Source: an uncultured Oscillospiraceae bacterium (GTDB lineage: Bacteria; Bacillota; Clostridia; Oscillospirales; Oscillospiraceae). Taken from it: a stretch of DNA of 59,561 nucleotides. The DNA lies in assembly GCA_947589545.1 (NCBI GenBank), contig CANQBA010000018.1:1-59561 (forward strand), written 5' to 3'. Of the stretch, positions 1 through 59,561 are shown piece by piece. How positions within the stretch are numbered: the first letter of the stretch is position 1; each line of letters opens with the position of its first letter. The translations under genes and the position numbers were made by a program. A model generated the notes under the pieces. That model did not search any database and was not told where the DNA came from. It was given only the letters and a program-made list of their open reading frames with translations.

Positions 1-116
1 ACCACGGCCTTGACACGTTTGACATTCGGTTTCCAGGTACGGTTGGATCTTCTGTGGGAGTGGCTCACCTGAATGCCAAATGAGACGCCCTTTCCGCAAA
101 ATTCACACTTTGCCAT
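1..116 (-). CDS. rpmB: 50S ribosomal protein L28 (partial, 3' end outside window)
   Basis: Reading leftward from an ATG at 116, the protein begins MAKCEFCGKGVSFGIQVSHS and continues with the basic RRSNRTWKPNVKRVK stretch typical of L28. Two cysteines four residues apart (C4, C7) suggest the zinc-binding form of L28. A strong AAGGAGGTG ribosome binding site lies just upstream of the start. Only 38 codons are visible; the C-terminus lies beyond position 1. The gene is divergent from hprK. Identification is confident from sequence recognition; the zinc-form statement is inference. Confidence 0.93.
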   Translation of the reverse strand, partial: MAKCEFCGKGVSFGIQVSHSHRRSNRTWKPNVKRVKAV

Positions 117-153
117 CTGCTGCACCTCCTTGCAGTGAAATCATAGCCTGTAT

Positions 154-182
154 ATAATAGCAGAAATACCCCAAAAATGCAA
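154..182 (-). promoter_or_regulatory. sigma-A-type promoter for rpmB
   Basis: On the minus strand TTGCAT (177-182) and TATTAT (154-159) are separated by 17 bp, pointing at rpmB about 40 nt downstream. This is a near-consensus vegetative promoter. Confidence 0.65.
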
Positions 183-229
183 GAACATTTTTTCGACAGG
201 AAGAAAATTTTTTAATTGGCTCAAAGCTC

Positions 230-256
230 TTGCCAAATCGACAGTTTTTGTATAAT
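230..256 (+). promoter_or_regulatory. probable promoter of the hprK operon
   Basis: TTGCCA (230-235) and a perfect TATAAT (251-256) with a short 15-bp spacer lie about 78 bp before the hprK start. The -10 is convincing; the spacing is sub-optimal, so the -35 assignment is uncertain. Confidence 0.5.
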
Positions 257-333
257 ATTATAAAAGAGAAATTGTGCGCGGCCACAAAAAGCCGCCCATC
301 CACTTTTATTTTTTTACCGAGGGGGACACGCGT

Positions 334-1275
334 ATGGAATCACAGCAGGGAATGTTATTGAAGACACTGGCGGAGCAGGTGGGCCTGGAGGTGCTCAACG
401 CCTCCGCGGACTATGACAAAAAGCTCATCACCACCGCCGTGGTCAACCGCCCCGGCCTCCAGCTGACGGGCTTCTACACCAATTTCACCACCGAGCGCCT
501 CCAGATCCTGGGCTGGAACGAGGACGCCTACCTCCAGCAGTTCTCCGAGGAGGAGCGCCGCGCCCGGCTGGACCGGCTGATGGGCAGCGGCGTCCCCGCC
601 ATCATCATCGCCCACGACGTGAACATCCCGGAGGGGACGCTGGACTCCGCCCGGGAGCACGACATCACCATCCTCAAGTCCCACCGGGAGACAAGCGAGC
701 TGATCATCGAGCTGACTACCAAGCTCACCAACGCCCTGGCCCCCCAGATCATGCGCCACGGCGTCTTTATGGAGGTCTATTCCGAGGGCGTGCTGATTTT
801 GGGCGAGTCCGGCATGGGCAAGTCCGAGACGGCCATCGAGCTCATCAAGCGCGGCCACCACCTGATCTCCGACGACGCGGTGATCATCAAGAAGGTCAAC
901 TCCACCACCCTCACCGGCACCGCCCCCGACCTTATCCGCAACTACATCGAGCTGCGCGGCATCGGCGTGGTGGACGTGCGGCGGATCTTCGGCAACGGCG
1001 CGGTGAAGTGGAGCGAAAAGGTGGATCTGGTCATCAAGCTGGAGAACTGGAACGCCGAAAACAGCTACGACCGCATGGGCAGCGAGACACAGCAGATCGA
1101 CATCCTGGGCGTCAAGGTGCCCTACATCGTAGTCCCCATCCGTCCGGGGCGGAATCTGGCCGTCATCATCGAGGTGGCCGCCATGAACAACCGCCAGAAG
1201 CGCATGGGCCTCAACTCCGGCAAGGATTTCGCCGAACAGCTGGACGACTATTTTGACAGCCTGGAGAACAACTGA
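334..1275 (+). CDS. hprK: HPr kinase/phosphorylase
   Basis: Bifunctional enzyme that phosphorylates and dephosphorylates Ser46 of HPr in Gram-positive carbon catabolite control. The 313-residue product has the usual length. It has an N-terminal regulatory domain, the Walker A motif GESGMGKS at about residues 156-163, and the family signature around IELRGIGVVDVRRIFG. The ATG at 334 is chosen because GAGGGGG precedes it by about 8 nt; an in-frame GTG at 274 would add 20 atypical residues. Its stop overlaps the murB start (TGATG), so the two are translationally coupled. Function follows from the family. Confidence 0.96.
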   Translation: MESQQGMLLKTLAEQVGLEVLNASADYDKKLITTAVVNRPGLQLTGFYTNFTTERLQILGWNEDAYLQQFSEEERRARLDRLMGSGVPAIIIAHDVNIPEGTLDSAREHDITILKSHRETSELIIELTTKLTNALAPQIMRHGVFMEVYSEGVLILGESGMGKSETAIELIKRGHHLISDDAVIIKKVNSTTLTGTAPDLIRNYIELRGIGVVDVRRIFGNGAVKWSEKVDLVIKLENWNAENSYDRMGSETQQIDILGVKVPYIVVPIRPGRNLAVIIEVAAMNNRQKRMGLNSGKDFAEQLDDYFDSLENN

Positions 1276-2186
1276 TGGAAAACGCCTTTGACGCCTTCGC
1301 CAAAGATCTGAACGCCGGCTTTCCCGGCACCGCCGTCTTTTTCGGGGAGCCCATGCGCAAGCACACCACCTTCCGGGTGGGCGGCACGGTGAGCCTTTTC
1401 GCCGAGCCCAAGAGCATCGAGGCTTTTGTCTGGGCGGCCCGGGAGCTGAAACGCCGGGATCTGCCCTGCCTTGTCATGGGCAACGGCTCAAATCTCCTGT
1501 TCTCCGACAGACCCCACGCCCTGGCGGTGCTGTCCACCGCCCGGCTCGATACCCTGCGCCTCTCCGGCGACAGCCTTGTCTCCGGGGCCGGCGTCCTGCT
1601 CTCGCGGCTGGCCTCCGCCGCCGCGGAGGCGTGCCTGACGGGCCTGGAATTTGCCCACGGCATCCCCGGCTCCCTGGGCGGCGGCATCTACATGAACGCC
1701 GGGGCCTATGGCGGGGAGCTTCGGGACGTGATCGAGGCCGTCACCTACCTGGACGCCGGCGGCGCTCTGCGCACCGTCCCCGGCGAGGAGTGCAATTTTG
1801 CTTACCGCCACAGCCGCTTTCAGGACAGCGGCGATGTGATCCTCTCCGCCGTCCTCCGCCTCCGCCCCGGCGATCCAAAAGAGATCCGGGAGAAGATGGA
1901 TGACCTCTCCCGCCGCCGCCGGGAAAAGCAGCCGCTGAATTTCCCCTCCGCCGGCAGTACATTCAAGCGCCCCCAGGGGGATTTTGCCGCGCGGCTCATC
2001 GAGGCGGCGGGCCTGAAGGGCCTCACCGTGGGCGGAGCCCAGGTCTCGGAGAAGCACGCGGGCTTCCTCATCAACACCGGGAACGCCACCGCCGAAGATA
2101 TCCTCTCCCTCATGGATCAGGTCAGGGAAAGGGTCTATCTCGCCTCCGGCGTCACCCTGGAGCCGGAGGTCAGGATCATCCTCTGA
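1275..2186 (+). CDS. murB: UDP-N-acetylmuramate dehydrogenase (MurB)
   Basis: FAD-dependent cytosolic enzyme that reduces UDP-GlcNAc-enolpyruvate to UDP-MurNAc in peptidoglycan synthesis. The 303-residue protein has the FAD-binding pattern MGNGSNLLFSD, the GIPGSLGG..MNAGAYGG loop, the SAGSTFKRP segment holding the catalytic serine, and the C-terminal LEPEVRII with the conserved glutamate. Size and motifs fit the shorter type II MurB. The start overlaps the hprK stop by one base. Standard member of the hprK-rapZ-whiA cluster of Clostridia. Confidence 0.96.
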   Translation: MENAFDAFAKDLNAGFPGTAVFFGEPMRKHTTFRVGGTVSLFAEPKSIEAFVWAARELKRRDLPCLVMGNGSNLLFSDRPHALAVLSTARLDTLRLSGDSLVSGAGVLLSRLASAAAEACLTGLEFAHGIPGSLGGGIYMNAGAYGGELRDVIEAVTYLDAGGALRTVPGEECNFAYRHSRFQDSGDVILSAVLRLRPGDPKEIREKMDDLSRRRREKQPLNFPSAGSTFKRPQGDFAARLIEAAGLKGLTVGGAQVSEKHAGFLINTGNATAEDILSLMDQVRERVYLASGVTLEPEVRIIL

Positions 2187-2253
2187 TTTCCGTGGCGTTG
2201 ATAATTCGTCCGCAAAAACAAAAGCCTTTGCCGGCAGTGAAAGGGTGAATTTT

Positions 2254-3108
2254 ATGGAAATGCTCATCATCTCCGGCCTCTCCGGCGCGGGAAAGAGCCG
2301 CGTGGCCGCCGCCCTGGAGGATCTGGACTTCTACTGCGTGGACAACATGCCCGCGCCCCTGATCCCCATGTTCGCGGAGCTGTGCGCCGCCACCCGGGGC
2401 CGCTACGAGCGCGTGGCCCTGGTGTCCGATATCCGCAGCCGGGACAATTTCAACCAGCTGTTTTCGGCGCTGGATCAGCTGTCCCAGCGGGGCTTCGACT
2501 ACAAGATCCTGTATGTGGACGCCACGGTGGAGACGGTGGTCAAACGCTACAAGGAGACGCGCCGCCGCCACCCGTTGGACGACGCCGGGGGCCTGGAGGC
2601 CGCCGTGCGCCGCGAGATCCAGATGCTGGAGCCTGTGCGCCGGCGGGCCGACTACATCATCGACACCACGGGCCTCACCCTGGGCCGCCTCCAGCGCACC
2701 CTGTTCCACCTCTTCGGCACGGGAAAGGAGCAGAAGCTCCGCGTCACCGTCATGTCCTTCGGCTTCAAGTACGGCATCCCCATCGAGGCCGACCTGGTGT
2801 TCGACGTGCGCTTCCTGCCCAACCCCTTCTATGTGCCGGAGCTCCGGGAGCGGGACGGCACCGACCCGGACGTGCGGGATTATGTGTTCAACTCCGACGT
2901 GACGCGCCAGTTCCTGGTGCGCCTGGAGGAGATGATCGACTTCCTCCTGCCCAATTACGAGGAGGAGGGCAAAATGACCCTTACCGTGTGCGTGGGCTGT
3001 ACCGGCGGCCATCACCGCTCGGTGGCGGTGGCCGAGGCCCTGGGGGCCTACCTTACCGGCATGGGCCACGACGTGGAATACGTCCACCGGGACGTGGGCA
3101 AAAACTGA
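2254..3108 (+). CDS. rapZ: RNase adapter RapZ / YvcJ-type nucleotide-binding protein
   Basis: P-loop protein of the RapZ/YvcJ family, 284 residues. Walker A GLSGAGKS lies at residues 8-15, and the hallmark C-terminal motif GCTGGHHRSVAVAE is near residues 247-260. In enterobacteria RapZ senses GlcN-6-P and controls glmZ decay; in Firmicutes YvcJ is linked to competence and cell-envelope metabolism, with the mechanism less clear. The ATG at 2254 is preferred over GTG 2245 because AAAGGG sits about 8 nt upstream. The yvcK gene that usually follows is missing; whiA comes next after about 75 bp. Confidence 0.94.
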   Translation: MEMLIISGLSGAGKSRVAAALEDLDFYCVDNMPAPLIPMFAELCAATRGRYERVALVSDIRSRDNFNQLFSALDQLSQRGFDYKILYVDATVETVVKRYKETRRRHPLDDAGGLEAAVRREIQMLEPVRRRADYIIDTTGLTLGRLQRTLFHLFGTGKEQKLRVTVMSFGFKYGIPIEADLVFDVRFLPNPFYVPELRERDGTDPDVRDYVFNSDVTRQFLVRLEEMIDFLLPNYEEEGKMTLTVCVGCTGGHHRSVAVAEALGAYLTGMGHDVEYVHRDVGKN

Positions 3109-3182
3109 TTTTTGTACGATGAAAGGGGCCTGCCCGGGCGATCTGTCCGGCCCAGGCTCCCGGAGAAAGCGAGGTGCGTGGG

Positions 3183-4082
3183 ATGTCCTTCTCCTCCCAG
3201 GTGAAGGCGGAGCTGTGCCGGGCGGAGCTGTCCTCCAGGACGGCCCTGGCCGAGTGCTACGGGGTACTGCTGTTCTGCAACCGGTTTGACCGTACCGAGG
3301 CGCGGATTGTCACCGGCTCCGACGCCTTCATCACGCGCCTGCCCAAGATCTTCTCCCGGGCCTTCCGGGTATCCTTCGACGAGCTGCCCCGGAAGGGGGA
3401 GACAGGCAAGCGCACTCTGATCCTCCGGGATCCCGCCGCCCTCTCCGCCGTCCTGGACGCCCTGGGGTATCCCCCCGCGGGCCTGCTGACCCACCATGTG
3501 AACCTGGGCCTTCTGGAGGACGACGCCTCCCGCGCCGCCTTCCTCCGGGGCGCTTTCCTGGCCGGCGGAAGCGTCACCGACCCTCACAAGGGCTACCATC
3601 TGGAGCTGGTCACCGACCATTTCTCCGTCAGCCGGGAGATCACAGCCCTGTTTCTGGATATGACCTTCGAGCCGCGCTGTGTCACACGGGGCGGCAATTA
3701 CATCCTCTACTTCAAGCAGAGCGACCTCATCGAGGATCTGCTCACCACCATGGGCGCGCCGGTGTCCGCCATGTCCGTCATGAACGCCAAGATCGAGAAG
3801 GATATGACAAACCTGGTGAACCGCAAGGTCAACTGCGACACCGCCAACGTTTTAAAAACCGTGGAGGCCAGCGCCCAGCAGCTGGCGGATATCCGAAAGC
3901 TCCGGGAGAGCGGCCAACTCTCTGCCCTGTCGGACAAGCTCCAGGAGGCCGCCAGACTGCGGGAGGAGAACCCGGAGCTGTCCATCGAGGAGCTGGGCGC
4001 CCTGTGTACGCCGCCTGTGACAAAATCCGGCCTCAACCACCGTCTCCGCAAGCTGTCGGAGCTGGCCTCCTCCCTGAAATGA
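3183..4082 (+). CDS. whiA: WhiA, sporulation/cell-division regulator
   Basis: Member of the WhiA family: an N-terminal LAGLIDADG-homing-endonuclease-like fold without nuclease activity and a C-terminal helix-turn-helix. At 299 residues it is slightly shorter than the roughly 310-residue norm. Recognisable parts include FLRGAFLAGGSVTDPHKGYH and the C-terminal SKSGLNHRLRKL-like helix. Start ATG 3183 follows GAGGTG at 3171-3176. In Streptomyces WhiA controls sporulation septation; in Bacillus it affects division and nucleoid segregation. Role here is inferred from family and the conserved rapZ-whiA neighbourhood. Confidence 0.94.
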   Translation: MSFSSQVKAELCRAELSSRTALAECYGVLLFCNRFDRTEARIVTGSDAFITRLPKIFSRAFRVSFDELPRKGETGKRTLILRDPAALSAVLDALGYPPAGLLTHHVNLGLLEDDASRAAFLRGAFLAGGSVTDPHKGYHLELVTDHFSVSREITALFLDMTFEPRCVTRGGNYILYFKQSDLIEDLLTTMGAPVSAMSVMNAKIEKDMTNLVNRKVNCDTANVLKTVEASAQQLADIRKLRESGQLSALSDKLQEAARLREENPELSIEELGALCTPPVTKSGLNHRLRKLSELASSLK

Positions 4083-4146
4083 CCTCAACGGGCCGGATCC
4101 CCGGCCCTGTAAAACTTCCTGATTTTTCCTCGAAAGGAGCCTCCCC

Positions 4147-7100
4147 ATGGCCTTCACACACCTGCATGTCCACTCCGAATACAGCCTCCTGGACGGGGCC
4201 TGCCGCATCAGGGACCTGCCCAAACGCGCCCGGGAGCTGGGCCAGACCAGCCTTGCCATCACCGACCACGGCGTCATGTACGGGGCCGTGGCTTTTTATA
4301 AGGAGTGCCTGAAGGAGGGGATCCACCCCATCATCGGGTGCGAGGTCTATGTGGCCCCCCGCACCCGCTTCGACATGGAGCGGGGGGAGGACTCGGTGCG
4401 CTACCACCTGATCCTGCTCTGCAAAAACGAGACGGGCTACAAAAACCTCTGCTACATGGTGTCCATGAGCTTCGTCCAGGGCTTTTACATGAAGCCCCGG
4501 GTGGATATGGATCTGCTGCGGGCCCACGCCGAGGGGCTCATCGCCCTGTCTGCCTGCATCCAGGGGCGGGTGCCGCGCCTTCTCTTAGAGGACAAGTACG
4601 ACGAGGCCAAAAAGACCGCCCTGGAGTTCGAAAAGATCTTCGGGAAGGGCAACTATTACCTTGAGCTCCAGGATCACGGCATCGCCGAGGAGCGCACCGC
4701 CGCCCGGGGCCTCATCCGGCTCTCCAGGGAGACGGGCATCCCCCTGGTGCTGACCAACGACGTCCACTATCTGAGGCGGGAGGACGCCTACGCCCAAGAC
4801 GTGCTGATGTGCATCCAGACCGGCAAGACCCTGGACGAGCCCAACCGCATGAAATTCCAGGGCGACGGGCTGTATCTGAAGTCCGAGGAGGAGATGCGCG
4901 CCCTCTTTCCCGACCACCCGGAGGCGGCGGACAACACCGAAAGGATCGCGGAAATGTGCGATATGCGGTTTGAATTCGGCCACTACCACCTGCCGGAATT
5001 CAAGCTCCCGGCGGGGGTCACGTCCAAGGACTACCTGGAAAAGCAGTGCCTGGAGGGCCTTGGCCGCCGGTATGCCGGGGAAACGCTGGACCGGGCGAAA
5101 AAACAGCTTTACTATGAGCTGGACATGATCGACCGCATGGGCTTCACCGACTACTTCCTGATCGTCCAGGACTTCGTCATGTACGCCAAGCGGAACGGCA
5201 TCCCCGTGGGGCCGGGGCGGGGCAGCGCCGCGGGGAGCGTGGTCAGCTACACCCTGGGCATCACCGACGTGGATCCCATCAAATATAACCTCTTTTTCGA
5301 GCGGTTTCTGAACCCCGAGCGGGTCAGTATGCCGGATATCGATATGGATTTCTGCGAGCGCCGCCGGGGCGAGGTCATGGACTACGTCAAGCGCAAGTAC
5401 GGCGCGGATCATGTGGCCCAGATCATCACCTTCAACACTTTAAAGGCCAAAAACGCCGTCCGAAGCGTCTCCAAGGTGCTGGGCCTGACCTTCGCCGAGG
5501 AGAACGAGCTGGCCAAATCCATGCCCGACGACGCCAAAATGACCATCGACGACGCCGTGCGCGTCTCCGCGCAGCTGCGGGAGCTGATGGACCGGGACGA
5601 GCGGTATAAACGCGTCATCGAGACGGCCCGGGCCATCGAGGACATGCCCAAGGACTACGGCACCCATGCCGCCGGCGTGGTCATCACCCGCGACCCTGTC
5701 CACACCTACGTCCCCCTGGCCCTCTCCAAAAAGGACAACACCATCTCCACCCAGTACACCATGACCACCGTGGAGGAGCTGGGCCTTTTGAAGATGGATT
5801 TTTTGGGCCTGCGGAACCTGACCATCATCGACGACGCCGTCCAGGATATCCGCAGGAACGTCCCCGATTTCGACATCACGAGGATCCCCACGGACGACAA
5901 GGCCACCTACGACATGCTGTCCGCCGGGAAGACCTCGGGGGTCTTCCAGCTGGAGTCCGCCGGCATGACCGGCGTGGCCGTGGGCATGAAGGCCAGGAGC
6001 ATTGAGGATATCTCCTCCGTGGTGGCCCTCTACCGCCCCGGCCCCATGGACTCCATCCCCCGGTTCCTGGAGGCCACCCAGCACCCGGAGACGGTGACCT
6101 ACAAGCACCCTATGCTGGAGCCGATCCTGAACGTCACCTACGGGTGCATCCTCTATCAGGAGCAGGTCATCGAGATCTTCCAGCGCCTGGCCGGCTACTC
6201 CCTGGGCCAGGCGGATATGATCCGCCGCGCCATGTCCAAAAAGAAGATGGCGGAGATCCAGAAGGAGCGGGAGACCTTTATCAACGGCGACGAGGCCCGG
6301 GGGATACACGGCTGTGTGAAAAACGGCATCTCCGCCGAGGTGGCCGGGAGCATCTACGACGAGATCAACGCCTTTGCCAACTACGCCTTCAACAAGGCCC
6401 ACTCCGTCTCCTACGCCATCGTGGCCTATGAGACGGCGTACCTGAAGTGCCACTACCCCCGGGAGTATATGGCGGCCCTGATGAGCTCCGTCCTGGGCCA
6501 GGCCGACAAGGTGGCCGAATATACCGCCGAGTGCCAGAGCATGGGCATCGGCCTTCTGCCCCCCGACGTGAACCACTCCCGCAGCCGCTTCACCGTGGAG
6601 GGGAACGATATCCGCTACGGCCTGGTGGCGGTGAAGAACATCGGCGCCAAATTCATCGAAAATATGGTGGAGGAGCGGGAAAACGGCGGCCCCTTCACCT
6701 CCTTCCACGACTTCTGCCAGCGCCTTTACGGGACGGATATGAATTCCCGCGCCCTGGAGAGCCTCATCAAGGCCGGCGCCTTCGACTCTCTGGGCGCCAA
6801 CCGCCGCCAGCTGACGCTCATCGCCGGCCGCACCCTGGAGTCCATCGCCGACAGCCGCCGCAAAAACGTGGAGGGCCAGATGGATCTTTTCGGCTCCTTC
6901 ACCGCCGGCGGCGCCTCCTCCGCCTCCGCCGTGCCCCTCCCTGACGTGGAGGACTATTCCCCCCTGGAGCGGATGACCATGGAGCGGGAGGTCACGGGCC
7001 TCTACCTCTCCGGCCACCCCATGGACGCCTACCGGCAGGCCGTCCGCCGGCTTGGCGCCACCAATATCGGCTCCGTCCTTTCTGACTACGCCGAGGAGCG

Positions 7101-7623
7101 GGAGACCCACCGCTTTGCCGACGACCAGGAGATGGGCTTCGCCGGTGTCATCATCTCCAGCCGCACCCGCGCCACCAAAAACGGCGGCCTGATGGCCTAT
7201 CTGACTCTGGACGACGGCACCGGGAGCATGGAGATGCTGGCCTTCCAGCGCATCCTGGATCAGTCCGGCGTCTATATGCGGGAGGGGGCCCTGGTGATGA
7301 TCCGCGCGCGCCTGTCCATCCGGGAGGGGAAGGATCCCCAGGCCGTGGTCACCTTCCTGCGCCCCATCACCGATCTGCGCCCGGATCTCATAGGGGACAC
7401 CGGGCCGGAGGCCAACAAAAAGCTCTACGTCCGCCTCCCCACGGAGGACTGCCCGGCGTATGACAGGATCCGCCTCCTGCTCATCATGTTCCCCGGCGAA
7501 CAGCAGATGGTGGTCTTTTTCGCCGACACCTGCCGCCGCGTGGGCGCCGACTGTATCATCCACCCGGCCCTGGTGCAGGAGCTCCGGGAGCTTTTGGGCG
7601 AGGAAAACGTGGTGGTCAAATAG
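4147..7623 (+). CDS. dnaE: DNA polymerase III alpha subunit (DnaE)
   Basis: 1158-residue replicative polymerase of the DnaE class. It opens with the PHP domain (FTHLHVHSEYSLLDG, residues 3-17). The catalytic palm motif PDIDMDF (D397, D399, D401) is intact, followed by fingers (residues about 550-830, ending with the FNKAHSVSYA motif), a helix-hairpin-helix region, and a C-terminal OB-fold near residues 990-1080. AAAGGAG precedes the ATG. In Clostridia this DnaE works alongside PolC and extends RNA primers; that division of labour is family knowledge. No terminator is obvious after the stop, and pfkA, a common downstream neighbour, is absent. Confidence 0.97.
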   Translation: MAFTHLHVHSEYSLLDGACRIRDLPKRARELGQTSLAITDHGVMYGAVAFYKECLKEGIHPIIGCEVYVAPRTRFDMERGEDSVRYHLILLCKNETGYKNLCYMVSMSFVQGFYMKPRVDMDLLRAHAEGLIALSACIQGRVPRLLLEDKYDEAKKTALEFEKIFGKGNYYLELQDHGIAEERTAARGLIRLSRETGIPLVLTNDVHYLRREDAYAQDVLMCIQTGKTLDEPNRMKFQGDGLYLKSEEEMRALFPDHPEAADNTERIAEMCDMRFEFGHYHLPEFKLPAGVTSKDYLEKQCLEGLGRRYAGETLDRAKKQLYYELDMIDRMGFTDYFLIVQDFVMYAKRNGIPVGPGRGSAAGSVVSYTLGITDVDPIKYNLFFERFLNPERVSMPDIDMDFCERRRGEVMDYVKRKYGADHVAQIITFNTLKAKNAVRSVSKVLGLTFAEENELAKSMPDDAKMTIDDAVRVSAQLRELMDRDERYKRVIETARAIEDMPKDYGTHAAGVVITRDPVHTYVPLALSKKDNTISTQYTMTTVEELGLLKMDFLGLRNLTIIDDAVQDIRRNVPDFDITRIPTDDKATYDMLSAGKTSGVFQLESAGMTGVAVGMKARSIEDISSVVALYRPGPMDSIPRFLEATQHPETVTYKHPMLEPILNVTYGCILYQEQVIEIFQRLAGYSLGQADMIRRAMSKKKMAEIQKERETFINGDEARGIHGCVKNGISAEVAGSIYDEINAFANYAFNKAHSVSYAIVAYETAYLKCHYPREYMAALMSSVLGQADKVAEYTAECQSMGIGLLPPDVNHSRSRFTVEGNDIRYGLVAVKNIGAKFIENMVEERENGGPFTSFHDFCQRLYGTDMNSRALESLIKAGAFDSLGANRRQLTLIAGRTLESIADSRRKNVEGQMDLFGSFTAGGASSASAVPLPDVEDYSPLERMTMEREVTGLYLSGHPMDAYRQAVRRLGATNIGSVLSDYAEERETHRFADDQEMGFAGVIISSRTRATKNGGLMAYLTLDDGTGSMEMLAFQRILDQSGVYMREGALVMIRARLSIREGKDPQAVVTFLRPITDLRPDLIGDTGPEANKKLYVRLPTEDCPAYDRIRLLLIMFPGEQQMVVFFADTCRRVGADCIIHPALVQELRELLGEENVVVK

Positions 7624-7675
7624 GGCCTATTCCGTATACTTTGGGATGGTCGCATTATACCACAAATATGCTAAT

Positions 7676-7704
7676 TTGTCAAGTAGATTTTATGTAAAAA
7701 TAAT
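7676..7704 (+). promoter_or_regulatory. possible promoter of the GH88-DUF2264 unit
   Basis: TTGTCA (7676-7681) and AATAAT (7699-7704) are 17 bp apart in an AT-rich gap between dnaE and the GH88 gene. This would start a new transcript just before the TTTGGAGG ribosome binding site. Confidence 0.45.
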
Positions 7705-7725
7705 TATTTTTTTGGAGGCCCGTCT

Positions 7726-8823
7726 ATGTGGGAGGAACTGGCCCGGAAAATCGGTGAAAAGACGCTGCTGGTGTGCCGCCGGAGCGGGGGAAGGATCCCC
7801 TACCGGACGGACGCCGCCGGGCGCTTTGACGACCAATCGGGGGAGAACATCTCCTGGTGGACAAACGGCTTTTGGGCGGGGAGCCTGTGGCAGATCTATG
7901 CCCTGACGGGAGCGGCGGAGCTGAAAAGCGCCGCCGCCGCTGTTGAGCGGAAGCTGGACGCGGCGCTTCTGGACGCCGGGGGGATGGATCACGACAGCGG
8001 CTTTAAGTGGCTGCTTACCGCCGGAGCGAATTACACGCTCACAAAAGACCCCGCGTCCCTGAACCGCCTGTTGCTGGCGGCCTCCAACCTGGCGGGCCGC
8101 TTCAACCCCGGGGGGAAGTATATCCGCGCCTGGAACGACCGGGACGGGAAAAACGCCGGCTGGGCCATCATTGACTGCCTGATGAATCTGCCCCTCTTGT
8201 ACAGGGCCTCGGCCTTGACGGGCGACCCCCGCTTCGGGCAGATCGCCGCCCTCCACGCCAGGACTGCGGCCGCCCATTTCCAGCGGCCCGACGGTTCGGT
8301 GGAGCATATCGCGGTCTTCGACCCCGTCACCGGGGAAAAGCGGGGGACGCTTCCGGGCCAGGGGATGGCCGCCGGCGGCGCCTGGACCCGGGGGCAGGCG
8401 TGGGCAATCTATGGCTTCACCCTCTCGTATCTTCACACAAAAGATTCGCTTTTCCTCGCCTGCGCCAGGAGAGCGGCGGACTTCTTCATCGCCCATATCC
8501 CCGCCTCGGGCCTTATTCCCGTGGACTTTGCCCAGGGGGCGGACTGTGCCTTTGAGGACGACAGCGCCGCCGCCATCGCCGCCTCGGGGCTTCTGGAGCT
8601 GGCCGGGGCGGCGGGGGAGAGCCGGTACAGGGACGCGGCGGAGCGCCTTTTGACCGCGCTTTCGGAAGAACGCCTGGAGCTCTCACCGGATACCGACTTC
8701 CTTTTGCGCCGCTGTTCGGTGAGCTGGCACGACAGGGAGCACAACCACCCCCTCATTTACGCCGACTATTTCTTCACCGAGGCGGTGCTGAAGCGGCTGG
8801 GGAAGGGGGTCTTTATGTGGTGA
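7726..8823 (+). CDS. glycoside hydrolase family 88 unsaturated glucuronyl/galacturonyl hydrolase
   Basis: 365-residue GH88-type protein with an alpha6/alpha6 barrel pattern. These enzymes remove the unsaturated uronic acid left at the non-reducing end of oligosaccharides by polysaccharide lyases. The two aspartates known from Bacillus UGL (D88, D149) appear to correspond to D88 in GMDHDSGFKW and D150 in GWAIIDCLMN, and the TRGQAWAIYGF segment is typical. There is no signal peptide, so it is probably cytosolic and acts on imported disaccharides. RBS TTTGGAGG precedes ATG 7726. The last codons overlap the next gene. The substrate (glycosaminoglycan or pectin-derived) cannot be decided from sequence. 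Confidence 0.9.
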   Translation: MWEELARKIGEKTLLVCRRSGGRIPYRTDAAGRFDDQSGENISWWTNGFWAGSLWQIYALTGAAELKSAAAAVERKLDAALLDAGGMDHDSGFKWLLTAGANYTLTKDPASLNRLLLAASNLAGRFNPGGKYIRAWNDRDGKNAGWAIIDCLMNLPLLYRASALTGDPRFGQIAALHARTAAAHFQRPDGSVEHIAVFDPVTGEKRGTLPGQGMAAGGAWTRGQAWAIYGFTLSYLHTKDSLFLACARRAADFFIAHIPASGLIPVDFAQGADCAFEDDSAAAIAASGLLELAGAAGESRYRDAAERLLTALSEERLELSPDTDFLLRRCSVSWHDREHNHPLIYADYFFTEAVLKRLGKGVFMW

Positions 8824-9941
8824 CAAGGCAGTTCTGGCTGGACGCCATGCTGAAGACCGCGTATCCCGTGCTGTCCGCCCTGGCGGAGAACCGGCTGAAA
8901 GCCTACCTCCCCCTGGCGTTTCATCCCGACCGCGCCCTCTACGCCCCGCTGGAGGCCCTGGGCAGGACGCTGTGCGGCATGGCCCCGTGGCTGGAGGCGG
9001 AGGAGCCCTCCGGGGAACGGGCGGCGCGGGAGCGCTTTCGGGCCCTGGCCCGGGCGGCCCTTCAAAACGCGGTGGATCCTCAAAGCCCGGACGCGGTGAA
9101 CTTTACGGAGGGGTATGGGCAGTCCCTGGTGGACGCGGCCTTCCTGGCCCACGCCCTGCTGCGGGCCCCCGGCGCCCTCTGGTTTTCCCTGGAGGAGCCC
9201 GCCCGGCGCCGCCTGGCCGCCGCCCTGCGCTCCACCCGGAAATTTACCCCCTACAGCTCCAACTGGCTCTTCTTTTCCGCCATGATCGAGATCTTCCTGC
9301 GGCATGTGGGGGAGGCGTGGGAGCCGGAGCCTGTGGACAGGGCGCTGGACGCATTCCGGGGCTGGTATGTGGGGGACGGGATCTACGGGGACGGGGAGCG
9401 CTTTCACGCCGACTACTACAACTCCTTTGTCATCCACCCCATGATGACGGATATCCTCCGAGAGCTGAAGGGGGAGGCAAAATACGCGTCCTTATACGCC
9501 CTTGAGCTGAAACGCGCGGCAAGATGCGCCGGGATCCTGGAGCGGCTCATCATGCCCGACGGCGCGTACCCCGTTCTGGGCCGCTCCTCGACCTACCGCT
9601 ACGGGGCCTTCCAGCTTCTGTCCCAGGCCGCCCTGGAGGGCTTTTTGCCCGCGTATGTGACCCCTGCCCAGGCCCGCTGCGCCCTGACGGCGGTGATCCG
9701 GCGGGTGCACCGGGGGGATATCTACGACGAAAACGGCTTTCTCCTGCCGGGGATCAGCGGCTTTCAGCCGGAGCTGGCGGAGGGCTACATCGGCGTGGGG
9801 AGCCTCTATCTTTGCGAGACGGTCTTCCTGCCCCTGGGCCTTCCCGGCACTCACCCCTTCTGGGCCGACCCCGACGAGCCCTGGACGCAGAAGCGCATCT
9901 GGAGCGGCCAGCGCGTGGAAGCGGATCACGCGGAGGACTGA
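8817..9941 (+). CDS. DUF2264 domain protein, probable carbohydrate-active alpha/alpha-barrel protein
   Basis: 374-residue protein recognised as DUF2264-like from segments such as FTPYSSNWLFFSAMIE, WYVGDGIYGDGERFHADYYNSFVIHPM and PVLGRSSTYRYGAF. The family is predicted to form an alpha/alpha toroid and commonly sits beside polysaccharide lyases and GH88/GH105 hydrolases; its biochemistry is poorly defined. Starts GTG 8817 or GTG 8820 both lie shortly after GGAAGGGGG and overlap the GH88 stop, implying translational coupling. No signal peptide is seen. Together with GH88 it probably completes intracellular breakdown of an unsaturated uronide. Confidence 0.8.
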   Translation: MVTRQFWLDAMLKTAYPVLSALAENRLKAYLPLAFHPDRALYAPLEALGRTLCGMAPWLEAEEPSGERAARERFRALARAALQNAVDPQSPDAVNFTEGYGQSLVDAAFLAHALLRAPGALWFSLEEPARRRLAAALRSTRKFTPYSSNWLFFSAMIEIFLRHVGEAWEPEPVDRALDAFRGWYVGDGIYGDGERFHADYYNSFVIHPMMTDILRELKGEAKYASLYALELKRAARCAGILERLIMPDGAYPVLGRSSTYRYGAFQLLSQAALEGFLPAYVTPAQARCALTAVIRRVHRGDIYDENGFLLPGISGFQPELAEGYIGVGSLYLCETVFLPLGLPGTHPFWADPDEPWTQKRIWSGQRVEADHAED

Positions 9942-10241
9942 GGGGGTTATAAGGTTGTCCGCCTTAACGGCGGACGGGAATTTGCTTTCTCCTCTTTTGT
10001 GTTGACAAAAGAGGAGAAAGCAACAAAGAGGAGAAAAACAACCAGGGGAGGGATTTCCACGTCGTCGCGGAAGCCGCTTAACCTCGGGCTGCAAGTATTC
10101 GCCCTCAGACGCAGGCTTCGCTCCTCCTCTCCCCATCGGGCAACGGCCCGATGGGAGCCCTGCCCTCCCCTGGACTCCACCTTTAAAAAACGACCAGAGG
10201 GGGTTGCGCCCCCCATCTGGACTCCCCCGGGGGAGCGTCCG
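9942..10241 (+). repeat. copy 1 of a ~300-bp multi-hairpin dispersed repeat
   Basis: A second copy lies at 48366-48663 in the same orientation. Conserved stems in order: a short hairpin 9957-9975; a perfect 19-bp hairpin with arms 9982-10000 and 10005-10023; a 10-bp hairpin 10132-10155; and a GC-rich hairpin 10193-10220. Between copies the arms of the first and last stems differ while still pairing. The right arm of the 19-bp stem is echoed just downstream (AAAGAGGAGAAAA, 10025-10037). Apparent reading frames through this stretch look like by-products of the repeat and I do not call them genes. Confidence 0.85.
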
Positions 10242-10308
10242 CACGAGAGCCTGTACGGCCCACACGCCGCACCGCCGGATGCCACGAAAGCTTTCCTTTA
10301 AAATCGTT

Positions 10309-10331
10309 GGGGCGGGTTTCAAACCCGCCCC
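10309..10331. repeat. short GGGGCGGG-type palindrome (REP-like)
   Basis: An almost perfect 23-bp palindrome with arms GGGGCGGGTTT and AAACCCGCCCC. It sits immediately after the stop side of the collagen-like gene (minus strand), where it could also help end its transcript. Relatives occur at 48744-48889 and 49626-49712. Confidence 0.7.
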
Positions 10332-10342
10332 ACATTGGTCTT

Positions 10343-11563
10343 TCAGGCAATTCTGACGATGACAAGGTGCGCCGAGACGGGGTTATTACCGCCGGCGGCG
10401 GGGGTGACGGTGATGGCGGCGGCGCTTCCGGAGGAGTTGACCACGGACAGCGCGTCGCCGGCGGCCAGGGTCTGGACGCTGACGCCTACAATCTGATCGG
10501 TGCCTCCCGCGCGGCCCACCACGGTGGTGGCAACCTCGGCGCCGTTTACGGCCAGAGCCAGTTGTCCGGCACCGGTGACGCTGACCTGGAAGAGCACCAG
10601 ATACGTGCCGGCATCAGCCACGGTGAAGGTGGTGTCGGTGGCGGAGGCGACCCCTCCGGCGGTGGGGCCGTCGTTGGGGAACTCAATGGCGTCCCCCACG
10701 GCCACGGGCGTGGCGTTGTCGTCAGGCATCAGGGCGTAGAAGTCGCCGTAGCCCACGGGCGCGGACGTACCGGCAGGCCCCTGCGGGCCTTGCGGGCCGG
10801 CGGGGCCGGTTGCTCCCGTGGCGCCTGCAGCGCCGGTTGCCCCGGCGGCTCCCTGAGGAATGACAAAGTTCAAAATGGCGTTGGTGTCGGTGCCGGTATT
10901 GGTGACGCTGGCGGGCGTCCCCGGCGCGCCGGTGGCGACGGTGCCGATCTCAATGGTGGCCGCCGTACCGGCAGGGCCTTGGGGGCCGGTCGCGCCGGTT
11001 GCACCTGTGGCACCTGTTGCGCCCGTGGGGCCGGCAGGGCCTTGGGGGCCTTGGGGGCCGGCGGGGCCGGTCGCTCCCGTGGCGCCTGTAGCGCCGGTTG
11101 CCCCGGCGGCTCCCTGGGGAATGACGAAGTTCAAAATGGCGTCGGTGTCGGTGCCGGTATTGGTGACGCTGGCGGGCGTCCCCGGCGCGCCGGTGGTGAC
11201 GGTGCCGATCTCAATGGTGGCCGCCGTACCGGCAGGGCCTTGGGGGCCGGTCGCGCCGGTTGCACCTGTGGCACCTGTTGCGCCCGTGGGGCCGGCGGGG
11301 CCTTGGGGACCGGCGGGGCCGGCGGGGCCTGTCGCGCCCGTAGCGCCTGTTGCGCCCGTGGGGCCGACGGGGCCTTGGGGGCCGATGGGACCCGTTTCCC
11401 CCTGGGGGCCTTGAGGCCCCGGCACGCCCTGCGGGCCGACGGGACCGGGGATACCCTGGGGCCCGCGGGGGCCGGGGCAGGGGGTGGCCGCGCCGCCGCA
11501 GTTGATGACGTTTCCGCCGCAGCCGCAGGGCTCGTTTGTGTCAAAACAATTGGGTGTTTTCAT
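10343..11563 (-). CDS. collagen-like repeat protein with BclA-type C-terminal domain
   Basis: 406-residue protein starting [18 protein letters not shown], with a short cysteine-containing N-terminus, long Gly-X-Y runs ([19 protein letters not shown] type) and a C-terminal globular segment of about 130 residues. That segment ([12 protein letters not shown]...[11 protein letters not shown]...HLVIVRIA) resembles the TNF/C1q-like domain of exosporium glycoprotein BclA. The collagen run is interrupted twice by a beta-rich insert [20 protein letters not shown]...[13 protein letters not shown] 11563 follows a strong AGGAGG; there is no Sec signal, as in BclA. The likely role is trimeric spore-surface or cell-surface filaments, which is inference. 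Thr-rich GAT repeats are typical glycosylation sites in BclA. Confidence 0.9.
10831..11352 (-). repeat. two tandem 261-bp repeats inside the collagen-like gene
   Basis: The DNA from about 10831 recurs from about 11092 with few differences, so each 261-bp (87-codon) unit holds one Gly-X-Y block plus one beta-rich insert. The period is a multiple of three, so unit gain or loss keeps the frame. Unit edges are approximate. Confidence 0.85.
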
Positions 11564-11689
11564 CCAAATCCTCCTGGGCTCAAATGGAGCCTCGTTCCAT
11601 AATACGCCGTCCGCTGTCCATTTGTGCCCCGGCCCGCCCTCTCCCAACCGGAGAAATTATAAATTTTTCGCAAACAGCGAAAATTCCTG

Positions 11690-11718
11690 TTGAATCGTCC
11701 CCGGAAAAATGGTAAAAT
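11690..11718 (+). promoter_or_regulatory. promoter of the small P-loop gene
   Basis: TTGAAT (11690-11695) and TAAAAT (11713-11718) with a 17-bp spacer, about 70 bp before the ATG at 11791. A minus-strand TATAAT (11657-11662) in the same intergenic space may serve the divergent collagen-like gene, but I see no clear -35 for it. Confidence 0.6.
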
Positions 11719-11790
11719 AACCATAGAGGAGCGGCCGGACATGCGCCCGGCCAGGTTCCCCAACCCCCAAAACTGAAAGGAGTGTTCCCT

Positions 11791-12201
11791 ATGGTTAAGG
11801 TCATTATGGGACTCAAGGGTCACGGAAAAACGAAGCGGCTCATCGAGCTGGTGCGCAAGGCGTCGGAGGAGGAGCACGGCAATGTGATCTGCATCGAGCG
11901 CGATTCAGCCCTTCGGTATGACGTCCCCATGAGTGTCCGTCTCATCAAGCTTTCCGACTATAAGCTTACCGGCTACACCGCCCTCAAGGGCTTCCTCAGC
12001 GGTCTTTGCGCCGGCAATTACGATATCACCCACATCTTCATGGATGGGCTTTTCAAGCTGGCCGGCACCGAATCCCTCAACGAGGCCGAGGAGTTCCTGG
12101 ACTGGTGCGACGCCTTCTCCGCCCGGGAGGACGTAAAATTCACCATGACCATCAGCGCCGACGAGAGCGCCGCCACCGAGGGCATCAAGAAGTTCTTCTG
12201 A
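11791..12201 (+). CDS. small P-loop NTPase-like protein of unknown function
   Basis: 136 residues beginning MVKVIMGLKGHGKTKRLIEL; GLKGHGKT fits Walker A (GxxGxGKT). A hydrophobic strand ending in DGLF (ITHIFMDGLFKL) could be Walker B. There is no further domain, so it is much smaller than typical AAA or ABC ATPases. GAAAGGAGTG precedes the ATG. It is divergent from the collagen-like gene and upstream of a DtxR-type regulator, but nothing ties the functions together. I do not recognise a named family; nucleotide binding is predicted, the role unknown. Confidence 0.75.
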   Translation: MVKVIMGLKGHGKTKRLIELVRKASEEEHGNVICIERDSALRYDVPMSVRLIKLSDYKLTGYTALKGFLSGLCAGNYDITHIFMDGLFKLAGTESLNEAEEFLDWCDAFSAREDVKFTMTISADESAATEGIKKFF

Positions 12202-12288
12202 TCTTTTGAACCTCCGGTGAGCCCGTGGGCCTGACGCCCCGGCGCCTTGGAGGTTTGCCTGCCTTGCCGTTGAAGGGAGTGGACGAGC

Positions 12289-12663
12289 TTGGAGATACAT
12301 GAATCCGGGGAGGATTACCTGGAGACTATACTTATGCTGGAAAACCGCATGGGGTACGTCCGCGCCATCGATATCGCCACCGAGATGGGCTACGCCAAGC
12401 CCACCATCTCCATCGCCATGCGGCGTCTCCGGGAGAACGGCTACATCGACGTGGATCAGCGCCGGGATATCCACCTGACGGCCCTGGGCCGGGAGGTGGC
12501 CGAGCGCATCTACGAGCGCCACGTCCTGCTGACCGAGATCCTGGAGAGCCTGGGCGTGGAGCCGGAGACCGCCGCCAAGGAGGCGTGCAAGATCGAGCAC
12601 GACATCAGCGCCGACACCTTCTCCCGGATCCGCGACTGCTTCGACAGGCACAAAAAAGAGTAA
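12289..12663 (+). CDS. DtxR/MntR-family metal-dependent transcriptional regulator
   Basis: 124-residue repressor with a winged HTH (about residues 20-65, AIDIATEMGYAKPTISIAMRRLRENGY) and a metal-binding dimerisation domain, without the SH3-like third domain, as in MntR. By alignment to MntR and DtxR the likely metal ligands are D9, E12, H78, C100, E103 and H104. D9 is the MntR-like residue, while C100 is the DtxR/IdeR-like residue, so Mn versus Fe specificity is unclear. TTG 12289 is the start, with AAGGGAG upstream. No metal transporter gene is adjacent; the target is elsewhere. Confidence 0.9.
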   Translation: MEIHESGEDYLETILMLENRMGYVRAIDIATEMGYAKPTISIAMRRLRENGYIDVDQRRDIHLTALGREVAERIYERHVLLTEILESLGVEPETAAKEACKIEHDISADTFSRIRDCFDRHKKE

Positions 12664-12671
12664 AACCGCAT

Positions 12672-12697
12672 AAAAAGGGGCTTTCGGCCCCTTTTTT
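12672..12697 (+). terminator. intrinsic terminator after the DtxR-type gene
   Basis: GGGGC/GCCCC hairpin with a five-base loop, flanked by an A-run and followed by a six-T run. Confidence 0.85.
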
Positions 12698-12733
12698 GAT
12701 AGCTGCCGATTTAACGAAAGAGATGTGAACGCT

Positions 12734-13216
12734 ATGTACAAACCCGTGACCTACCCCCGGACGAAACCGGCCTTTTACGATTTTCTGGAGCGCCAGCTGG
12801 CCCTCTACACCGGCGATGAGACGGACAGGACGGCGGCGCTGGCCAATTTCTCCGCCGTGCTGGCCCAGGCGTTTCCGGAGGCCAACTGGGTGGGCTTCTA
12901 CCTGGCGGCGGGGGAGGAGCTGCTCCTGGGGCCCTTCCAGGGCCGGCCCGCCGTCAGCCGCATCCCCTTCGGGGCCGGCGTTTGCGGCACGGCCTGGAGG
13001 GAGGACAGGGCCCAGGTGGTGGAGGAGGTGTCCTGCTTCGCCGGTCACATCGCCTGCGACTGCGACACCCACTCCGAGATCGTGATCCCCCTCCGGGACA
13101 GGGCGGGGCGGTTTTGGGGCGTGTTGGATATGGACAGCACCCTGACCGGCCGTTTTACCGATGAGGACAGGGCGGGACTGGAAAGATGCGTCGTGCCCCT
13201 GGCCAGATTTGCGTGA
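12734..13216 (+). CDS. free methionine-R-sulfoxide reductase (GAF domain, fRMsr)
   Basis: 160-residue single GAF-domain protein. The signatures GVCGTA, GHIACDC.T.SEIVIPL and GVLDMDS...FTDED match the fRMsr family (E. coli YebR/MsrC), which reduces free L-Met-(R)-S-oxide through active-site cysteines; the cysteines in GVCGTA and HIACD are retained. ATG 12734 gives the family-like N-terminus; GTG 12725 is an alternative. It lies 9 bp before the NUDIX-NimA fusion, so the two are probably cotranscribed and may share a damage or redox clean-up role. Confidence 0.9.
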   Translation: MYKPVTYPRTKPAFYDFLERQLALYTGDETDRTAALANFSAVLAQAFPEANWVGFYLAAGEELLLGPFQGRPAVSRIPFGAGVCGTAWREDRAQVVEEVSCFAGHIACDCDTHSEIVIPLRDRAGRFWGVLDMDSTLTGRFTDEDRAGLERCVVPLARFA

Positions 13217-13225
13217 GGTGATGCT

Positions 13226-14119
13226 ATGAAGCTGGAAAAAAGCTGCGGCGCGGTGATCTTCACCGATGCCCGGGGGGAGCGGCTCTACCTCCTGGAGCAC
13301 ATGAAAAAGGGCCACACCTCCCTCTGCAAGGGTCACATGGAGGGAACGGAGACAGAGCACGAGACGGCGGTCAGGGAGATCCGGGAGGAGACGGCCCTGG
13401 AGGTGACGTTTCTGGACGGGTTTTCCCGGACGATCCGCTATTCCCCCTATGAGGGGTGCCTGAAGGACGTGATCTTCTTCCTGGCGCGGGCGGAGTCCAT
13501 GGACGTGACGGCCCAGCCGGAGGAGGTGGCCGCCATAGAGTGGACGCCCCTGGCGGACGCCCTGGTGAAGCTGACCCACCTCTCCGATCGGGAGACGCTG
13601 TTGGCGGCGGACAGATTCTTAAACGCCCACCCGGAGCATACGGCCTTCCGGCCCATGCGCCGGCACGACCGGGAGCTGACGCGGGAGCAGTGCGAGAAGC
13701 TCCTGGAGGACGGCACCTTTGGCGTCCTGTCCCTGCGGGGGGACGGCGGCTGGCCCTATGGCGTGCCCCTGAGCTACGTCTACCGAGACGGGAAAATCTT
13801 CTTCCACGGCGCCAAGAGCGGCCATAAGCTGGACGCGCTCCGGCGCGACATGCGCGCCTCCTTCTGCGTGGTGACGCAAGACCGTGTGATCCCCCTGGAG
13901 TACACCACGGATTACCGCGGCGTCATTGCCTTCGGCACGGTGAGAGAACTCACGGACGAGGCGGAAAAGCGCGCGGCCCTGCGCACGCTGGCCCTGAAAT
14001 ACGCTCCATCCGACACCGGCGAGCACCGGGAGAAGTACATCGACGCGGATTTTGACGCCGCCGCCGTCCTGGAGCTGACCGTCGCCCACCTGAGCGGAAA
14101 ATCCCGTTCAAAATTTTAA
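13226..14119 (+). CDS. NUDIX hydrolase fused to NimA-like pyridoxamine-phosphate-oxidase-fold domain
   Basis: 297 residues in two parts. Residues 1-135 form a NUDIX domain similar to Ap4A/bis(5'-nucleosyl)-tetraphosphatases, with box G-x5-E-x7-REIREETAL; the usual final glycine is alanine. Residues 145-297 form a flavin split-barrel (PNPOx/NimA-like: MRRHDRELTREQCEKLLEDG.FGVLSL..DG.PYGVPLSYVY, and later FHGAKSGHKLDALRRD). The NimA type is known from 5-nitroimidazole resistance proteins but is widespread with other roles. A single uninterrupted frame joins both domains. ATG 13226 follows GAGGTGATGCT. The substrate of either half is not known. Confidence 0.88.
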   Translation: MKLEKSCGAVIFTDARGERLYLLEHMKKGHTSLCKGHMEGTETEHETAVREIREETALEVTFLDGFSRTIRYSPYEGCLKDVIFFLARAESMDVTAQPEEVAAIEWTPLADALVKLTHLSDRETLLAADRFLNAHPEHTAFRPMRRHDRELTREQCEKLLEDGTFGVLSLRGDGGWPYGVPLSYVYRDGKIFFHGAKSGHKLDALRRDMRASFCVVTQDRVIPLEYTTDYRGVIAFGTVRELTDEAEKRAALRTLALKYAPSDTGEHREKYIDADFDAAAVLELTVAHLSGKSRSKF

Positions 14120-14131
14120 AACGCACACAAA

Positions 14132-14153
14132 AACGCCCCGCGTTTGCGGGGCG
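14132..14153. terminator. GC-rich hairpin, mirrored by its exact reverse complement at 14361-14382
   Basis: ACGCCCCGC-GTTT-GCGGGGCGT at 14132-14153 and ACGCCCCGC-AAAC-GCGGGGCGT at 14361-14382 are exact reverse complements and bracket repeat copy A. The first has a T-run on the minus strand, the second a loose T-run (TTTTTG) on the plus strand. They may act as terminators for the converging NUDIX-NimA and rhomboid-like genes. Confidence 0.6.
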
Positions 14154-14160
14154 TCCAGCT

Positions 14161-14355
14161 TGTCAAAAAAACTCAAATTCAATATTTTTCCCGATGACAT
14201 GTGCGTCGGGAAAAATCCCTTTTGTCACGCAAGTGTGCCGCTTTGCGGTGCGCGCGGCGTGACGGCAGGGCAATTTTTTCTGAATTTCGCAAAATTCAGA
14301 GAAAATTGCCCACATGTTCCCTTTGTCGGAAAAGCCCCTCAGGGCTTTTTCGACA
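14161..14355 (+). repeat. copy A of a ~195-bp four-hairpin dispersed repeat
   Basis: The ends are inverted: TGTCAAAAAA at the left and TTTTTCGACA at the right. Inside are four hairpins: TTTTTCCCGATGAC/GTGCGTCGGGAAAAA; GTCACGC..GCGTGAC with a nested stem; CAATTTTTTCTGAATTT/AAATTCAGAGAAAATTG; and a terminal AAAAGCCC/GGGCTTTT hairpin. Full relatives lie at 17542-17721 (opposite strand) and 31497-31691. It contains no gene. The 320-bp gap between the NUDIX-NimA gene and the rhomboid-like gene is filled by this element, its bracketing hairpins and a partial copy. Confidence 0.88.
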
Positions 14356-14392
14356 GTCTAAACGCCCCGCAAACGCGGGGCGTCATTCCTTT

Positions 14393-14437
14393 TTGTTCCC
14401 TCTTGCCGGAAAAACCCGTCCGGGCTTTTTCAACAGC
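14393..14437 (+). repeat. partial copy (right end only) of the four-hairpin repeat
   Basis: The segment matches the last ~45 bp of copy A, including TGTTCCCT, CCGGAAAAA and the GCCCG..CGGGC hairpin followed by TTTTTCAACAG. It abuts the stop of the minus-strand rhomboid-like gene and can act as its terminator. Confidence 0.75.
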
Positions 14438-14438
14438 C

Positions 14439-15320
14439 TCACTCCGTATGGTGGATGTGGGTGTTGATATGGTCGGCGCAGTAGCAGTGGTAGCCCTGAC
14501 AGCGGGAGCAGTAGCGGAACTCCAGATCGGGGTCGGAGACATCGGTCCGTCCGCAGACCTCGCACTTATGGCGGTAGCCGTGCATACGCTCCTCATTTTT
14601 GGCCTGGTGGATGGCGGAGTTGAACTGGGAGCGGCGCTTGGAGTAGCCCCGGTCGCGCTTGAAATTCAGATCCAGATTGCCCCAGCAGAAGAGGAAGAAG
14701 TTGAGGATCGCCACCACGGGCAGGAGATTCATGGGGAAGCTGCCCATGCCCCGGAGGATGGACAGGAGGAAGAACGCCGCATCCAGCCACGCCATCCACT
14801 TCATCTTCACGGGGATGAAGAAGAACAGGAGCACTTGGGCGTCGGGCCAGATGGAGGCGAAGGCGAAGAACATGCTGAGATTCAGATACGAGGCGTTCAT
14901 GGAGAAGCCCACGAAGTCCCCGGCCACCGGCCCCATGGAGGGGAGCAGGATCAGATAGATGACGACGCCGTAGACCACGTTGAACAGGATGCCGCTGAGG
15001 TAGTAGATGGTGAAGCGCGCCGTGCCCCACTGCCGCTCCAGGCTTGAGCCGATGAAATAGTAGAAGTAGAGGGCCACGATCTCAAAAAAGATGTTGTCCC
15101 CGATGGGCATGAGCAGGAAGGTGAAGATCCGCCACACCTGCCCGCGCAGGATCATGGCGGGGTTGAAGGTGATGTAGGACATCAGCGAGCCTGTGGTATC
15201 CATCATGTAGAAGACATAGAAGATCCCGCTGGCGGCCACAAGATACAGCATCAGATTGCGGATGCCGAAGTTGGGGTGCTTATAGCAGAATTTTGTTACG
15301 GCGCGGTCAATGGCCTTCAC
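14439..15320 (-). CDS. rhomboid-like multi-pass membrane protein with C-terminal zinc ribbon, probably not a protease
   Basis: 293 residues with about six membrane segments between residues 20 and 215, in a rhomboid-like arrangement (WRIFTFLLMP, FYYFIGSSLERQWGTARFTIYYL). Where active rhomboids have GxSG this protein has GFSMNAS, and no histidine is seen in the last membrane helix, so catalysis is doubtful. The tail (residues 240-293) carries a cysteine/histidine cluster CEVCGRTD...YCSRCQGYHCYCADHINTHIHH, a likely zinc ribbon. GTG start at 15320 follows GCGAGGTGAG. The function is unknown; a membrane chaperone or pseudoprotease role is inference. Confidence 0.82.
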   Translation of the reverse strand: MKAIDRAVTKFCYKHPNFGIRNLMLYLVAASGIFYVFYMMDTTGSLMSYITFNPAMILRGQVWRIFTFLLMPIGDNIFFEIVALYFYYFIGSSLERQWGTARFTIYYLSGILFNVVYGVVIYLILLPSMGPVAGDFVGFSMNASYLNLSMFFAFASIWPDAQVLLFFFIPVKMKWMAWLDAAFFLLSILRGMGSFPMNLLPVVAILNFFLFCWGNLDLNFKRDRGYSKRRSQFNSAIHQAKNEERMHGYRHKCEVCGRTDVSDPDLEFRYCSRCQGYHCYCADHINTHIHHTE

Positions 15321-15352
15321 CCGGACTCACCTCGCGGATAAATTTTAACTTT

Positions 15353-15381
15353 ATTATATCCCTCTTTTGCCCAAAAGTCCA
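15353..15381 (-). promoter_or_regulatory. promoter of the rhomboid-like gene
   Basis: On the minus strand TGGACT (15376-15381) and a perfect TATAAT (15353-15358) are spaced 17 bp, about 33 bp before the GTG start. Confidence 0.65.
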
Positions 15382-15573
15382 TAGGGTAATGGGAAACATT
15401 TCATGAACTTCCCGCCCACAGGGACGGGAAAAGGGCGGCTTAGACGGATTTTTTATGCGAAACGCGAAAAAAAGGAAAAATTAAGGCAAAAAATTTAAAA
15501 AGGATATGGCTTTATCCGCCGATTTGTGTTACAATATAGTAGATTAACTATGACTATGACCGGGAGGAACCAT

Positions 15574-16734
15574 ATGGCGAGCAGAATATTTACCTCGGAA
15601 TCGGTGACGGAGGGCCATCCGGACAAGATCTGTGACCAGATCTCCGACGCCGTTCTGGACTATATACTGGAAAACGACCCTACGGCCCATGTGGCCTGCG
15701 AGACCGTCTGCACCACGGGGATGGTGCTGGTGATGGGGGAGATCACCACCGAATGTTACGCGGATATTCCCGCCATCGCCCGGCAGACCATCCGCCGGAT
15801 CGGCTACGACAAGCCGGAGTACGGGTTCGACTGCAACTCCTGTGCGGTGCTGACCAGCATCGACGAGCAGTCGCCGGATATCGCCCGGGGCGTCAACTCC
15901 GCCTACGACGACGCCGGCGACGAGGGAGCCGGGGATCAGGGCATGATGTTCGGCTACGCCTGCGACGAGACGCCGGAGCTGATGCCCGCGCCCATCTCCC
16001 TGGCCCACAAGCTGTCCCGGCGGCTGGCTCAGGCGCGCAAGAGCGGGGAGCTGCCCTTCCTGCGGCCCGACGGCAAGACCCAGGTGACGGTGAAATACGA
16101 TGACGACGGGCGCGTGGCCTGCTGTCCCGCCATCGTCGTCTCCTCCCAGCACGCGCCGGAGATCGAAACCGGCCGTCTCCGGGAGGCCATCGTGGACGCG
16201 GTCATCAAGCCCGTGATCCCGGAAAAATACATCACCCGGGACACGAAGATCTACGTCAATCCCACGGGCAGGTTCGTCATCGGCGGGCCGGTGGGGGATT
16301 CGGGCCTTACCGGGCGCAAGATCATCGTGGATACCTACGGCGGTGTGGGCGGACACGGCGGCGGGTGCTTCTCCGGCAAGGATCCCAGCAAGGTGGACAG
16401 ATCCGGGGCGTATATGGCCCGGTACATCGCCAAGAACATCGTTGGCGCCGGCCTTGCCCGCAGATGCCAGATCGAGATCGCCTACGCCATCGGCGTGGCG
16501 AAGCCCGTCAGCGTCCACATCGACACCATGGGCACCGGCGTCCTTGAGGACGAGAAGCTGGCCGGGATCGTCCAGGAGCTTTTCGATATGCGCCCGGCTA
16601 AGATCATCTCCCGCCTGGGCCTCCTAGCCCCCATCTACCTGCCTACGGCGGCCTACGGCCACTTTGGCAGAACGGACGTGGCGCTTCCCTGGGAGAAGCT
16701 GGATATGGTGGACGCGCTGAGGGAGCGGAAATGA
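15574..16734 (+). CDS. metK: S-adenosylmethionine synthetase
   Basis: 386-residue MetK that makes S-adenosylmethionine from methionine and ATP. The motifs [12 protein letters not shown] and [19 protein letters not shown] are intact, as is the N-terminal [19 protein letters not shown] 15574 follows GGGAGG at 15562-15567; upstream in-frame codons to 15526 give an unlikely extension. A -10 TACAAT (15530-15535) lies about 40 bp upstream with a weak -35. I see no S-box or other SAM riboswitch in the 250-bp upstream gap. The stop overlaps the rlmB start (ATGA), so a SAM-dependent methyltransferase directly follows its cofactor enzyme. Confidence 0.97.
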
Positions 16735-17558
16735 CGGACAACAGGAAAAGCCCCTTCAGGGATCATAAAAGACCCCCGTCTCAGGCGGCCGGGGAGAACC
16801 GGGAGCCGGAGCGGGAGGAGAGCTGTCTGGAGGGCCGGAACGCCGTCGGTGAGGCGCTGAAGGCCGGCAGGACGCTGAACAAGGTCTTTATCGCCGCCGG
16901 GGACACCGACATGGGTCTCAAGCGGCTGGCCGCCCAGGCCCGGGACGCCGGGGCAGTGGTGGTGGAGGTGGATCGGCGCAAGCTGGACTCCATGAGCGTC
17001 ACGGGGGCGCACCAGGGCATTGTGGCGCTGGCCGCCGTCAAGGACTACTGCTCGATCCGGGACATCCTGGCCTACGCCGGGGAGCGGGGCGAGGCGCCGC
17101 TGATCGTCCTGTGCGACGAGGTCACCGACGGGCGCAATTTGGGGGCCATCATCCGCACCGCCGAGTGCGTGGGCGCCCACGGGGTGATCATCCCCAAGCG
17201 GCGCAGCGCGTCCCTGACGGCGGTGGTGTCCAAGACCTCCGCCGGAGCGGTGGAATATATGCGCGTGGCGCGGGTGCCCAACCTGACCGCCGCCATCAAA
17301 GAGCTTCAGGACGCCGGGGTGTGGATCTACGGCACCGCGGCGGACGCGGAAAAGAGCCTTTACGAGACGGATCTCCGGGGCCCCATGGCGCTGGTCATCG
17401 GCTCCGAGGGGGATGGCATGAGGAAGCTGGTGGGAGAGAGCTGCGACTTCACCCTGTCCATCCCCATGAAGGGACACATCTCCTCCCTGAACGCCTCCGC
17501 CAGCGCGGCCATCGTGCTGTACGAGGCGGCGCGGCAGAGGATGTCCGAAAAGCCCTGA
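16731..17558 (+). CDS. rlmB: 23S rRNA (guanosine-2'-O-)-methyltransferase, TrmH/SpoU family (RlmB-like)
   Basis: 275-residue SPOUT-class RNA ribose methyltransferase. An N-terminal charged extension (residues 1-32) precedes the substrate-binding domain ([11 protein letters not shown]) and the trefoil-knot domain with [35 protein letters not shown] and [15 protein letters not shown]. The likely target is G2251-equivalent of 23S rRNA. It overlaps metK by four bases. The last residues (SEKP) and the stop codon lie within repeat copy B, whose end hairpin CCGAAAAGCCC-TGA-CGGGCTTTT provides the TGA. Confidence 0.93.
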
Positions 17559-17721
17559 CGGGCTTTTCACAGGGGGAACGTGCGGGCAAAATTTTTGAAT
17601 TTTGCGAAATTCAGAAATTTTGTCCTGCTGTCACGCTGCGCGCACCGCAAAGCGGCACACTTGCGTGACAAAAGGGATTTTTTCCGACGCGCATGTCGCC
17701 GGAAAAAATATTAAATTGACA
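17542..17721 (-). repeat. copy B of the four-hairpin repeat, overlapping the rlmB stop
   Basis: Reverse-oriented relative of copies A and C. From left to right: GAAAAGCCCTGACGGGCTTTT hairpin; CAAAATTTTTGAATTT/AAATTCAGAAATTTTG hairpin; GTCACGCTGCGCGCACCGC/GCGG...TTGCGTGAC hairpin; and TTTTTTCCGACGC/GTCGCCGGAAAAAA hairpin. The right end lacks about 12 bp next to its TTGACA. It overlaps the last 17 bp of rlmB and fills the gap before the next gene. Confidence 0.87.
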
Positions 17722-17786
17722 GACTGTCATAAAAGTTGCGATACCTCTTTAGAGACTGCAAACCCGGCGATGAGGAGGGTTCAAGC

Positions 17787-20417
17787 ATGGCAAATGACAA
17801 AAATTTTTGGGACGATCTTGACCTGTCGGGGGACTACGGCGCGGAGGAGGGCTTCTCTCTGGAGTCCATTCTGGCCGAGTACAAGGGCAACGCCTTTTTG
17901 GACGGGGACAAAAAGACCCCGGCGGAGGAGCTGCAGCGCAAGACCGACGACATCCTGAGGGAGGTGCTGGGGGAGAGCGCTCCGGCGGCCTCCGTTCCCG
18001 CGCGCCCGGAGGAGCCGGAAAAACAGGAAAAGAGCGCCCCGGAGCCTGTGACCGGCGATCGGCCTGTGACCGACGACGATATCCGTCGGCTCTTTGATTC
18101 CCCCGCCTTTGAGAGCTTGAACCGCTCCACGGGCGGATCCGGGCCGGCAGAGCCCATAGCGCCCGGGCCGGAGCCCTCCGCCCGGGAGGAGATCCCGCCG
18201 GTTGACCGGGAGCCTGAGGAGCCCGAACCCGAGCCGGAAAAGCCCCGCCGGGGCCTGTTCCGCCGGAAGAAGGCCAAGGATCGGCCCACGCCGGAGCCGG
18301 AGGCGGAGGAGTCACGCCGGGAGGCCGCGCCGCGCCGGGAATACGGCGAGACGGCGGCGGAGCCGGCCTATGAGACGCCGCCGGAGATCGACCTGTCCGC
18401 TTTTGAGGAACCGGAGCCCACAAGGCGGGAGGGCATTGAGAAATTTATCGACTCCCTGGGCGGAGCCGGTTTTGACACGCCCGTGCGGGACAGCGAGGCC
18501 GGCGCGGGCTATGCCGAACGGGGCGCGGAGGAGATCCGCGACCTGGAGGCGGAGCCGGAGGAGGACGACGGGGAGCCGGCGGACTTCGACGGGGAGGAAG
18601 AGCCCATAGAGGAGAGGCCCCGCCGCGGGCTTTTCGGACGGCGCGCCGGGAGAGAGAACGCCCGCGCCGCCCTGCCGGAGGATCGGGAGGATCCCTTCGG
18701 GGACGAGCCCCCGGAGGAGGATCTGGAGGACGGGGAAGAAGAGGAAGAGGAATATTACGACATCGAGCCGGATCCCGACTTCAAGCGGACGGCCATGAAA
18801 TATGCCGCCCGGGTGCCGTCTCTGCGGTTCAGGCTTCTGGGCCTCTTCGTCCTGTCGGTGCTGATGGTCCTGACCACCTGGCTTTTCTCCACGGGCCACG
18901 CCATGCCCCTTCTGGGCCATACCTGGAAGGCCAACACCGCCGCCCTGCTCATCATGGAGCTTCTGGCCGCCGCCCTGGGGATGGATGTTTTGACCCGGGG
19001 CTTCCAGGACATCCTGACCCTCCAGCCGGGGGCAGAGTCGCTGGTGTTCGTCTCAACGCTGATGTCGGTGATGGACGGCTTCGTGATGCTGGTCACCGGT
19101 AATTATGAGCGGGGACTGCCTATGGCTGTGCTGTCCGTCATCTCCCTGATGGCGGCCGTCAGCGCCAGAAAATCCATGTACATGGCCTACTGCGACAGCC
19201 TGCGCGGCGCCAGGGCCTCCTCCAACATCTCCGGCGTCGCCTCCGACGCCGACGGGATGGAGGGCCGGCGGGTGCTGAAGAAGGTGTCCGGGGAGACCTT
19301 CGGCTTCTATACCAAGCTCACCAGCCCCGATTTCGCCGAACGGTTTTACGACGATCTGGCGCCGCTTCTGGTGATCGTCTCCTTTGTGATGGCGTTCCTG
19401 TCCACCGTGGGACACGGCAACGCCGGCGGCTTTGCCCACACATTTTCTATCATGACCGCCGTGTGCGCGGCCTTCCCGGCCACGGTGCTGTTCGCCCTGC
19501 CCTTCAAATACGCCGCCGCCGCGGTGAAGCGCTCCGGCGGGGCCCTGGCGGGCTGGGTGGGGGCCCAGGATATCTATGATTCCGACGGCGCGCTGATCAC
19601 CGATCTCGACGTGTTCCCCGTGGGCAGCGTCAAGCTGGACGGGGTGAAGGTGTTCGAGGGCGTTGACCAGCAGAAGGCCCTTTCCGCCGCCGCGTCGGTG
19701 ATCATCACCTCGGATTCCGGCCTCCGGCGGGTCTTTGAGGAGCTTTTGAAGAATCAGAACCTGGCCCGCCGCCGGGTGGACGATTTCGCCTGCTATGACG
19801 GCGGCGGCATCGGCGGATTGGTGGACGGCCAGCGGGTGCTGGTGGGTACCGGGGCCTTCATGAGCCTGATGGGCCTGCGGGTGCCGGACGCCATGAACGC
19901 CTCCGGCAACGTGTTTACCGCCATCAACGACGAGCTTACGTGCTTCTTCACCCTGTCCTATGTGCCCGCCAGCTCCGTGCAGTCCGCCCTTGTTGCCCTG
20001 CTTGGCACCAGGACGAATATCCTGATGGCGGTGCGTGACTTCAATGTGACGCCCAATACCATCACCCAGCGGTTCAAGGTGTCTATGGACGGGGTGGAGT
20101 ATCTGCCCATCGAAACTACCTACGCCCTGAGCCAGAACGAGCTCCCGGAGGGCAGCGGCGTCTCCGCCGTCCTGTGCCGGGGGGGCCTGGCCCCCTTCGC
20201 GGAGGTCATCACCCGGGGCCGGCTCCTGAGGACGGCCACCCTGCTCAATACGGCCATCACCTGCGCCGGGACGGCCATCGGCGCCGTGGTCATGTTCTAC
20301 CTGTGCTGGGCCGGGGCCTTCGCCGCCGCCAGCGCCCTGAATCTCCTGTTCTACATGTCCCTGGTGGGCGCGTTTGTTTACATAATGAGCCAGATCGTGA
20401 AAAAAAGGATCAAGTGA
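17787..20417 (+). CDS. P1B-type-ATPase-like pseudoenzyme with a long acidic cytosolic N-terminus
   Basis: 876 residues. Residues 1-335 are Glu/Pro-rich and probably disordered, with two similar GLFRRKK / GLFGRR patches. Residues about 345-600 carry membrane helices in P1B-ATPase order, followed by a soluble part with GGGIGGLVDGQRVLVGTGAFM, which resembles the nucleotide-binding domain of heavy-metal P-type ATPases, then two final helices. The catalytic DKTGT is replaced by D606-L-D-V-F, the membrane CPC by C560-AAFPA, and no GDGINDAP motif is present. It therefore should not pump by the usual cycle. GAGGAGGGT precedes ATG 17787. The actual role is unknown. Confidence 0.78.
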   Translation: MANDKNFWDDLDLSGDYGAEEGFSLESILAEYKGNAFLDGDKKTPAEELQRKTDDILREVLGESAPAASVPARPEEPEKQEKSAPEPVTGDRPVTDDDIRRLFDSPAFESLNRSTGGSGPAEPIAPGPEPSAREEIPPVDREPEEPEPEPEKPRRGLFRRKKAKDRPTPEPEAEESRREAAPRREYGETAAEPAYETPPEIDLSAFEEPEPTRREGIEKFIDSLGGAGFDTPVRDSEAGAGYAERGAEEIRDLEAEPEEDDGEPADFDGEEEPIEERPRRGLFGRRAGRENARAALPEDREDPFGDEPPEEDLEDGEEEEEEYYDIEPDPDFKRTAMKYAARVPSLRFRLLGLFVLSVLMVLTTWLFSTGHAMPLLGHTWKANTAALLIMELLAAALGMDVLTRGFQDILTLQPGAESLVFVSTLMSVMDGFVMLVTGNYERGLPMAVLSVISLMAAVSARKSMYMAYCDSLRGARASSNISGVASDADGMEGRRVLKKVSGETFGFYTKLTSPDFAERFYDDLAPLLVIVSFVMAFLSTVGHGNAGGFAHTFSIMTAVCAAFPATVLFALPFKYAAAAVKRSGGALAGWVGAQDIYDSDGALITDLDVFPVGSVKLDGVKVFEGVDQQKALSAAASVIITSDSGLRRVFEELLKNQNLARRRVDDFACYDGGGIGGLVDGQRVLVGTGAFMSLMGLRVPDAMNASGNVFTAINDELTCFFTLSYVPASSVQSALVALLGTRTNILMAVRDFNVTPNTITQRFKVSMDGVEYLPIETTYALSQNELPEGSGVSAVLCRGGLAPFAEVITRGRLLRTATLLNTAITCAGTAIGAVVMFYLCWAGAFAAASALNLLFYMSLVGAFVYIMSQIVKKRIK

Positions 20418-20471
20418 CCGGCTCCGGGGCGGGACTTGAGAGAAAAATCCCCAAAAAACAGAAAATAAATG

Positions 20472-20500
20472 TTGTCAATTCAGTCAATCTGTATTATAAT
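20472..20500 (+). promoter_or_regulatory. strong sigma-A promoter of the EF-G-like gene
   Basis: TTGTCA (20472-20477), 17-bp spacer, perfect TATAAT (20495-20500). The predicted start near 20507 leaves a leader of about 250 nt before the ATG at 20758. Confidence 0.8.
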
Positions 20501-20506
20501 GAATCT

Positions 20507-20757
20507 TCAGATGGGCTTATACTAATGTCTAATTAAAATAAGACATTCTCGCCGGTCCTTTTCGCGCCATGCCGCGTCAGCCGCCTTGAGAATACATACA
20601 GTATTCCCTGCGGCGCCTTCCTTGCCTGACACGAAAAATCCTCGGCGCTCTGTGTCTCTTTTAAATAGACATTCGTATTCATTGCCGATAATGTGACTCA
20701 AGGCGGCCCCCGCCGCCCTGAGCCGCTCAACTAAATTTACGAGAGGATCATACATCT
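20507..20757 (+). promoter_or_regulatory. long structured 5' leader of the EF-G-like gene
   Basis: No gene is visible in this ~250-nt leader. It holds an AATGTCT/AGACATT hairpin (20523-20546), a GAATAC/GTATTC hairpin (20589-20605), and a GC-rich hairpin CTCAAGGCGGC/GCCGCCCTGAG (20697-20707 with 20712-20722) just before the start. The left arm of the last hairpin is also perfectly complementary to CCGCCTTGAG at 20581-20590, so two structures exclude each other. This suggests attenuation or translational control; it is a prediction. Confidence 0.5.
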
Positions 20758-22785
20758 ATGGGCTACGCTGCTGAAAAAATTCGCAACATCGCGCTCCTTG
20801 GCCACGGCGGGAGCGGCAAGACCACCCTGGCGGAGAGCATGCTCTTCATCGCCGGGGCCGTGACGAGACAGGGAACCGTCGGCGCGGGCAACACCGTCTC
20901 CGACTACGACGCGGAGGAGATCCGCCGCCAGACCAGTATCTCCGCCACCACCATGTTCGCGGAGTTCAAGGGCTATAAGCTCAACATCATCGACACCCCG
21001 GGCTACTTCGACTTTGTGGGCGAGGTGTTCGAGGCCCTGCGGGTGGCCGACACCGCCGTCATCTGCGTCTCCGCCAAGGATCAGATGAACGTGGGCGCCG
21101 AGAAGGCGTGGAAGTATGTGAACGAAAGAAGCCTGCCCCGCGCCATCTATATCTCCAAGGTGGACGAGGAGCACGCCAATTTTGAGAAGGCCTTCGACAC
21201 TCTGCGCAACGCCTTCGGCGCCTCCGTCTGCGCCCTGACCGAGCCCATTATGGAGGGCGAGAAGGTCGTGGGCATCGTGGACGTCCTGAAGAAGAAGGCC
21301 TATAAATTCGTCTCCGGCAAGCGCCAGGAGGTGCCCATGCCCGCGGAGCTTTCCGGCAAGGTGGAGGAGCACTACTCAGAGCTTGTGGAGAACGCCGCCG
21401 GCACCAGCGAGGAGCTGATGGAGAAGTATTTCGAGGAGGGCGACCTCTCCGAGAGCGAGCTTTTCAACGCCCTGGGCATCGGCATCGCCGAGGGGGAGAT
21501 CTGCCCCGTGTTCTTCGGCAGCGCCGCCACCGGCCTTGGCACCGAGGTCTTCATGGACAGCGTGTGCAACCTGTTCCCGGCTCCCCGTGAGGCGGGCAAG
21601 CCCGTGGACGGCTCCGCCCCCACAAAGCTCATCGTCTACAAGACCATCTCCGACCAGTTCGGCAAGTTCAGCCTCTTCAAGGTCGTCTCCGGCAAGGTCT
21701 CCGCCGATATGACCCTGACCAACGCCCGCAGCGGTGCCCAGGAGAAGCTGGGCCACATCTACACCATGCGCGGCAAGCAGAACATCGAGGTGACTGATCT
21801 CTGCCCCGGCGACATCGGCGCCGTCTCCAAGCTCACCGACACCCGCACCGGCGACACGCTGTGCGATCCCAGGGCGGTGGAGGCCGTCCCCGGCATCGAC
21901 TTCCCGGCGCCCTGCTACTCTATGGCCATCCGTCCCAAGACCAAGGGCCAGGAGGACAAGGTGGCCCAGGGCCTGGCCCGTCTCAGGGACGAGGATGTGA
22001 CCTTCACCGTTGCCAACAACGCCGAGACCCGCCAGATGGTCATCTCCGGCGCCGGCGATATGCAGCTTGACGTGCTGTGCTCCAAGCTGAAGAACAAATT
22101 CGGCGTGGACGTGGAGCTGGAGCCCGCCAAGGTGCCCTACCGCGAGAAGATCCGCAAAAAGATCGAGGCCCACGGCCGCCACAAGAAGCAGTCCGGCGGT
22201 CATGGCCAGTTCGGCGACGTGTGGATCCGCTTCGAGCCCCAGGACGAGAGCGAGGAGATGATCTTCGGCGAGGAGGTTTTCGGCGGCGCTGTCCCCAAGA
22301 ACTTCTTCCCCGCCGTGGAGAAGGGCCTGCGGGAGTCCGTGGGACGCGGCGTCCTGGCCGGATATCCCATGGTTTATCTGAAGGCCACCCTCTATGACGG
22401 CTCCTATCACCCCGTGGACTCCTCCGAAATGGCCTTCAAGACCGCCGCCAACCTGGCCTTCAAGGAGCTGGTCAACGCCAGCCCCGCCCTTCTGGAGCCC
22501 ATCGGCCTTCTGAAGGTGACCATCCCCGACGCCAACATGGGCGACATCATGTCTGACCTCTCCAAGCGCCGCGGCAGCCCCATGGGCATGAGCGTCCAGG
22601 ACGGTATGCAGGTGGTGGAGGCCGAGGTACCCATGGCTGAAATGGGCTCCTACGCCATCGACCTGCGCAGTATGACCCAGGGCCGCGGCTCCTTCACCTT
22701 TGAGTTCGTCCGCTACGACGAGGCCCCGCTGAATGTCCAGCAGAAGGTTATCGAGGAGGCCAAGGCCGCCGCTGACGACGAATAA
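20758..22785 (+). CDS. elongation factor G-like translational GTPase (EF-G2 type)
   Basis: 675-residue GTPase with the five-domain EF-G architecture. The G1 loop is GHGGSGKT instead of the canonical AHIDAGKT, G3 is DTPGYFDF, and G4 is SKVD instead of NKxD, all typical of the second, EF-G-like paralogue rather than housekeeping FusA. Domain IV (GRHKKQSGGHGQFGDVWI) and the C-terminal domain V are complete. Such paralogues are implicated in translocation or recycling under special conditions, but their exact role is not settled. GAGAGGATC precedes ATG 20758. Monocistronic, with its own strong promoter and a terminator at 22802. Confidence 0.92.
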   Translation: MGYAAEKIRNIALLGHGGSGKTTLAESMLFIAGAVTRQGTVGAGNTVSDYDAEEIRRQTSISATTMFAEFKGYKLNIIDTPGYFDFVGEVFEALRVADTAVICVSAKDQMNVGAEKAWKYVNERSLPRAIYISKVDEEHANFEKAFDTLRNAFGASVCALTEPIMEGEKVVGIVDVLKKKAYKFVSGKRQEVPMPAELSGKVEEHYSELVENAAGTSEELMEKYFEEGDLSESELFNALGIGIAEGEICPVFFGSAATGLGTEVFMDSVCNLFPAPREAGKPVDGSAPTKLIVYKTISDQFGKFSLFKVVSGKVSADMTLTNARSGAQEKLGHIYTMRGKQNIEVTDLCPGDIGAVSKLTDTRTGDTLCDPRAVEAVPGIDFPAPCYSMAIRPKTKGQEDKVAQGLARLRDEDVTFTVANNAETRQMVISGAGDMQLDVLCSKLKNKFGVDVELEPAKVPYREKIRKKIEAHGRHKKQSGGHGQFGDVWIRFEPQDESEEMIFGEEVFGGAVPKNFFPAVEKGLRESVGRGVLAGYPMVYLKATLYDGSYHPVDSSEMAFKTAANLAFKELVNASPALLEPIGLLKVTIPDANMGDIMSDLSKRRGSPMGMSVQDGMQVVEAEVPMAEMGSYAIDLRSMTQGRGSFTFEFVRYDEAPLNVQQKVIEEAKAAADDE

Positions 22786-22801
22786 GCCCCTGTAATACGC
22801 T

Positions 22802-22825
22802 TCCGCCCGGAGTCCTCCGGGCGGA
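22802..22825 (+). terminator. intrinsic terminator after the EF-G-like gene
   Basis: Perfect 10-bp hairpin TCCGCCCGGA/TCCGGGCGGA followed by TTTTC. Confidence 0.85.
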
Positions 22826-22883
22826 TTTTCATGAAAAAGACAGTCAACAGTTCAAGAATGAAACGGCAAAGCGGGGTGTGGGT

Positions 22884-23627
22884 ATGAGAGAGACGGTTGG
22901 CGTTGTGCTGCTGGAGGAAAACCCGTGGTTCCGGGAGCTGATGCTGGAGGTTCTGCCGGAATACGGCGTGACGGTGCTGGCGGCGGAGCGGGACGGCGCG
23001 CGGGCCTTGGAGGCCGTGGAGCGCTTCTCCGCGCCGGTACTGCTCTATACGGTGCGGCTGGCGGATCTTCGGTGCCGGGGCCTTTACCGGATTCTCACCG
23101 CCCTGCCCGCCAATACTGTGCCGGCGGCGGTGATCCTGGGCGACACCTTTACGCCGGGAGGGCCGTTTTTGCCTACCGGATGCCGGAGACTGGGGAAGGA
23201 CGGTGGCGCGGCGGGCATCGCGGGAGCGGTGCGTCAGGCCGCTGGGGAGCGCAAGCGCTACCTGGATGCCCTGGCGGGGGCGCTTTCGCCGGAGGAATCG
23301 GCGTCGAGCCTGCTGGAGACGCTGGGCTTCACCGGGACGCTGGCGGGGGAGCGGTATCTGCTGGAGGCCCTGCCCATCGCCGCCCGCCGGGGGATGAGCG
23401 CCAAGGCGGTGTACGTCACCCTGGCCGAGAAGAACGGCGTCCTGCCGGGGAGCGTGGAGCGGGATATCCGGTACGCCGTCCGGGAGCGCTGGGGCGGCGC
23501 GCCCCTCTACGCCCGCAGGGCCCTTTTCGAGGACGGCTGGGAGCGGCCGCCCGCCAATTTCAAGCTTATGACCAGGCTGGGCCGCGCCCTTGCCGGGGAC
23601 TTTGACAAGATGCCGGAAACGGTTTAA
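22884..23627 (+). CDS. Spo0A-like protein with degenerate receiver and Spo0A-type DNA-binding domain
   Basis: 247 residues. Residues 1-100 look like a response-regulator receiver (VGVVLLEENPWFRELM), but the segment that should hold the phosphorylated aspartate reads PVLLYTVRLADL, with no Asp at that place. Residues about 150-247 (LGFTGTLAGERYLLEAL...SAKAVYVTLAEKNGVLPGSVERDIRYAVRERW...PPANFKLMTRLGRAL) match the pattern of the Spo0A effector domain. It is therefore probably a phosphorylation-independent regulator derived from Spo0A. ATG 22884 is chosen; in-frame GTG 22878 is possible. Its targets are unknown. It is separate from true spo0A, which normally follows spoIVB. Confidence 0.78.
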   Translation: MRETVGVVLLEENPWFRELMLEVLPEYGVTVLAAERDGARALEAVERFSAPVLLYTVRLADLRCRGLYRILTALPANTVPAAVILGDTFTPGGPFLPTGCRRLGKDGGAAGIAGAVRQAAGERKRYLDALAGALSPEESASSLLETLGFTGTLAGERYLLEALPIAARRGMSAKAVYVTLAEKNGVLPGSVERDIRYAVRERWGGAPLYARRALFEDGWERPPANFKLMTRLGRALAGDFDKMPETV

Positions 23628-23639
23628 AATAACACGGGC

Positions 23640-23664
23640 CTCCTCCCGCCCCGGGCGGGGGAGG
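23640..23664. other. GC-rich hairpin between the Spo0A-like and GH13 genes
   Basis: A CTCCTCCCGCCC/GGGCGGGGGAG stem sits about 20 bp before the GH13 ATG and ahead of its TAGGAGG ribosome binding site. No T-run follows, so it is not a classical terminator; it could stabilise the downstream message. Confidence 0.5.
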
Positions 23665-23684
23665 ATCCGATAGGAGGAAACGAT

Positions 23685-24992
23685 ATGTGGTTTGACGAGG
23701 CGGTGCTCTATCAGATATACCCCCTGGGTCTTTGCGGAGCGCCGGAGGAAAACGACGGGGTGAGGACGCCCCGGATCTTGAAATTGCTGGACTTTGTGGA
23801 GCACATCAAAAGGCTGGGCGCCACGGCGGTGCTTTTGAACCCGGTGTTTGAGAGCGACCGCCACGGCTACGACACCAGGGATTATTTCACCGTGGACAGC
23901 CGTCTGGGCGGGGATGAGGAGCTGAGGCGCGTCTGCGACGCTTTTCATGAGGCCGGCCTCAGGGTGATGTTCGACGCGGTGCTCAACCACGTGGGCCGGG
24001 GCTTCTGGGCCTTCCGGGACGTGCTGGAAAAGCGCTGGGACAGCCCCTATAAGGACTGGTTCCACATCGATTTCGGCGGCAATTCGGCCTATAACGACGG
24101 CTTCTGGTACAAGTGCTGGGAGGGCGCTCAGGAGCTTCCCGAGCTCAATCTGTGGAACAACGACGTGGTGGAGCACCAATTCGCCGCCATCCGCGGCTGG
24201 GTGGACAAATTCGGCGTCGACGGCCTCAGGCTGGACGTGGCCTACTGCCTGCCCCAGGAGTACTTAAAGCGTTTGCGCGGGTTTGCCAACACCCTGAAGC
24301 CGGACTTCGTCCTGATGGGCGAGACGCTCCACGGGGACTACAACCGGTGGATGAGCGACGGGATGTGTCACGCGGTGACCAATTATGAGTGCTACAAGGG
24401 CCTGTGGTCCAGCCTCAACGATATGAACCTCTTTGAGATCGGCCACTCCCTGGCCCGCCAGTTCGGGCCGGAGCCCTGGACGCTCTATAAGGGCCGCCAT
24501 CTGCTGAGCTTCCTGGACAACCACGACGTGGAGCGCATCGCCAGCAAGCTCCGGGACAAGAAGCAGCTGCCCGCCGCCTGGGGCCTGGTGTTCGGGATGC
24601 CGGGCGTGCCGGCCGTCTATTACGGCAGCGAGTGGGGGCTGGAGGGGCACAAATCCGGCGGCGACCGGGAGCTCCGGCCCGCCCTCCAAAAGCCGGAATG
24701 GAACGGCCTTACCGATTTTATCGCGAAGCTGGCCGAAGCCAGGAAGGCGAGTCCCGCGCTTTTGTGGGGCGCTTATCGGAATTTGCAGATCCAGAATAAA
24801 TTCCTGGTTTTCGAGCGGGAGACGGGGGGCGAACGTGTCATCGTGGCCGTCAACGCCTCCCTGGAGCCCCAGTGGGCGCATTTTGACGCCCGGGCCGGCC
24901 GTGGCGTGGATCTGATCACCGGGGAGCCCCACGATTTCGGCGGCGGCAGTGAGCTGGCGCCGTATTCCGTGTACTTCTGGAAAACCGAATGA
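23685..24992 (+). CDS. GH13 alpha-amylase-family glycoside hydrolase
   Basis: 435-residue enzyme with the four conserved GH13 regions: DAVLNHVG, GLRLDVAY (nucleophile Asp), LMGETL (acid/base Glu) and FLDNHDVER (stabilising Asp). The TIM barrel is followed by a short C-terminal beta domain. There is no signal peptide, so it probably acts on intracellular malto-oligosaccharides or related alpha-glucans; the exact specificity (cyclomaltodextrinase, neopullulanase or amylosucrase-like) cannot be read from sequence. A strong TAGGAGG precedes ATG 23685. Its stop overlaps the ATPase gene (ATGA), suggesting one transcript. Confidence 0.93.
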   Translation: MWFDEAVLYQIYPLGLCGAPEENDGVRTPRILKLLDFVEHIKRLGATAVLLNPVFESDRHGYDTRDYFTVDSRLGGDEELRRVCDAFHEAGLRVMFDAVLNHVGRGFWAFRDVLEKRWDSPYKDWFHIDFGGNSAYNDGFWYKCWEGAQELPELNLWNNDVVEHQFAAIRGWVDKFGVDGLRLDVAYCLPQEYLKRLRGFANTLKPDFVLMGETLHGDYNRWMSDGMCHAVTNYECYKGLWSSLNDMNLFEIGHSLARQFGPEPWTLYKGRHLLSFLDNHDVERIASKLRDKKQLPAAWGLVFGMPGVPAVYYGSEWGLEGHKSGGDRELRPALQKPEWNGLTDFIAKLAEARKASPALLWGAYRNLQIQNKFLVFERETGGERVIVAVNASLEPQWAHFDARAGRGVDLITGEPHDFGGGSELAPYSVYFWKTE

Positions 24993-25741
24993 AGGAGAGC
25001 GGGGAAGGACGCGTGGCCGGGTACGGCCAGGCAAGCGGGCTCTTTCTGCGGGGATTCCAAATCGACTGGAGCCGGATCCTGGAGGGGGACTATCTGCGGG
25101 AGATCGAGACGGTGCGGAAGCTGGACAGACTTCTCTTCCACAAGCCCGTCACCGTCTTCACCGGGGAGAACGGCACCGGCAAGTCCACGATCCTGGAGGC
25201 CATCGCTGTGGCCGCCGGGTTCAACCCGGAGGGCGGTTCCCGGAATTACCGCTTTTCCACCTACGATTCCCACTCCGGCTTGTGCGACGCCATACGGCTC
25301 ATACGGGGGAGCCGCCGGGAGGTGTGGGGGTATTTTCTCCGGGCCGAGAGCTTCTACAACGTGGCCACCAAGGAGACGGACTATGCAAGGCCCGGGGACG
25401 AGCTTCTGCACGAGAAGTCCCACGGGGAGAGCTTCCTCTCGGTGGTGCAGAGGTTCATTGAGCCCAACGGGCTGTACCTGCTGGACGAACCGGAGGCCGC
25501 CCTGTCCCCGCAGATGCAGCTGACGGTGCTGGCGGAGATCTGCGCCTGCGCCGAAAGAGGCGCGCAGTTCCTCATCGCCACCCACTCGCCGATCCTGCTG
25601 GGGATCCCGGACGCGGAGATCCTGTCCTTCGACGGGGGAGAGATCCACCCCTGCGCCTACGAGGACACCCAGGTCTATCAGATCGTGAAGCTGTTCGTCA
25701 CGGACAGAAGAAGGATCCTGAAAAATCTGCTGGAGGAATAA
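24989..25741 (+). CDS. ABC/AAA-type ATP-binding protein (AAA_21-like)
   Basis: 250-residue soluble ATPase resembling SMC/OLD-like ABC ATPases without a membrane partner. It has Walker A GENGTGKST (about residues 54-62), a signature-like stretch KSHGESFLSVVQRF, Walker B GLYLLDEPEAALSP and a switch histidine in FLIATHSPILLG. It overlaps the GH13 gene by four bases. Stand-alone proteins of this type are common in Firmicutes and mostly uncharacterised; a defence or DNA-related role is sometimes suggested, but nothing here proves it. Confidence 0.88.
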   Translation: MKESGEGRVAGYGQASGLFLRGFQIDWSRILEGDYLREIETVRKLDRLLFHKPVTVFTGENGTGKSTILEAIAVAAGFNPEGGSRNYRFSTYDSHSGLCDAIRLIRGSRREVWGYFLRAESFYNVATKETDYARPGDELLHEKSHGESFLSVVQRFIEPNGLYLLDEPEAALSPQMQLTVLAEICACAERGAQFLIATHSPILLGIPDAEILSFDGGEIHPCAYEDTQVYQIVKLFVTDRRRILKNLLEE

Positions 25742-25749
25742 GGGCAAAA

Positions 25750-25781
25750 AAGGATGGCGCGGCCTCGGCCGCGCCATCCTT
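25750..25781. terminator. bidirectional terminator between the ATPase gene and asd
   Basis: A perfect 15-bp stem AAGGATGGCGCGGCC/GGCCGCGCCATCCTT with a two-base core, with A-rich sequence on the left and CAATTTT on the right, serves both converging genes. Confidence 0.85.
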
Positions 25782-25801
25782 CAATTTTATGAGGTATTCG
25801 A

Positions 25802-26884
25802 TCAGTCCATATACCCCTGGGCGCAGAGGAGCTCCGCCAGGAGAATAGCTCCGCCGGCGGCCCCGCGCAGGGTGTTGTGGGAGAGGCAGACAAATTTGTA
25901 GTCGTACTGGGTGTCCTCCCTGAGACGGCCCACGCTGACGGCCATGCCGTTTTCCAGATTCCGGTCCAGCTTTGTCTGGGGCCGGTTCTCCTCCTCGAAG
26001 TAGTGGATGAACTGTTTGGGGGCGGAGGGGAGGGCCAGGGCCTGGGGCAGGGCGGAGAAGGAGGCCCAGCGCGCTTTGATCTCCTCCACGGTGGGCTTTT
26101 TGGCGAAGCTGGCGAATACGGCGGCCATGTGGCCGTCGGAGCAGGCCACCCGGAAGCACTGGGCGGTGATGGAGGGGCTCTCGGCCTTGACGATCTGTCC
26201 GTTCTCCACACGGCCCCACAGCTTCAGGGGCTCCTGCTCGCTCTTCTCCTCCTCGCCGCCGATGAAGGGGATCACGTTGTCCACAATGTCGGGGAACGTC
26301 TCGAAGGTCTTGCCCGCGCCGGAGATGGCCTGATAGGTGCAGACCAAGGCACGGGTCAGGCCGAATTCGTCCTTTAAGGGATGGAGGGCCGGGACGTAGC
26401 TCTGCAGGGAGCAGTTGGATTTCACGGCGATGAAGCCCCGTTTTGTACCAAGGCGGGCGCGCTGGAAGGGGATGACCTCCAGATGCTCCGGGTTGATCTC
26501 CGGCACCACCATGGGCACGTCGGGGGTCCAGCGGTGGGCGGAGTTGTTGGAGACGACGGGGCACTCCCGCTTGGCGTACGCCTCCTCCAGGGCCTTGATC
26601 TCCTCCTTCTTCATATCCACGGCGGAGAAGACGAAGTCCACGTGGGCGGCAATGGCGTCGATGTCCGTCTCGGCGCACTTGACCACCAGCTTTTTGGCGC
26701 AGTCGGGCACAGGCGCTTGCATGAGCCACCGGCCGCTGACGGCCTCCTCGTAGGGCTTGCCGGCGCTGCGGGCGCTGGCGGCCACCTCCGTGAGCTCAAA
26801 CCAGGGGTGGTTGGCGATCAGCGTCACAAAGCGCTGGCCCACCATGCCCGTGGCGCCGATAACGCCCACCTTGTATTTTTTCAT
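25802..26884 (-). CDS. asd: aspartate-semialdehyde dehydrogenase
   Basis: 360-residue enzyme reducing beta-aspartyl phosphate to aspartate semialdehyde, the branch point for lysine/DAP, threonine and methionine. The N-terminal Rossmann motif GVIGATGMVGQRF and the active-site cysteine C158 in KSNCSLQ mark the archaeal/fungal-type ASADH subfamily, which is also found in many Clostridia. ATG at 26884 follows GGAGGG; the longer in-frame extension to 26926 lacks support. The gene stands alone and is divergent from the SpoIID-like gene. I see no lysine riboswitch in the upstream gap. Confidence 0.95.
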   Translation of the reverse strand: MKKYKVGVIGATGMVGQRFVTLIANHPWFELTEVAASARSAGKPYEEAVSGRWLMQAPVPDCAKKLVVKCAETDIDAIAAHVDFVFSAVDMKKEEIKALEEAYAKRECPVVSNNSAHRWTPDVPMVVPEINPEHLEVIPFQRARLGTKRGFIAVKSNCSLQSYVPALHPLKDEFGLTRALVCTYQAISGAGKTFETFPDIVDNVIPFIGGEEEKSEQEPLKLWGRVENGQIVKAESPSITAQCFRVACSDGHMAAVFASFAKKPTVEEIKARWASFSALPQALALPSAPKQFIHYFEEENRPQTKLDRNLENGMAVSVGRLREDTQYDYKFVCLSHNTLRGAAGGAILLAELLCAQGYMD

Positions 26885-27164
26885 AAAAATTCCCTCCATT
26901 TCCAAGGCTTTGAGAAAAAGAAACAAAATAGTTACAGAAAAACGCGAAAAGGTGTAGCCAAAACGGGAAAGATGTTGTATAATAGGGTTTACATAAGAAT
27001 AGATAACAGTATGCGTTCCGGCTTTTTGTTATGCTAACACAAAACCGGCTTGCCTGTCAACGGCGAATTGACGCAAAATCGGGGCAAATCTACGGCGTTG
27101 GCGTGTTAAATCGCCATTGTGTCCGTGGAAAAAAGTTTGCTTTCCCTGAATTTGGAGGACTCCG

Positions 27165-28898
27165 ATGAGATTTGGAAGAAAAACCGCTCTATTTCTGGCG
27201 CTGGCGCTTTTGCTGGCGGCGGCGCTGATCCCCGCGTCCCCCCGGGCGGAGGCGTCGTACACGCCGCCCTACACCACCGTGCGGATCGGGATCTATACAT
27301 ACAACGGCAGCGGAAGTCCCAGTGAGAAGACCTTCACCTCGTCCAACCTCCAGAACGTGCCGGGCTGCGGCTACGGCTACCGGCTGGGGTACTTTGACGA
27401 GAACAGGAGCTTTGTGGATATCGGCGCCTCCATCACGGACACCGACAAGATCACCGCCACCATGGACAAGAACATGGTCTATGACGCCGGCTCCAGACGG
27501 TATATCCCCCTGGAGGAGGGGAGCGGCGGCGTCGTGCTGGGGTGCTTCCACCTGACGGTGGCCGCGGGCATCGAGGATTTTGCCACAGCCGCCCAGCAGG
27601 CCGCCCAGTACCCGGACGGTTTCGTGCGGTATGAAAACGGCATGTTCATGGTGCTGAAGGGGCAGTATACCTCCTCCGCATCCGCCAGGGACGCCGCCGG
27701 CGCGGAGGGCCTGTCCGTGGACAGCGGCAGTCCCTACACCGTGACGGTGGTGGAGACCGGCACCAACCGGATCCTCTTTGAGTTCGACTGCGGCACGGAA
27801 AAATCCATCGGCATCATGCCCATCGCGCCGGAGGGCGTCAAGGCCCAGACGTACCATAGGGACTGCCAGTATTACGGCGGCTTCTCCTTCCTGCGCAACA
27901 CGGGGGACAAGCTGACCACCGTGAATTATGTGGACGTGGAGGACTACGTCAAGGGCGTCGTCCCCTGGGAGATGAGCGCCAGCTGGCCCCTGGAGGCGTT
28001 GAAGGCCCAGGCCATCACCGCCAGGACGTATCTGATGGCCAATCTCACCAAGCACCGCGCCCTGGGCTTCGACATCTGCAACACCGCCGAGTGCCAGGCC
28101 TATCACGGCAACCAGCGGGCCAACGCCAACTCCGATATGGCCGTGGATCAGACGGCGGGGCAGTATCTGACCTATCAGGGGGCCCTGTGCGAGACGTATT
28201 ATATGTCCTCCGACGGCGGGGCCACGGAAAACAGCGAGAACGTGTGGACGGAGGCAATCCCCTATCTGCGGGGCGTCGCCGACCCCTACGAGAAGAACAT
28301 CGAGAGCATCCCCTCCCAGTACCGTTACACCGTCAGCTATACGCCCTCCCAGCTGGCCCAGAGGCTCCGGGACCGGGGCAGCAACTGCTCGGATATCGCC
28401 TCCATCCGTATGACCTTTACGGAGGTGGGGAACGTGAGGACCATCACCTTCACGGATACCCGGGGCAGGAACTTCACCTTCAGCAAATCGGATACACGCG
28501 GCGTCACCGGCTGCCGCTCCCAGCGGTTCGCCGTCAACGGCCTGGGCCCCGTCCAGAGCGAGGGCTTTTACATCAACGATCAGACCGTGGACTCCCTGGG
28601 CGGCCTCTACGTCTTGGGCGCGGGCGGCGTGGACGTGCTCCCCTCCGGGGATCTCTACGCCATCACCGGCGCGGGGGAGATCGGCAAGGTGGGGGACGGC
28701 GCCGTGGACGCCAACGCCTCCGTGGGGCCCAACGCCTCCGGGAAGTTTGTATTTTCCGGCACCGGCTGGGGCCATAATGTGGGCATGAGCCAGTGGGGCG
28801 CGTACTCCATGGCGCTCAATTACGGAATGACTTGCGAGGAGATCCTGAGCTTTTACTACACCGGCACCCAGGTGACAAGCACAGGCGTGACATATTGA
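27165..28898 (+). CDS. SpoIID/LytB-domain protein, secreted peptidoglycan-acting
   Basis: 577 residues with a Sec signal peptide (residues 1-29, FGRKTALFLALALLLAAALIPA...RAEA). Residues about 35-205 contain two segments resembling SPOR-type glycan binding. The SpoIID domain follows from residue 255: VKGVVPWEMSASWPLEALKAQAITARTYL, with E269 matching the catalytic glutamate of B. subtilis SpoIID, and the C-terminal GWGHNVGMSQWGAYSMA motif. SpoIID is a lytic transglycosylase acting on glycans that lack peptide stems. This longer version may act in spore or vegetative wall remodelling. TTTGGAGG precedes the ATG. A TATAAT at 26978-26983 may start a ~180-nt leader. Confidence 0.9.
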   Translation: MRFGRKTALFLALALLLAAALIPASPRAEASYTPPYTTVRIGIYTYNGSGSPSEKTFTSSNLQNVPGCGYGYRLGYFDENRSFVDIGASITDTDKITATMDKNMVYDAGSRRYIPLEEGSGGVVLGCFHLTVAAGIEDFATAAQQAAQYPDGFVRYENGMFMVLKGQYTSSASARDAAGAEGLSVDSGSPYTVTVVETGTNRILFEFDCGTEKSIGIMPIAPEGVKAQTYHRDCQYYGGFSFLRNTGDKLTTVNYVDVEDYVKGVVPWEMSASWPLEALKAQAITARTYLMANLTKHRALGFDICNTAECQAYHGNQRANANSDMAVDQTAGQYLTYQGALCETYYMSSDGGATENSENVWTEAIPYLRGVADPYEKNIESIPSQYRYTVSYTPSQLAQRLRDRGSNCSDIASIRMTFTEVGNVRTITFTDTRGRNFTFSKSDTRGVTGCRSQRFAVNGLGPVQSEGFYINDQTVDSLGGLYVLGAGGVDVLPSGDLYAITGAGEIGKVGDGAVDANASVGPNASGKFVFSGTGWGHNVGMSQWGAYSMALNYGMTCEEILSFYYTGTQVTSTGVTY

Positions 28899-28901
28899 AC
28901 C

Positions 28902-29957
28902 ATGAAGACTTCGGATTTTTATTATGACCTCCCCCGTGAGCTGATCGCCCAGACGCCCCTGGAAAAGCGGGACGCCTCCCGGCTCATGCTCCTGGATAAA
29001 ACAACAGGGAAGACGGAGCACCGGCATTTTTACGAGCTCCCCGGCCTTCTGCGGGCGGGGGACTGCCTGGTGCTGAACGACTCCCGCGTCCTGCCGGCGC
29101 GGCTGTTCGGACGCCGCCCCACCGGCGGCGCGGTGGAGGTGCTTCTGCTGAACGACAAGGGCGAGCGGTGCTGGGAGTGCCTGGTGCGGCCAGGCAAAAA
29201 GGCCAGGCCCGGGGACCGGCTCATTTTTGGAAACAGTGAGCTGGAGGCCCAGATCCTGGAGGTGCTGGAGGGCGGCAACCGCCTCATCCGCTTTGACTAC
29301 CAGGGCATCTTCCTGGAGACGCTGGAGCGCCTGGGCCGTATGCCCCTGCCGCCCTATATCCACGAGGAGCTCCGCGACGCCGAGCGGTATCAGACCGTGT
29401 ACTCCCGCGAGCCCGGCTCCGCCGCCGCCCCCACGGCGGGCCTCCACTTCACGCCGGAGCTCCTGGACGAGATCCGGGCAAAGGGCGTGGAGACCGCCTT
29501 CGTCACCCTCCATGTGGGTCTGGGTACCTTCCGCCCGGTGAAGGAGGAGAACGTGGAAAGCCACGACATGCACGCGGAATTCTGCGTGATCCCCGAATCC
29601 GCCGCCCAAACCGTCAATGCCGCGAAGGAGCGGGGCGGGCGCGTCGTCTGCGTGGGGACTACGTCCCTGCGGACGGTGGAATCCTTCGCCGACGAGCGCG
29701 GGTTTTTGAAGCCCGCCTCCGGCTGGACGGATATTTTCATCTACCCGGGCTACCGCTTCAAATGCGTGGACGCCCTGATCACCAACTTCCACCTCCCCGA
29801 AAGCACCCTGGTGATGCTCGTCTCCGCCCTTGCCGGCCGGGAGCACATCCTCAACGCCTACGCCGAGGCTGTGCGGGAAAAATACCGCTTTTTCTCCTTC
29901 GGGGATGCGATGTTCATAGCAAGCGGGATCGACGATTCAGTGAAAACAGAAAAATGA
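28902..29957 (+). CDS. queA: tRNA preQ1(34) S-adenosylmethionine ribosyltransferase-isomerase
   Basis: 351-residue QueA, which transfers the ribose of SAM to preQ1-modified tRNA to give epoxyqueuosine. The start [29 protein letters not shown] and the motifs [27 protein letters not shown] and [16 protein letters not shown] are diagnostic. Only 3 bp separate it from the SpoIID-like stop and its own ribosome binding site is poor, so translation is probably coupled. tgt, a common partner, is not next door. A terminator follows at 29964. Confidence 0.96.
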
Positions 29958-29963
29958 GTTAAC

Positions 29964-29994
29964 CAGCGGGGCAAGGGAATTCCTTACCCCGCTG
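29964..29994 (+). terminator. intrinsic terminator after queA
   Basis: CAGCGGGG-AAGG / CCTT-CCCCGCTG stem-loop followed by TTTGTT. Confidence 0.85.
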
Positions 29995-30019
29995 TTTGTT
30001 AAGATATAAACACATTATA

Positions 30020-30047
30020 TTGACATCCGGGTATAATGTGATATAAT
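30020..30047 (+). promoter_or_regulatory. promoter of the RelB/YafQ module
   Basis: A perfect TTGACA (30020-30025) and a perfect TATAAT (30042-30047), 16-bp spacer, 29 bp before the antitoxin ATG. The overlapping AT-rich repeats around the -10 may be the autoregulatory operator, as is usual for RelB. Confidence 0.75.
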
Positions 30048-30076
30048 ATAATAAATGAGGCAAGGAGGGATAAGAC

Positions 30077-30343
30077 ATGGCAAAGGTTTCGACAAGCATT
30101 TCTGTTGATGCCGATGTAAAGGCAAAAGCGCAGGAGCTGTTTGCGGAATTCGGGATGGATCTGTCCACGGCCGTCAATGTGTTCCTGAAGCAGTCGATTT
30201 ACGAAAGGCGGATCCCCTTTACGATCGGGCGGGATGTCCCGAACGAGACGACGCTGAAGGCCATGGGCGATGCGGAAAATGAAGAGAATATGTTCGGCCC
30301 CTTTGACAGTGCGGCAGATATGATGGAGGCCCTCAATGCTTAA
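30077..30343 (+). CDS. RelB/DinJ-family antitoxin
   Basis: 88-residue protein with the ribbon-helix-helix N-terminus of DinJ/RelB (ISVDADVKAKAQELFAEFGMDLSTAVNVFLKQ) and a C-terminal tail that should wrap the toxin. It precedes and overlaps the toxin gene by 8 bp. AGGAGGGATAAGAC lies upstream of the ATG. It neutralises the toxin and represses its own promoter in known systems. Confidence 0.92.
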   Translation: MAKVSTSISVDADVKAKAQELFAEFGMDLSTAVNVFLKQSIYERRIPFTIGRDVPNETTLKAMGDAENEENMFGPFDSAADMMEALNA

Positions 30344-30614
30344 GCTTGAGTTCTCAAGCCAATTCAAGAGGGACTACAAGCTGGCGGTCAAAAGGGGCTG
30401 CGACCCCAAAAAGCTGGAAGAGGTCGTGAGTATCCTCCAGGCCGAAAAGCCGCTGCCCGAGAAATATCGCGACCATGATTTGACCAATTCCAGAGATTAT
30501 AAGGGTATGCGTGAGCGTCACATCGACCCGGACTGGCTTCTGGTCTACAAGGTGTACCGGGATACGCTTATCCTGAGACTGATTCGAACCGGAAGCCACA
30601 GCGATTTGTTTTAA
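30336..30614 (+). CDS. YafQ-family mRNA interferase toxin
   Basis: 92-residue RelE/YafQ-fold toxin. Residues matching the YafQ active site are present: H47 (RDHDL), H62 (RERHIDPDW), D66, W67 and a C-terminal H88 (TGSHSDLF). YafQ cleaves ribosome-bound mRNA. All key residues are retained, so it should be active. Partner of the RelB-like gene just upstream. Confidence 0.92.
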   Translation: MLKLEFSSQFKRDYKLAVKRGCDPKKLEEVVSILQAEKPLPEKYRDHDLTNSRDYKGMRERHIDPDWLLVYKVYRDTLILRLIRTGSHSDLF

Positions 30615-30691
30615 ATGAATGAACAGGTGCAATTTATTCACTTCGCGGTTCACATGACGAACAGCGACGCGATGTTTATTCAATAGAGCAC

Positions 30692-30724
30692 ATAGACCTT
30701 CAAACAGCCGCTTGGGGGTCTATT
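30692..30724 (+). terminator. intrinsic terminator between the two toxin-antitoxin modules
   Basis: ATAGACC/GGGTCTAT stem around a 17-nt loop followed by a T-run (TTTTTG). It separates the YafQ transcript from the next promoter. Confidence 0.65.
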
Positions 30725-30751
30725 TTTGCACAGAATAAAAGACCGGATCTG

Positions 30752-30780
30752 TTGACAAAATAGGTCTATTCCGCTATAAT
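30752..30780 (+). promoter_or_regulatory. consensus sigma-A promoter of the Phd/PIN module
   Basis: TTGACA (30752-30757), 17-bp spacer, TATAAT (30775-30780): a full consensus match, 39 bp before the antitoxin ATG. Confidence 0.85.
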
Positions 30781-30818
30781 AAAAATGACCGAAATTTGAT
30801 GGGAAAGGGGAAATACCC

Positions 30819-31049
30819 ATGACGCAGATCTCAGTATCCGAGCTGAAGACCAACGCCGGAAAATATGTGACCATGGCGAAGGATCAGGATATCCTGATCA
30901 CGAAAAACGGCAAGGTGGTGGCGAAAATCGTGAGCGCCAAACCGGACAAAAAGGCCGCGTGGAACCATTTGACCGAATTATTTAAGGGAATAAGCTTTTC
31001 CGATGAGGAAGTCGAGGCCATGAGAGAGGAGCGGATCCTCGGAAAATGA
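30819..31049 (+). CDS. Phd/YefM-family antitoxin
   Basis: 76-residue antitoxin with the Phd/YefM N-terminus (ISVSELKTNAGKYVTMAKDQDILITKNGKVVAKIVS) that dimerises and binds DNA, and a charged C-terminal tail. GGGAAAGGGG precedes the ATG. It overlaps the toxin start by four bases (ATGA). Confidence 0.92.
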   Translation: MTQISVSELKTNAGKYVTMAKDQDILITKNGKVVAKIVSAKPDKKAAWNHLTELFKGISFSDEEVEAMREERILGK

Positions 31050-31471
31050 AAGTCGTATTTGACACCAACGTGATCCTCGACGCCGCCATGGGAAGGCCGG
31101 GCTCCGAGGACTCACAAGAGCTTATTATGGCGGTCGTCAATGAGGAGATAGCGGGACTTGTCACGGCCAACACCATCACCGATATCCACTATATCGTGAA
31201 AAAGCGGTGCGGGGACGCCACGGCTAGGGAGGTGGTTCAGAACACCCTGTATATTTTTGACGTTATCCCGGTGGACGGGGAGGCATGCTCCATCGCTCTG
31301 GACGAGCCCATGACCGACTACGAGGACGCCGTCCTGGCCGTCTGCGCCGCCAGGGAGGACGCCGACTATATCGTCACCAGGGATCAGGCGTTCCTGACCG
31401 CCCCCGGCCCCGTCCCGCCCATGACCCCCACGGAGCTTTTGCGCATGATCGGGCCGCCGGACGCGCGGTGA
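31046..31471 (+). CDS. PIN-domain toxin (VapC-like)
   Basis: 141-residue PIN-domain ribonuclease. The opening MKVVFDTNVILDAAM carries the first catalytic aspartate (D6). A mid-protein glutamate and the later DYEDAVLAVCAAREDADYIVTRD supply the further acidic residues of the metal site. VapC toxins cut tRNA or rRNA; the target here is unknown. It pairs with the Phd-like antitoxin and directly follows the RelB/YafQ module. Confidence 0.9.
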   Translation: MKVVFDTNVILDAAMGRPGSEDSQELIMAVVNEEIAGLVTANTITDIHYIVKKRCGDATAREVVQNTLYIFDVIPVDGEACSIALDEPMTDYEDAVLAVCAAREDADYIVTRDQAFLTAPGPVPPMTPTELLRMIGPPDAR

Positions 31472-31496
31472 GAATATGGACGCGGTGACGTTAGAT

Positions 31497-31691
31497 CGTC
31501 AAAAAACTCAAATTCGATATTTTTTCCGGCGACATGTGCGTCGGAAAAAATCCCTTTTGTCACGCAAGTGTGCGGGCCATGCCCGTGCGCGCGGCGGGAC
31601 GGCAGGGAGAAATTACTGAATTTTGCGAAATTCAGTAATTTCTCCCGCACGTTCCCCTTGTCGGAAAAAGCCCGTCCGGGCTTTTTCGACA
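31497..31691 (+). repeat. copy C of the four-hairpin repeat
   Basis: Inverted ends CGTCAAAAAA and TTTTTCGACA. Hairpins: TTTTTTCCGGCGAC/GTCGGAAAAAA (31520-31550); GTCACGC...GCGGGAC with a nested CGGGC/GCCCG stem (31559-31600); a perfect 17-bp GAGAAATTACTGAATTT/AAATTCAGTAATTTCTC (31607-31644); and AAAAAGCCCG/CGGGCTTTTT (31665-31686). It lies between the PIN toxin gene and the fhs promoter and contains no gene. Confidence 0.88.
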
Positions 31692-31705
31692 GTCTCGTGA
31701 TAGTG

Positions 31706-31734
31706 TTGACTATCGCGCCCTTTTTTGATAGAAT
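31706..31734 (+). promoter_or_regulatory. promoter of fhs
   Basis: TTGACT (31706-31711), 17-bp spacer, TAGAAT (31729-31734), 48 bp before the fhs ATG and immediately after repeat copy C. Confidence 0.7.
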
Positions 31735-31781
31735 ACGGCGTAAGGAACACTCTTTCTATGACCAAAGGAGCGGAGGATAAA

Positions 31782-33458
31782 ATGGAATACAAGACCGACA
31801 TTGAGATCGCCCAGGAGAGCGAAATGGAGCGCATCACCGCCGTCGCGGAAAAGTGCGGCATCGGGCCGGAATATGTGGAGCAGTACGGCAATTACAAGGC
31901 CAAGATCGACTTGAAGCTCCTCTCCGACCGGGCGGACAGACCTGACGGGAAGCTCGTTCTGGTCACCGCCATCACCCCCACCCCCGCCGGCGAGGGGAAG
32001 ACCACCACCACGGTGGGCCTGGGGGACGCTCTGCGCAAGATCGGCAAGAAATCCGTGATCGCCCTCCGGGAGCCGTCCCTGGGCCCGGTCTTCGGCGTCA
32101 AGGGCGGCGCGGCCGGCGGCGGATACGCCCAGGTGGTGCCCATGGAGGACATCAACCTCCACTTCACCGGCGACTTCCACGCCATCGGCGCGGCCAACAA
32201 TCTGCTGGCCGCCATGCTGGACAACCACATCTATCAGGGCAACGCCCTCCACATCGACCCCAAGACCATCACCTGGCGCAGGTGCGTGGATATGAACGAC
32301 CGCCAGCTGCGGTATGTGGTGGACGGCCTGGGCGGCAAGGTCAACGGCACCCCCCGGGAGGACGGCTACGACATCACCGTGGCCAGCGAGATCATGGCCG
32401 TGTTCTGCCTCTCCACCGATATTCTGGACTTAAAGCGCCGCCTGGCCTCCATCATCGTGGCCTACACCTACGACGGCGCGCCGGTTACCGCCGGGGATCT
32501 GAAGGCCGCCGGGGCTATGGCCGCCCTTTTGAAGGACGCCTTGAAGCCCAACCTGGTGCAGACCCTGGAGCACACCCCGGCCTTCGTCCACGGCGGCCCC
32601 TTCGCAAACATCGCCCACGGCTGCAACTCCATCGTGGCCACCCGCCTGGCCCTGAAGCTGGGGGACTACTGCGTCACGGAGGCCGGCTTCGGCGCCGACC
32701 TGGGCGCGGAGAAATTCTTGGATATCAAGTGCCGCATGGCCGGCCTGAGGCCCGACGCGGTGGTCGTCGTCGCCACCGTCCGGGCGCTGAAAATGCACGG
32801 CGGCCTTGATAAAAAGGAGCTGGGGACGGAGGATCTGGAGGCCCTGAAGCGCGGCCTTCCCAACCTTCTCCAGCACGTGGAGAATATCACCCAGGTCTAC
32901 CGTCTCCCCGCCGTAGTGGCCGTCAACCGCTTCCCCACGGACACGGAAGCGGAGCTGAAGCTTGTGGAGGACGAGTGCCGGAAGCTGGGCGTCAACGTGG
33001 CCCTCTCCGAGGTCTGGGGCAAGGGCGGCGAAGGCGGCGTGGAGCTGGCCAGGGAGGTCGTGCGCCTTTGCGAGACGCCTAACGCCTTCACCTTCTCCTA
33101 CGACGCCGGCAAGCCCATCGTAGAGAAGCTGGAGGAGATCTCCCGCAAGATCTACCGCGCCGACGGCGTGGAGCTGACGGCCAACGCCAAAAAGCAGGCG
33201 AAAAAGCTGACCGAGCTGGGCTTTGGCGGTATGCCCATCTGCATGGCCAAGACCCAGTACAGCTTTTCCGACGATCCCAAGCTCCTGGGCGCGCCCCGGG
33301 GCTTCAAGATCACGGTGCGGAACCTGAAGGTCTCCGCCGGGGCGGGCTTCATCGTTGCCCTCACCGGCGACGTGATGACCATGCCCGGCCTTCCCAAGGT
33401 GCCGGCGGCGGAGAAGATCGACGTGGATGAGCACGGCGTCATCTCCGGGCTGTTTTAA
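31782..33458 (+). CDS. fhs: formate--tetrahydrofolate ligase
   Basis: 558-residue FTHFS, which makes 10-formyl-THF from formate, THF and ATP. The P-loop [16 protein letters not shown] and [22 protein letters not shown] are hallmark segments, and the length matches the family (about 556). ATG 31782 is preceded by GGAGCGGAGG. With fchA two genes downstream it supplies one-carbon units; this pair is typical of acetogens and purine-fermenting Clostridia but also present in non-acetogens, so full Wood-Ljungdahl metabolism cannot be claimed. Confidence 0.97.
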
Positions 33459-33470
33459 GCCTTTGACAAG

Positions 33471-33929
33471 ATGGAAAAAACAGATGTCATGAACATATCT
33501 GAAATGACCCTGGAGGATGTCAGCGCTGTCCTTCCCCTTTATATCGACTGGTACAACGGCCGGGAGGGCGGCTGCTGGACGGAGGAGACAGCGGGGAAGC
33601 GGATCCGTCAGGTTCTGACGATGGAGGGCTCCTATTCGCTCCTGATGCGGGGGGAGGATGGCGAGCCCGTCGGGTTTGTCATGGGCTATTTCAAGCAGTA
33701 CGACGATATTGTGGGGTATACCCTGGAGGAGATCGTCATTGCCGCCAAGCACCAGCACAGGGGCTTGGGCAGCGCCCTGCTCAAGGAAGTGGAGAACAGG
33801 GCCCGGGAAAAGGGCGCGTCCTGCGTGGAGCTGCAGGCGGTGAAGGATGAGCTCCATGAGCGGTATTACGGAAAGGCCGGTTACAGGGACGCCTCGAATT
33901 TTGTGATGAAGGTAAAATGGTTTACCTGA
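33471..33929 (+). CDS. GNAT-family N-acetyltransferase
   Basis: 152 residues with the GNAT acetyl-CoA-binding pattern EEIVIAAKHQHRGLGSALLKEVENRAREKGASCVELQA (V/IxxxxRGxGxA form) and a C-terminal YYGKAGYRDASNFVMK. It sits between fhs and fchA. The start at 33471 has a poor ribosome binding site; 33489 is an alternative. The substrate is unknown; its place in a folate cluster may be incidental. Confidence 0.88.
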   Translation: MEKTDVMNISEMTLEDVSAVLPLYIDWYNGREGGCWTEETAGKRIRQVLTMEGSYSLLMRGEDGEPVGFVMGYFKQYDDIVGYTLEEIVIAAKHQHRGLGSALLKEVENRAREKGASCVELQAVKDELHERYYGKAGYRDASNFVMKVKWFT

Positions 33930-33943
33930 GCAAGGAGCAATAC

Positions 33944-34567
33944 ATGGAAAACAGTTTTTGTAAGCTCTCTCTTACGGAGTTCACTGAGCTCCTGGCCTCC
34001 AAAGCCCCCGTCCCCGGCGGAGGCGGCGCGGCGGCGCTGGCGGGGGCGTTGGCCTCTTCGCTTACGTCCATGGTCTGCGCCCTCACCGCGGGGAAGAAGA
34101 AATATGCCGCCTATGAGGGGGACATACAGCGCATAACAGGGGAGGCGGAGGCCCTTCGGCGGGAGCTCCTTGAAGGGATCGACGCCGACGCGGCGGCCTT
34201 TGAGCCCCTTTCCAAAGCCTACGCCATCCCCAGGGACGCGCCGGAGCGGGCGGAGGTCATGGAGGCGGCCCTGAAAGCCGCGTCCCAAACCCCCATGGAC
34301 ATCGCGGAGCGCTGCGGTAAAGTCCTGGAGCTCCTTTTTGAGCTCTCGGAAAAGGGCAGCGCCATCGCCGTCTCCGACGTGGGCGTGGGGGCGCAGCTGG
34401 CCAGAGCCGCCCTGCTGTCCGCCGGACTCAACGTGCGCATCAACGCAAAGGCTATGGCCGACCGGGCCTATGCCCAGGCGCTCCTCCGGGAGCTGGACGC
34501 GCTGGAGGAGAAGTATGTCCCCATGGCGGAAGCGGCCTACGCCCGGGTGCTGACCCGCATCGGCTGA
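33944..34567 (+). CDS. fchA: formiminotetrahydrofolate cyclodeaminase / methenyl-THF cyclohydrolase (FchA family)
   Basis: 207-residue all-helical FTCD_C-domain protein (PVPGGGGAAALAGALASSLTSMVCALTAGKKKY; AAFEPLSKAYAIP). Family members convert 5-formimino-THF or 5,10-methenyl-THF; FchA of purinolytic Clostridia is a methenyl-THF cyclohydrolase. With fhs one gene upstream this fits 10-formyl to 5,10-methenyl-THF conversion. ATG 33944 has AAGGAG 6 bp upstream; the in-frame ATG at 33917 overlaps the GNAT gene and lacks a site. Confidence 0.85.
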   Translation: MENSFCKLSLTEFTELLASKAPVPGGGGAAALAGALASSLTSMVCALTAGKKKYAAYEGDIQRITGEAEALRRELLEGIDADAAAFEPLSKAYAIPRDAPERAEVMEAALKAASQTPMDIAERCGKVLELLFELSEKGSAIAVSDVGVGAQLARAALLSAGLNVRINAKAMADRAYAQALLRELDALEEKYVPMAEAAYARVLTRIG

Positions 34568-34602
34568 CCCCCGGAAAGAGAGAAGAAGGGAGAGGGTAGA
34601 TC

Positions 34603-36882
34603 ATGCGAAAGCTTGCCTGGTTTGCCTTCTCCTTCGCTTTCGGCACATTTCTCTGCCAGTATTTTCTACCCCTGCGGTTCATGCCCTTGGCGGCCCTGGC
34701 CTGCGCCGCGGCGGGCCTTGCGCTGTACGCCCTGATCCGCCGGGACGTCCGCAGGGCGGCGGCACTGGCGGGGGTGGGGCTGGCCCTGGGGATCCTGTGG
34801 TCTTACGGCTGCGAGACGGTCTTCTTTTCCGGAGCAAGGGCCATGGACGGCACGGAGGGGCAGGTAGAAGCCGTCGTGCTGGACTTCCCCGCCCGGACGG
34901 ATTACGGCTTCACCGTGGACGTGAAGATCACCGGCCAGGGCCGGTTCGGCATCAAAACCCGGGCGTATTTCTATAACGATGACCCCGCCGGCCTGCGGCC
35001 CGGGGACAGGATCGTCTTCCGGGCCAAATTCGGCACGGCGGACAAGGTGCGGGAGGAGAAGATCACCTCCTTCACCTCCCGGGGCTATCTCCTCTTTGCC
35101 CGGAGCGCCAAGGATCTGACGGTGACGGCCTCGCCGGGGATGGGGATCGGCAACTTCCACGTCTACCTGGCGAAGGCCATACGGGACCGGATCGACAGGA
35201 CGTTCCCCCTGGGGACGGCGGATTTTATGCGGGCGCTCCTCACCGGCGACCGGTCGAAGCTCAACGAGGATCCGGGGACTGCCGCCGCCATGGAGCGGGC
35301 GGGCGTGACCCATATCGTGGCCGTGTCCGGGATGCACGTCTCCATCCTGGCGGGCTTCCTCTTTACGGTGCTGGGCCACTCGGCCCTGGCCGTACTGATC
35401 GTCCTGCCGGTACTGCTTGTTTTCGCGGCGGTGTCGGGCTTTGCCGCCTCGGTGATCAGGGCCGTGGTGATGCAGGCCATGGTCCTGCTCTCGCCGTTGG
35501 TTTATAAGGAGAGCGACAGCCTCACGAGCCTTTCCCTGGCCATGCTCCTGCTGCTTCTCCAAAATCCCTGCGCCATCGCCGGGGTGGGGTTTCAGCTCTC
35601 CTTCGCCGCCACCCTGGGCATCATCCTCTTTACGCCCCGGATGCAGAAGTTTTTCACCGACCGGCTCCCGAAGAAAAAGGGCTTCCGGCGCGGTGCGCTC
35701 CTTTGGGCCTCCGGCGCCGTCTCCGCCACCTTCGGGGCGCTGCTGCTGACGACGCCCCTCTCGGCCTACTATTTCGGGTGCGTGTCGCTGATCGCGCCCC
35801 TGACCAATCTGCTGATCCTCTGGGCCGTGTCCCCGGCGTTCATCCTGGGCGCGGCGGCGGTGGGCCTGTCCTTTTTGTGGCTCCCGGCGGGGCGCGTGCT
35901 GGGCTTTTACCCCGCCGTGCTGGTGAGGCTCATCCTCCTGGTGGTGAAGCTGGCCGCCAGGCCCTTCCTGGCGGCGGTCTATCTGGACGGCGCGGCCATG
36001 AAGGTCTGGTTCGTGCTGGTGTATTTAGCGGTGCTGGCCTTCGCCGTCTTCAAATGGCGGCCCAAACGGGCCGTCTGGATCGCCTCCGCCGCGGCGGCGT
36101 CCCTGTGCGCCATCATCGCGGTCAATGCCGTCCGCGCCGCCTCGCTCCCCGGCTATACCCTGGCCGTGCTGGACGTGGGGCAGGGGCAGAGCATCGCCGT
36201 GACCTCCGGCCGCTATACGGCCCTTATAGACTGCGGCTCCATCTCCGGCGAGGACGCCGGGGAGATCGCGGAGCGGTACGTCCGCTCCCTGGGCCGGGAT
36301 CGGGTGGATATGCTGATCCTGACCCACTACCACGAAGACCACGCCGGCGGCGCGGAGCGGCTTCTGGCGGTGCTGGATGTGAAAATTCTCCTGGCGCCTG
36401 AGCCCCGCAACGACGAAAGCGACCTGGACGAGCGGATCCTGGCCGCCGCCGAAAAGGCCGGCTGTCAGATCAAAACGATCACGGAAAGCGCCGTTTTCCC
36501 GCTGGGGGACGCCTCCGTGACCGTGTACCCGCCCTTGGGACGGGAGACGGAGAACGAGCGCGGGCTGATGGCCTGCGTCTCCCAGGCGGGCTTTGATACC
36601 CTGATCACCGGCGACGCGCCGGCGGCGCTGGAGCGGCAGCTCATCGAGAGTTGCACCCTCCCGGATATCGAATGTCTGGTGGTGGGCCACCACGGCTCCG
36701 CCACCTCCACCGGCGATGCGCTTCTGGATGCGCTGACGCCGGAGACGGCGGTCATCTCCGTGGGGGAGAACAACACCTACGGGCACCCCACCCGGGCCGT
36801 CCTGGAGCGGCTGGCGGAGCGGGGGATCGAGATTTTGAGAACGGATCTGAGCGGAACAATCACGGTAAGGGCGGTGAGCTGA
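34603..36882 (+). CDS. comEC: ComEC/Rec2-family DNA uptake channel
   Basis: 759-residue membrane protein: an N-terminal DUF4131-like soluble part after two helices, a Competence domain with many helices (about residues 215-500, MRALLTGDRSKL...AGVTHIVAVSGMHVSILAGF), and a C-terminal metallo-beta-lactamase domain (LDVGQGQSIAV...LILTHYHEDHAGGAERL...VGHHGSATST). ComEC forms the channel for single-stranded DNA in transformation. All domains look intact. It is followed 1 bp later by holA, a common clostridial order. Whether other competence genes exist is not visible here. Confidence 0.95.
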   Translation: MRKLAWFAFSFAFGTFLCQYFLPLRFMPLAALACAAAGLALYALIRRDVRRAAALAGVGLALGILWSYGCETVFFSGARAMDGTEGQVEAVVLDFPARTDYGFTVDVKITGQGRFGIKTRAYFYNDDPAGLRPGDRIVFRAKFGTADKVREEKITSFTSRGYLLFARSAKDLTVTASPGMGIGNFHVYLAKAIRDRIDRTFPLGTADFMRALLTGDRSKLNEDPGTAAAMERAGVTHIVAVSGMHVSILAGFLFTVLGHSALAVLIVLPVLLVFAAVSGFAASVIRAVVMQAMVLLSPLVYKESDSLTSLSLAMLLLLLQNPCAIAGVGFQLSFAATLGIILFTPRMQKFFTDRLPKKKGFRRGALLWASGAVSATFGALLLTTPLSAYYFGCVSLIAPLTNLLILWAVSPAFILGAAAVGLSFLWLPAGRVLGFYPAVLVRLILLVVKLAARPFLAAVYLDGAAMKVWFVLVYLAVLAFAVFKWRPKRAVWIASAAAASLCAIIAVNAVRAASLPGYTLAVLDVGQGQSIAVTSGRYTALIDCGSISGEDAGEIAERYVRSLGRDRVDMLILTHYHEDHAGGAERLLAVLDVKILLAPEPRNDESDLDERILAAAEKAGCQIKTITESAVFPLGDASVTVYPPLGRETENERGLMACVSQAGFDTLITGDAPAALERQLIESCTLPDIECLVVGHHGSATSTGDALLDALTPETAVISVGENNTYGHPTRAVLERLAERGIEILRTDLSGTITVRAVS

Positions 36883-36883
36883 G

Positions 36884-37942
36884 ATGGCCTATACGGGCAA
36901 AAAGGAGCGGGAGGTCAACGTGGAATACGAGCGCCTCCGGGAGGATCTGAAGGCCGGGACGCCCCGGCGCGCCTATGTCTTTTACGGGGAGGAGCGGTAT
37001 ATCCTGGCCGACTGCCTTCAAAAGCTCCGGGATCTGATCCCGGCGGAGACGGCGGAATTCAACCACCACCGCCTGGACGGCAGGAGCTTTGACCCCGACG
37101 CCTTTGCCCTGTCGGTGGACGCCCTGCCCGTGTTCGCCGAGAGGACGCTCATCGAGGTGCGGGACACGGACTTTTCCAAGCTGGGCGAGGAGACGCGCCG
37201 GAGCATCGTGGAGGTGCTGAAGGACGTGCCGGACTACGCCACCGTGGTGTTCGTCTGCCCGGAGGGGGCAAAGCCCGACTGGCGCTCAAAGACCGTCCAG
37301 GAGCTGGAAAAGCTTGTGACAAAGGTGGAGTTTGAGCGGCGCGGCGAGCGGGAGCTGCGGCAATGGGTGATCCGCGAGCTTGGCAGGGAGGGCAAGCGCA
37401 TCACCAACGATGCCGCCGACAGATTCGTGCTGATGACCGGCGGCCTTCTCACCAATATGCGCACGGAGTTGGACAAGCTCATCGCCTACGCCGGGGGCGA
37501 GGCCATCGAGCAGCGGGACGTGGAGCTCCTGGTGGCGCCCGTGGCCGACGCGAGGCTGTGGTTCTTCACCGACGCCGTCGCGGCCCGGGACGCCGACAGG
37601 GCCTTTGCCCGGATGGGGGAGCTTTTGCGGATGCCGGACACCGATGCCTATTCCGTGATCTACGCCCTGGCCTCCGTCACAAGACAGCTGACCGTCGCCT
37701 GCGTCTGCCGGGCGCGGGGCGTGGGCCAGAGCGAATTTATGACCCTGGCGGGCGTGAAAAACTATACCTCCGCCAAAAACCTGATGGCCGCCGCAAGATC
37801 CATCCCCCTGGAAAAATGCGCCCGGGCCGCACGGCTGTGCTGTGAGACGGTCCTGCGCCTGAACAGCACCTGGGAGGACAAGCTGGGCGCGGCCAAGGAG
37901 CTGACCGCCCGGGTGCTGCTCACCCTGGGGGTGCGGGCGTGA
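36884..37942 (+). CDS. holA: DNA polymerase III delta subunit
   Basis: 352-residue clamp-loader delta subunit. Recognisable segments: YVFYGEERYILADCLQKLRD near the N-terminus, VFVCPEGAKPDW, the RELRQWVIRELGREGKRITNDAADRFV core, and LLRMPDTDAYSVIYALASVTRQL in the collar domain. It opens the beta clamp during loading. It starts right after the comEC stop and overlaps the next gene by four bases (GTGA). Confidence 0.93.
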   Translation: MAYTGKKEREVNVEYERLREDLKAGTPRRAYVFYGEERYILADCLQKLRDLIPAETAEFNHHRLDGRSFDPDAFALSVDALPVFAERTLIEVRDTDFSKLGEETRRSIVEVLKDVPDYATVVFVCPEGAKPDWRSKTVQELEKLVTKVEFERRGERELRQWVIRELGREGKRITNDAADRFVLMTGGLLTNMRTELDKLIAYAGGEAIEQRDVELLVAPVADARLWFFTDAVAARDADRAFARMGELLRMPDTDAYSVIYALASVTRQLTVACVCRARGVGQSEFMTLAGVKNYTSAKNLMAAARSIPLEKCARAARLCCETVLRLNSTWEDKLGAAKELTARVLLTLGVRA

Positions 37943-38538
37943 AGCCCGTCCTCCGGGAGGCCCTGGTGGTGGAGGGGCGGTACGACAAAAACACGGTGAG
38001 CCAGATATTAGACGCCCTCATCCTGGAGACGCGGGGCTTCGGTATCTTTTCCGACCCGGAGCTGGCGGCGCTTTTGCGGACGCTGGCCCGGACGCGGGGC
38101 CTGGTGATCCTCACCGACTCCGACTCCGCCGGCTTTCTCATACGCAATCATCTGCGGGGAGCGCTGGCGGGGGAGAACGTGAAGCACGCCTATATCCCGG
38201 ATATCCCCGGCAAGGAGCGGCGAAAATCCGCCCCCTCCCGGGAGGGGAAGCTGGGCGTGGAGGGCGTGCCGGGGCAGGTCATCCTGGACGCCCTGCGCCG
38301 CGCCGGCGCGACCTTTGAAAACGAGAGTGTCCCCAATGCCCGGGGCGGCATCACCAAGGCCAGCCTCTACGCCATGGGCCTCACCGGCACGCCCGGGAGC
38401 GGCGCGCGGCGCGCGGCCCTGAAAAAGAAGCTGAACCTGCCCGAACGCCTCACCGCCAACGCCCTTCTGGAGGTGCTGAACGCGCTGATGACTCCGGAGG
38501 AGCTGGAGGCCCTCACCCGAGACGGTCCTCCAGAATAA
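37939..38538 (+). CDS. rnmV: TOPRIM-domain DUF4093 protein, ribonuclease M5-like
   Basis: 199 residues with a TOPRIM domain: EALVVEGRYDKNTVSQ carries the catalytic glutamate and LVILTDSDSAGFLIRN the DxD pair. A DUF4093 region follows. RNase M5 matures 5S rRNA; the family assignment is good but the clostridial DUF4093 branch has little direct biochemistry. GTG 37939 overlaps holA. The last 26 bp overlap the convergent small membrane-protein gene. No ksgA is adjacent. Confidence 0.8.
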   Translation: MKPVLREALVVEGRYDKNTVSQILDALILETRGFGIFSDPELAALLRTLARTRGLVILTDSDSAGFLIRNHLRGALAGENVKHAYIPDIPGKERRKSAPSREGKLGVEGVPGQVILDALRRAGATFENESVPNARGGITKASLYAMGLTGTPGSGARRAALKKKLNLPERLTANALLEVLNALMTPEELEALTRDGPPE

Positions 38539-38758
38539 GCGCCCCCAGATGGGTGACCAGCAGGACGGACTGGGGCGTCCGGTAGAGATCGGCGATCAGC
38601 CGGTGGATATGTACGTTGTGGGCCGTCAGCGGTCCCGTGTAGACGGCCAGCAGCAGGGCCCCCGCCAGCAGGACGGCGGAAAGGATCAGCCCCCCTTCGA
38701 TCAGGAGACGCGCCGGCCATGAGATGCTCCGGCCCTTGAAACGGCTTGGCTTTGACAT
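38513..38758 (-). CDS. small single-pass membrane protein, unknown function
   Basis: 81 residues, MSKPSRFKGRSISWPARLLIEGGLILSAVLLAGALLLAVY..., with one clear membrane helix at about residues 19-42 and a short tail TAHNVHIHRLIADLYRTPQSVLLVTHLGALILEDRLG. ATG at 38758 is supported by GGGAGGGATGGAG. It converges with and overlaps the end of the RNase M5-like gene by 26 bp. No family recognised. Confidence 0.65.
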   Translation of the reverse strand: MSKPSRFKGRSISWPARLLIEGGLILSAVLLAGALLLAVYTGPLTAHNVHIHRLIADLYRTPQSVLLVTHLGALILEDRLG

Positions 38759-38870
38759 GCTCCATCCCTCCCGGATCCATTTTAAAAGCCCCGAGCGGGA
38801 ATTGCAACGCGTAAGTATTTCCACAGACCCAAGACCCACAGAAATTTGCAAAAATTTTTTCAAAAACCAC

Positions 38871-38899
38871 TATACAAAGGAAATTTAGTCTGATATAAT
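38871..38899 (+). promoter_or_regulatory. promoter of nrdR
   Basis: TATACA (38871-38876), 17-bp spacer, perfect TATAAT (38894-38899), 39 bp before the nrdR ATG. Confidence 0.6.
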
Positions 38900-38938
38900 A
38901 CGATATGTAGCAGGGACTCGGTTCAGGGAGGTAGTTTT

Positions 38939-39388
38939 ATGAGATGTCCGTACTGCGGTTTTTCCGAGAGTAAAGTCATAGATTCGCGGCCCACAGAGGA
39001 CAATATCCGCCGCCGCCGGGAGTGCATGTCCTGCGGCAAGCGGTTCACGACCTATGAGTCCGTCGAGCGTATGCCCATCGTTGTGGTGAAGAAGGACGGG
39101 AGCCGCCAGGCCTTCGACCGGGTGAAGATCATCAACTCCATGCTCCACGCCTGCGAAAAGCGCACCGTGGGCCTGCCGGAGATCGAGGCCGTGGCCGTGG
39201 AGATCGAGCAGGAGGCCCAGAACTACCCCGACAGGGAGATCCCCTCCAGCTACATCGGCGAGCTTGTCATGCGCCACCTAAAGCAGATGGACGAGGTGGC
39301 CTATGTGCGCTTCGCCTCGGTGTACCGGCAGTTCAAGGATATCAATACCTTCATGGAGGAGCTGAACAAGCTCCTGCTGGAAAAATAA
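38939..39388 (+). CDS. nrdR: transcriptional repressor NrdR
   Basis: 149-residue repressor of ribonucleotide reductase genes. An N-terminal zinc ribbon (C3, C6, C29, C32 in [17 protein letters not shown]...[13 protein letters not shown]) is followed by an ATP-cone domain ([19 protein letters not shown]...). It senses ATP/dATP and binds NrdR boxes. GGGAGGTAG precedes the ATG, and a terminator follows at 39404, so it is monocistronic. No nrd genes are in the window. Confidence 0.97.
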
Positions 39389-39403
39389 AAACCGCCCATC
39401 TCC

Positions 39404-39426
39404 GGGGACAGCCGTTGGCTGTCCCC
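39404..39426 (+). terminator. intrinsic terminator between nrdR and the DUF4363 gene
   Basis: Perfect 10-bp stem GGGGACAGCC/GGCTGTCCCC, loop GTT, followed by TTTC and TTTTATC. Probably serves both converging genes. Confidence 0.75.
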
Positions 39427-39438
39427 TTTCAGATTTTA

Positions 39439-39819
39439 TCAGAAGATGCTGGACAGATTCAGCCCCTCCATCCGCTTGATGGAATTAAGATGCTCCCGCA
39501 CCAGGGCCGAAGCCGCCGCGGCCGCCGGGCCGTCGCGGGTATAGATGTGCTCGGTGAGCTCGTAGAAGTCGTCGGTCAGCGTCTCGATGTCCGTGTGCCG
39601 GAGGACGATGCCGGTGTAGCTCTCTCGGGCCTTCCAGAGCTCCATGGCCTCCTCCAGAAGCGCCTGGCTCTCCGCCCAGTCGCCCGCCTCGGCGGCGCCG
39701 GCGGAGCGCTCCACAAGGGCGGTGATATCATCGCACAGGCCGCCGATGACGCCGGTGTTCAGAAGGGCCAGCCCCAGGATCAGCAGCAAAAGGGCGGCGG
39801 CGAACAGCTCTTTTTTCAC
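39439..39819 (-). CDS. DUF4363 family membrane-anchored protein
   Basis: 126 residues starting with GTG at 39819: a single N-terminal membrane anchor (ELFAAALLLLILGLALLN) and an extracytoplasmic helical domain (WAESQALLEEAMELWKARESYTGIVLRHTDIETLTDDFYELTEHI). The pattern matches DUF4363 proteins that accompany DUF421 genes. GGAGCGG precedes the start, which overlaps the DUF421 stop (GTGA). Function unknown; a role with its DUF421 partner, perhaps in the sporulation membrane, is inference. Confidence 0.83.
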   Translation of the reverse strand: MKKELFAAALLLLILGLALLNTGVIGGLCDDITALVERSAGAAEAGDWAESQALLEEAMELWKARESYTGIVLRHTDIETLTDDFYELTEHIYTRDGPAAAAASALVREHLNSIKRMEGLNLSSIF

Positions 39820-40496
39820 TTTTTCCGCTCCTTTTTGGCAAAATAGATCTTTCCCGCGCCGTCCACGGTCATGATATACACGTCCTTGAAGCTCTCCACG
39901 CCCCGGCGGGCCAGCTGGTTTTTGACCCACTTCTCATCCCGGCCCAGGAGCCGCAGATTGTCGCTCATGATCCGGCCCTCGCTGACCACGGTGACGGGCA
40001 GGCCGTTGTCCGGAGCGTTTATGTTCAGCTGCTCCGGCGTGGCGGGGGCGAATTTGGCGTAGGGGAGCACCGACAGGGTGCCGTCCGTCTCCAGGATGGC
40101 GTGGCGGACGGTGGAGATGTCGGTGACGCCGTTGATGCGCAGCTCCACGTACAGCTCATCCATGCTGATCCGGCATTTTTTCATCTCACTCTGGACGATA
40201 ACGCCGTTGTCGATGAGGATGCTGGGCTTGCCGGACACCAGGCGGCGGAAACGGCCGTGCTTCACGCTGACCCCGGAGATCAGGAGCTGACAGCACAGAA
40301 GCGTCAGCACCGGGATGATGCCGTATAAAAGCGGCGTGCCGGTATCCTGCAGGGGCTGGGAGGCTAGGTTGGAGATCAGCACCGCCACCACCAGCTCCAG
40401 CGGCTCCAGCTCCCCCAGCTGCCGCTTGCCCATGATGCGCAGGGATACGATCAGCAATAGAAAGACGAGAATGGCGCGAACAAAACTGACGCCCAC
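39816..40496 (-). CDS. DUF421 family membrane protein (YetF/YdfR-like)
   Basis: 226 residues with three N-terminal membrane helices followed by a cytosolic alpha/beta domain. The LRIMGKRQLGELEPLELVVAVLISNLAS motif and GKPSILIDNG are family markers. GTG 40496 follows AAGGGGG. Several Firmicutes DUF421 proteins are expressed in the forespore; their role is unclear. Coupled to DUF4363. Confidence 0.9.
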   Translation of the reverse strand: MGVSFVRAILVFLLLIVSLRIMGKRQLGELEPLELVVAVLISNLASQPLQDTGTPLLYGIIPVLTLLCCQLLISGVSVKHGRFRRLVSGKPSILIDNGVIVQSEMKKCRISMDELYVELRINGVTDISTVRHAILETDGTLSVLPYAKFAPATPEQLNINAPDNGLPVTVVSEGRIMSDNLRLLGRDEKWVKNQLARRGVESFKDVYIMTVDGAGKIYFAKKERKK

Positions 40497-40625
40497 GGAT
40501 GATGCCCCCTTCTGAAACGGACGCTGCGGGTTTCGGACAGGCCGCTTTTTGTAAGTATCTGCAAATTCCGGCCTGTTATACTGTACAAAAATGTCGATGC
40601 GGGGGTCGGAACGGGCAGTATTTTC

Positions 40626-40654
40626 TTGACACCGGGCACGGAAAGAGATAAACT
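40626..40654 (+). promoter_or_regulatory. promoter of glmM
   Basis: A perfect TTGACA (40626-40631) and TAAACT (40649-40654) with a 17-bp spacer, about 40 bp before the glmM ATG. Confidence 0.6.
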
Positions 40655-40691
40655 ACATAAAATAGAACATCAGCTTTTTATGGAGGGCCGT

Positions 40692-42044
40692 ATGGGAAAA
40701 TATTTCGGTACAGACGGATTCAGGGGCGAGGCCAACGTGGGACTCACGGTGGATCACGCCTTCAAGATAGGCCGGTTCATTGGCCGGCATTTCGGCAAGG
40801 AGGGCAACAAGTGCCGGGTGGTCATCGGCAAGGATACCCGCCGCTCCAGCTACATGTACGAGGCGGCGCTGACGGCGGGCCTCACGGCCTCCGGGGCGGA
40901 CGTGTACCTTCTGCACGTCACCACCACTCCGTCGGTGAGCTATATCACCCGGGTGGACGACTTCGACTGCGGCATCATGATCTCCGCCAGCCACAACCCT
41001 TACTACGACAACGGCATCAAGCTCATCAACTCCGCCGGGGAGAAGATGGAGGAGGAGATTTTGCTGGAGATCGAGCAGTATCTGGACGGCGAGATCGGCG
41101 AGCTCCCTTACGCCCAGCGGGCGGAGATCGGCCGCACCATCGACTTCTCCGCCGGCCGCAACCGCTATATCGGCTACCTCATCAGCCTGGCCACCCACTC
41201 CTACAAGGGGAAAAAGGTGGGCCTGGACTGCGCCAACGGCTCCACCTCCATGATCGCCAAGAGCGTCTTTGACGCCCTGGGGGCGGACACCTATACCATC
41301 AACAACTCCCCCAACGGCCTGAACATCAACCTGGGCTGCGGCTCCACCCACATCGAGCAGCTCCAGCGGCTGGTGGTGGGCAACGGCCTGGACGTGGGCT
41401 TCGCCTTTGACGGCGACGCGGACCGGTGTATGGCCGTGGACGAGAAGGGCCGGATCATCGACGGGGATCTGATCCTCTACATCTATGGCCGCCACATGCA
41501 TGAGCGGGGCAAGCTGGAGGGCACCCGCGTGGTCACCACCGTCATGAGCAACATCGGCCTCTACAAGGCCCTGGACGAAGCGGGCATCGGCTATGACGTC
41601 ACCGACGTGGGAGACAAATACGTCTGGGAGAACATGCGCAAGACCGGCAACCTCATCGGCGGCGAGCAGTCGGGCCATATCATCTTTGCCAAATACGCCA
41701 CCACCGGCGACGGCGTCCTGACGGCCATCAAGCTCATGCAGGCCATGCTGGACCGGGAACTGCCCCTTTCCAAGCTTGCCGAGCCCGTGAAGATCTTCCC
41801 CCAGGTGCTGCGGAACGTCCGCGTGGCGGACAAAGCGGCGGCCATGCGGGATCCCGACGTGCTGGCGGCGGGGAAGAGGGCCGGGGAGATGCTGGGGAGC
41901 AACGGACGCGTCCTGCTGCGGGCCAGCGGCACGGAACCGCTGGTGCGGGTGATGGTGGAGGCCCCCACCGAGGACGAGTGCAACGAGGCCATCGATATCG
42001 TGGTGGACGTGATGAAGGAAAAGGGGTTTGTGGAGAATGGTTAA
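40692..42044 (+). CDS. glmM: phosphoglucosamine mutase
   Basis: 450-residue enzyme converting GlcN-6-P to GlcN-1-P for UDP-GlcNAc synthesis. The phosphoserine loop ISASHNP (S100), the metal loop DGDADRC and the C-terminal phosphate loop RASGTEPLVRVM are intact, and MGKYFGTDGFRG is the typical start. TGGAGGG lies upstream of ATG 40692; in-frame upstream codons back to 40626 cover the promoter and are rejected. Overlaps the next gene by 8 bp. Confidence 0.97.
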   Translation: MGKYFGTDGFRGEANVGLTVDHAFKIGRFIGRHFGKEGNKCRVVIGKDTRRSSYMYEAALTAGLTASGADVYLLHVTTTPSVSYITRVDDFDCGIMISASHNPYYDNGIKLINSAGEKMEEEILLEIEQYLDGEIGELPYAQRAEIGRTIDFSAGRNRYIGYLISLATHSYKGKKVGLDCANGSTSMIAKSVFDALGADTYTINNSPNGLNINLGCGSTHIEQLQRLVVGNGLDVGFAFDGDADRCMAVDEKGRIIDGDLILYIYGRHMHERGKLEGTRVVTTVMSNIGLYKALDEAGIGYDVTDVGDKYVWENMRKTGNLIGGEQSGHIIFAKYATTGDGVLTAIKLMQAMLDRELPLSKLAEPVKIFPQVLRNVRVADKAAAMRDPDVLAAGKRAGEMLGSNGRVLLRASGTEPLVRVMVEAPTEDECNEAIDIVVDVMKEKGFVENG

Positions 42045-42696
42045 GACCTCCGAGCTTCTTGATTTGAGCCATTCCCTGGCCGGAAAATACCTGGCCGGGT
42101 GCGAATATCCCTGGCAGGCCCTGGACAGCGTCGGCCGCTGGTGCCTGGAGCTGGGGGAGAGCCTGCCGGAGGAGGAATTTGAAAAGCGCGGGGAGAACGT
42201 GTGGATCGCCCGGGACGCCGTCGTCTATCCCACGGCCTGGATCGCCGGCCCCTGCATCATCGGCCATAAGACCGAGGTGCGCCACGGCGCCTTCATCCGG
42301 GGAAACGCCATCGTGGGGGACAACTGCGTGGTGGGCAACTCCGTGGAGCTGAAAAACGTCATCCTCTTCGACAACGTCCAGACCCCCCACTATAACTATG
42401 TGGGCGACTCTATTCTGGGCTTCAAGTCCCACATGGGCGCGGGCTCCATCACCTCCAACGTCAAGTCCGACAAGACCCCGGTAGCGGTCAAAAACGGGGA
42501 CGAGAGGATCGAGACGGGCCGGAAGAAGCTGGGCGCGATCCTGGGCGACTTCGTGGAGGTGGGCTGCAACAGCGTCCTGAACCCCGGCACGGTGCTGGGG
42601 CGGGCGGTGAGCGTCTATCCCACCTCCTGCGTCCGGGGCGTGGTGCCGGCAAACCACATCTGGAAGGACAGGGATCATATCGTCCCGAGAAAATAA
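42037..42696 (+). CDS. left-handed beta-helix acyltransferase-like protein, GlmU C-terminal-half relative
   Basis: 219 residues. After a helical N-terminus (residues 1-50) come hexapeptide repeats (NVWIARDAVVYPTAWIAGPCIIG, GAFIRGNAIVGDNCVVGN). The segment DNVQTPHYNYVGDSILGFKSHMGAGSITSN resembles the acetyltransferase site region of GlmU. There is no nucleotidyltransferase domain. Lying in overlap with glmM, it may acetylate GlcN-1-P, leaving uridylylation to a separate enzyme. That is inference; a general sugar acetyltransferase is the alternative. ATG 42037; AAGGGG upstream. Confidence 0.82.
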   Translation: MVKTSELLDLSHSLAGKYLAGCEYPWQALDSVGRWCLELGESLPEEEFEKRGENVWIARDAVVYPTAWIAGPCIIGHKTEVRHGAFIRGNAIVGDNCVVGNSVELKNVILFDNVQTPHYNYVGDSILGFKSHMGAGSITSNVKSDKTPVAVKNGDERIETGRKKLGAILGDFVEVGCNSVLNPGTVLGRAVSVYPTSCVRGVVPANHIWKDRDHIVPRK

Positions 42697-42705
42697 ACCG
42701 TCACC

Positions 42706-42732
42706 GGGCCGGACACGCGCCGGCCCCCTTTT
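42706..42732 (+). terminator. intrinsic terminator after the glmM operon
   Basis: GGGCCGG/CCGGCCC stem with loop ACACGCG, followed by CCTTTT. Confidence 0.8.
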
Positions 42733-42762
42733 GAAGGCAATCTAATTCAAAGAGGTAAAACG

Positions 42763-43410
42763 ATGAAGAAAATCTCCACCGGCGGGATCACCTGTCTGGA
42801 GCCCCTCTCCGGCGCGGAAAACCTCTATTTCGGCACGGAGATCCCCCACGGCGACCTTTACGAGGCCCAGGAGCTTTACCGGGACGGCGGGAGAATCGCA
42901 CCCGGCAGGCTCATCTTTGTGAAATACCCCTCCGGCCAGGTCACGGAGCCGGTGAAGGCGGGGCCGGGGCAGTATTTCGGCGATCCTGTCTATTGGGACG
43001 GGAGCGTTTACGCCCTGCTGGCGGATTTTCCGGCGGGGGAGATATGGATTTTGAAGCTGGACAGCGCCTTGAAAAGCGCCCAGATCCACGCGTCAGTCCC
43101 GCTTTCGGAGTTCGAGGACTGCTATAACCTGACGCTGAAAACAGCGCCCCTGATGCTGACCCGTGAGGCCGGGAACACCCTGGAGATCCTCTGGCCGGAG
43201 CGGCGGCGCGTTGAGCTGGGGGAGCGGGAGAGCCTCCGATTTCGGGACGGCGACGAGCTCTGGACGAGCCGCTGGAACGAGGAGGGCGAGGGCGGGACGT
43301 ACCGCTATTGGGACGAGACGGTGGTTCGCAATCTCGATGGGGACGAGCTCTTCTTCCTGCGGGGGGACGTACAGATAATGCCCAACGGCGAGAAGTGGCT
43401 GCTGGGATGA
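42763..43410 (+). CDS. hypothetical beta-rich protein
   Basis: 215 residues, MKKISTGGITCLEPLSGAEN..., rich in aromatic and beta-forming stretches (GQYFGDPVYWDGSVYALLADFPAGEIWILKLD; TLEILWPERRRVELGE; DELFFLRGDVQIMPNGEKWLLG) that look like propeller-blade strands. No signal peptide or membrane helix. AAAGAGGTAAAACG lies before the ATG. It ends 15 bp before proB and may be in its transcript. I do not recognise a family. Confidence 0.72.
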   Translation: MKKISTGGITCLEPLSGAENLYFGTEIPHGDLYEAQELYRDGGRIAPGRLIFVKYPSGQVTEPVKAGPGQYFGDPVYWDGSVYALLADFPAGEIWILKLDSALKSAQIHASVPLSEFEDCYNLTLKTAPLMLTREAGNTLEILWPERRRVELGERESLRFRDGDELWTSRWNEEGEGGTYRYWDETVVRNLDGDELFFLRGDVQIMPNGEKWLLG

Positions 43411-43425
43411 AAAAGGAGGCATACA

Positions 43426-44202
43426 ATGCGGATCGTTGTAAAGGTGGGCTCCTCCACCCTGAGCTACCCCACGGGCCGGATGAATCTCCGGCGGGTGGAG
43501 ACGCTGGTACGGGTCTTGAGCGACCTTAAAAACGCGGGGCACGAGCTTATATTCGTCTCCTCCGGTGCCATCGCCATGGGCGTGGGGAAGCTGGGGCTCG
43601 TAAGACGGCCCGAGGATATCCCCGGCAAGCAGGCCGCCGCGGCGGTGGGCCAGTGCGAGCTGATGTACACCTACGACAAGCTCTTTTCCGAGTATTCCCA
43701 CACCGTGGCTCAGATCCTGCTGACGGCGTCGGATATCGAGGATCAGCGGCGGCATGAGAACTTCAAAAACACCGTGCTGAGGCTTTTGGAGATCGGTGCG
43801 GTGCCGGTGGTCAACGAGAACGACACCGTGGCCACGGAGGAGATCGTCATCGGCGACAACGACACCCTGGCCGCCGTGGTGGCCGCCTCGGTGAGTGCCG
43901 ATTTGCTGGTGCTCATGAGCGACATCGACGGCCTCTACACCGCCGACCCCCGCCGGGACGACAGGGCGGAGATCATCGAGACTGTCCCGGAGCTGACCCC
44001 GGCCGTTTTAGAGCTGGCGGGGGAGAGCGGCAGCGCCCTGGGCACCGGCGGTATGCGAACGAAGCTCCACGCCGCCCAAATCGCCACGGAGGCCGGCATC
44101 GACATGATCATCATGAACGGCAGCAAGCCCGAACGGCTCTACGACATCGCGGAGGGCCGGAGCGTGGGAACGCGGTTTCTCAAAAAGAGCCATGGAACAT
44201 AA
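43426..44202 (+). CDS. proB: glutamate 5-kinase
   Basis: 258-residue amino-acid-kinase-fold enzyme, first step of proline synthesis. Motifs: VVKVGSSTL, FVSSGAIAMGVGKL, VVNENDTV and LGTGGMRTKLHAAQIA. It lacks the C-terminal PUA domain of the E. coli enzyme, as do many Firmicutes versions. AAGGAGG precedes the ATG. Overlaps the next gene by 11 bp. Feedback inhibition by proline is expected from the family. Confidence 0.96.
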   Translation: MRIVVKVGSSTLSYPTGRMNLRRVETLVRVLSDLKNAGHELIFVSSGAIAMGVGKLGLVRRPEDIPGKQAAAAVGQCELMYTYDKLFSEYSHTVAQILLTASDIEDQRRHENFKNTVLRLLEIGAVPVVNENDTVATEEIVIGDNDTLAAVVAASVSADLLVLMSDIDGLYTADPRRDDRAEIIETVPELTPAVLELAGESGSALGTGGMRTKLHAAQIATEAGIDMIIMNGSKPERLYDIAEGRSVGTRFLKKSHGT

Positions 44203-45004
44203 CGGGTTTTATGACCTGATCGGCCTCCGGCCCGGAATGATCCAAAGCCTGCGCCGGGCGGAGAACACGGTGGATCTCACGGCGCTGGAAACATATCTTG
44301 ACGGCCTTATGGATCCGGCAACGGCGGGGAGGGCCTGCGCGGAGCTCTCCGAAAGGCTTGGCGACGACCCGGATGGGGCAAAAATGCTGCTTTGCCAGCT
44401 TGCGTGCGCCCACCGCGACAGGGAGCGTTACGCCGCCCTGGGCATTTCGGAGGACGTCTATCTTGCGACCATGAGGTGCTTTTCCCGCTTTATCCACGAG
44501 AACGAAAGGCGCACCGGGCGTCTTGCCTTTGACAGAGGCTGGTGGACCTGGCGGCAGACAGCAATGACGCTTTTTCGCGTGGGAGAACTGGAATTTGAGC
44601 TTCGGGAATACGACGGCGAGCATGTTCTCTCTCTCCACATCCCCTCGGACGCGGATCTTTCGCCTGATGCCGTGGACAAATCCCTTTCCCGGGGGAAGAA
44701 GCTCATGGAAGGGTGCTTTGGCGGCGGGAGAAGGATCATGTGTTCCTCCTGGCTGCTGTCTCCGGCGCTGGCGCCGCTCTTATCAGAAGGGTCGAATATT
44801 TTGGCCTTCCGGTGCAGGTTTGATATCGTGGAGTGGGACGCGGACAGGACTGAATTTATTCCGTGGCTGTTTGACGCTTCGGAGGACACGCCCTTTTGGG
44901 AGCTTCCGGGCAGGACGAGCCTTCAAAGAGGCGTCCGGGAGCTCCTGCTGAACGGCGGGAAGGTGGGCTCGGCCAGGGGCTGGCTTACAGAACAGGAGGT
45001 ATAA
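44192..45004 (+). CDS. DUF5596-like / acyltransferase-domain protein inside the proline operon
   Basis: 270 residues. The N-terminal half is helical (GMIQSLRRAENTVDLTALETYLDGL). The second half (FDRGWWTWRQTAMTLFRVGELEFELRE, EHVLSLHIPSDADLSPDAVDKSLSRGKKLMEGCFGG) resembles the DUF5596/GNAT-like acyltransferase proteins found in Clostridia; this recognition is from memory of the pattern and only moderate. It starts inside the end of proB and stops directly before proA, with the proA ribosome binding site inside its last codons, so it is firmly within the operon. Why it accompanies proline synthesis is unknown. Confidence 0.6.
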   Translation: MEHNGFYDLIGLRPGMIQSLRRAENTVDLTALETYLDGLMDPATAGRACAELSERLGDDPDGAKMLLCQLACAHRDRERYAALGISEDVYLATMRCFSRFIHENERRTGRLAFDRGWWTWRQTAMTLFRVGELEFELREYDGEHVLSLHIPSDADLSPDAVDKSLSRGKKLMEGCFGGGRRIMCSSWLLSPALAPLLSEGSNILAFRCRFDIVEWDADRTEFIPWLFDASEDTPFWELPGRTSLQRGVRELLLNGGKVGSARGWLTEQEV

Positions 45005-46261
45005 ATGACTACACTGGATATTTTAAAACGCGCCAGGGCCGCCGCGCCGGAGCTGGGGAACCTGTCCACGGAGCGGAAAAATGAGGCCATCGAGGCTATG
45101 GCGGCGGAATTGGAGGCATCCGCCGGGGCGATTTTGGAGGCTAACGGCAGGGACATGGAGGCCGCCCGGGGCCATATCTCCGACGTGATGCTGGACAGGC
45201 TCAAGCTTACGGAGAGCCGCATCCGCGCTATGGCCGGCGGGATGCGGGACGTGGCGAAGCTCCCCGACCCCGTCTGGAAGGCCCTGGAGCTCTTCACCCG
45301 GCCCGACGGCCTGGAGATCTGCAAGGTGTCGGTGCCTCTGGGCGTCATCGCCATCATTTACGAGTCCCGGCCCAACGTCACCTCCGACGCCGCCGTGCTG
45401 GCCTTCAAGTCCGGCAACGTCTGCGTCCTCCGCTCCGGCAAGGAGGCGTGGCAAAGCGCCCACGCGGTCACCGCCGCCCTGCGGCGCGGCCTTAAAAAGG
45501 CGGGGCTTTGCGAAGATTATGTAAACTTAATTGAGGACACCACCCGCGCTTCCGCCCATGAATTGATGACGGCCGCGGGGTATGTCGATTTACTCATCCC
45601 CCGGGGCGGCGCGGGGCTGATACGGGCCTGTGTGGAGAACGCCACGGTGCCGTGCCTGGAGACGGGGACGGGCATCTGCCACGTCTATGTGGACGAATTT
45701 GCCGACCTCGACAAGGCGGTGAGGATCATCGTCAACGCCAAGACCAGCCGTCCCTCGGTGTGCAACGCCGAGGAGGTGTGCCTTGTCCATGAAAAGGTGG
45801 CGGAGAGGTTTCTGCCCCTGCTGAAAAAGGCCCTGACAGACGACCGGGCGGCGGCGGGTCAGATCCCCGTAGAGCTGCGGCTGGATCCCCGGGCGGCGGC
45901 GGTCATCCCCGGCACGCCGGCGGGGGAGCGGGATTTCGACACGGAATTTCTGGATTACATCTTAGCGGTGAAGGTAGTGGACAGCGTGGAGGAGGCCATC
46001 GCCCACATCGCCGCCCACTCCACCCGTCATTCCGAGGCCATCGTCTCGGAGAGCGCGGAAAATCAGGGGAAATTCGTCCGGGGAGTGGACAGCGCGGCGG
46101 TGTACGTCAACGCCTCCACCCGCTTTACCGACGGCGGCGAGTTCGGCCTGGGGTGCGAGATGGGCATCTCCACCCAGAAGCTCCACGCCCGGGGCCCCGT
46201 GGGCCTGCGGGAGCTGACCACCTACAAATACGTCGTCCGCGGCAACGGGCATGTGCGGTAA
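45005..46261 (+). CDS. proA: glutamate-5-semialdehyde dehydrogenase (gamma-glutamyl phosphate reductase)
   Basis: 418-residue aldehyde-dehydrogenase-fold enzyme, second step of proline synthesis. Segments: [62 protein letters not shown] and the catalytic-cysteine region [19 protein letters not shown] lies before ATG 45005. Complete. Confidence 0.97.
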
Positions 46262-46293
46262 ACGGGCCCGCATGGAAAAGGAGAGAGGTAAAC

Positions 46294-47100
46294 ATGTTTG
46301 AATTCGGATTCATCGGCGTGGGGCACATGGGCGCCACGCTGGCCAACGCGGTGATCGGGGCCGTGGGCAGCGGCAAATGCGCCGTCTGCGACGCGGACGA
46401 CGGCAGAGCCAAGCTCTACGCCGCCGCCAAGGGCTGTGACGTGCTGTCCGCCCGGGAGATTGCGGAGAGGTGCCGCACTATCCTCCTGGGCGTCAAGCCC
46501 CAGAATATGGCGGAGCTGGCGGCGGATATCGGCCCGGTTTTGAAGGAGCGGGACGGTTACGCCCTGGTGACCATGGCCGCCGGCATCACGATCGCGACGC
46601 TCCGCGCCATGCTGGGCTTCGCGGCCCCTGTTTTGCGGATCATGCCCAACACGCCCGCCGCCGTGGGCGCGGGCTGTATGCTCTACACCGCCGGGGACGG
46701 GCTCCGGGCGGAGGATCGGGACGCGATCCTGGCGGCCCTCCGGCCCACCGGGGAGCTGGTGGAGACGCCGGAGGCCCTCATGGACGCGGGATGCGCCATC
46801 TCCGGGTGCGGGCCGGCCTTCGTCTATAAGTTCATTCTGGCCCTGGCCGGGGCGGGGGAGAACGTGGGCCTGGAGGGCGATACGGCCCTGAAGCTGGCCC
46901 GGCAGACGGTGCTGGGCGCGGCCAAACTGGCCGTCGAGTCCGGGGAGGATCCCCAGATCCTGTGCGACCAGGTCTGCTCCCCCGGCGGCTCCACCATCGA
47001 GGGCGTCCGATCCCTGGAGGCCGGTGCCTTTGAGACGGAGGTCAAGAGGGCGGTACAGGCGTCCTTTGACCGCACCGTGGCGCTGGGAAAGGGCAAGTAA
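46294..47100 (+). CDS. proC: pyrroline-5-carboxylate reductase
   Basis: 268-residue enzyme, last step of proline synthesis. The N-terminal Rossmann motif FGFIGVGHMG, GVKPQN, RIMPNTPAAVGAGC and the C-terminal VCSPGGSTIEGVRSLE are diagnostic. ATG 46294 is preceded by GGAGAGAGG; the upstream in-frame extension to 46153 overlaps proA and is rejected. The next gene begins immediately after its stop. Confidence 0.96.
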   Translation: MFEFGFIGVGHMGATLANAVIGAVGSGKCAVCDADDGRAKLYAAAKGCDVLSAREIAERCRTILLGVKPQNMAELAADIGPVLKERDGYALVTMAAGITIATLRAMLGFAAPVLRIMPNTPAAVGAGCMLYTAGDGLRAEDRDAILAALRPTGELVETPEALMDAGCAISGCGPAFVYKFILALAGAGENVGLEGDTALKLARQTVLGAAKLAVESGEDPQILCDQVCSPGGSTIEGVRSLEAGAFETEVKRAVQASFDRTVALGKGK

Positions 47101-48216
47101 ATGGATAAAGTACGATACGGCGTCATCGGCTACGGCAACATCGGGGAGAAGCACGCCGGGATCATCGCCTCCGGGGCGATCCCGGAAGCGGAGCTGACGG
47201 CGGTGTGCGCCCGTTCCCCGGCGCGGCAAAGGGCGGCGCGGGAAAACTGCCCCGGCGTCGAGCTTTTTGCCGACGAAAAGGAGCTGATGTCCTCCGGCAC
47301 GGTGGACGCGGTGATCCTGGCCACCCCCCACGGGAACCATCCGGGGGAGGCGGTCTTCGCCTTCTCCCAGGGCCTCCACGTCCTGACGGAGAAGCCCGCC
47401 GGGATGTATACAGCCCAGGTGCGGCCCATGAACGAGGCCGCCCGCGCCTCCGGAAAGGTCTTTGGCATCATGTACAACCAGCGCACGGATCCCCTGTACG
47501 CCGCCCTCCGGCGGATGGTGCAAAGCGGGGAATTGGGGGCGCTGAAGCGCGTCACCTGGATCGTCACCGACTGGTACCGCTCCCTGGCCTACCACCGCTC
47601 CAGCCCCTGGCATTCCACCTGGCGGGGCGAGGGCGGCGGCGTGCTCCTGAACCAGAGCATCCACCAGCTGGATCTGTGGCAGTGGATGTTCGGGATGCCG
47701 GACACCGTGGAGGCCCGTGCGGGCTTCGGCAAGTACCACGACATCGAGGTGGAGGACGATGTGGCCGTGTTCTTCCGGTACGAAAACGGCCTCACGGGGG
47801 AGTATATCACCTCCACCGGCGAGACGCCGGGTACCAACCGGCTGGAGATCGCCTGCGACATGGGCAAGCTGGTGGCCGAGGAGGGAATACTGACCTTTTG
47901 GAAAAACAGCGTCTCCGAGCGGGAATTTGAGCGCACGAACACAGAGCCCTTCGCGAGGCCCTCTTTTCAAAAGCTGACAGTGCCGCTCACAAAGCCGGTG
48001 CTGACGGGACACGCGGGCATCCTGGCGGATTTTACCGGCGCCGTCCTCCACGGCACGCCCCTCCTGGCCCCCGGCGCGGAGGGCATCCGGGCGCTGACCC
48101 TGGCCAACGCCGCCCTGCTGTCCGCCTGGACGGGGGAGATGATCCCTACGGCGGATTTTCCCGACAAAACATACCTCGAACTGCTGGAGAAAAGGATGGA
48201 AAAGCCGCTGGGATGA
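47101..48216 (+). CDS. Gfo/Idh/MocA-family oxidoreductase
   Basis: 371-residue NAD(P)-dependent dehydrogenase. N-terminal Rossmann fold (VRYGVIGYGNIGEKHAG), the family motif TEKPAG, and a C-terminal alpha/beta domain with GGGVLLNQSIHQLDLWQWMFG, which holds the likely catalytic histidine. It starts at the base after the proC stop and shares its transcript. Substrates of this family are mainly sugars or inositols; a link to proline is not apparent. Last gene before the repeat-rich accessory region. Confidence 0.92.
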   Translation: MDKVRYGVIGYGNIGEKHAGIIASGAIPEAELTAVCARSPARQRAARENCPGVELFADEKELMSSGTVDAVILATPHGNHPGEAVFAFSQGLHVLTEKPAGMYTAQVRPMNEAARASGKVFGIMYNQRTDPLYAALRRMVQSGELGALKRVTWIVTDWYRSLAYHRSSPWHSTWRGEGGGVLLNQSIHQLDLWQWMFGMPDTVEARAGFGKYHDIEVEDDVAVFFRYENGLTGEYITSTGETPGTNRLEIACDMGKLVAEEGILTFWKNSVSEREFERTNTEPFARPSFQKLTVPLTKPVLTGHAGILADFTGAVLHGTPLLAPGAEGIRALTLANAALLSAWTGEMIPTADFPDKTYLELLEKRMEKPLG

Positions 48217-48365
48217 TCTGGGCCGCGTACGGTTGGAATAAACGATTACGATAGTAATATAACATAAGAATAAGCATCTGTCAACACTTATTATAAGCAT
48301 TATTCATGCAAGCTTTGAATAAATATAAATTATTCTAACGTATCTGTCCTTCCCTATCCCCGGCG

Positions 48366-48663
48366 GGGGGTTATAAGGTTCCGCCCTCACAGGGCGGAGG
48401 GATTTGCTTTCACCTCTTTTGTATTGACAAAAGAGGCGAAAGCAACAAAGAGGTGAAAAACAACCAGGGGAGGGATTTCCACGTCGTCGCGGAAGCCGCT
48501 TAACCTCGGGCTCCAAGTATTCGCCCTCAGGCGCAGGCTTCGCTCCTCCTTTCCCCATCGGGCTGTCGCCCGATGGGGGCCCTGTCCTCCCCTGAACCCC
48601 ACCTTTTAAAAACGACCACACAGGGGCCGCGGCCCCTGTGTGGAGAACCCCGGGGAGCGCCCG
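48366..48663 (+). repeat. copy 2 of the ~300-bp multi-hairpin dispersed repeat
   Basis: Same order and orientation as 9942-10241. Stems: TCCGCCCT/AGGGCGGA (48380-48398), TTGCTTTC-CCTCTTTTGT with ACAAAAGAGG-GAAAGCAA, CCCATCGGGC/GCCCGATGGG, and CCACACAGGGGCC/GGCCCCTGTGTGG. In the long stem the left arm reads TTTCACCTC; the near right arm has one mismatch (GAGGCGAAA) but the downstream echo GAGGTGAAA pairs perfectly. Confidence 0.85.
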
Positions 48664-48743
48664 CGGGGGAGCGAGTGCGGGAAATGGGCTTTCCCGCGCA
48701 CGACGACTTCCTGGCGAATTATGTTTAAAAAGGTTGCCTGTAG

Positions 48744-48889
48744 GGGCCGGTGACCACATCGGCCCGTCCTTCGAATTCCTGGGAAACTTCCCTAAGAAGC
48801 CGTAGGGGCCGCCGCCCTCGGCGGCCCGACGCACCATTTCGCGAAATTCTCCCTTAAGACACCATTGGGGCGGGTTCAAAGCCTGCCCG
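48744..48889. repeat. cluster of three GTAGGGGC-type palindromes
   Basis: Three short hairpins: GGGCCG/CGGCCC (48744-48765), GGGCCGCCG/CGGCGGCCC (48807-48827) and an imperfect GGGGCGGG/CCTGCCC (48867-48889). Most begin GTAGGGGC or TTGGGGC and vary in arm sequence while staying self-complementary. Confidence 0.7.
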
Positions 48890-48977
48890 TCAATCAAATG
48901 GCGGTGATGCCGCAATCCTTTTATTCGGCAGTGCGGCGTGTGGGCCTGATGCGGCCCGGACAGCGTCAACATCCATC

Positions 48978-49313
48978 TTAAGTATTATTCGTGAAGTCTA
49001 TGAATGAGTCTGAATTATTATGATGTATCCATTCCTTCCCGCTCCCGGCGGGGAGGGATTTTTGCGTTTTCGGAAAAAGAGGGGAGAGACGGCGAAAATC
49101 GTTTTTTCGGCTCAACCGCTTCCGTTTGGCGGCGTTTCGCTCAAAATTCTGTCCCCGTTGAAAGCCGTAGTTGCAGCAGGTGGCCAGGGCGTACAAAACG
49201 CCCTCCCCGTACCCCAGAAAGCCGGCGGCCTCAAAGACTGTCATCTTGTAACACTCCGGCGGCCATTCGTCCAGCCATTTTTTGACCCATTCATCATCGT
49301 ATGTGCGCGGCAT
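48978..49313 (-). CDS. hypothetical protein divergent from a small Xre regulator
   Basis: 111 residues, MPRTYDDEWVKKWLDEWPPECYKMTVFEAAGFLGYGEGVLYALATCCNYGFQRG..., with a basic C-terminal half. ATG at 49313 has an excellent AAAGGAGG 7 nt upstream, which argues for a real gene. The last ~25 codons lie in DNA that resembles 48292-48366, so the C-terminus may derive from a repeat. No family recognised. Divergent from and probably co-regulated with the Xre gene. Confidence 0.62.
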   Translation of the reverse strand: MPRTYDDEWVKKWLDEWPPECYKMTVFEAAGFLGYGEGVLYALATCCNYGFQRGQNFERNAAKRKRLSRKNDFRRLSPLFPKTQKSLPAGSGKEWIHHNNSDSFIDFTNNT

Positions 49314-49329
49314 AGCATTGCCTCCTTTA

Positions 49330-49391
49330 GATAGTATCATTTAATTCCACTGTACGTAATTCCTATCATAGTGTAATGTAGTGATACTGTC
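49330..49391. promoter_or_regulatory. intergenic inverted repeat, possible Xre operator
   Basis: GATAGTATCA (49330-49339) and TGATACTGTC (49382-49391) form inverted arms, one mismatch, 42 bp apart, between the two divergent starts. Each lies near one gene's expected promoter or leader. Operator function is inference. Confidence 0.45.
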
Positions 49392-49414
49392 AAGAACAAT
49401 TTAGGAGGAAAGTC

Positions 49415-49624
49415 ATGCTTGGAAAAAGACTGAATATGACGCGCAAGGAAAAAGGCTACACCGCGCAGCAAATGGCGGATCAGCTCCACATCACGTTAAG
49501 CAATTACCGAAAATATGAAAGCGGACGGGCCCTTCCGCCGGTGGACAAGCTCGTCCAAATCGCGGACATCCTTGGCGTGACCACGGATTATCTGCTGTGC
49601 AGAGATGAGAAGACGAATCCGTAG
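49415..49624 (+). CDS. Xre-family HTH transcriptional regulator
   Basis: 69 residues, essentially one Cro/CI HTH domain: LNMTRKEKGYTAQQMADQLHITLSNYRKYESGRALPPVDKLVQIADILGVTTDYLL. TTAGGAGGAAAGTC precedes the ATG. Small stand-alone regulators like this usually autoregulate and control a divergent neighbour, here the 111-residue hypothetical. Confidence 0.9.
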   Translation: MLGKRLNMTRKEKGYTAQQMADQLHITLSNYRKYESGRALPPVDKLVQIADILGVTTDYLLCRDEKTNP

Positions 49625-49625
49625 T

Positions 49626-49712
49626 AGGGGCGGCCGTCCCCGGCCGTCCGTCCATCGAATTCCCGATATAATTTCAATCAATGCCGTAGGGGCCGCCCTT
49701 CCGGGGCGGTGC
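49626..49712. repeat. two further GTAGGGGC-type palindromes
   Basis: Hairpins GGCGGCCG/CGGCCGTCC near 49627-49650 and GGGGCCGCCC/GGGGCGGTGCC near 49689-49712, in the gap between the Xre gene and the recombinase remnant. Confidence 0.65.
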
Positions 49713-49741
49713 CGTAGGGAAACATTGTGAACACCCCTATG

Positions 49742-51325
49742 TTAATTTATTTTTCCGGTTATGAGAATATCCTCCAGCTCCTGGGGCATGTCGTCCAGGA
49801 TGCCGATGTCACGGTAGTGGATGACGATCTCCTGTGGGGCGCTGTGGGAATACTTTTTGGCGCACTCGCCGACCTCGATACGTTTGATGAAGGTGTGGAG
49901 GAGGTCGGGGGTCAGTTCGTCTATTTCTGTGTACTTGTGGGCGTTCTCCAGGAAGCGGTCAAAGTTGGAGGTGGAGTCTTTCAATTCTTGTAAGCGGGCA
50001 ATCAGATCTGGAAGGGCGGTTTTGATGCTCTCCTGCTCCGAGGTGTACTCGGCGGAAAGGATTCTGTACTGCTCATCCGGGATGCGGCCTAAGACGTTAT
50101 CCTCATAGAGACGTTTGAACAGGGACATGAGCTCTGACTGACGCTTGGTCATAGCGGAGATTTGCTTTTCCAGAGACCGTATCTCCTTTTGCGACTCTTT
50201 TGTGCGCTTCTTTCCGATGTATTCCGCAAACCTGCGCTCGTTTTGCCTCGCGAAGTGGGTGATCCGGCGGAGGTCGTCAAGGACAATGGCGTAGAGGTCT
50301 TCTTCCCGGATGCCGTGAACCGAGCAGGTGGTTTTGCTGTTCTTGCGGTAATTGGAGCATATGAACCGGGCTTTGGCCTCCTTCTCTCCGTGGGTTCTGT
50401 GGTACGTCATCACCGCCCCGCAATCCATGCAGTAGACGAGGCCGGAGAAAAGGCTTGGCTCCTCGAATCTGGTGTATCTCCGCTTGTGCCTGCGGTTGTC
50501 CTGCACGATTTCCCATGTCTGTCTGTCGATAAGCGGCTCATGAGTTCCTTCGAAGCGGAGCTGCTCTGACTCAGGGCGTTTGATCTTTTTCTTGTTCTTG
50601 TAAGAGATCGTGGTCGTCTTCATATTGACCGTTACGCCCAGGTACACCTCATCCTCCAGTATTTTACTCACCGTAGCTGACGACCAGGCATATGGCTTTG
50701 AAATATCGAGGGTTGAGAGCTGTACGCCATATTTTGCGTAATAGTGGTATGCCGGTGAAGGGATCTCCTCTTGCCGAAGCTGGTTGGCTATCCTCGTTGG
50801 GCCGAGGCCGGAGGCGCAGAGGTCGAAGATGCGTTTGACCACAGGCGCCGTTTCAGGGTCAGGAACAAGGTGTCGCTTTGGGTCATCCGGGTCCTTCATG
50901 TAACCATAATTCGGACGTGATGCGATCCTCGCGCCTGTCTCGGCCTTGATTTTCACCGATGAACGGCCTTTTTGGCTTGTGTCCTTGGCATACAGCTCGT
51001 TGATGATGTTCCTGAACGGCGTGAAGTCGTTGGAGGATTCCACGAGGCTGTCCACACCATCGTTGACGGCTATGAACCGCACGCCGTAGTTGGGGAAAAC
51101 CAATTCGGTGTACTGGCCAACCTGCAGGTACTCCCTGCCGAGGCGGGACATATCCTTGACGATCAGCGTGGCGACCTGGTCGGACTCGATGAGCTCCATG
51201 ACTTCCTGCCAGCCGGGGCGGTTCAAATTGGTGCCGGTGTAACCGTCGTCGTATATAAATTTTGTGTTGGTGAACCCTTTGTCGGCGGCGTACTTCTCTA
51301 AGAGCAGTCTTTGAGACGAGATTTG
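49742..51325 (-). pseudogene. large serine recombinase (TnpX-like), 5'-truncated
   Basis: The minus-strand frame is open from 51325 to the stop at 49742 (527 codons). It reads QISSQRLLLEKYAADKGFTNTKFIYDDGYTGTNLNRPGWQEVMELI..., that is, the resolvase domain from just after its first ~25 residues. The catalytic serine and a start codon are missing, and an in-frame TGA (51326-51328) precedes the open part. The recombinase domain, zinc beta-ribbon (CMDCGAVMTYHRT...CSNYRKN..TTCSVH), coiled coil and DUF4368-like tail (FIKRIEVGECAKKYSHSAPQEIVIHY) are intact. An internal TTG at 51226 could give a 494-residue catalytically dead protein. Confidence 0.88.
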
Positions 51326-51478
51326 TCAAGGGGGTTTTCACCCTATTGCTATTATTTTTGCAACCTTATGACCATGATTGAAAAGCTATCAGGAAAAAGT
51401 TATAATGATTTTTGAGAAAGCGTAACGGATAGGGCAATTTTCCGGCCTATTATGAGGTGGCTTTAGAAGAACTGGAAG

Positions 51479-51607
51479 ATGATGAACCTGTTGACAGACA
51501 ACATCCCCAGGACGGAGGGGCAAATCCTCTTTGATGGGATGGATATTCTCAAGCTGGGCAAAGGGGACGATTTTTGCCAAGGAAAAATATTCATGAAAAT
51601 CTTGTAA
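51479..51607 (+). pseudogene. fragment of an ABC transporter ATPase
   Basis: A 42-codon frame reads MMNLLTDNIPRTEGQILFDG, then MDILKLG. This is the piece just after Walker A of exporter ATPases ((ST)TMNLLTDN...GQILFDGMDI). Upstream the P-loop is absent and downstream the sequence degenerates to a stop. The rest of 51329-51652 shows no recognisable gene. Remnant of a lost transporter. Confidence 0.65.
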
Positions 51608-51673
51608 GGTTTTCGGGAATTTCCTGTCTTATAGGGTGAAGGAACCTTCAATTTGCGGTTAGGAGGCAATGCA

Positions 51674-52231
51674 TTGGAAGATAGTGAAATCATAAAACTT
51701 TACTGGCAGAGAAACGAAGATGCCATATCCATAACTGCCAATAAATACGGCGCATACTGCTTCATGATAGCCGATAATATCCTGCACAGCATTGAGGATT
51801 CTGAGGAGTGTGTCAATGACACCTGGCTTCACGCATGGAACGCAATTCCTCCTCAAAAGCCAAATGTGCTTCGGATGTTCTTGGCGAAAATTACACGCAA
51901 TCTTTCATTTAACCGCTTCAATGCCAGAAGCGTGGAAAAGCGCGGCGGTGGTGAGATTCCCCTTGTTCTGGATGAACTGTCGGAGTGTCTTGCCAGTGAA
52001 GCAGATGTTGAAGCTACTTATGAGGTTACGGAACTGGAACAGTGTATCCGCCGTTTTGTACGAGCACTCCCGAAACGGGACAGGAATGTGTTTGTGCGCC
52101 GATATTTTTTTACCGAACCTGTGGCCTCAATTGCGGAGCGGTATGACCTGACTGTGAACAACGCTATGGTAATTCTTAGTCGGATACGGAAGAAACTTAA
52201 ACTTGAACTCATGAAAGAGGGGTATCTATGA
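51674..52231 (+). CDS. ECF-type RNA polymerase sigma factor
   Basis: 185 residues. Region 2 (YWQRNEDAISITANKYGAYCFMIADNIL...DSEECVNDTWLHAWNAIPP) is followed by region 4 (LEQCIRRFVRALPKRDRNVFVRRYFFTEPVASIAERYDLTVNNAMVILSRIRKKL). TTG 51674 is preferred because AGGAGG lies at 51661-51666. GC content is visibly lower than in the core genes, a sign of horizontal origin. The stop overlaps the next gene (ATGA), which encodes a single-pass membrane protein, the usual sigma/anti-sigma arrangement. Confidence 0.9.
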   Translation: MEDSEIIKLYWQRNEDAISITANKYGAYCFMIADNILHSIEDSEECVNDTWLHAWNAIPPQKPNVLRMFLAKITRNLSFNRFNARSVEKRGGGEIPLVLDELSECLASEADVEATYEVTELEQCIRRFVRALPKRDRNVFVRRYFFTEPVASIAERYDLTVNNAMVILSRIRKKLKLELMKEGYL

Positions 52232-52728
52232 ACAGCAAGGATCTGTACAACGCCATTGGTAAATTGGATGATGACATTTTAGAACAAAGCGAAACTGAAA
52301 AAAAGAAAAAAAGCTGGTTTACATGGGGAGCTATCGCAGCTTGTTTGTGTGTTGTAATCAGCTTGAGTGCTATTATTTTACATCGAGATGAACCAGAACT
52401 ACTTACCGTCGAGGGCCATTTAGAAATAATCAATGTTGAGTTGATTGAATGGCAAAGTGATGGTTTCAAAGCTGTTGTAGTTGACACAGGGAACAGCAAC
52501 ATATTCCCGGTCGGTGCTGAATTATCCGTTATTTTTAGAGAATACAATACAGAAATCGTGCTTGGTAATGGAACAAGCTATGGCTATGGTGAAATTCAAA
52601 CAAGCAATATTGAATGGCCAGTAGATTCCGTCATTGAGGTTAGCTTTGGTGTCTACGAGAAATATGATGCTAACAGAGGATATGAAAATAAGGTCTATGC
52701 ATACCGCGTTGAGTTGGTTCCCCAATGA
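52228..52728 (+). CDS. single-pass membrane protein, possible anti-sigma factor
   Basis: 166 residues: a cytosolic part of about 30 residues (MNSKDLYNAIGKLDDDILEQSETEKKKKSW), one membrane helix (FTWGAIAACLCVVISLSAIIL) and an extracellular domain of about 110 residues with beta-rich sequence (ELSVIFREYNTEIVLGNGTSYGYGEIQ). MNSKDLYNAIGKLDDDIL is typical of proteins paired with such sigma factors in Clostridia. The anti-sigma role is inferred from overlap and topology; no ASD or zinc motif is seen. Confidence 0.75.
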   Translation: MNSKDLYNAIGKLDDDILEQSETEKKKKSWFTWGAIAACLCVVISLSAIILHRDEPELLTVEGHLEIINVELIEWQSDGFKAVVVDTGNSNIFPVGAELSVIFREYNTEIVLGNGTSYGYGEIQTSNIEWPVDSVIEVSFGVYEKYDANRGYENKVYAYRVELVPQ

Positions 52729-52764
52729 ACTCATAATACAATATCAACTTTAGGAGGACAGATT

Positions 52765-53022
52765 ATGCTTAAAGACAAGTTTGCAGTTTTATCCGTTATT
52801 TCACTTTTGCTTTACGCAATCATGTGTTTTTGTAAAGAAGCTATCGAAACATCTTGCCATGTACGATTGATCATAGCACAGGTTAATTATACAAGTACGG
52901 ATTGGCAAATTAACGGCGAACCTGTGCAACAATTATTGTTGATTTTAGCCGCTGTGTGTCTGATTATCGCTATAATAAATACCGTCATAGATGCCGTACA
53001 ACATCGTAGAAAGCAGAAGTGA
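52765..53022 (+). CDS. small two-helix membrane protein
   Basis: 85 residues with two membrane helices (LSVISLLLYAIMCFC and LLLILAAVCLIIAIINTVI) and an outside loop containing two cysteines in the first part. TTAGGAGGACAG precedes ATG 52765. It follows the putative anti-sigma gene by 36 bp and is probably in the same transcript. Function unknown. Confidence 0.75.
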   Translation: MLKDKFAVLSVISLLLYAIMCFCKEAIETSCHVRLIIAQVNYTSTDWQINGEPVQQLLLILAAVCLIIAIINTVIDAVQHRRKQK

Positions 53023-53032
53023 ATTTCAACAA

Positions 53033-53140
53033 AGGATATGCAAGGCGCTACACTGTCAGCCCGGCGATATTCTTGAATATGTTGAGAAAGAAAGCAAGTC
53101 ACATCATTTTACAAAAAATGATTGGAGGTGTCGATTATGA
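53033..53140 (+). pseudogene. C-terminal fragment of a small HTH regulator
   Basis: The frame reads RICKALHCQPGDILEYVEKE, then S, which is the end of the HTH_26/Cro-CI type small regulators (ICKALNCQPGDILEY). The N-terminal two-thirds are missing because the DNA just upstream encodes the small membrane protein in another frame. It ends within the start of the zinc-ribbon gene. Confidence 0.65.
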
Positions 53141-53334
53141 GAAAGTGTATCAGATGTGGTTCTGATATGAAGGAAGGCTGCGGAATTAAAGTAGGGGGTT
53201 ACGGATACGGAATTGTTTTAACCTCTGATGAAAACAAGAGATTCGGAGGCAGAATGGGACCGCCAAAAGTGGCAATCTGCCCTAAATGTGGAGAAGTATC
53301 GATTTATCTTGAAGACACAAGCAAGCTGAAATGA
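53137..53334 (+). CDS. small zinc-ribbon protein
   Basis: 65 residues with two CxxC pairs: MRKCIRCGSDMKEG near the N-terminus and AICPKCGEVSIYLED near the C-terminus, joined by GIKVGGYGYGIVLTSDENKRFGGRMGPPKV. This is the usual nucleic-acid-binding-like zinc ribbon of small clostridial proteins. TTGGAGGTG supports ATG 53137. Function unknown. Confidence 0.78.
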   Translation: MRKCIRCGSDMKEGCGIKVGGYGYGIVLTSDENKRFGGRMGPPKVAICPKCGEVSIYLEDTSKLK

Positions 53335-53704
53335 GATTTTAGTTTGGCTCCAAATATAAGTATGCGGAGCTCCCTGATATTGAAGTGTATCCTTGCCACA
53401 ATAGGCAAATAACCAGGATTTGTTCCGAGGCGTGGTTTGCAATCAAAACAAAAGGTGCCATTTCATAGTCTGTATTTGTCACAATCCCGCCGGTGTATTT
53501 CGGCGGGATTGTTCTACACATGATTGTGCAACGTGGCTATATCAATACTTATCAAGAAGTGAGAGAAAAACCACGACGTTACAGAATACAACGTAAACTC
53601 CGGGGAAACAACCATCGGTTGAAAACACGCAAAAGCGCCTCCATTGTATTCAACCGCAGTTTTTTGTATAATTCAACCAGAAAGCAGAAAGGATGGTGCT
53701 TTGA
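53335..53704. other. 370-bp intergenic region with a terminator
   Basis: No convincing gene. It contains a perfect 12-bp hairpin ACAATCCCGCCG/CGGCGGGATTGT at 53481-53512 that probably ends the sigma-factor transcript, and a TATAAT-type -10 near 53666-53671 that may serve the Xre gene at 53705. Confidence 0.6.
53481..53512 (+). terminator. intrinsic terminator of the sigma-factor cluster
   Basis: Perfect 12-bp stem with loop GTGTATTT followed by a short T-containing tail (TCTACAC). The T-run is weak, so termination strength is uncertain. Confidence 0.6.
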
Positions 53705-54598
53705 ATGGCAAATGAACTTAGCGAGCGGATCGCCGCTCTACGAAAAGAGCGCGGACTCACGCAAGAACAGTTAGGAAACATGGTGGGCGTATCCGCCCAG
53801 GCCGTGAGCAAATGGGAAAAGGGCGGTACACCAGACGTGGAACTGTTGCCAATCCTGTCACGGCAGTTGGGCGTGACTATCGACGCCCTCTTTGGTATGG
53901 AGGACGGGGAGAAGGAGGACCCGGCGGAGGCAGTGGGCCGGTGGCTCCGGGGGTTCCCGTCGAAGGAGAGGCTGAATCAGTTCTGTCAGCTGGTTTGGAG
54001 GGTCAAACAACACTTCCTGCCGGACGAGGACAGCGAGATCAGACTGCCTGTAACGGACTATCCCGAATCCTGCAAATGCGCCTATGGCGACGGCGACGAG
54101 CTTTTGCAGCTCTCGCAAATCGCCACGGAGGGCGGGATTCTCTTCGACGTCCACGCGGAGGACCTGTCCTTTGTGACGCTGTGGCCCAGGCCGGAGGGCG
54201 GCTGGGGGCAATGGCTGGCGCCCAAGGAGGAGTACCGGCGGCTCTTCGCGGTCCTGGCAAGGCCGGGGTGCCTGGAGCTGATGGAGTACATCTATAACCG
54301 GAAAATCGGCTGGTTCTCTGCAAACGTCGTGACGAAGCATCTGCAAATGGCGCGGGAGGACGTGGAGGAGCTGCTTCAGGCGCTGGCGGAGTTGGAGCTG
54401 GTATCCTCCATGGAGCTTGAGCTGGAGGAGGGCGAGACGAGTGTCTATGAGGTTTCGGAGCCCTGGAAGCTGATTCCCTTCCTCCTGCTCACCCGGACGC
54501 TGGCGCAGTACGAGTCGAACTACCTGCGGCTGTACGCCCCGGTGCCGCTCTTTGAGCCGGGTGAAAAATGGGAAGATGCGAAACAAATTTCGGAATAA
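53705..54598 (+). CDS. Xre-family regulator with long C-terminal domain
   Basis: 297 residues: N-terminal Cro/CI HTH (LSERIAALRKERGLTQEQLGNMVGVSAQAVSKWEKGGTPDVELLPILSRQLGVTIDALFG, residues 4-64), then a domain of about 230 residues with a winged-helix-like end (ARPGCLELMEYIYNRKIGWFSANVVTKHLQMAREDVEELLQALAELELV). AGAAAGGATGGTGC precedes the ATG. Its end leads into the ABC exporter gene, so it probably controls that exporter. GC is higher than in the preceding sigma cluster. Confidence 0.9.
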   Translation: MANELSERIAALRKERGLTQEQLGNMVGVSAQAVSKWEKGGTPDVELLPILSRQLGVTIDALFGMEDGEKEDPAEAVGRWLRGFPSKERLNQFCQLVWRVKQHFLPDEDSEIRLPVTDYPESCKCAYGDGDELLQLSQIATEGGILFDVHAEDLSFVTLWPRPEGGWGQWLAPKEEYRRLFAVLARPGCLELMEYIYNRKIGWFSANVVTKHLQMAREDVEELLQALAELELVSSMELELEEGETSVYEVSEPWKLIPFLLLTRTLAQYESNYLRLYAPVPLFEPGEKWEDAKQISE

Positions 54599-54614
54599 CA
54601 AAGGAGGGAGCAAA

Positions 54615-56237
54615 ATGCGGTATTATCTGAAAAAGCACTGGATGGCCAATCTTTTGGCGATCCTGCCGGGACTCTTGGCGAGCGCTTTGCGGACGGTGAA
54701 CAATCTTCTGATGATCCGGACCTTCCAGGGAATCATCGATCGTGATTTAAGAAGCTTTTTCTTTTGGATGCTAATGATGACGGGCACATGGTTTCTCCTT
54801 TTGTGGCTCGAAGGTCTTGTTGAGTTTTTCCAGGGCCGCGCTGTACGCATGATGAACAACTCGGTCCGTCGGGACATGACGGCCACACTGCTTCACAAAT
54901 CCCATACGGATTTCCACGGAAAGGATACGGGGGAATATCTCTCCTGGTTCACAAACGACGTAAACCAAATCGAGGAGCTTGCCTGGAAACCCTTCTATCG
55001 GTGTATCGATGCCGCGTCAAGTGCCTTGTTCAGTGCCATCGCTCTGCTGACCCTCCACTGGTCCCTGCTGGTGGCGGCATTGGTAAATGTTGTAGTTATG
55101 CTGCTTCTCCCGCAGCTTTGCAATAAGCGTATGGAGAAGCTGGGCGCAGACTGCGAGGCGGGGCAGGCCAAGGCCACCGGGAAACTCAAGGATATTCTGG
55201 CAGGCTATGACGTCCTGCGCTCCTTTGGCCGGGAACAGCGTTTCCGCCAGGGCGCGGAGGAGGCCAGCGAGAAGATTGAAAAGCCTAAATTTAAGTTGAC
55301 CTATGTGAGTGGCTTTATAAGCGCAGGATTCGAGTGCGTCAACATAGGTTGCCAAATGCTGCTGAATATTTTAATCGGTGTGCTGTCTATCCGGGGTGTA
55401 ATACTCCAGGGCTCCCTGATGGGTGGAGGGAGTTTGTGCGGAAATCTCTCCAACGGAATTGGCATCACGGCGCAGGTCCTGCTGTCGTTTTCATCCACGA
55501 AACCTTACTTTGACAAGATTACCGTCCGCGGCGACAGTGGGCAGGACAAAGAAAGCGGCGGCCTGCCCAAGATCAACAACACCATTACCGTAAAGAATCT
55601 GTCCTTCCGGTACAACGAGAAGCCCGTCCTCAACGACCTGTCTCTGACCTTCAAAAAGGGCGGCAAGTACGCTCTGACCGGCCCCTCCGGGTGCGGCAAG
55701 TCCACACTTTTGAAGCTCCTGCTGGGCTGGTTGCCGGATTACAGAGGAACCATTCGCTTTGACAGCACGGACGCCCATGAGTGCACGCCGGAGCAGCTTC
55801 AGGAGCAGATGAGCTACATTGAGCAGAACGTGTTCCTGTTTAACACCACCATCCGGGACAACATCACCCTGGGCGAGGACTTTTCCGAGGCTCAGATGGA
55901 AAAGGCCCTGCGGGACAGCGCCCTTGCGGGGGACCTCATGGCCATGCCGGAGGGCCTGGATACCCCGGTGGGCGAGGACGGCAGCAATCTTTCCGGCGGG
56001 CAGAAACAGCGTGTCGCTATCGCCAGGGCGCTGATCCATAACCGCTCCATCCTCCTTGTAGACGAGGGCACCAGCGCCCTGGATCAGAAGAACGCGGGCA
56101 TCGTGGAGGAAAGCCTGCTTGCAAACCCGGAGCTTACGCTGATCCTTGTCAGCCATCACCTGTCCCCGGAGAGGAAAGCGCAGTTCACGAACGTGTACAG
56201 TTTAGAGCCGGTGACAGCCCATCAACAGGTCGCGTGA
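54615..56237 (+). CDS. ABC transporter, fused membrane and ATPase domains
   Basis: 540-residue half-transporter. Six membrane helices lie within residues about 10-310 and the ATPase domain in 335-540: Walker A GPSGCGKST (from residue 356), Q-loop SYIEQNVFLF, signature NLSGGQKQRVAIARAL, Walker B SILLVDEGTSALD and H-loop LVSHH. Such type IV exporters dimerise to move peptides, lipids or drugs. AAGGAGGGAG supports ATG 54615. It pairs with the upstream Xre regulator; no substrate peptide gene is visible. Confidence 0.92.
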   Translation: MRYYLKKHWMANLLAILPGLLASALRTVNNLLMIRTFQGIIDRDLRSFFFWMLMMTGTWFLLLWLEGLVEFFQGRAVRMMNNSVRRDMTATLLHKSHTDFHGKDTGEYLSWFTNDVNQIEELAWKPFYRCIDAASSALFSAIALLTLHWSLLVAALVNVVVMLLLPQLCNKRMEKLGADCEAGQAKATGKLKDILAGYDVLRSFGREQRFRQGAEEASEKIEKPKFKLTYVSGFISAGFECVNIGCQMLLNILIGVLSIRGVILQGSLMGGGSLCGNLSNGIGITAQVLLSFSSTKPYFDKITVRGDSGQDKESGGLPKINNTITVKNLSFRYNEKPVLNDLSLTFKKGGKYALTGPSGCGKSTLLKLLLGWLPDYRGTIRFDSTDAHECTPEQLQEQMSYIEQNVFLFNTTIRDNITLGEDFSEAQMEKALRDSALAGDLMAMPEGLDTPVGEDGSNLSGGQKQRVAIARALIHNRSILLVDEGTSALDQKNAGIVEESLLANPELTLILVSHHLSPERKAQFTNVYSLEPVTAHQQVA

Positions 56238-56287
56238 GTCCCCTGTAGATAGATGACATATAACGATTCTTGCGATAAAAACAGCGT

Positions 56288-56322
56288 TGTACGGGAACGC
56301 ACTGATAATGCGTTCCCGTACA
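56288..56322. terminator. bidirectional terminator between the ABC exporter and the relaxase gene
   Basis: Perfect 14-bp stem TGTACGGGAACGCA/TGCGTTCCCGTACA followed by TGTTTTAT. Lies between the converging genes. Confidence 0.85.
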
Positions 56323-56329
56323 GTCTGTT

Positions 56330-58027
56330 TTATCTTTCCCACTCATCCCGTCTACGCTTTTGGGACTGCGGTGCTTTCTGCTCAGGTCGCTTCTCTTTGA
56401 GTTGCTCCCGGACAGACTTTCTCTCTGTTTCCTCGCCGAGCATTTTTGCCACATCCCGTTTCGCATCTGACATGACAAGGGGCTGATACTGATCCCCATA
56501 GGCAGACTTCACATGGCTGGCGGCGTCCTTCTCCGTCTCTGTGCGTATAGCAAGGCGCTGGGTCATCAGCTCATCGGGATCAACCTCCGCCCCCTGTTCC
56601 TCCAGACCGGCGTATTCTTTGAGGGCGCTGTCAAGCTCGGCAGCATATTTCTGCTCCTGCCGGGACAGGTTTTCGAGCATTGACTCCATCGCGGAAATGT
56701 CCTTGCGGATGACTTCTGCACTTGTATCTTCGGCATAGTCCAAAGATTGCAGAAGCCGGGACTTTTCGGAGCGCAGCTCTTCCAATTCCTCGGTCAGCTC
56801 AGCGATACGGGCAGACAGTTCTTTGTGCTTTCGCATTTGCAAAACCGGCGTTGCCTTCTTTTCGGCAAGGAGCGTTTTTCGTTCCGTATTCTTGTCTTTG
56901 ATCTTGCCAACAATCCCGACATACCGCTCATAGTCGGGACGCAGAATGGCAAGATTGTTCGTGATACGTCGTTTGCCGCTCTGACTGCGAAGCACCTGAT
57001 AGCGGAAAATAATCAACTTCCCGCGCAGGGCTTCCATCGCCTCGGCCAGCGCCGGGACGGTGTTCCTGGCCGTCTGCGCCAGCTTCTTCATCTGTGCTTT
57101 CAGTTCACGCAGGAAAGCGTTGTCGCGCCGGATCTGGCGATTGATCTCGCAGCGATCAGAGACGACGCCCTTTTTCTCCAGTGCGCGGGCAACCACGCCC
57201 TCATGGATGGTGGGCTGCTCGTCCAGACCACGGTCGGCATGACTGCGATGATCGATGCGGACTTCAGCGCCGCCAAGCTCCAGATGCCGGTTGACCACAT
57301 TTGCCCATGTTTCCCGCCAGAGGACAAGCTGCTCCTCGCTGTTCCAACGGACGGCGATGGGGTTCTGTCTGCCGTACTTCGTGCTTTTGGGATACTTGTT
57401 TACTCGTTCATAGCCGTGCGTCTCTGCTTCGGAGGGTGTCATATACACTTTCTTTTTGCCCACTTTGTATTGATACTGCTTCTCCCAACCGTCGGCCCGC
57501 GCTGCCTTAAACTCGGCGGCGGTGAAGCCCCGTTCCTCGCTGTCCCTGACACACAGATATTCCTTTTCGGTCTTGTACTGCCACTTGCCCTTTTCGTCCA
57601 ACGGGCGCACGGTCAGCATGATGTGGGCGTGGGGGTTGTGTCCGTCAGTATCGTGGATACACACATCGGCGCACATTCCCTCGGACACAAAATTGCGCTG
57701 GATAAACTCTGTGAGCAAGGCGATCCACTCGTCCTTTTTCAGTTCGATGGGCAGCGCCGCCACAAACTCACGGGCAAGGCGGCTGTCTTTTGTTTTCTCG
57801 TTTTCCTCCACCGCGTTCCATAAAACGCTGCGGTCTTTCCACTCGGCGGGAGCATACTCCGGGAGAAAAATCTGCTGCCAGACAAGCCCCTGCTTGCGGG
57901 TAAAGTCATGCTGAACACCGTCGTAGTCGTTAAGGATTTTTGAGCAACTCATATATGCCGCAGCCGCGACAGCGGAGCGGCCTGCGCCCCGGCTGACAAC
58001 TTTGGCCTCTAAATGAAAATCCGCCAT
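56330..58027 (-). CDS. MobQ-type relaxase (MobA/MobL family)
   Basis: 565-residue mobilization relaxase. N-terminal domain: SRGAGRSAVAAAAYMSC holds the likely catalytic tyrosine Y25, and HNPHAHIMLT (H130, H133, H135) the metal-binding histidine triad. The C-terminal 300 residues are coiled-coil-rich (LRGKLIIF..., AELTEELEELRSEKSRLLQSLDYAEDT). It nicks oriT and pilots single-stranded DNA into a helper conjugation channel. ATG at 58027 follows GACGAGGTGATGC. The adjacent gap holds an IncQ-like oriT core. Complete, probably functional. Confidence 0.93.
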   Translation of the reverse strand: MADFHLEAKVVSRGAGRSAVAAAAYMSCSKILNDYDGVQHDFTRKQGLVWQQIFLPEYAPAEWKDRSVLWNAVEENEKTKDSRLAREFVAALPIELKKDEWIALLTEFIQRNFVSEGMCADVCIHDTDGHNPHAHIMLTVRPLDEKGKWQYKTEKEYLCVRDSEERGFTAAEFKAARADGWEKQYQYKVGKKKVYMTPSEAETHGYERVNKYPKSTKYGRQNPIAVRWNSEEQLVLWRETWANVVNRHLELGGAEVRIDHRSHADRGLDEQPTIHEGVVARALEKKGVVSDRCEINRQIRRDNAFLRELKAQMKKLAQTARNTVPALAEAMEALRGKLIIFRYQVLRSQSGKRRITNNLAILRPDYERYVGIVGKIKDKNTERKTLLAEKKATPVLQMRKHKELSARIAELTEELEELRSEKSRLLQSLDYAEDTSAEVIRKDISAMESMLENLSRQEQKYAAELDSALKEYAGLEEQGAEVDPDELMTQRLAIRTETEKDAASHVKSAYGDQYQPLVMSDAKRDVAKMLGEETERKSVREQLKEKRPEQKAPQSQKRRRDEWER

Positions 58028-58371
58028 TCGGCATCACCTCGTCTTTCGTTTTCTGTTTCTCTTTTGATAAAAGAGAAAATGGGTGCGCCGTACAAATATG
58101 GCGCGCCCATCTCTGCGATAAAGCTGCCGGTGGCAGGTTTTCGCAGGCAGTCGGCAAGGCGTTTCTATCTTGGAAACACCTTGTCGGCTGCACAGACAAT
58201 GACGGCTTGCGGCATTGTCTGCCCCCTCTGGAGAAGCGTCCTGTGGACGCTTCGTGAAGAGCGCACGAGCCCGACCAACGGGAGGGATACCACCGCCCGC
58301 TTGCGGGTGGTGAGTAAGTGCGCCCTTCGGGAAAAAAGAGAAGCGTCCCGGTTGCCCGGAACGCTCCAAAA
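58028..58371 (+). other. oriT region of the mobilizable element
   Basis: No gene in 344 bp between the relaxase and the DUF3847 gene. It is packed with inverted repeats: GGCAAGG.GTTTC/GAAAC.CCTTGTC (around 58152-58190), CAGACAATG/CATTGTCTG (58192-58220), GAAGCGTCC/GGACGCTTC (58233-58255). Most telling is a CCACCGCCCGC/GCGGGTGG hairpin (58290-58311) followed by TAAGTGCGCCCT (58315-58326), which resembles the nick core of IncQ/MobQ origins (TAARTGCGCCCT). Confidence 0.8.
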
Positions 58372-58578
58372 TCATCGAACAGGTTTGAACAGTTCCCATA
58401 AAAAATCCTCCAGCTGCTCCAAGCTCATACCCGTCACTTTCGGAAATGCTTTCTCCAAGATAGCTCCCTCCTGGATCAAACGGCGCGTCCTCGCTTTCCG
58501 TTCTTTCGCACGTTCCCGCATGATGGCTTCCTCGTATTGGTGCTTGAGCTGCTCCAGCTTCTTTTCGTTTTCTGTCAA
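58372..58578 (-). CDS. DUF3847-like small mobilization accessory protein
   Basis: 68 residues: a coiled-coil N-terminus rich in Glu/Lys (ENEKKLEQLKHQYEEAIMRERAKERKARTRRLIQEGAILEKAFP) and a short C-terminal helix (LEQLEDFLWELFKPVR). The KARTRRLIQEGAILE segment is typical of DUF3847 proteins next to MobQ relaxases. TTG at 58578 is the start, preceded by AAAGGAGAT. Likely a relaxosome helper; function not proven. Confidence 0.8.
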   Translation of the reverse strand: MTENEKKLEQLKHQYEEAIMRERAKERKARTRRLIQEGAILEKAFPKVTGMSLEQLEDFLWELFKPVR

Positions 58579-58655
58579 AATAAATCTCCTTTCCCACGCA
58601 CAGAAAAAGGGCGGCTCATGAGATTTCTCTCACAAGCCGCCCTCTGGCGCTTTCG

Positions 58656-59561
58656 TTATGCTGTTTTTGGAGCTGCCTCGGTCAGTTCCGGCACTTTAGA
58701 TTTGCGTTTCTCCGCATTGCGTTTCTTTTGCCCGACTCGGTTTGCCTCCACCCGGCAATCGTCGCAGCAATATTTGACGTTGTTCCTCGTTGTGGTAAAG
58801 ACCTTGCCACAGTTTTCGCAGACACATTCCCGGCTCCGTTTTTCCGCCGCCTCCTGCCGGTAATACTTCGCCCGGCAGTTCGGCCCGCAGAACAGCGTAT
58901 TGGAATGTTTGGATTCAAATGTCTTGCCGCAGCACTTGCAGGTCAGCTTGAACGGTTGTCCCACGGTATGCTCGCCCGCTTTGATCAACTGATACCGCTC
59001 ACGGCTTTTGACCCGGTGCCTGTGAAGCTGATCCTGCCGCTTGATTTCCTCCGGCGTAAGCTCCTGCGGAGGAAGCTCAAACCGCCCGATAAACTTCAGA
59101 TGGATCTCTACTTCCTGCACCCGGTCGCCATCCACACGCTCCGGCGCGTGGACAACGATCTTGTCTATAAACTCGTTGATCATCGGCGTGGTCAACTCGG
59201 AAAAATCGGTGTACTTCTTTGCCAGCGCGAGAAACTGTTCCACCCGGACGGTATCTTCCTCAAAAGAGGCCAGCCGTGCCTCCGCATCCGAAACGGACTC
59301 CTTGAGGGATTTTTGCTCCGTTTCATATTCGGAAAGCAGACTATCGAAGCGTTCCTCGGACAGCCGCCCTACGGCGAAAGATTCATAGAGCTTCTTGATA
59401 ATAGTGTCCAGCTCGGCAACACGCTTTTTGTCTTTGTTCAGCCTCTGCTTTGTTTCTTTTGCCGCCTCCGCCTGCCGGATCTGAGATGCCGCCCGCACCT
59501 TTTCGATAAACTCATCGTGATTGGTGATGGCGTAGGTGCTGACCGTGCGAATGGTGTCCAG
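58656..59561 (-). CDS. large serine recombinase C-terminal part (5' end outside window)
   Basis: The frame is open to the window edge: 301 residues, beginning LDTIRTVSTYAITNHDEF. A coiled coil (EAAKETKQRLNKDKKRVAELDTIIKKLYESFAVGRLSEERFDSLLSEYE) and a DUF4368-like stretch (TTPMINEFIDKIVVHAPERVDGDRVQEVEIHLKFIG) identify a TnpX/Tn4451-type recombinase. Unusually the tail adds two zinc-ribbon-like segments (CKCCGKTF...FCGPNCRAKYY and CENCGKVF...YCCDDCR). The catalytic domain lies outside the window. It probably mobilises the element carrying the relaxase. Confidence 0.88.
   Translation of the reverse strand: MDTIRTVSTYAITNHDEFIEKVRAASQIRQAEAAKETKQRLNKDKKRVAELDTIIKKLYESFAVGRLSEERFDSLLSEYETEQKSLKESVSDAEARLASFEEDTVRVEQFLALAKKYTDFSELTTPMINEFIDKIVVHAPERVDGDRVQEVEIHLKFIGRFELPPQELTPEEIKRQDQLHRHRVKSRERYQLIKAGEHTVGQPFKLTCKCCGKTFESKHSNTLFCGPNCRAKYYRQEAAEKRSRECVCENCGKVFTTTRNNVKYCCDDCRVEANRVGQKKRNAEKRKSKVPELTEAAPKTA

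Follow-up and report, generated by a model that had tools for sequence, protein, structure and literature searches.

A putative IS1182-mobilized MITE of uncultured gut bacteria that settles in gene-end hairpins and appears to keep a folded-RNA shape as its letters change

The window analysed here (the whole stretch of DNA, 59,561 nucleotides) contains three four-hairpin copies of an element of ~195 nt and one right-end relic. To judge from the sequences, the element is a MITE of uncultured gut bacteria that settles in hairpins at gene ends, and its interior keeps the shape of a folded RNA as its letters change. Probably, the repeat is non-autonomous, is moved in trans by a DDE transposase of the IS1182 family and has a conserved folded interior. 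It is short, non-coding and repeated and has defined, albeit imperfect, inverted ends, in keeping with a MITE. An earlier sequence-only reading had left a MITE-like or a structured-RNA identity open; both are supported at once, and the two do not form an either/or.

Copies in the window

The copies first noticed at 14161-14355 (+), 17542-17721 (-) and 31497-31691 (+) are real. Pairwise, they are 82-95% alike across long matching stretches (63-103 bases), and the hairpin arm changes listed for them are present. The right-end fragment placed at 14393-14437 is likewise real (Table 1). Shared inverted ends had been claimed without qualification; they are present but imperfect, the left end reading CAGCTTGTCAAAAAAC and the right end, when inverted, AGACTGTCGAAAAAG.

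The right end of copy 2 provides the last codons and the stop of a SpoU methylase gene (16731-17558). Copy 3 sits immediately upstream of a promoter-like site (31706-31734), ahead of a formate-THF ligase gene. In a promoter scan, the left end of copy 1 gave a promoter-like match, but the same place and strand in copy 3 gave none; this match was not counted as evidence.

Table 1. Coordinates of the element copies and of their parts in the window
Feature	Position	Strand	Remark
Copy 1, full element with IS1182-type ends	14156..14359	+	Terminal bases included
Copy 1, left terminal repeat CAGCTTGTCAAAAAAA	14156..14171	+	First 15 bases identical to the IS1182 right end in L207
Copy 1, H1	14184..14216	+	Conserved loop RCATGYR
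Copy 1, H2	14224..14263	+	Variable outer and inner stems, conserved internal loop between them (AAGYGTG / YGCRYGC)
Copy 1, H3	14268..14311	+	~20 bp, strong covariation
Copy 1, H4	14324..14355	+	Terminator-like stem bearing the right terminal repeat
Repeated target (terminator hairpin), left flank of copy 1	14133..14154	.	Loop GTTT
Repeated target (terminator hairpin), right flank of copy 1	14362..14383	.	Loop AAAC, in inverted orientation compared with the left flank
Remnant right end of an older copy (family D12)	about 14393..14440	+	
Copy 2	17542..17721	-	Left end partly deleted
Copy 3	31492..31695	+	Terminal bases included; H3 loop inverted, TGCG in place of CGCA

Target sites and the IS1182 partner

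The MITE ends (CAGnnTGTCAAAAAA) match those of IS1182-family transposons of sister species. Ten IS regions were fetched, of which three (L201, L209 and L210) yielded no end pair. The other seven are IS1182 elements with long open frames and defined ends (in L206 the frame overruns the end of the element); five of them (L204-L208) end in CAGnnTGTCAAAAAA and two (L202 and L203) in the variant CAGnCTGTnGACAAAC. The transposases of L205 and L202 were scored against NF033551 (transpos_IS1182) and both match, at 380.7 and 440 bits (cut-off 270). The MITE differs from these elements in having no transposase gene and, by eye only, their subterminal sequences do not show its four-hairpin core. In the organism's own assembly, IS1182 pieces are present, none of them with CAGnnTGTCAAAAAA ends, and a 411-residue frame (C39, L212) lacks recognizable ends. 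Own-genome IS1182 copies with GGGGCTGTGAAAAAA-type ends (L173 and L174) belong to a different lineage.

MITE and IS1182 elements both insert at stem-loops, mostly terminator-like, and a stem-loop is left on each side. A shared flanking repeat (score at least 12) was found in 57 of 103 MITE copies, 46 times direct and 11 times with an inverted loop; a further 14 had a short repeat only and 32 had none. Copy 3 itself has no repeated flanking hairpin. Among 3000 mismatched flank pairs, 0.2% (direct) and 0.4% (inverted) reached the same score. In 46 of the 57 repeat-flanked copies, the fold energy is -12 kcal/mol or better on each side, and the median fold energy of the adjacent 40-mers is -17.7/-17.4 kcal/mol, compared with -8.0/-9.1 kcal/mol at a distance of 50-90 bases.

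Empty orthologous sites, a check proposed by the sequence-only reading, were found. The copy 3 site is cleanly empty in four species (G011, G018, G001 and G014); that of copy 2 is occupied in G011 and empty in two (G018 and G001). At the copy 1 site, the sister genome G018 has a single terminator hairpin and no element, and G001 carries at this terminator a copy in the opposite orientation with an exact hairpin repeat.

In the available part of PMC5678879, IS1272, an IS1182-family element, targets inverted repeats by a pathway which, as drawn, would duplicate the whole stem-loop, but it is reported to replace the stem-loop without duplication. Our elements resemble IS1272 in their stem-loop target and share their end sequence with local IS1182 elements. 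They differ in that a stem-loop stands on each side, which also holds for the local IS1182 elements: matching hairpins (by eye) flank seven of seven with defined ends. Together with the repeats at 57/103 MITE copies, this led us to reject stem-loop replacement of the kind described there for IS1272.

We propose that the transposase would join the element to both feet of a target stem-loop and that subsequent repair would duplicate the hairpin. The outer hairpin would retain its T-tract and H4 would contribute a terminator-like stem; insertion would thus barely disturb transcription, and copies could accumulate. The fold may act at the RNA level, in a transcript that would start at the left end and run to H4, to the benefit of the element or the host.

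The element lies at gene ends. According to our own codon-usage caller, the H4 end faces the 3' end of a gene in 77 of 94 cases (9 of 103 copies were too near the locus end), and codirectional neighbours mostly oppose the + strand of the element (38 vs 13), so a + RNA is often not made by the neighbours. The over-representation of IS1182 between convergent genes described in the accessible part of PMC9208149 fits a gene-end target.

Conservation of the fold

The four successive hairpins originally described are present, and for none of the three copies did any of 200 shuffles fold as well (z -10.5, -7.8 and -9.8 for copies 1, 2 and 3). For covariation, 104 copies were thinned to 82 by dropping those >95% alike. 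Of the stem cells at the 57 predicted pairs, 98.2% remain paired, compared with 86.8% in column shuffles; cells changed on both sides number 446 vs 118, a count reached by none of 500 shuffles. Shifting the partner columns destroyed the signal. In a tree-aware null, our own implementation in place of R-scape in which the substitutions of each column are re-scattered on the tree, 10 of 19,701 column pairs were significant and 9 of these 10 are predicted base pairs; this null rests on parsimony and one FastTree tree, and copies may recombine. In that form, covariation exceeds phylogenetic expectation, the point on which the sequence-only reading had staked its structural claim. Judged by this alignment, pairing in the family is maintained by real covariation. 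The internal loop of H2 is conserved although the stems around it vary.

The stems are not symmetrical between strands. On one strand, G-U pairs occupy 370 stem cells and A-C mismatches 33 (88 vs 33 outside the G-U-rich pairs), which suggests folding of a single strand, most likely as RNA. A DDE transposase does not require its DNA to be folded during transposition. Among stem variants that are rare (present in no more than 2 of 158 copies), G-U and A-C are about equal outside the G-U-rich pairs (31 vs 36 cells), so the G-U preference is not visible among recent changes. The contrast between rare and common variants is weak when variant types are counted (p = 0.08).

Distribution in genome, genus and order

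The own genome has 80 family matches, with 25 places at 88 bits or above by covariance model, and the search for many copies in relatives found the family in 24 of 33 other genomes of the genus. At order level, R1 matches occur in 29 of 295 genomes, of which 26 belong to other genera; 9 of these 26 were uninspected and their matches may be false. Because the wrong strand of a true copy can also reach weak R1 scores (25-42 bits), we counted only inspected out-of-genus copies. A class-level R1 search (E 1e-6) across 391 genomes gave matches in 3, each from the own family.

Of 56 out-of-genus loci inspected, 3 were near-duplicates and 8 had no H1 by anchor, giving 45 unique copies (L360 was left out). 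In these, H1 and H2 are 95% paired, double-change cells number 117 (shuffled mean 31, maximum 48 in 200 shuffles) and G-U again exceeds A-C (114 vs 12). The H1-H2 fold is thus found again beyond the genus, also in members of other families of the order. In twelve of the 45, the left and the right end both fit a loose IS1182-end pattern (in L398 it is misplaced on the right); all 12 are from other genera of the own family, and 9 of them also carry a flanking repeat. Outside that family, a single IS1182-like left end (L410, G217) was seen among the inspected copies.

Rfam 15 gave no match at gathering score over the whole window, and likewise none over the element; short forms were outside the search. 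In locus L364, 6S and ssnA scored above the Rfam threshold, both beside the copy. In the portion of the open-licence PMC literature surveyed, we recognized no title as describing the element.

Alternative explanations

The hairpins might merely be DNA palindromes whose arms are kept complementary by template-switching or cruciform processing, which would produce covariation without selection or RNA. Such processes do also act on this element, as shown by the inversion of the apical loop at 11 of the 57 repeated targets and in H3 of copy 3. Between nearest copies, moreover, 88 copy pairs contain 102 same-step double changes from one Watson-Crick pair to another. Swaps like C-G to G-C, which have no route through G-U, also occur. 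Part of the retained pairing, ascribed to selection on structure when the repeat was first noticed, may thus be due to template-switching. Palindrome processing should, however, erase G-T mismatches, yet U-G is present at columns 94/128 in 80 of 82 copies and G-U at columns 50/62 persists in 76 of 82. Nor would it be expected to give a one-sided G-U excess, a conserved H2 internal loop amid variable stems, or an H1-H2 fold kept across families. We consider this explanation unlikely. G-U excess and fold recurrence in the order favour an RNA or, failing that, one specific DNA strand.

Alternatively, the repeat could be a host-domesticated RNA (a 3'-UTR element or small RNA) for which mobility is a past event only. 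The orthologous copy 2 persists in G011 and, by eye, a copy lies between the same gene pair in three genomes of another genus (L377, L378 and L383); the terminator-like H4 and its orientation towards gene 3' ends would suit such a role. Against this, many flanking repeats are perfect or almost perfect, the element is abundant, and its sites are not the same from species to species, all of which points to spreading after the species had diverged; recent stem variants, in addition, show no sign of the G-U preference. A domesticated RNA of this kind therefore seems to us quite improbable. That the copies are ordinary intrinsic terminators that look alike by chance is hardly credible: H4 is terminator-like and copies lie at gene ends, but a conserved ~195-nt element with defined ends and flanking repeats goes beyond this, and the empty orthologous sites refute it. 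Chance similarity was rejected on the many copies and the covariation, carriage by a phage or plasmid on the lack of a match to copy 3, and a group II intron on the IS1182-type ends, the flanking repeat and the absence of an Rfam group II intron match.

BOX, ERIC and REP/BIME repeats are short, intergenic, palindromic and multi-copy and lie near gene ends. By description only, they differ from the present element in its IS partner, its flanking hairpin repeat and its one-strand covarying multi-hairpin fold. Group IIC introns are mobile, bear RNA and prefer terminator hairpins; they have intron domains and are without inverted ends or target duplication, whereas the element has only ~195 nt, IS1182-type inverted ends and a flanking hairpin repeat. 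Candidate structured RNAs from the human microbiome are palindromic, and many are terminator-like, in the part of PMC8040213 available; by this description, they share both features with the element.

Significance

The element provides a worked case of an IS1182-type insertion with a complete terminator stem-loop on either side, a duplication that is drawn but, in the accessible part of PMC5678879, not reported for IS1272. In addition, it connects a mobile element without coding capacity to a one-strand covarying fold which recurs within a bacterial order and has no Rfam 15 family. Tentatively, and with less confidence than the MITE assignment, we suggest that it may represent a hitherto undescribed type of mobile structured RNA within a single order. 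Its core (the H1 loop RCAUGNR and the H2 internal loop AAGYGUG/YGCRYGC, with variants) would move between terminators inside IS1182-type ends in several genera and recur in other families, the fold being selected as raising its own spread or the tolerance of the host. If the RNA is real, it would form a novel RNA class. Its natural variants, hundreds in number and already grouped by age and by target site, would then let one test whether the structure serves the element or the host.

The element and its fold

The three copies of the ~195-nt four-hairpin element and the right-end fragment noticed in the sequence-only reading were confirmed at their positions (the table gives copies 1 and 3 with their terminal bases). 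Each of copies 1, 2 and 3 beat all 200 of its own shuffles in fold energy (z −10.5, −7.8 and −9.8). Using copy 3 as BLAST query, we found 80 matches in its own genome; 26 of 60 genomes matched, namely its own, 24 of the 33 further same-genus genomes and 1 of 26 from outside the genus. A pattern scan of named genomes yielded at least 99 stretches; all 80 of those listed come from records titled uncultured Oscillospiraceae metagenome-assembled genomes.

Features in the window
Feature	Position	Strand	Remark
Element, copy 1	14156-14359	+	
Hairpins flanking copy 1	14133-14154; 14362-14383		loop inverted
Right-end relic	~14393-14440		
Element, copy 2	17542-17721	−	
End of SpoU methylase gene	17540-17560		last codons and stop from inserted copy 2 right end
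Element, copy 3	31492-31695	+	
Hairpin H3 of copy 3	31603-31646		inverted apical loop
Promoter-like site	31706-31734		TTGACT-17-TAGAAT
Element B	10058-10160; 48480-48584	−; −	~105 nt
246-nt repeat pair	9958-10203; 48380-48625		contains the element B copies
Tandem repeat array	10722-11442		261-bp repeat

From 104 unique full-length copies we dropped those more than 95% alike and aligned the remaining 82. RNAalifold recovered the four hairpins (H1 to H4 from the left end) with 57 pairs, H2 being two stems parted by an internal loop; 32 of the 57 showed at least one double change. Paired cells made up 98.2% (86.8% shuffled), both sides had changed in 446 cells (118 shuffled), and the covariation score was 0.318 (0.117 shuffled). 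None of 500 shuffles matched the real alignment on any of five measures. Because kinship among copies can give covariation without structure, we wrote a tree-aware null that keeps the substitutions per column and scatters them over branches (R-scape-like but self-written, not R-scape; E < 0.05). Ten of 19,701 column pairs were significant. Nine were predicted pairs, all in H2 and H3; no predicted pair of H1 or H4 was significant in this alignment. The tenth joins both purines of the H1 loop (columns 53/59), which alternate as A..G or G..A. The earlier claim that pairing is kept while sequence drifts is thus borne out, and the comparison of copies demonstrates that the fold is conserved.

In the stems of the + strand we counted 370 G-U against 33 A-C cells, or 88 against 33 when pairs with more than 30% G-U were excluded; in 158 unique copies the counts were 750 and 67. 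Two wobble pairs persist in 80 and 76 of the 82 copies. Since G-U cells would be A-C mismatches on the other strand, these counts indicate that the folded molecule is the + strand, which could be RNA or one strand of DNA. The picture is not a simple one: outside G-U-rich pairs, variants in at most two copies gave 31 G-U vs 36 A-C cells and commoner variants 170 vs 30, so the G-U preference shows among variants that have spread but is absent from private ones. The contrast is weaker when variant types are counted (24:25 for rare vs 18:7 for commoner variants, p = 0.08).

Probable IS1182 partners and target hairpins

An IS1182-type element in the own genome, now degraded, has CAGCCTGTCGACAAAC ends. 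Its open N-terminal part, used as query, found same-genus relatives with long open frames. Ten IS regions were fetched, and both ends were definable in seven (L202-L208): the ends were CAGnnTGTCAAAAAA in L204-L208 and a GACAAAC variant in L202 and L203. The left end of our element is identical to the L207 right end across 15 bases. NCBIfam classed both proteins examined, those of L205 and L202, as IS1182 transposases. By eye, all seven IS elements are bordered by two direct copies of one hairpin.

The element, which we read as a MITE, shows the same arrangement: its flanks shared a repeat in 57 of 103 cases, and mismatched flanks did so at rates of 0.2% (direct) and 0.4% (inverted). Forty-six of the 57 were best read as direct and 11, including window copy 1, had an inverted loop. 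Of the 57 repeat-bearing copies, 46 had a fold energy of −12 kcal/mol or lower on both flanks; 29 of the remaining 46 copies reached this value on one flank or both. A few copies had only a short repeat outside hairpins (e.g. 8 bases at L119). Inverted apical loops in otherwise equal hairpins also occur in H3 of copy 3 and in some H2 loops as judged by eye; such inversions suggest cruciform or template-switch events.

The window also holds a second structured repeat, element B, whose first copy had no Rfam match at gathering score. At locus L095 (~6011-6460) a full element is nested in a 26-base hairpin of element B, which is directly repeated on both sides. Element B-like sequence is found in the H2 apical loop of a longer (~290-300 nt) element form, in reverse orientation at L091. 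The tandem array forms part of a long repetitive region that may be a collagen-like gene.

Empty orthologous sites, a check proposed along with the first description, were found for copy 3 in four genomes (G011, G018, G001 and G014, continuous without the element) and for copy 2 in two (G018 and G001). The copy 2 site is occupied in G011, where the H2 stem differs from the window's, so such orthologous copies may exchange sequence. The gene end at copy 2 differs at its empty sister sites. At the copy 1 terminator, the element is absent from G018, which has one hairpin there. G011 retains a remnant of the left end, and G001 has a longer element that points the opposite way and is bordered by a hairpin repeated exactly. 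The terminator downstream of this gene has thus been hit more than once.

Distribution across the order

At E 1e-5, R1, a covariance model of H1-H3, matched 29 of 295 genomes of the order (19 of 148 genera), 26 of the 29 lying outside the genus. At E 1e-6 it matched 3 of 391 class-sampled genomes, all of the own family. Low R1 scores are unspecific, true copies reaching 25-42 bits on the wrong strand, and sequences were therefore read individually. Inspection of 17 of the 26 out-of-genus genomes (56 loci) gave 45 unique loci with H1, spanning four families. The H1 loop was RCATGNR in 43 of these; for the H2 loop, 20 read AAGYGT and another 16 a near variant. H1 and H2 were 95% paired, some of the 45 copies being closely alike, with 117 double-change cells (shuffled mean 31, maximum 48) and 114 G-U vs 12 A-C. 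Many out-of-genus forms have an extra 5' hairpin; the window's genus has none. No gathering-score match in Rfam 15 covered any of the forms searched (standard, longer and out-of-genus).

A loose IS1182-end pattern occurred on both sides in 12 of the 45 loci, the L398 match being misplaced; all 12 belong to other genera of the own family, and nine had a flanking repeat. One of these nine is L387 (genome G218), which has a CAGTCTGTCAAAAAAG end and the same hairpin to its left and right. Outside the own family, inspection revealed one IS1182-like left end (L410 of G217). In another genus, at L393, the fold lies directly upstream of a putative tmRNA gene (by eye); in three genomes of a genus other than the window's (L377, L378 and L383) it lies between apparently the same two genes.

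DNA hairpin processes acting on palindromes might produce compensatory changes without selection, and the loop inversions show that such processes do act on those of the element. They would, however, remove G-T mismatches rather than keep them, and they explain neither the conserved loops nor the fold in other families. We regard this origin of the covariation as unlikely.

Gene context and proposed mechanism

Called genes lie on either side of 94 copies. In 77 of them the 3' end of a gene faces the H4 end, and among the 94 codirectional neighbours run mostly against the + strand (38 against, 13 with; p = 0.0006). This arrangement suggests that H4 may act as the terminator of the gene at that end. 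The left gene points toward the element in 52 of the 94 and could read into the + strand. IS1182 over-representation between convergent genes is reported in PMC9208149. About ten bases downstream of copy 3, a promoter-like site precedes a formate-THF ligase gene.

MITEs are already known, as are structured repeats and the targeting of stem-loops by IS1182. Searches of open-licence literature turned up no case that combines repetition of whole hairpins and IS1182-type ends with an order-wide covarying fold on one strand. PMC5678879 draws a stem-loop-duplicating pathway as one route and reports stem-loop replacement for IS1272, whereas the element and the local IS1182 elements have the hairpin on both sides. 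We propose that an IS1182 transposase would cut out the element at its CAGnnTGTC ends and link it to the two feet of a terminator stem-loop, which fill-in would then duplicate. The outer hairpin would retain its T-tract and H4 would add a further terminator-like stem, so that insertions would be mild.

At eight different sites (L036, L039, L040, L041, L055, L061, L110 and L127) the element occurs in a short form with neither H2 nor H3. The join lies at one and the same CCC in six of these, so the short form may also have arisen by repeated truncation in situ. If the short form moved as such, H2-H3 would be dispensable for movement, and the fold would serve the spread or the tolerance of the element.
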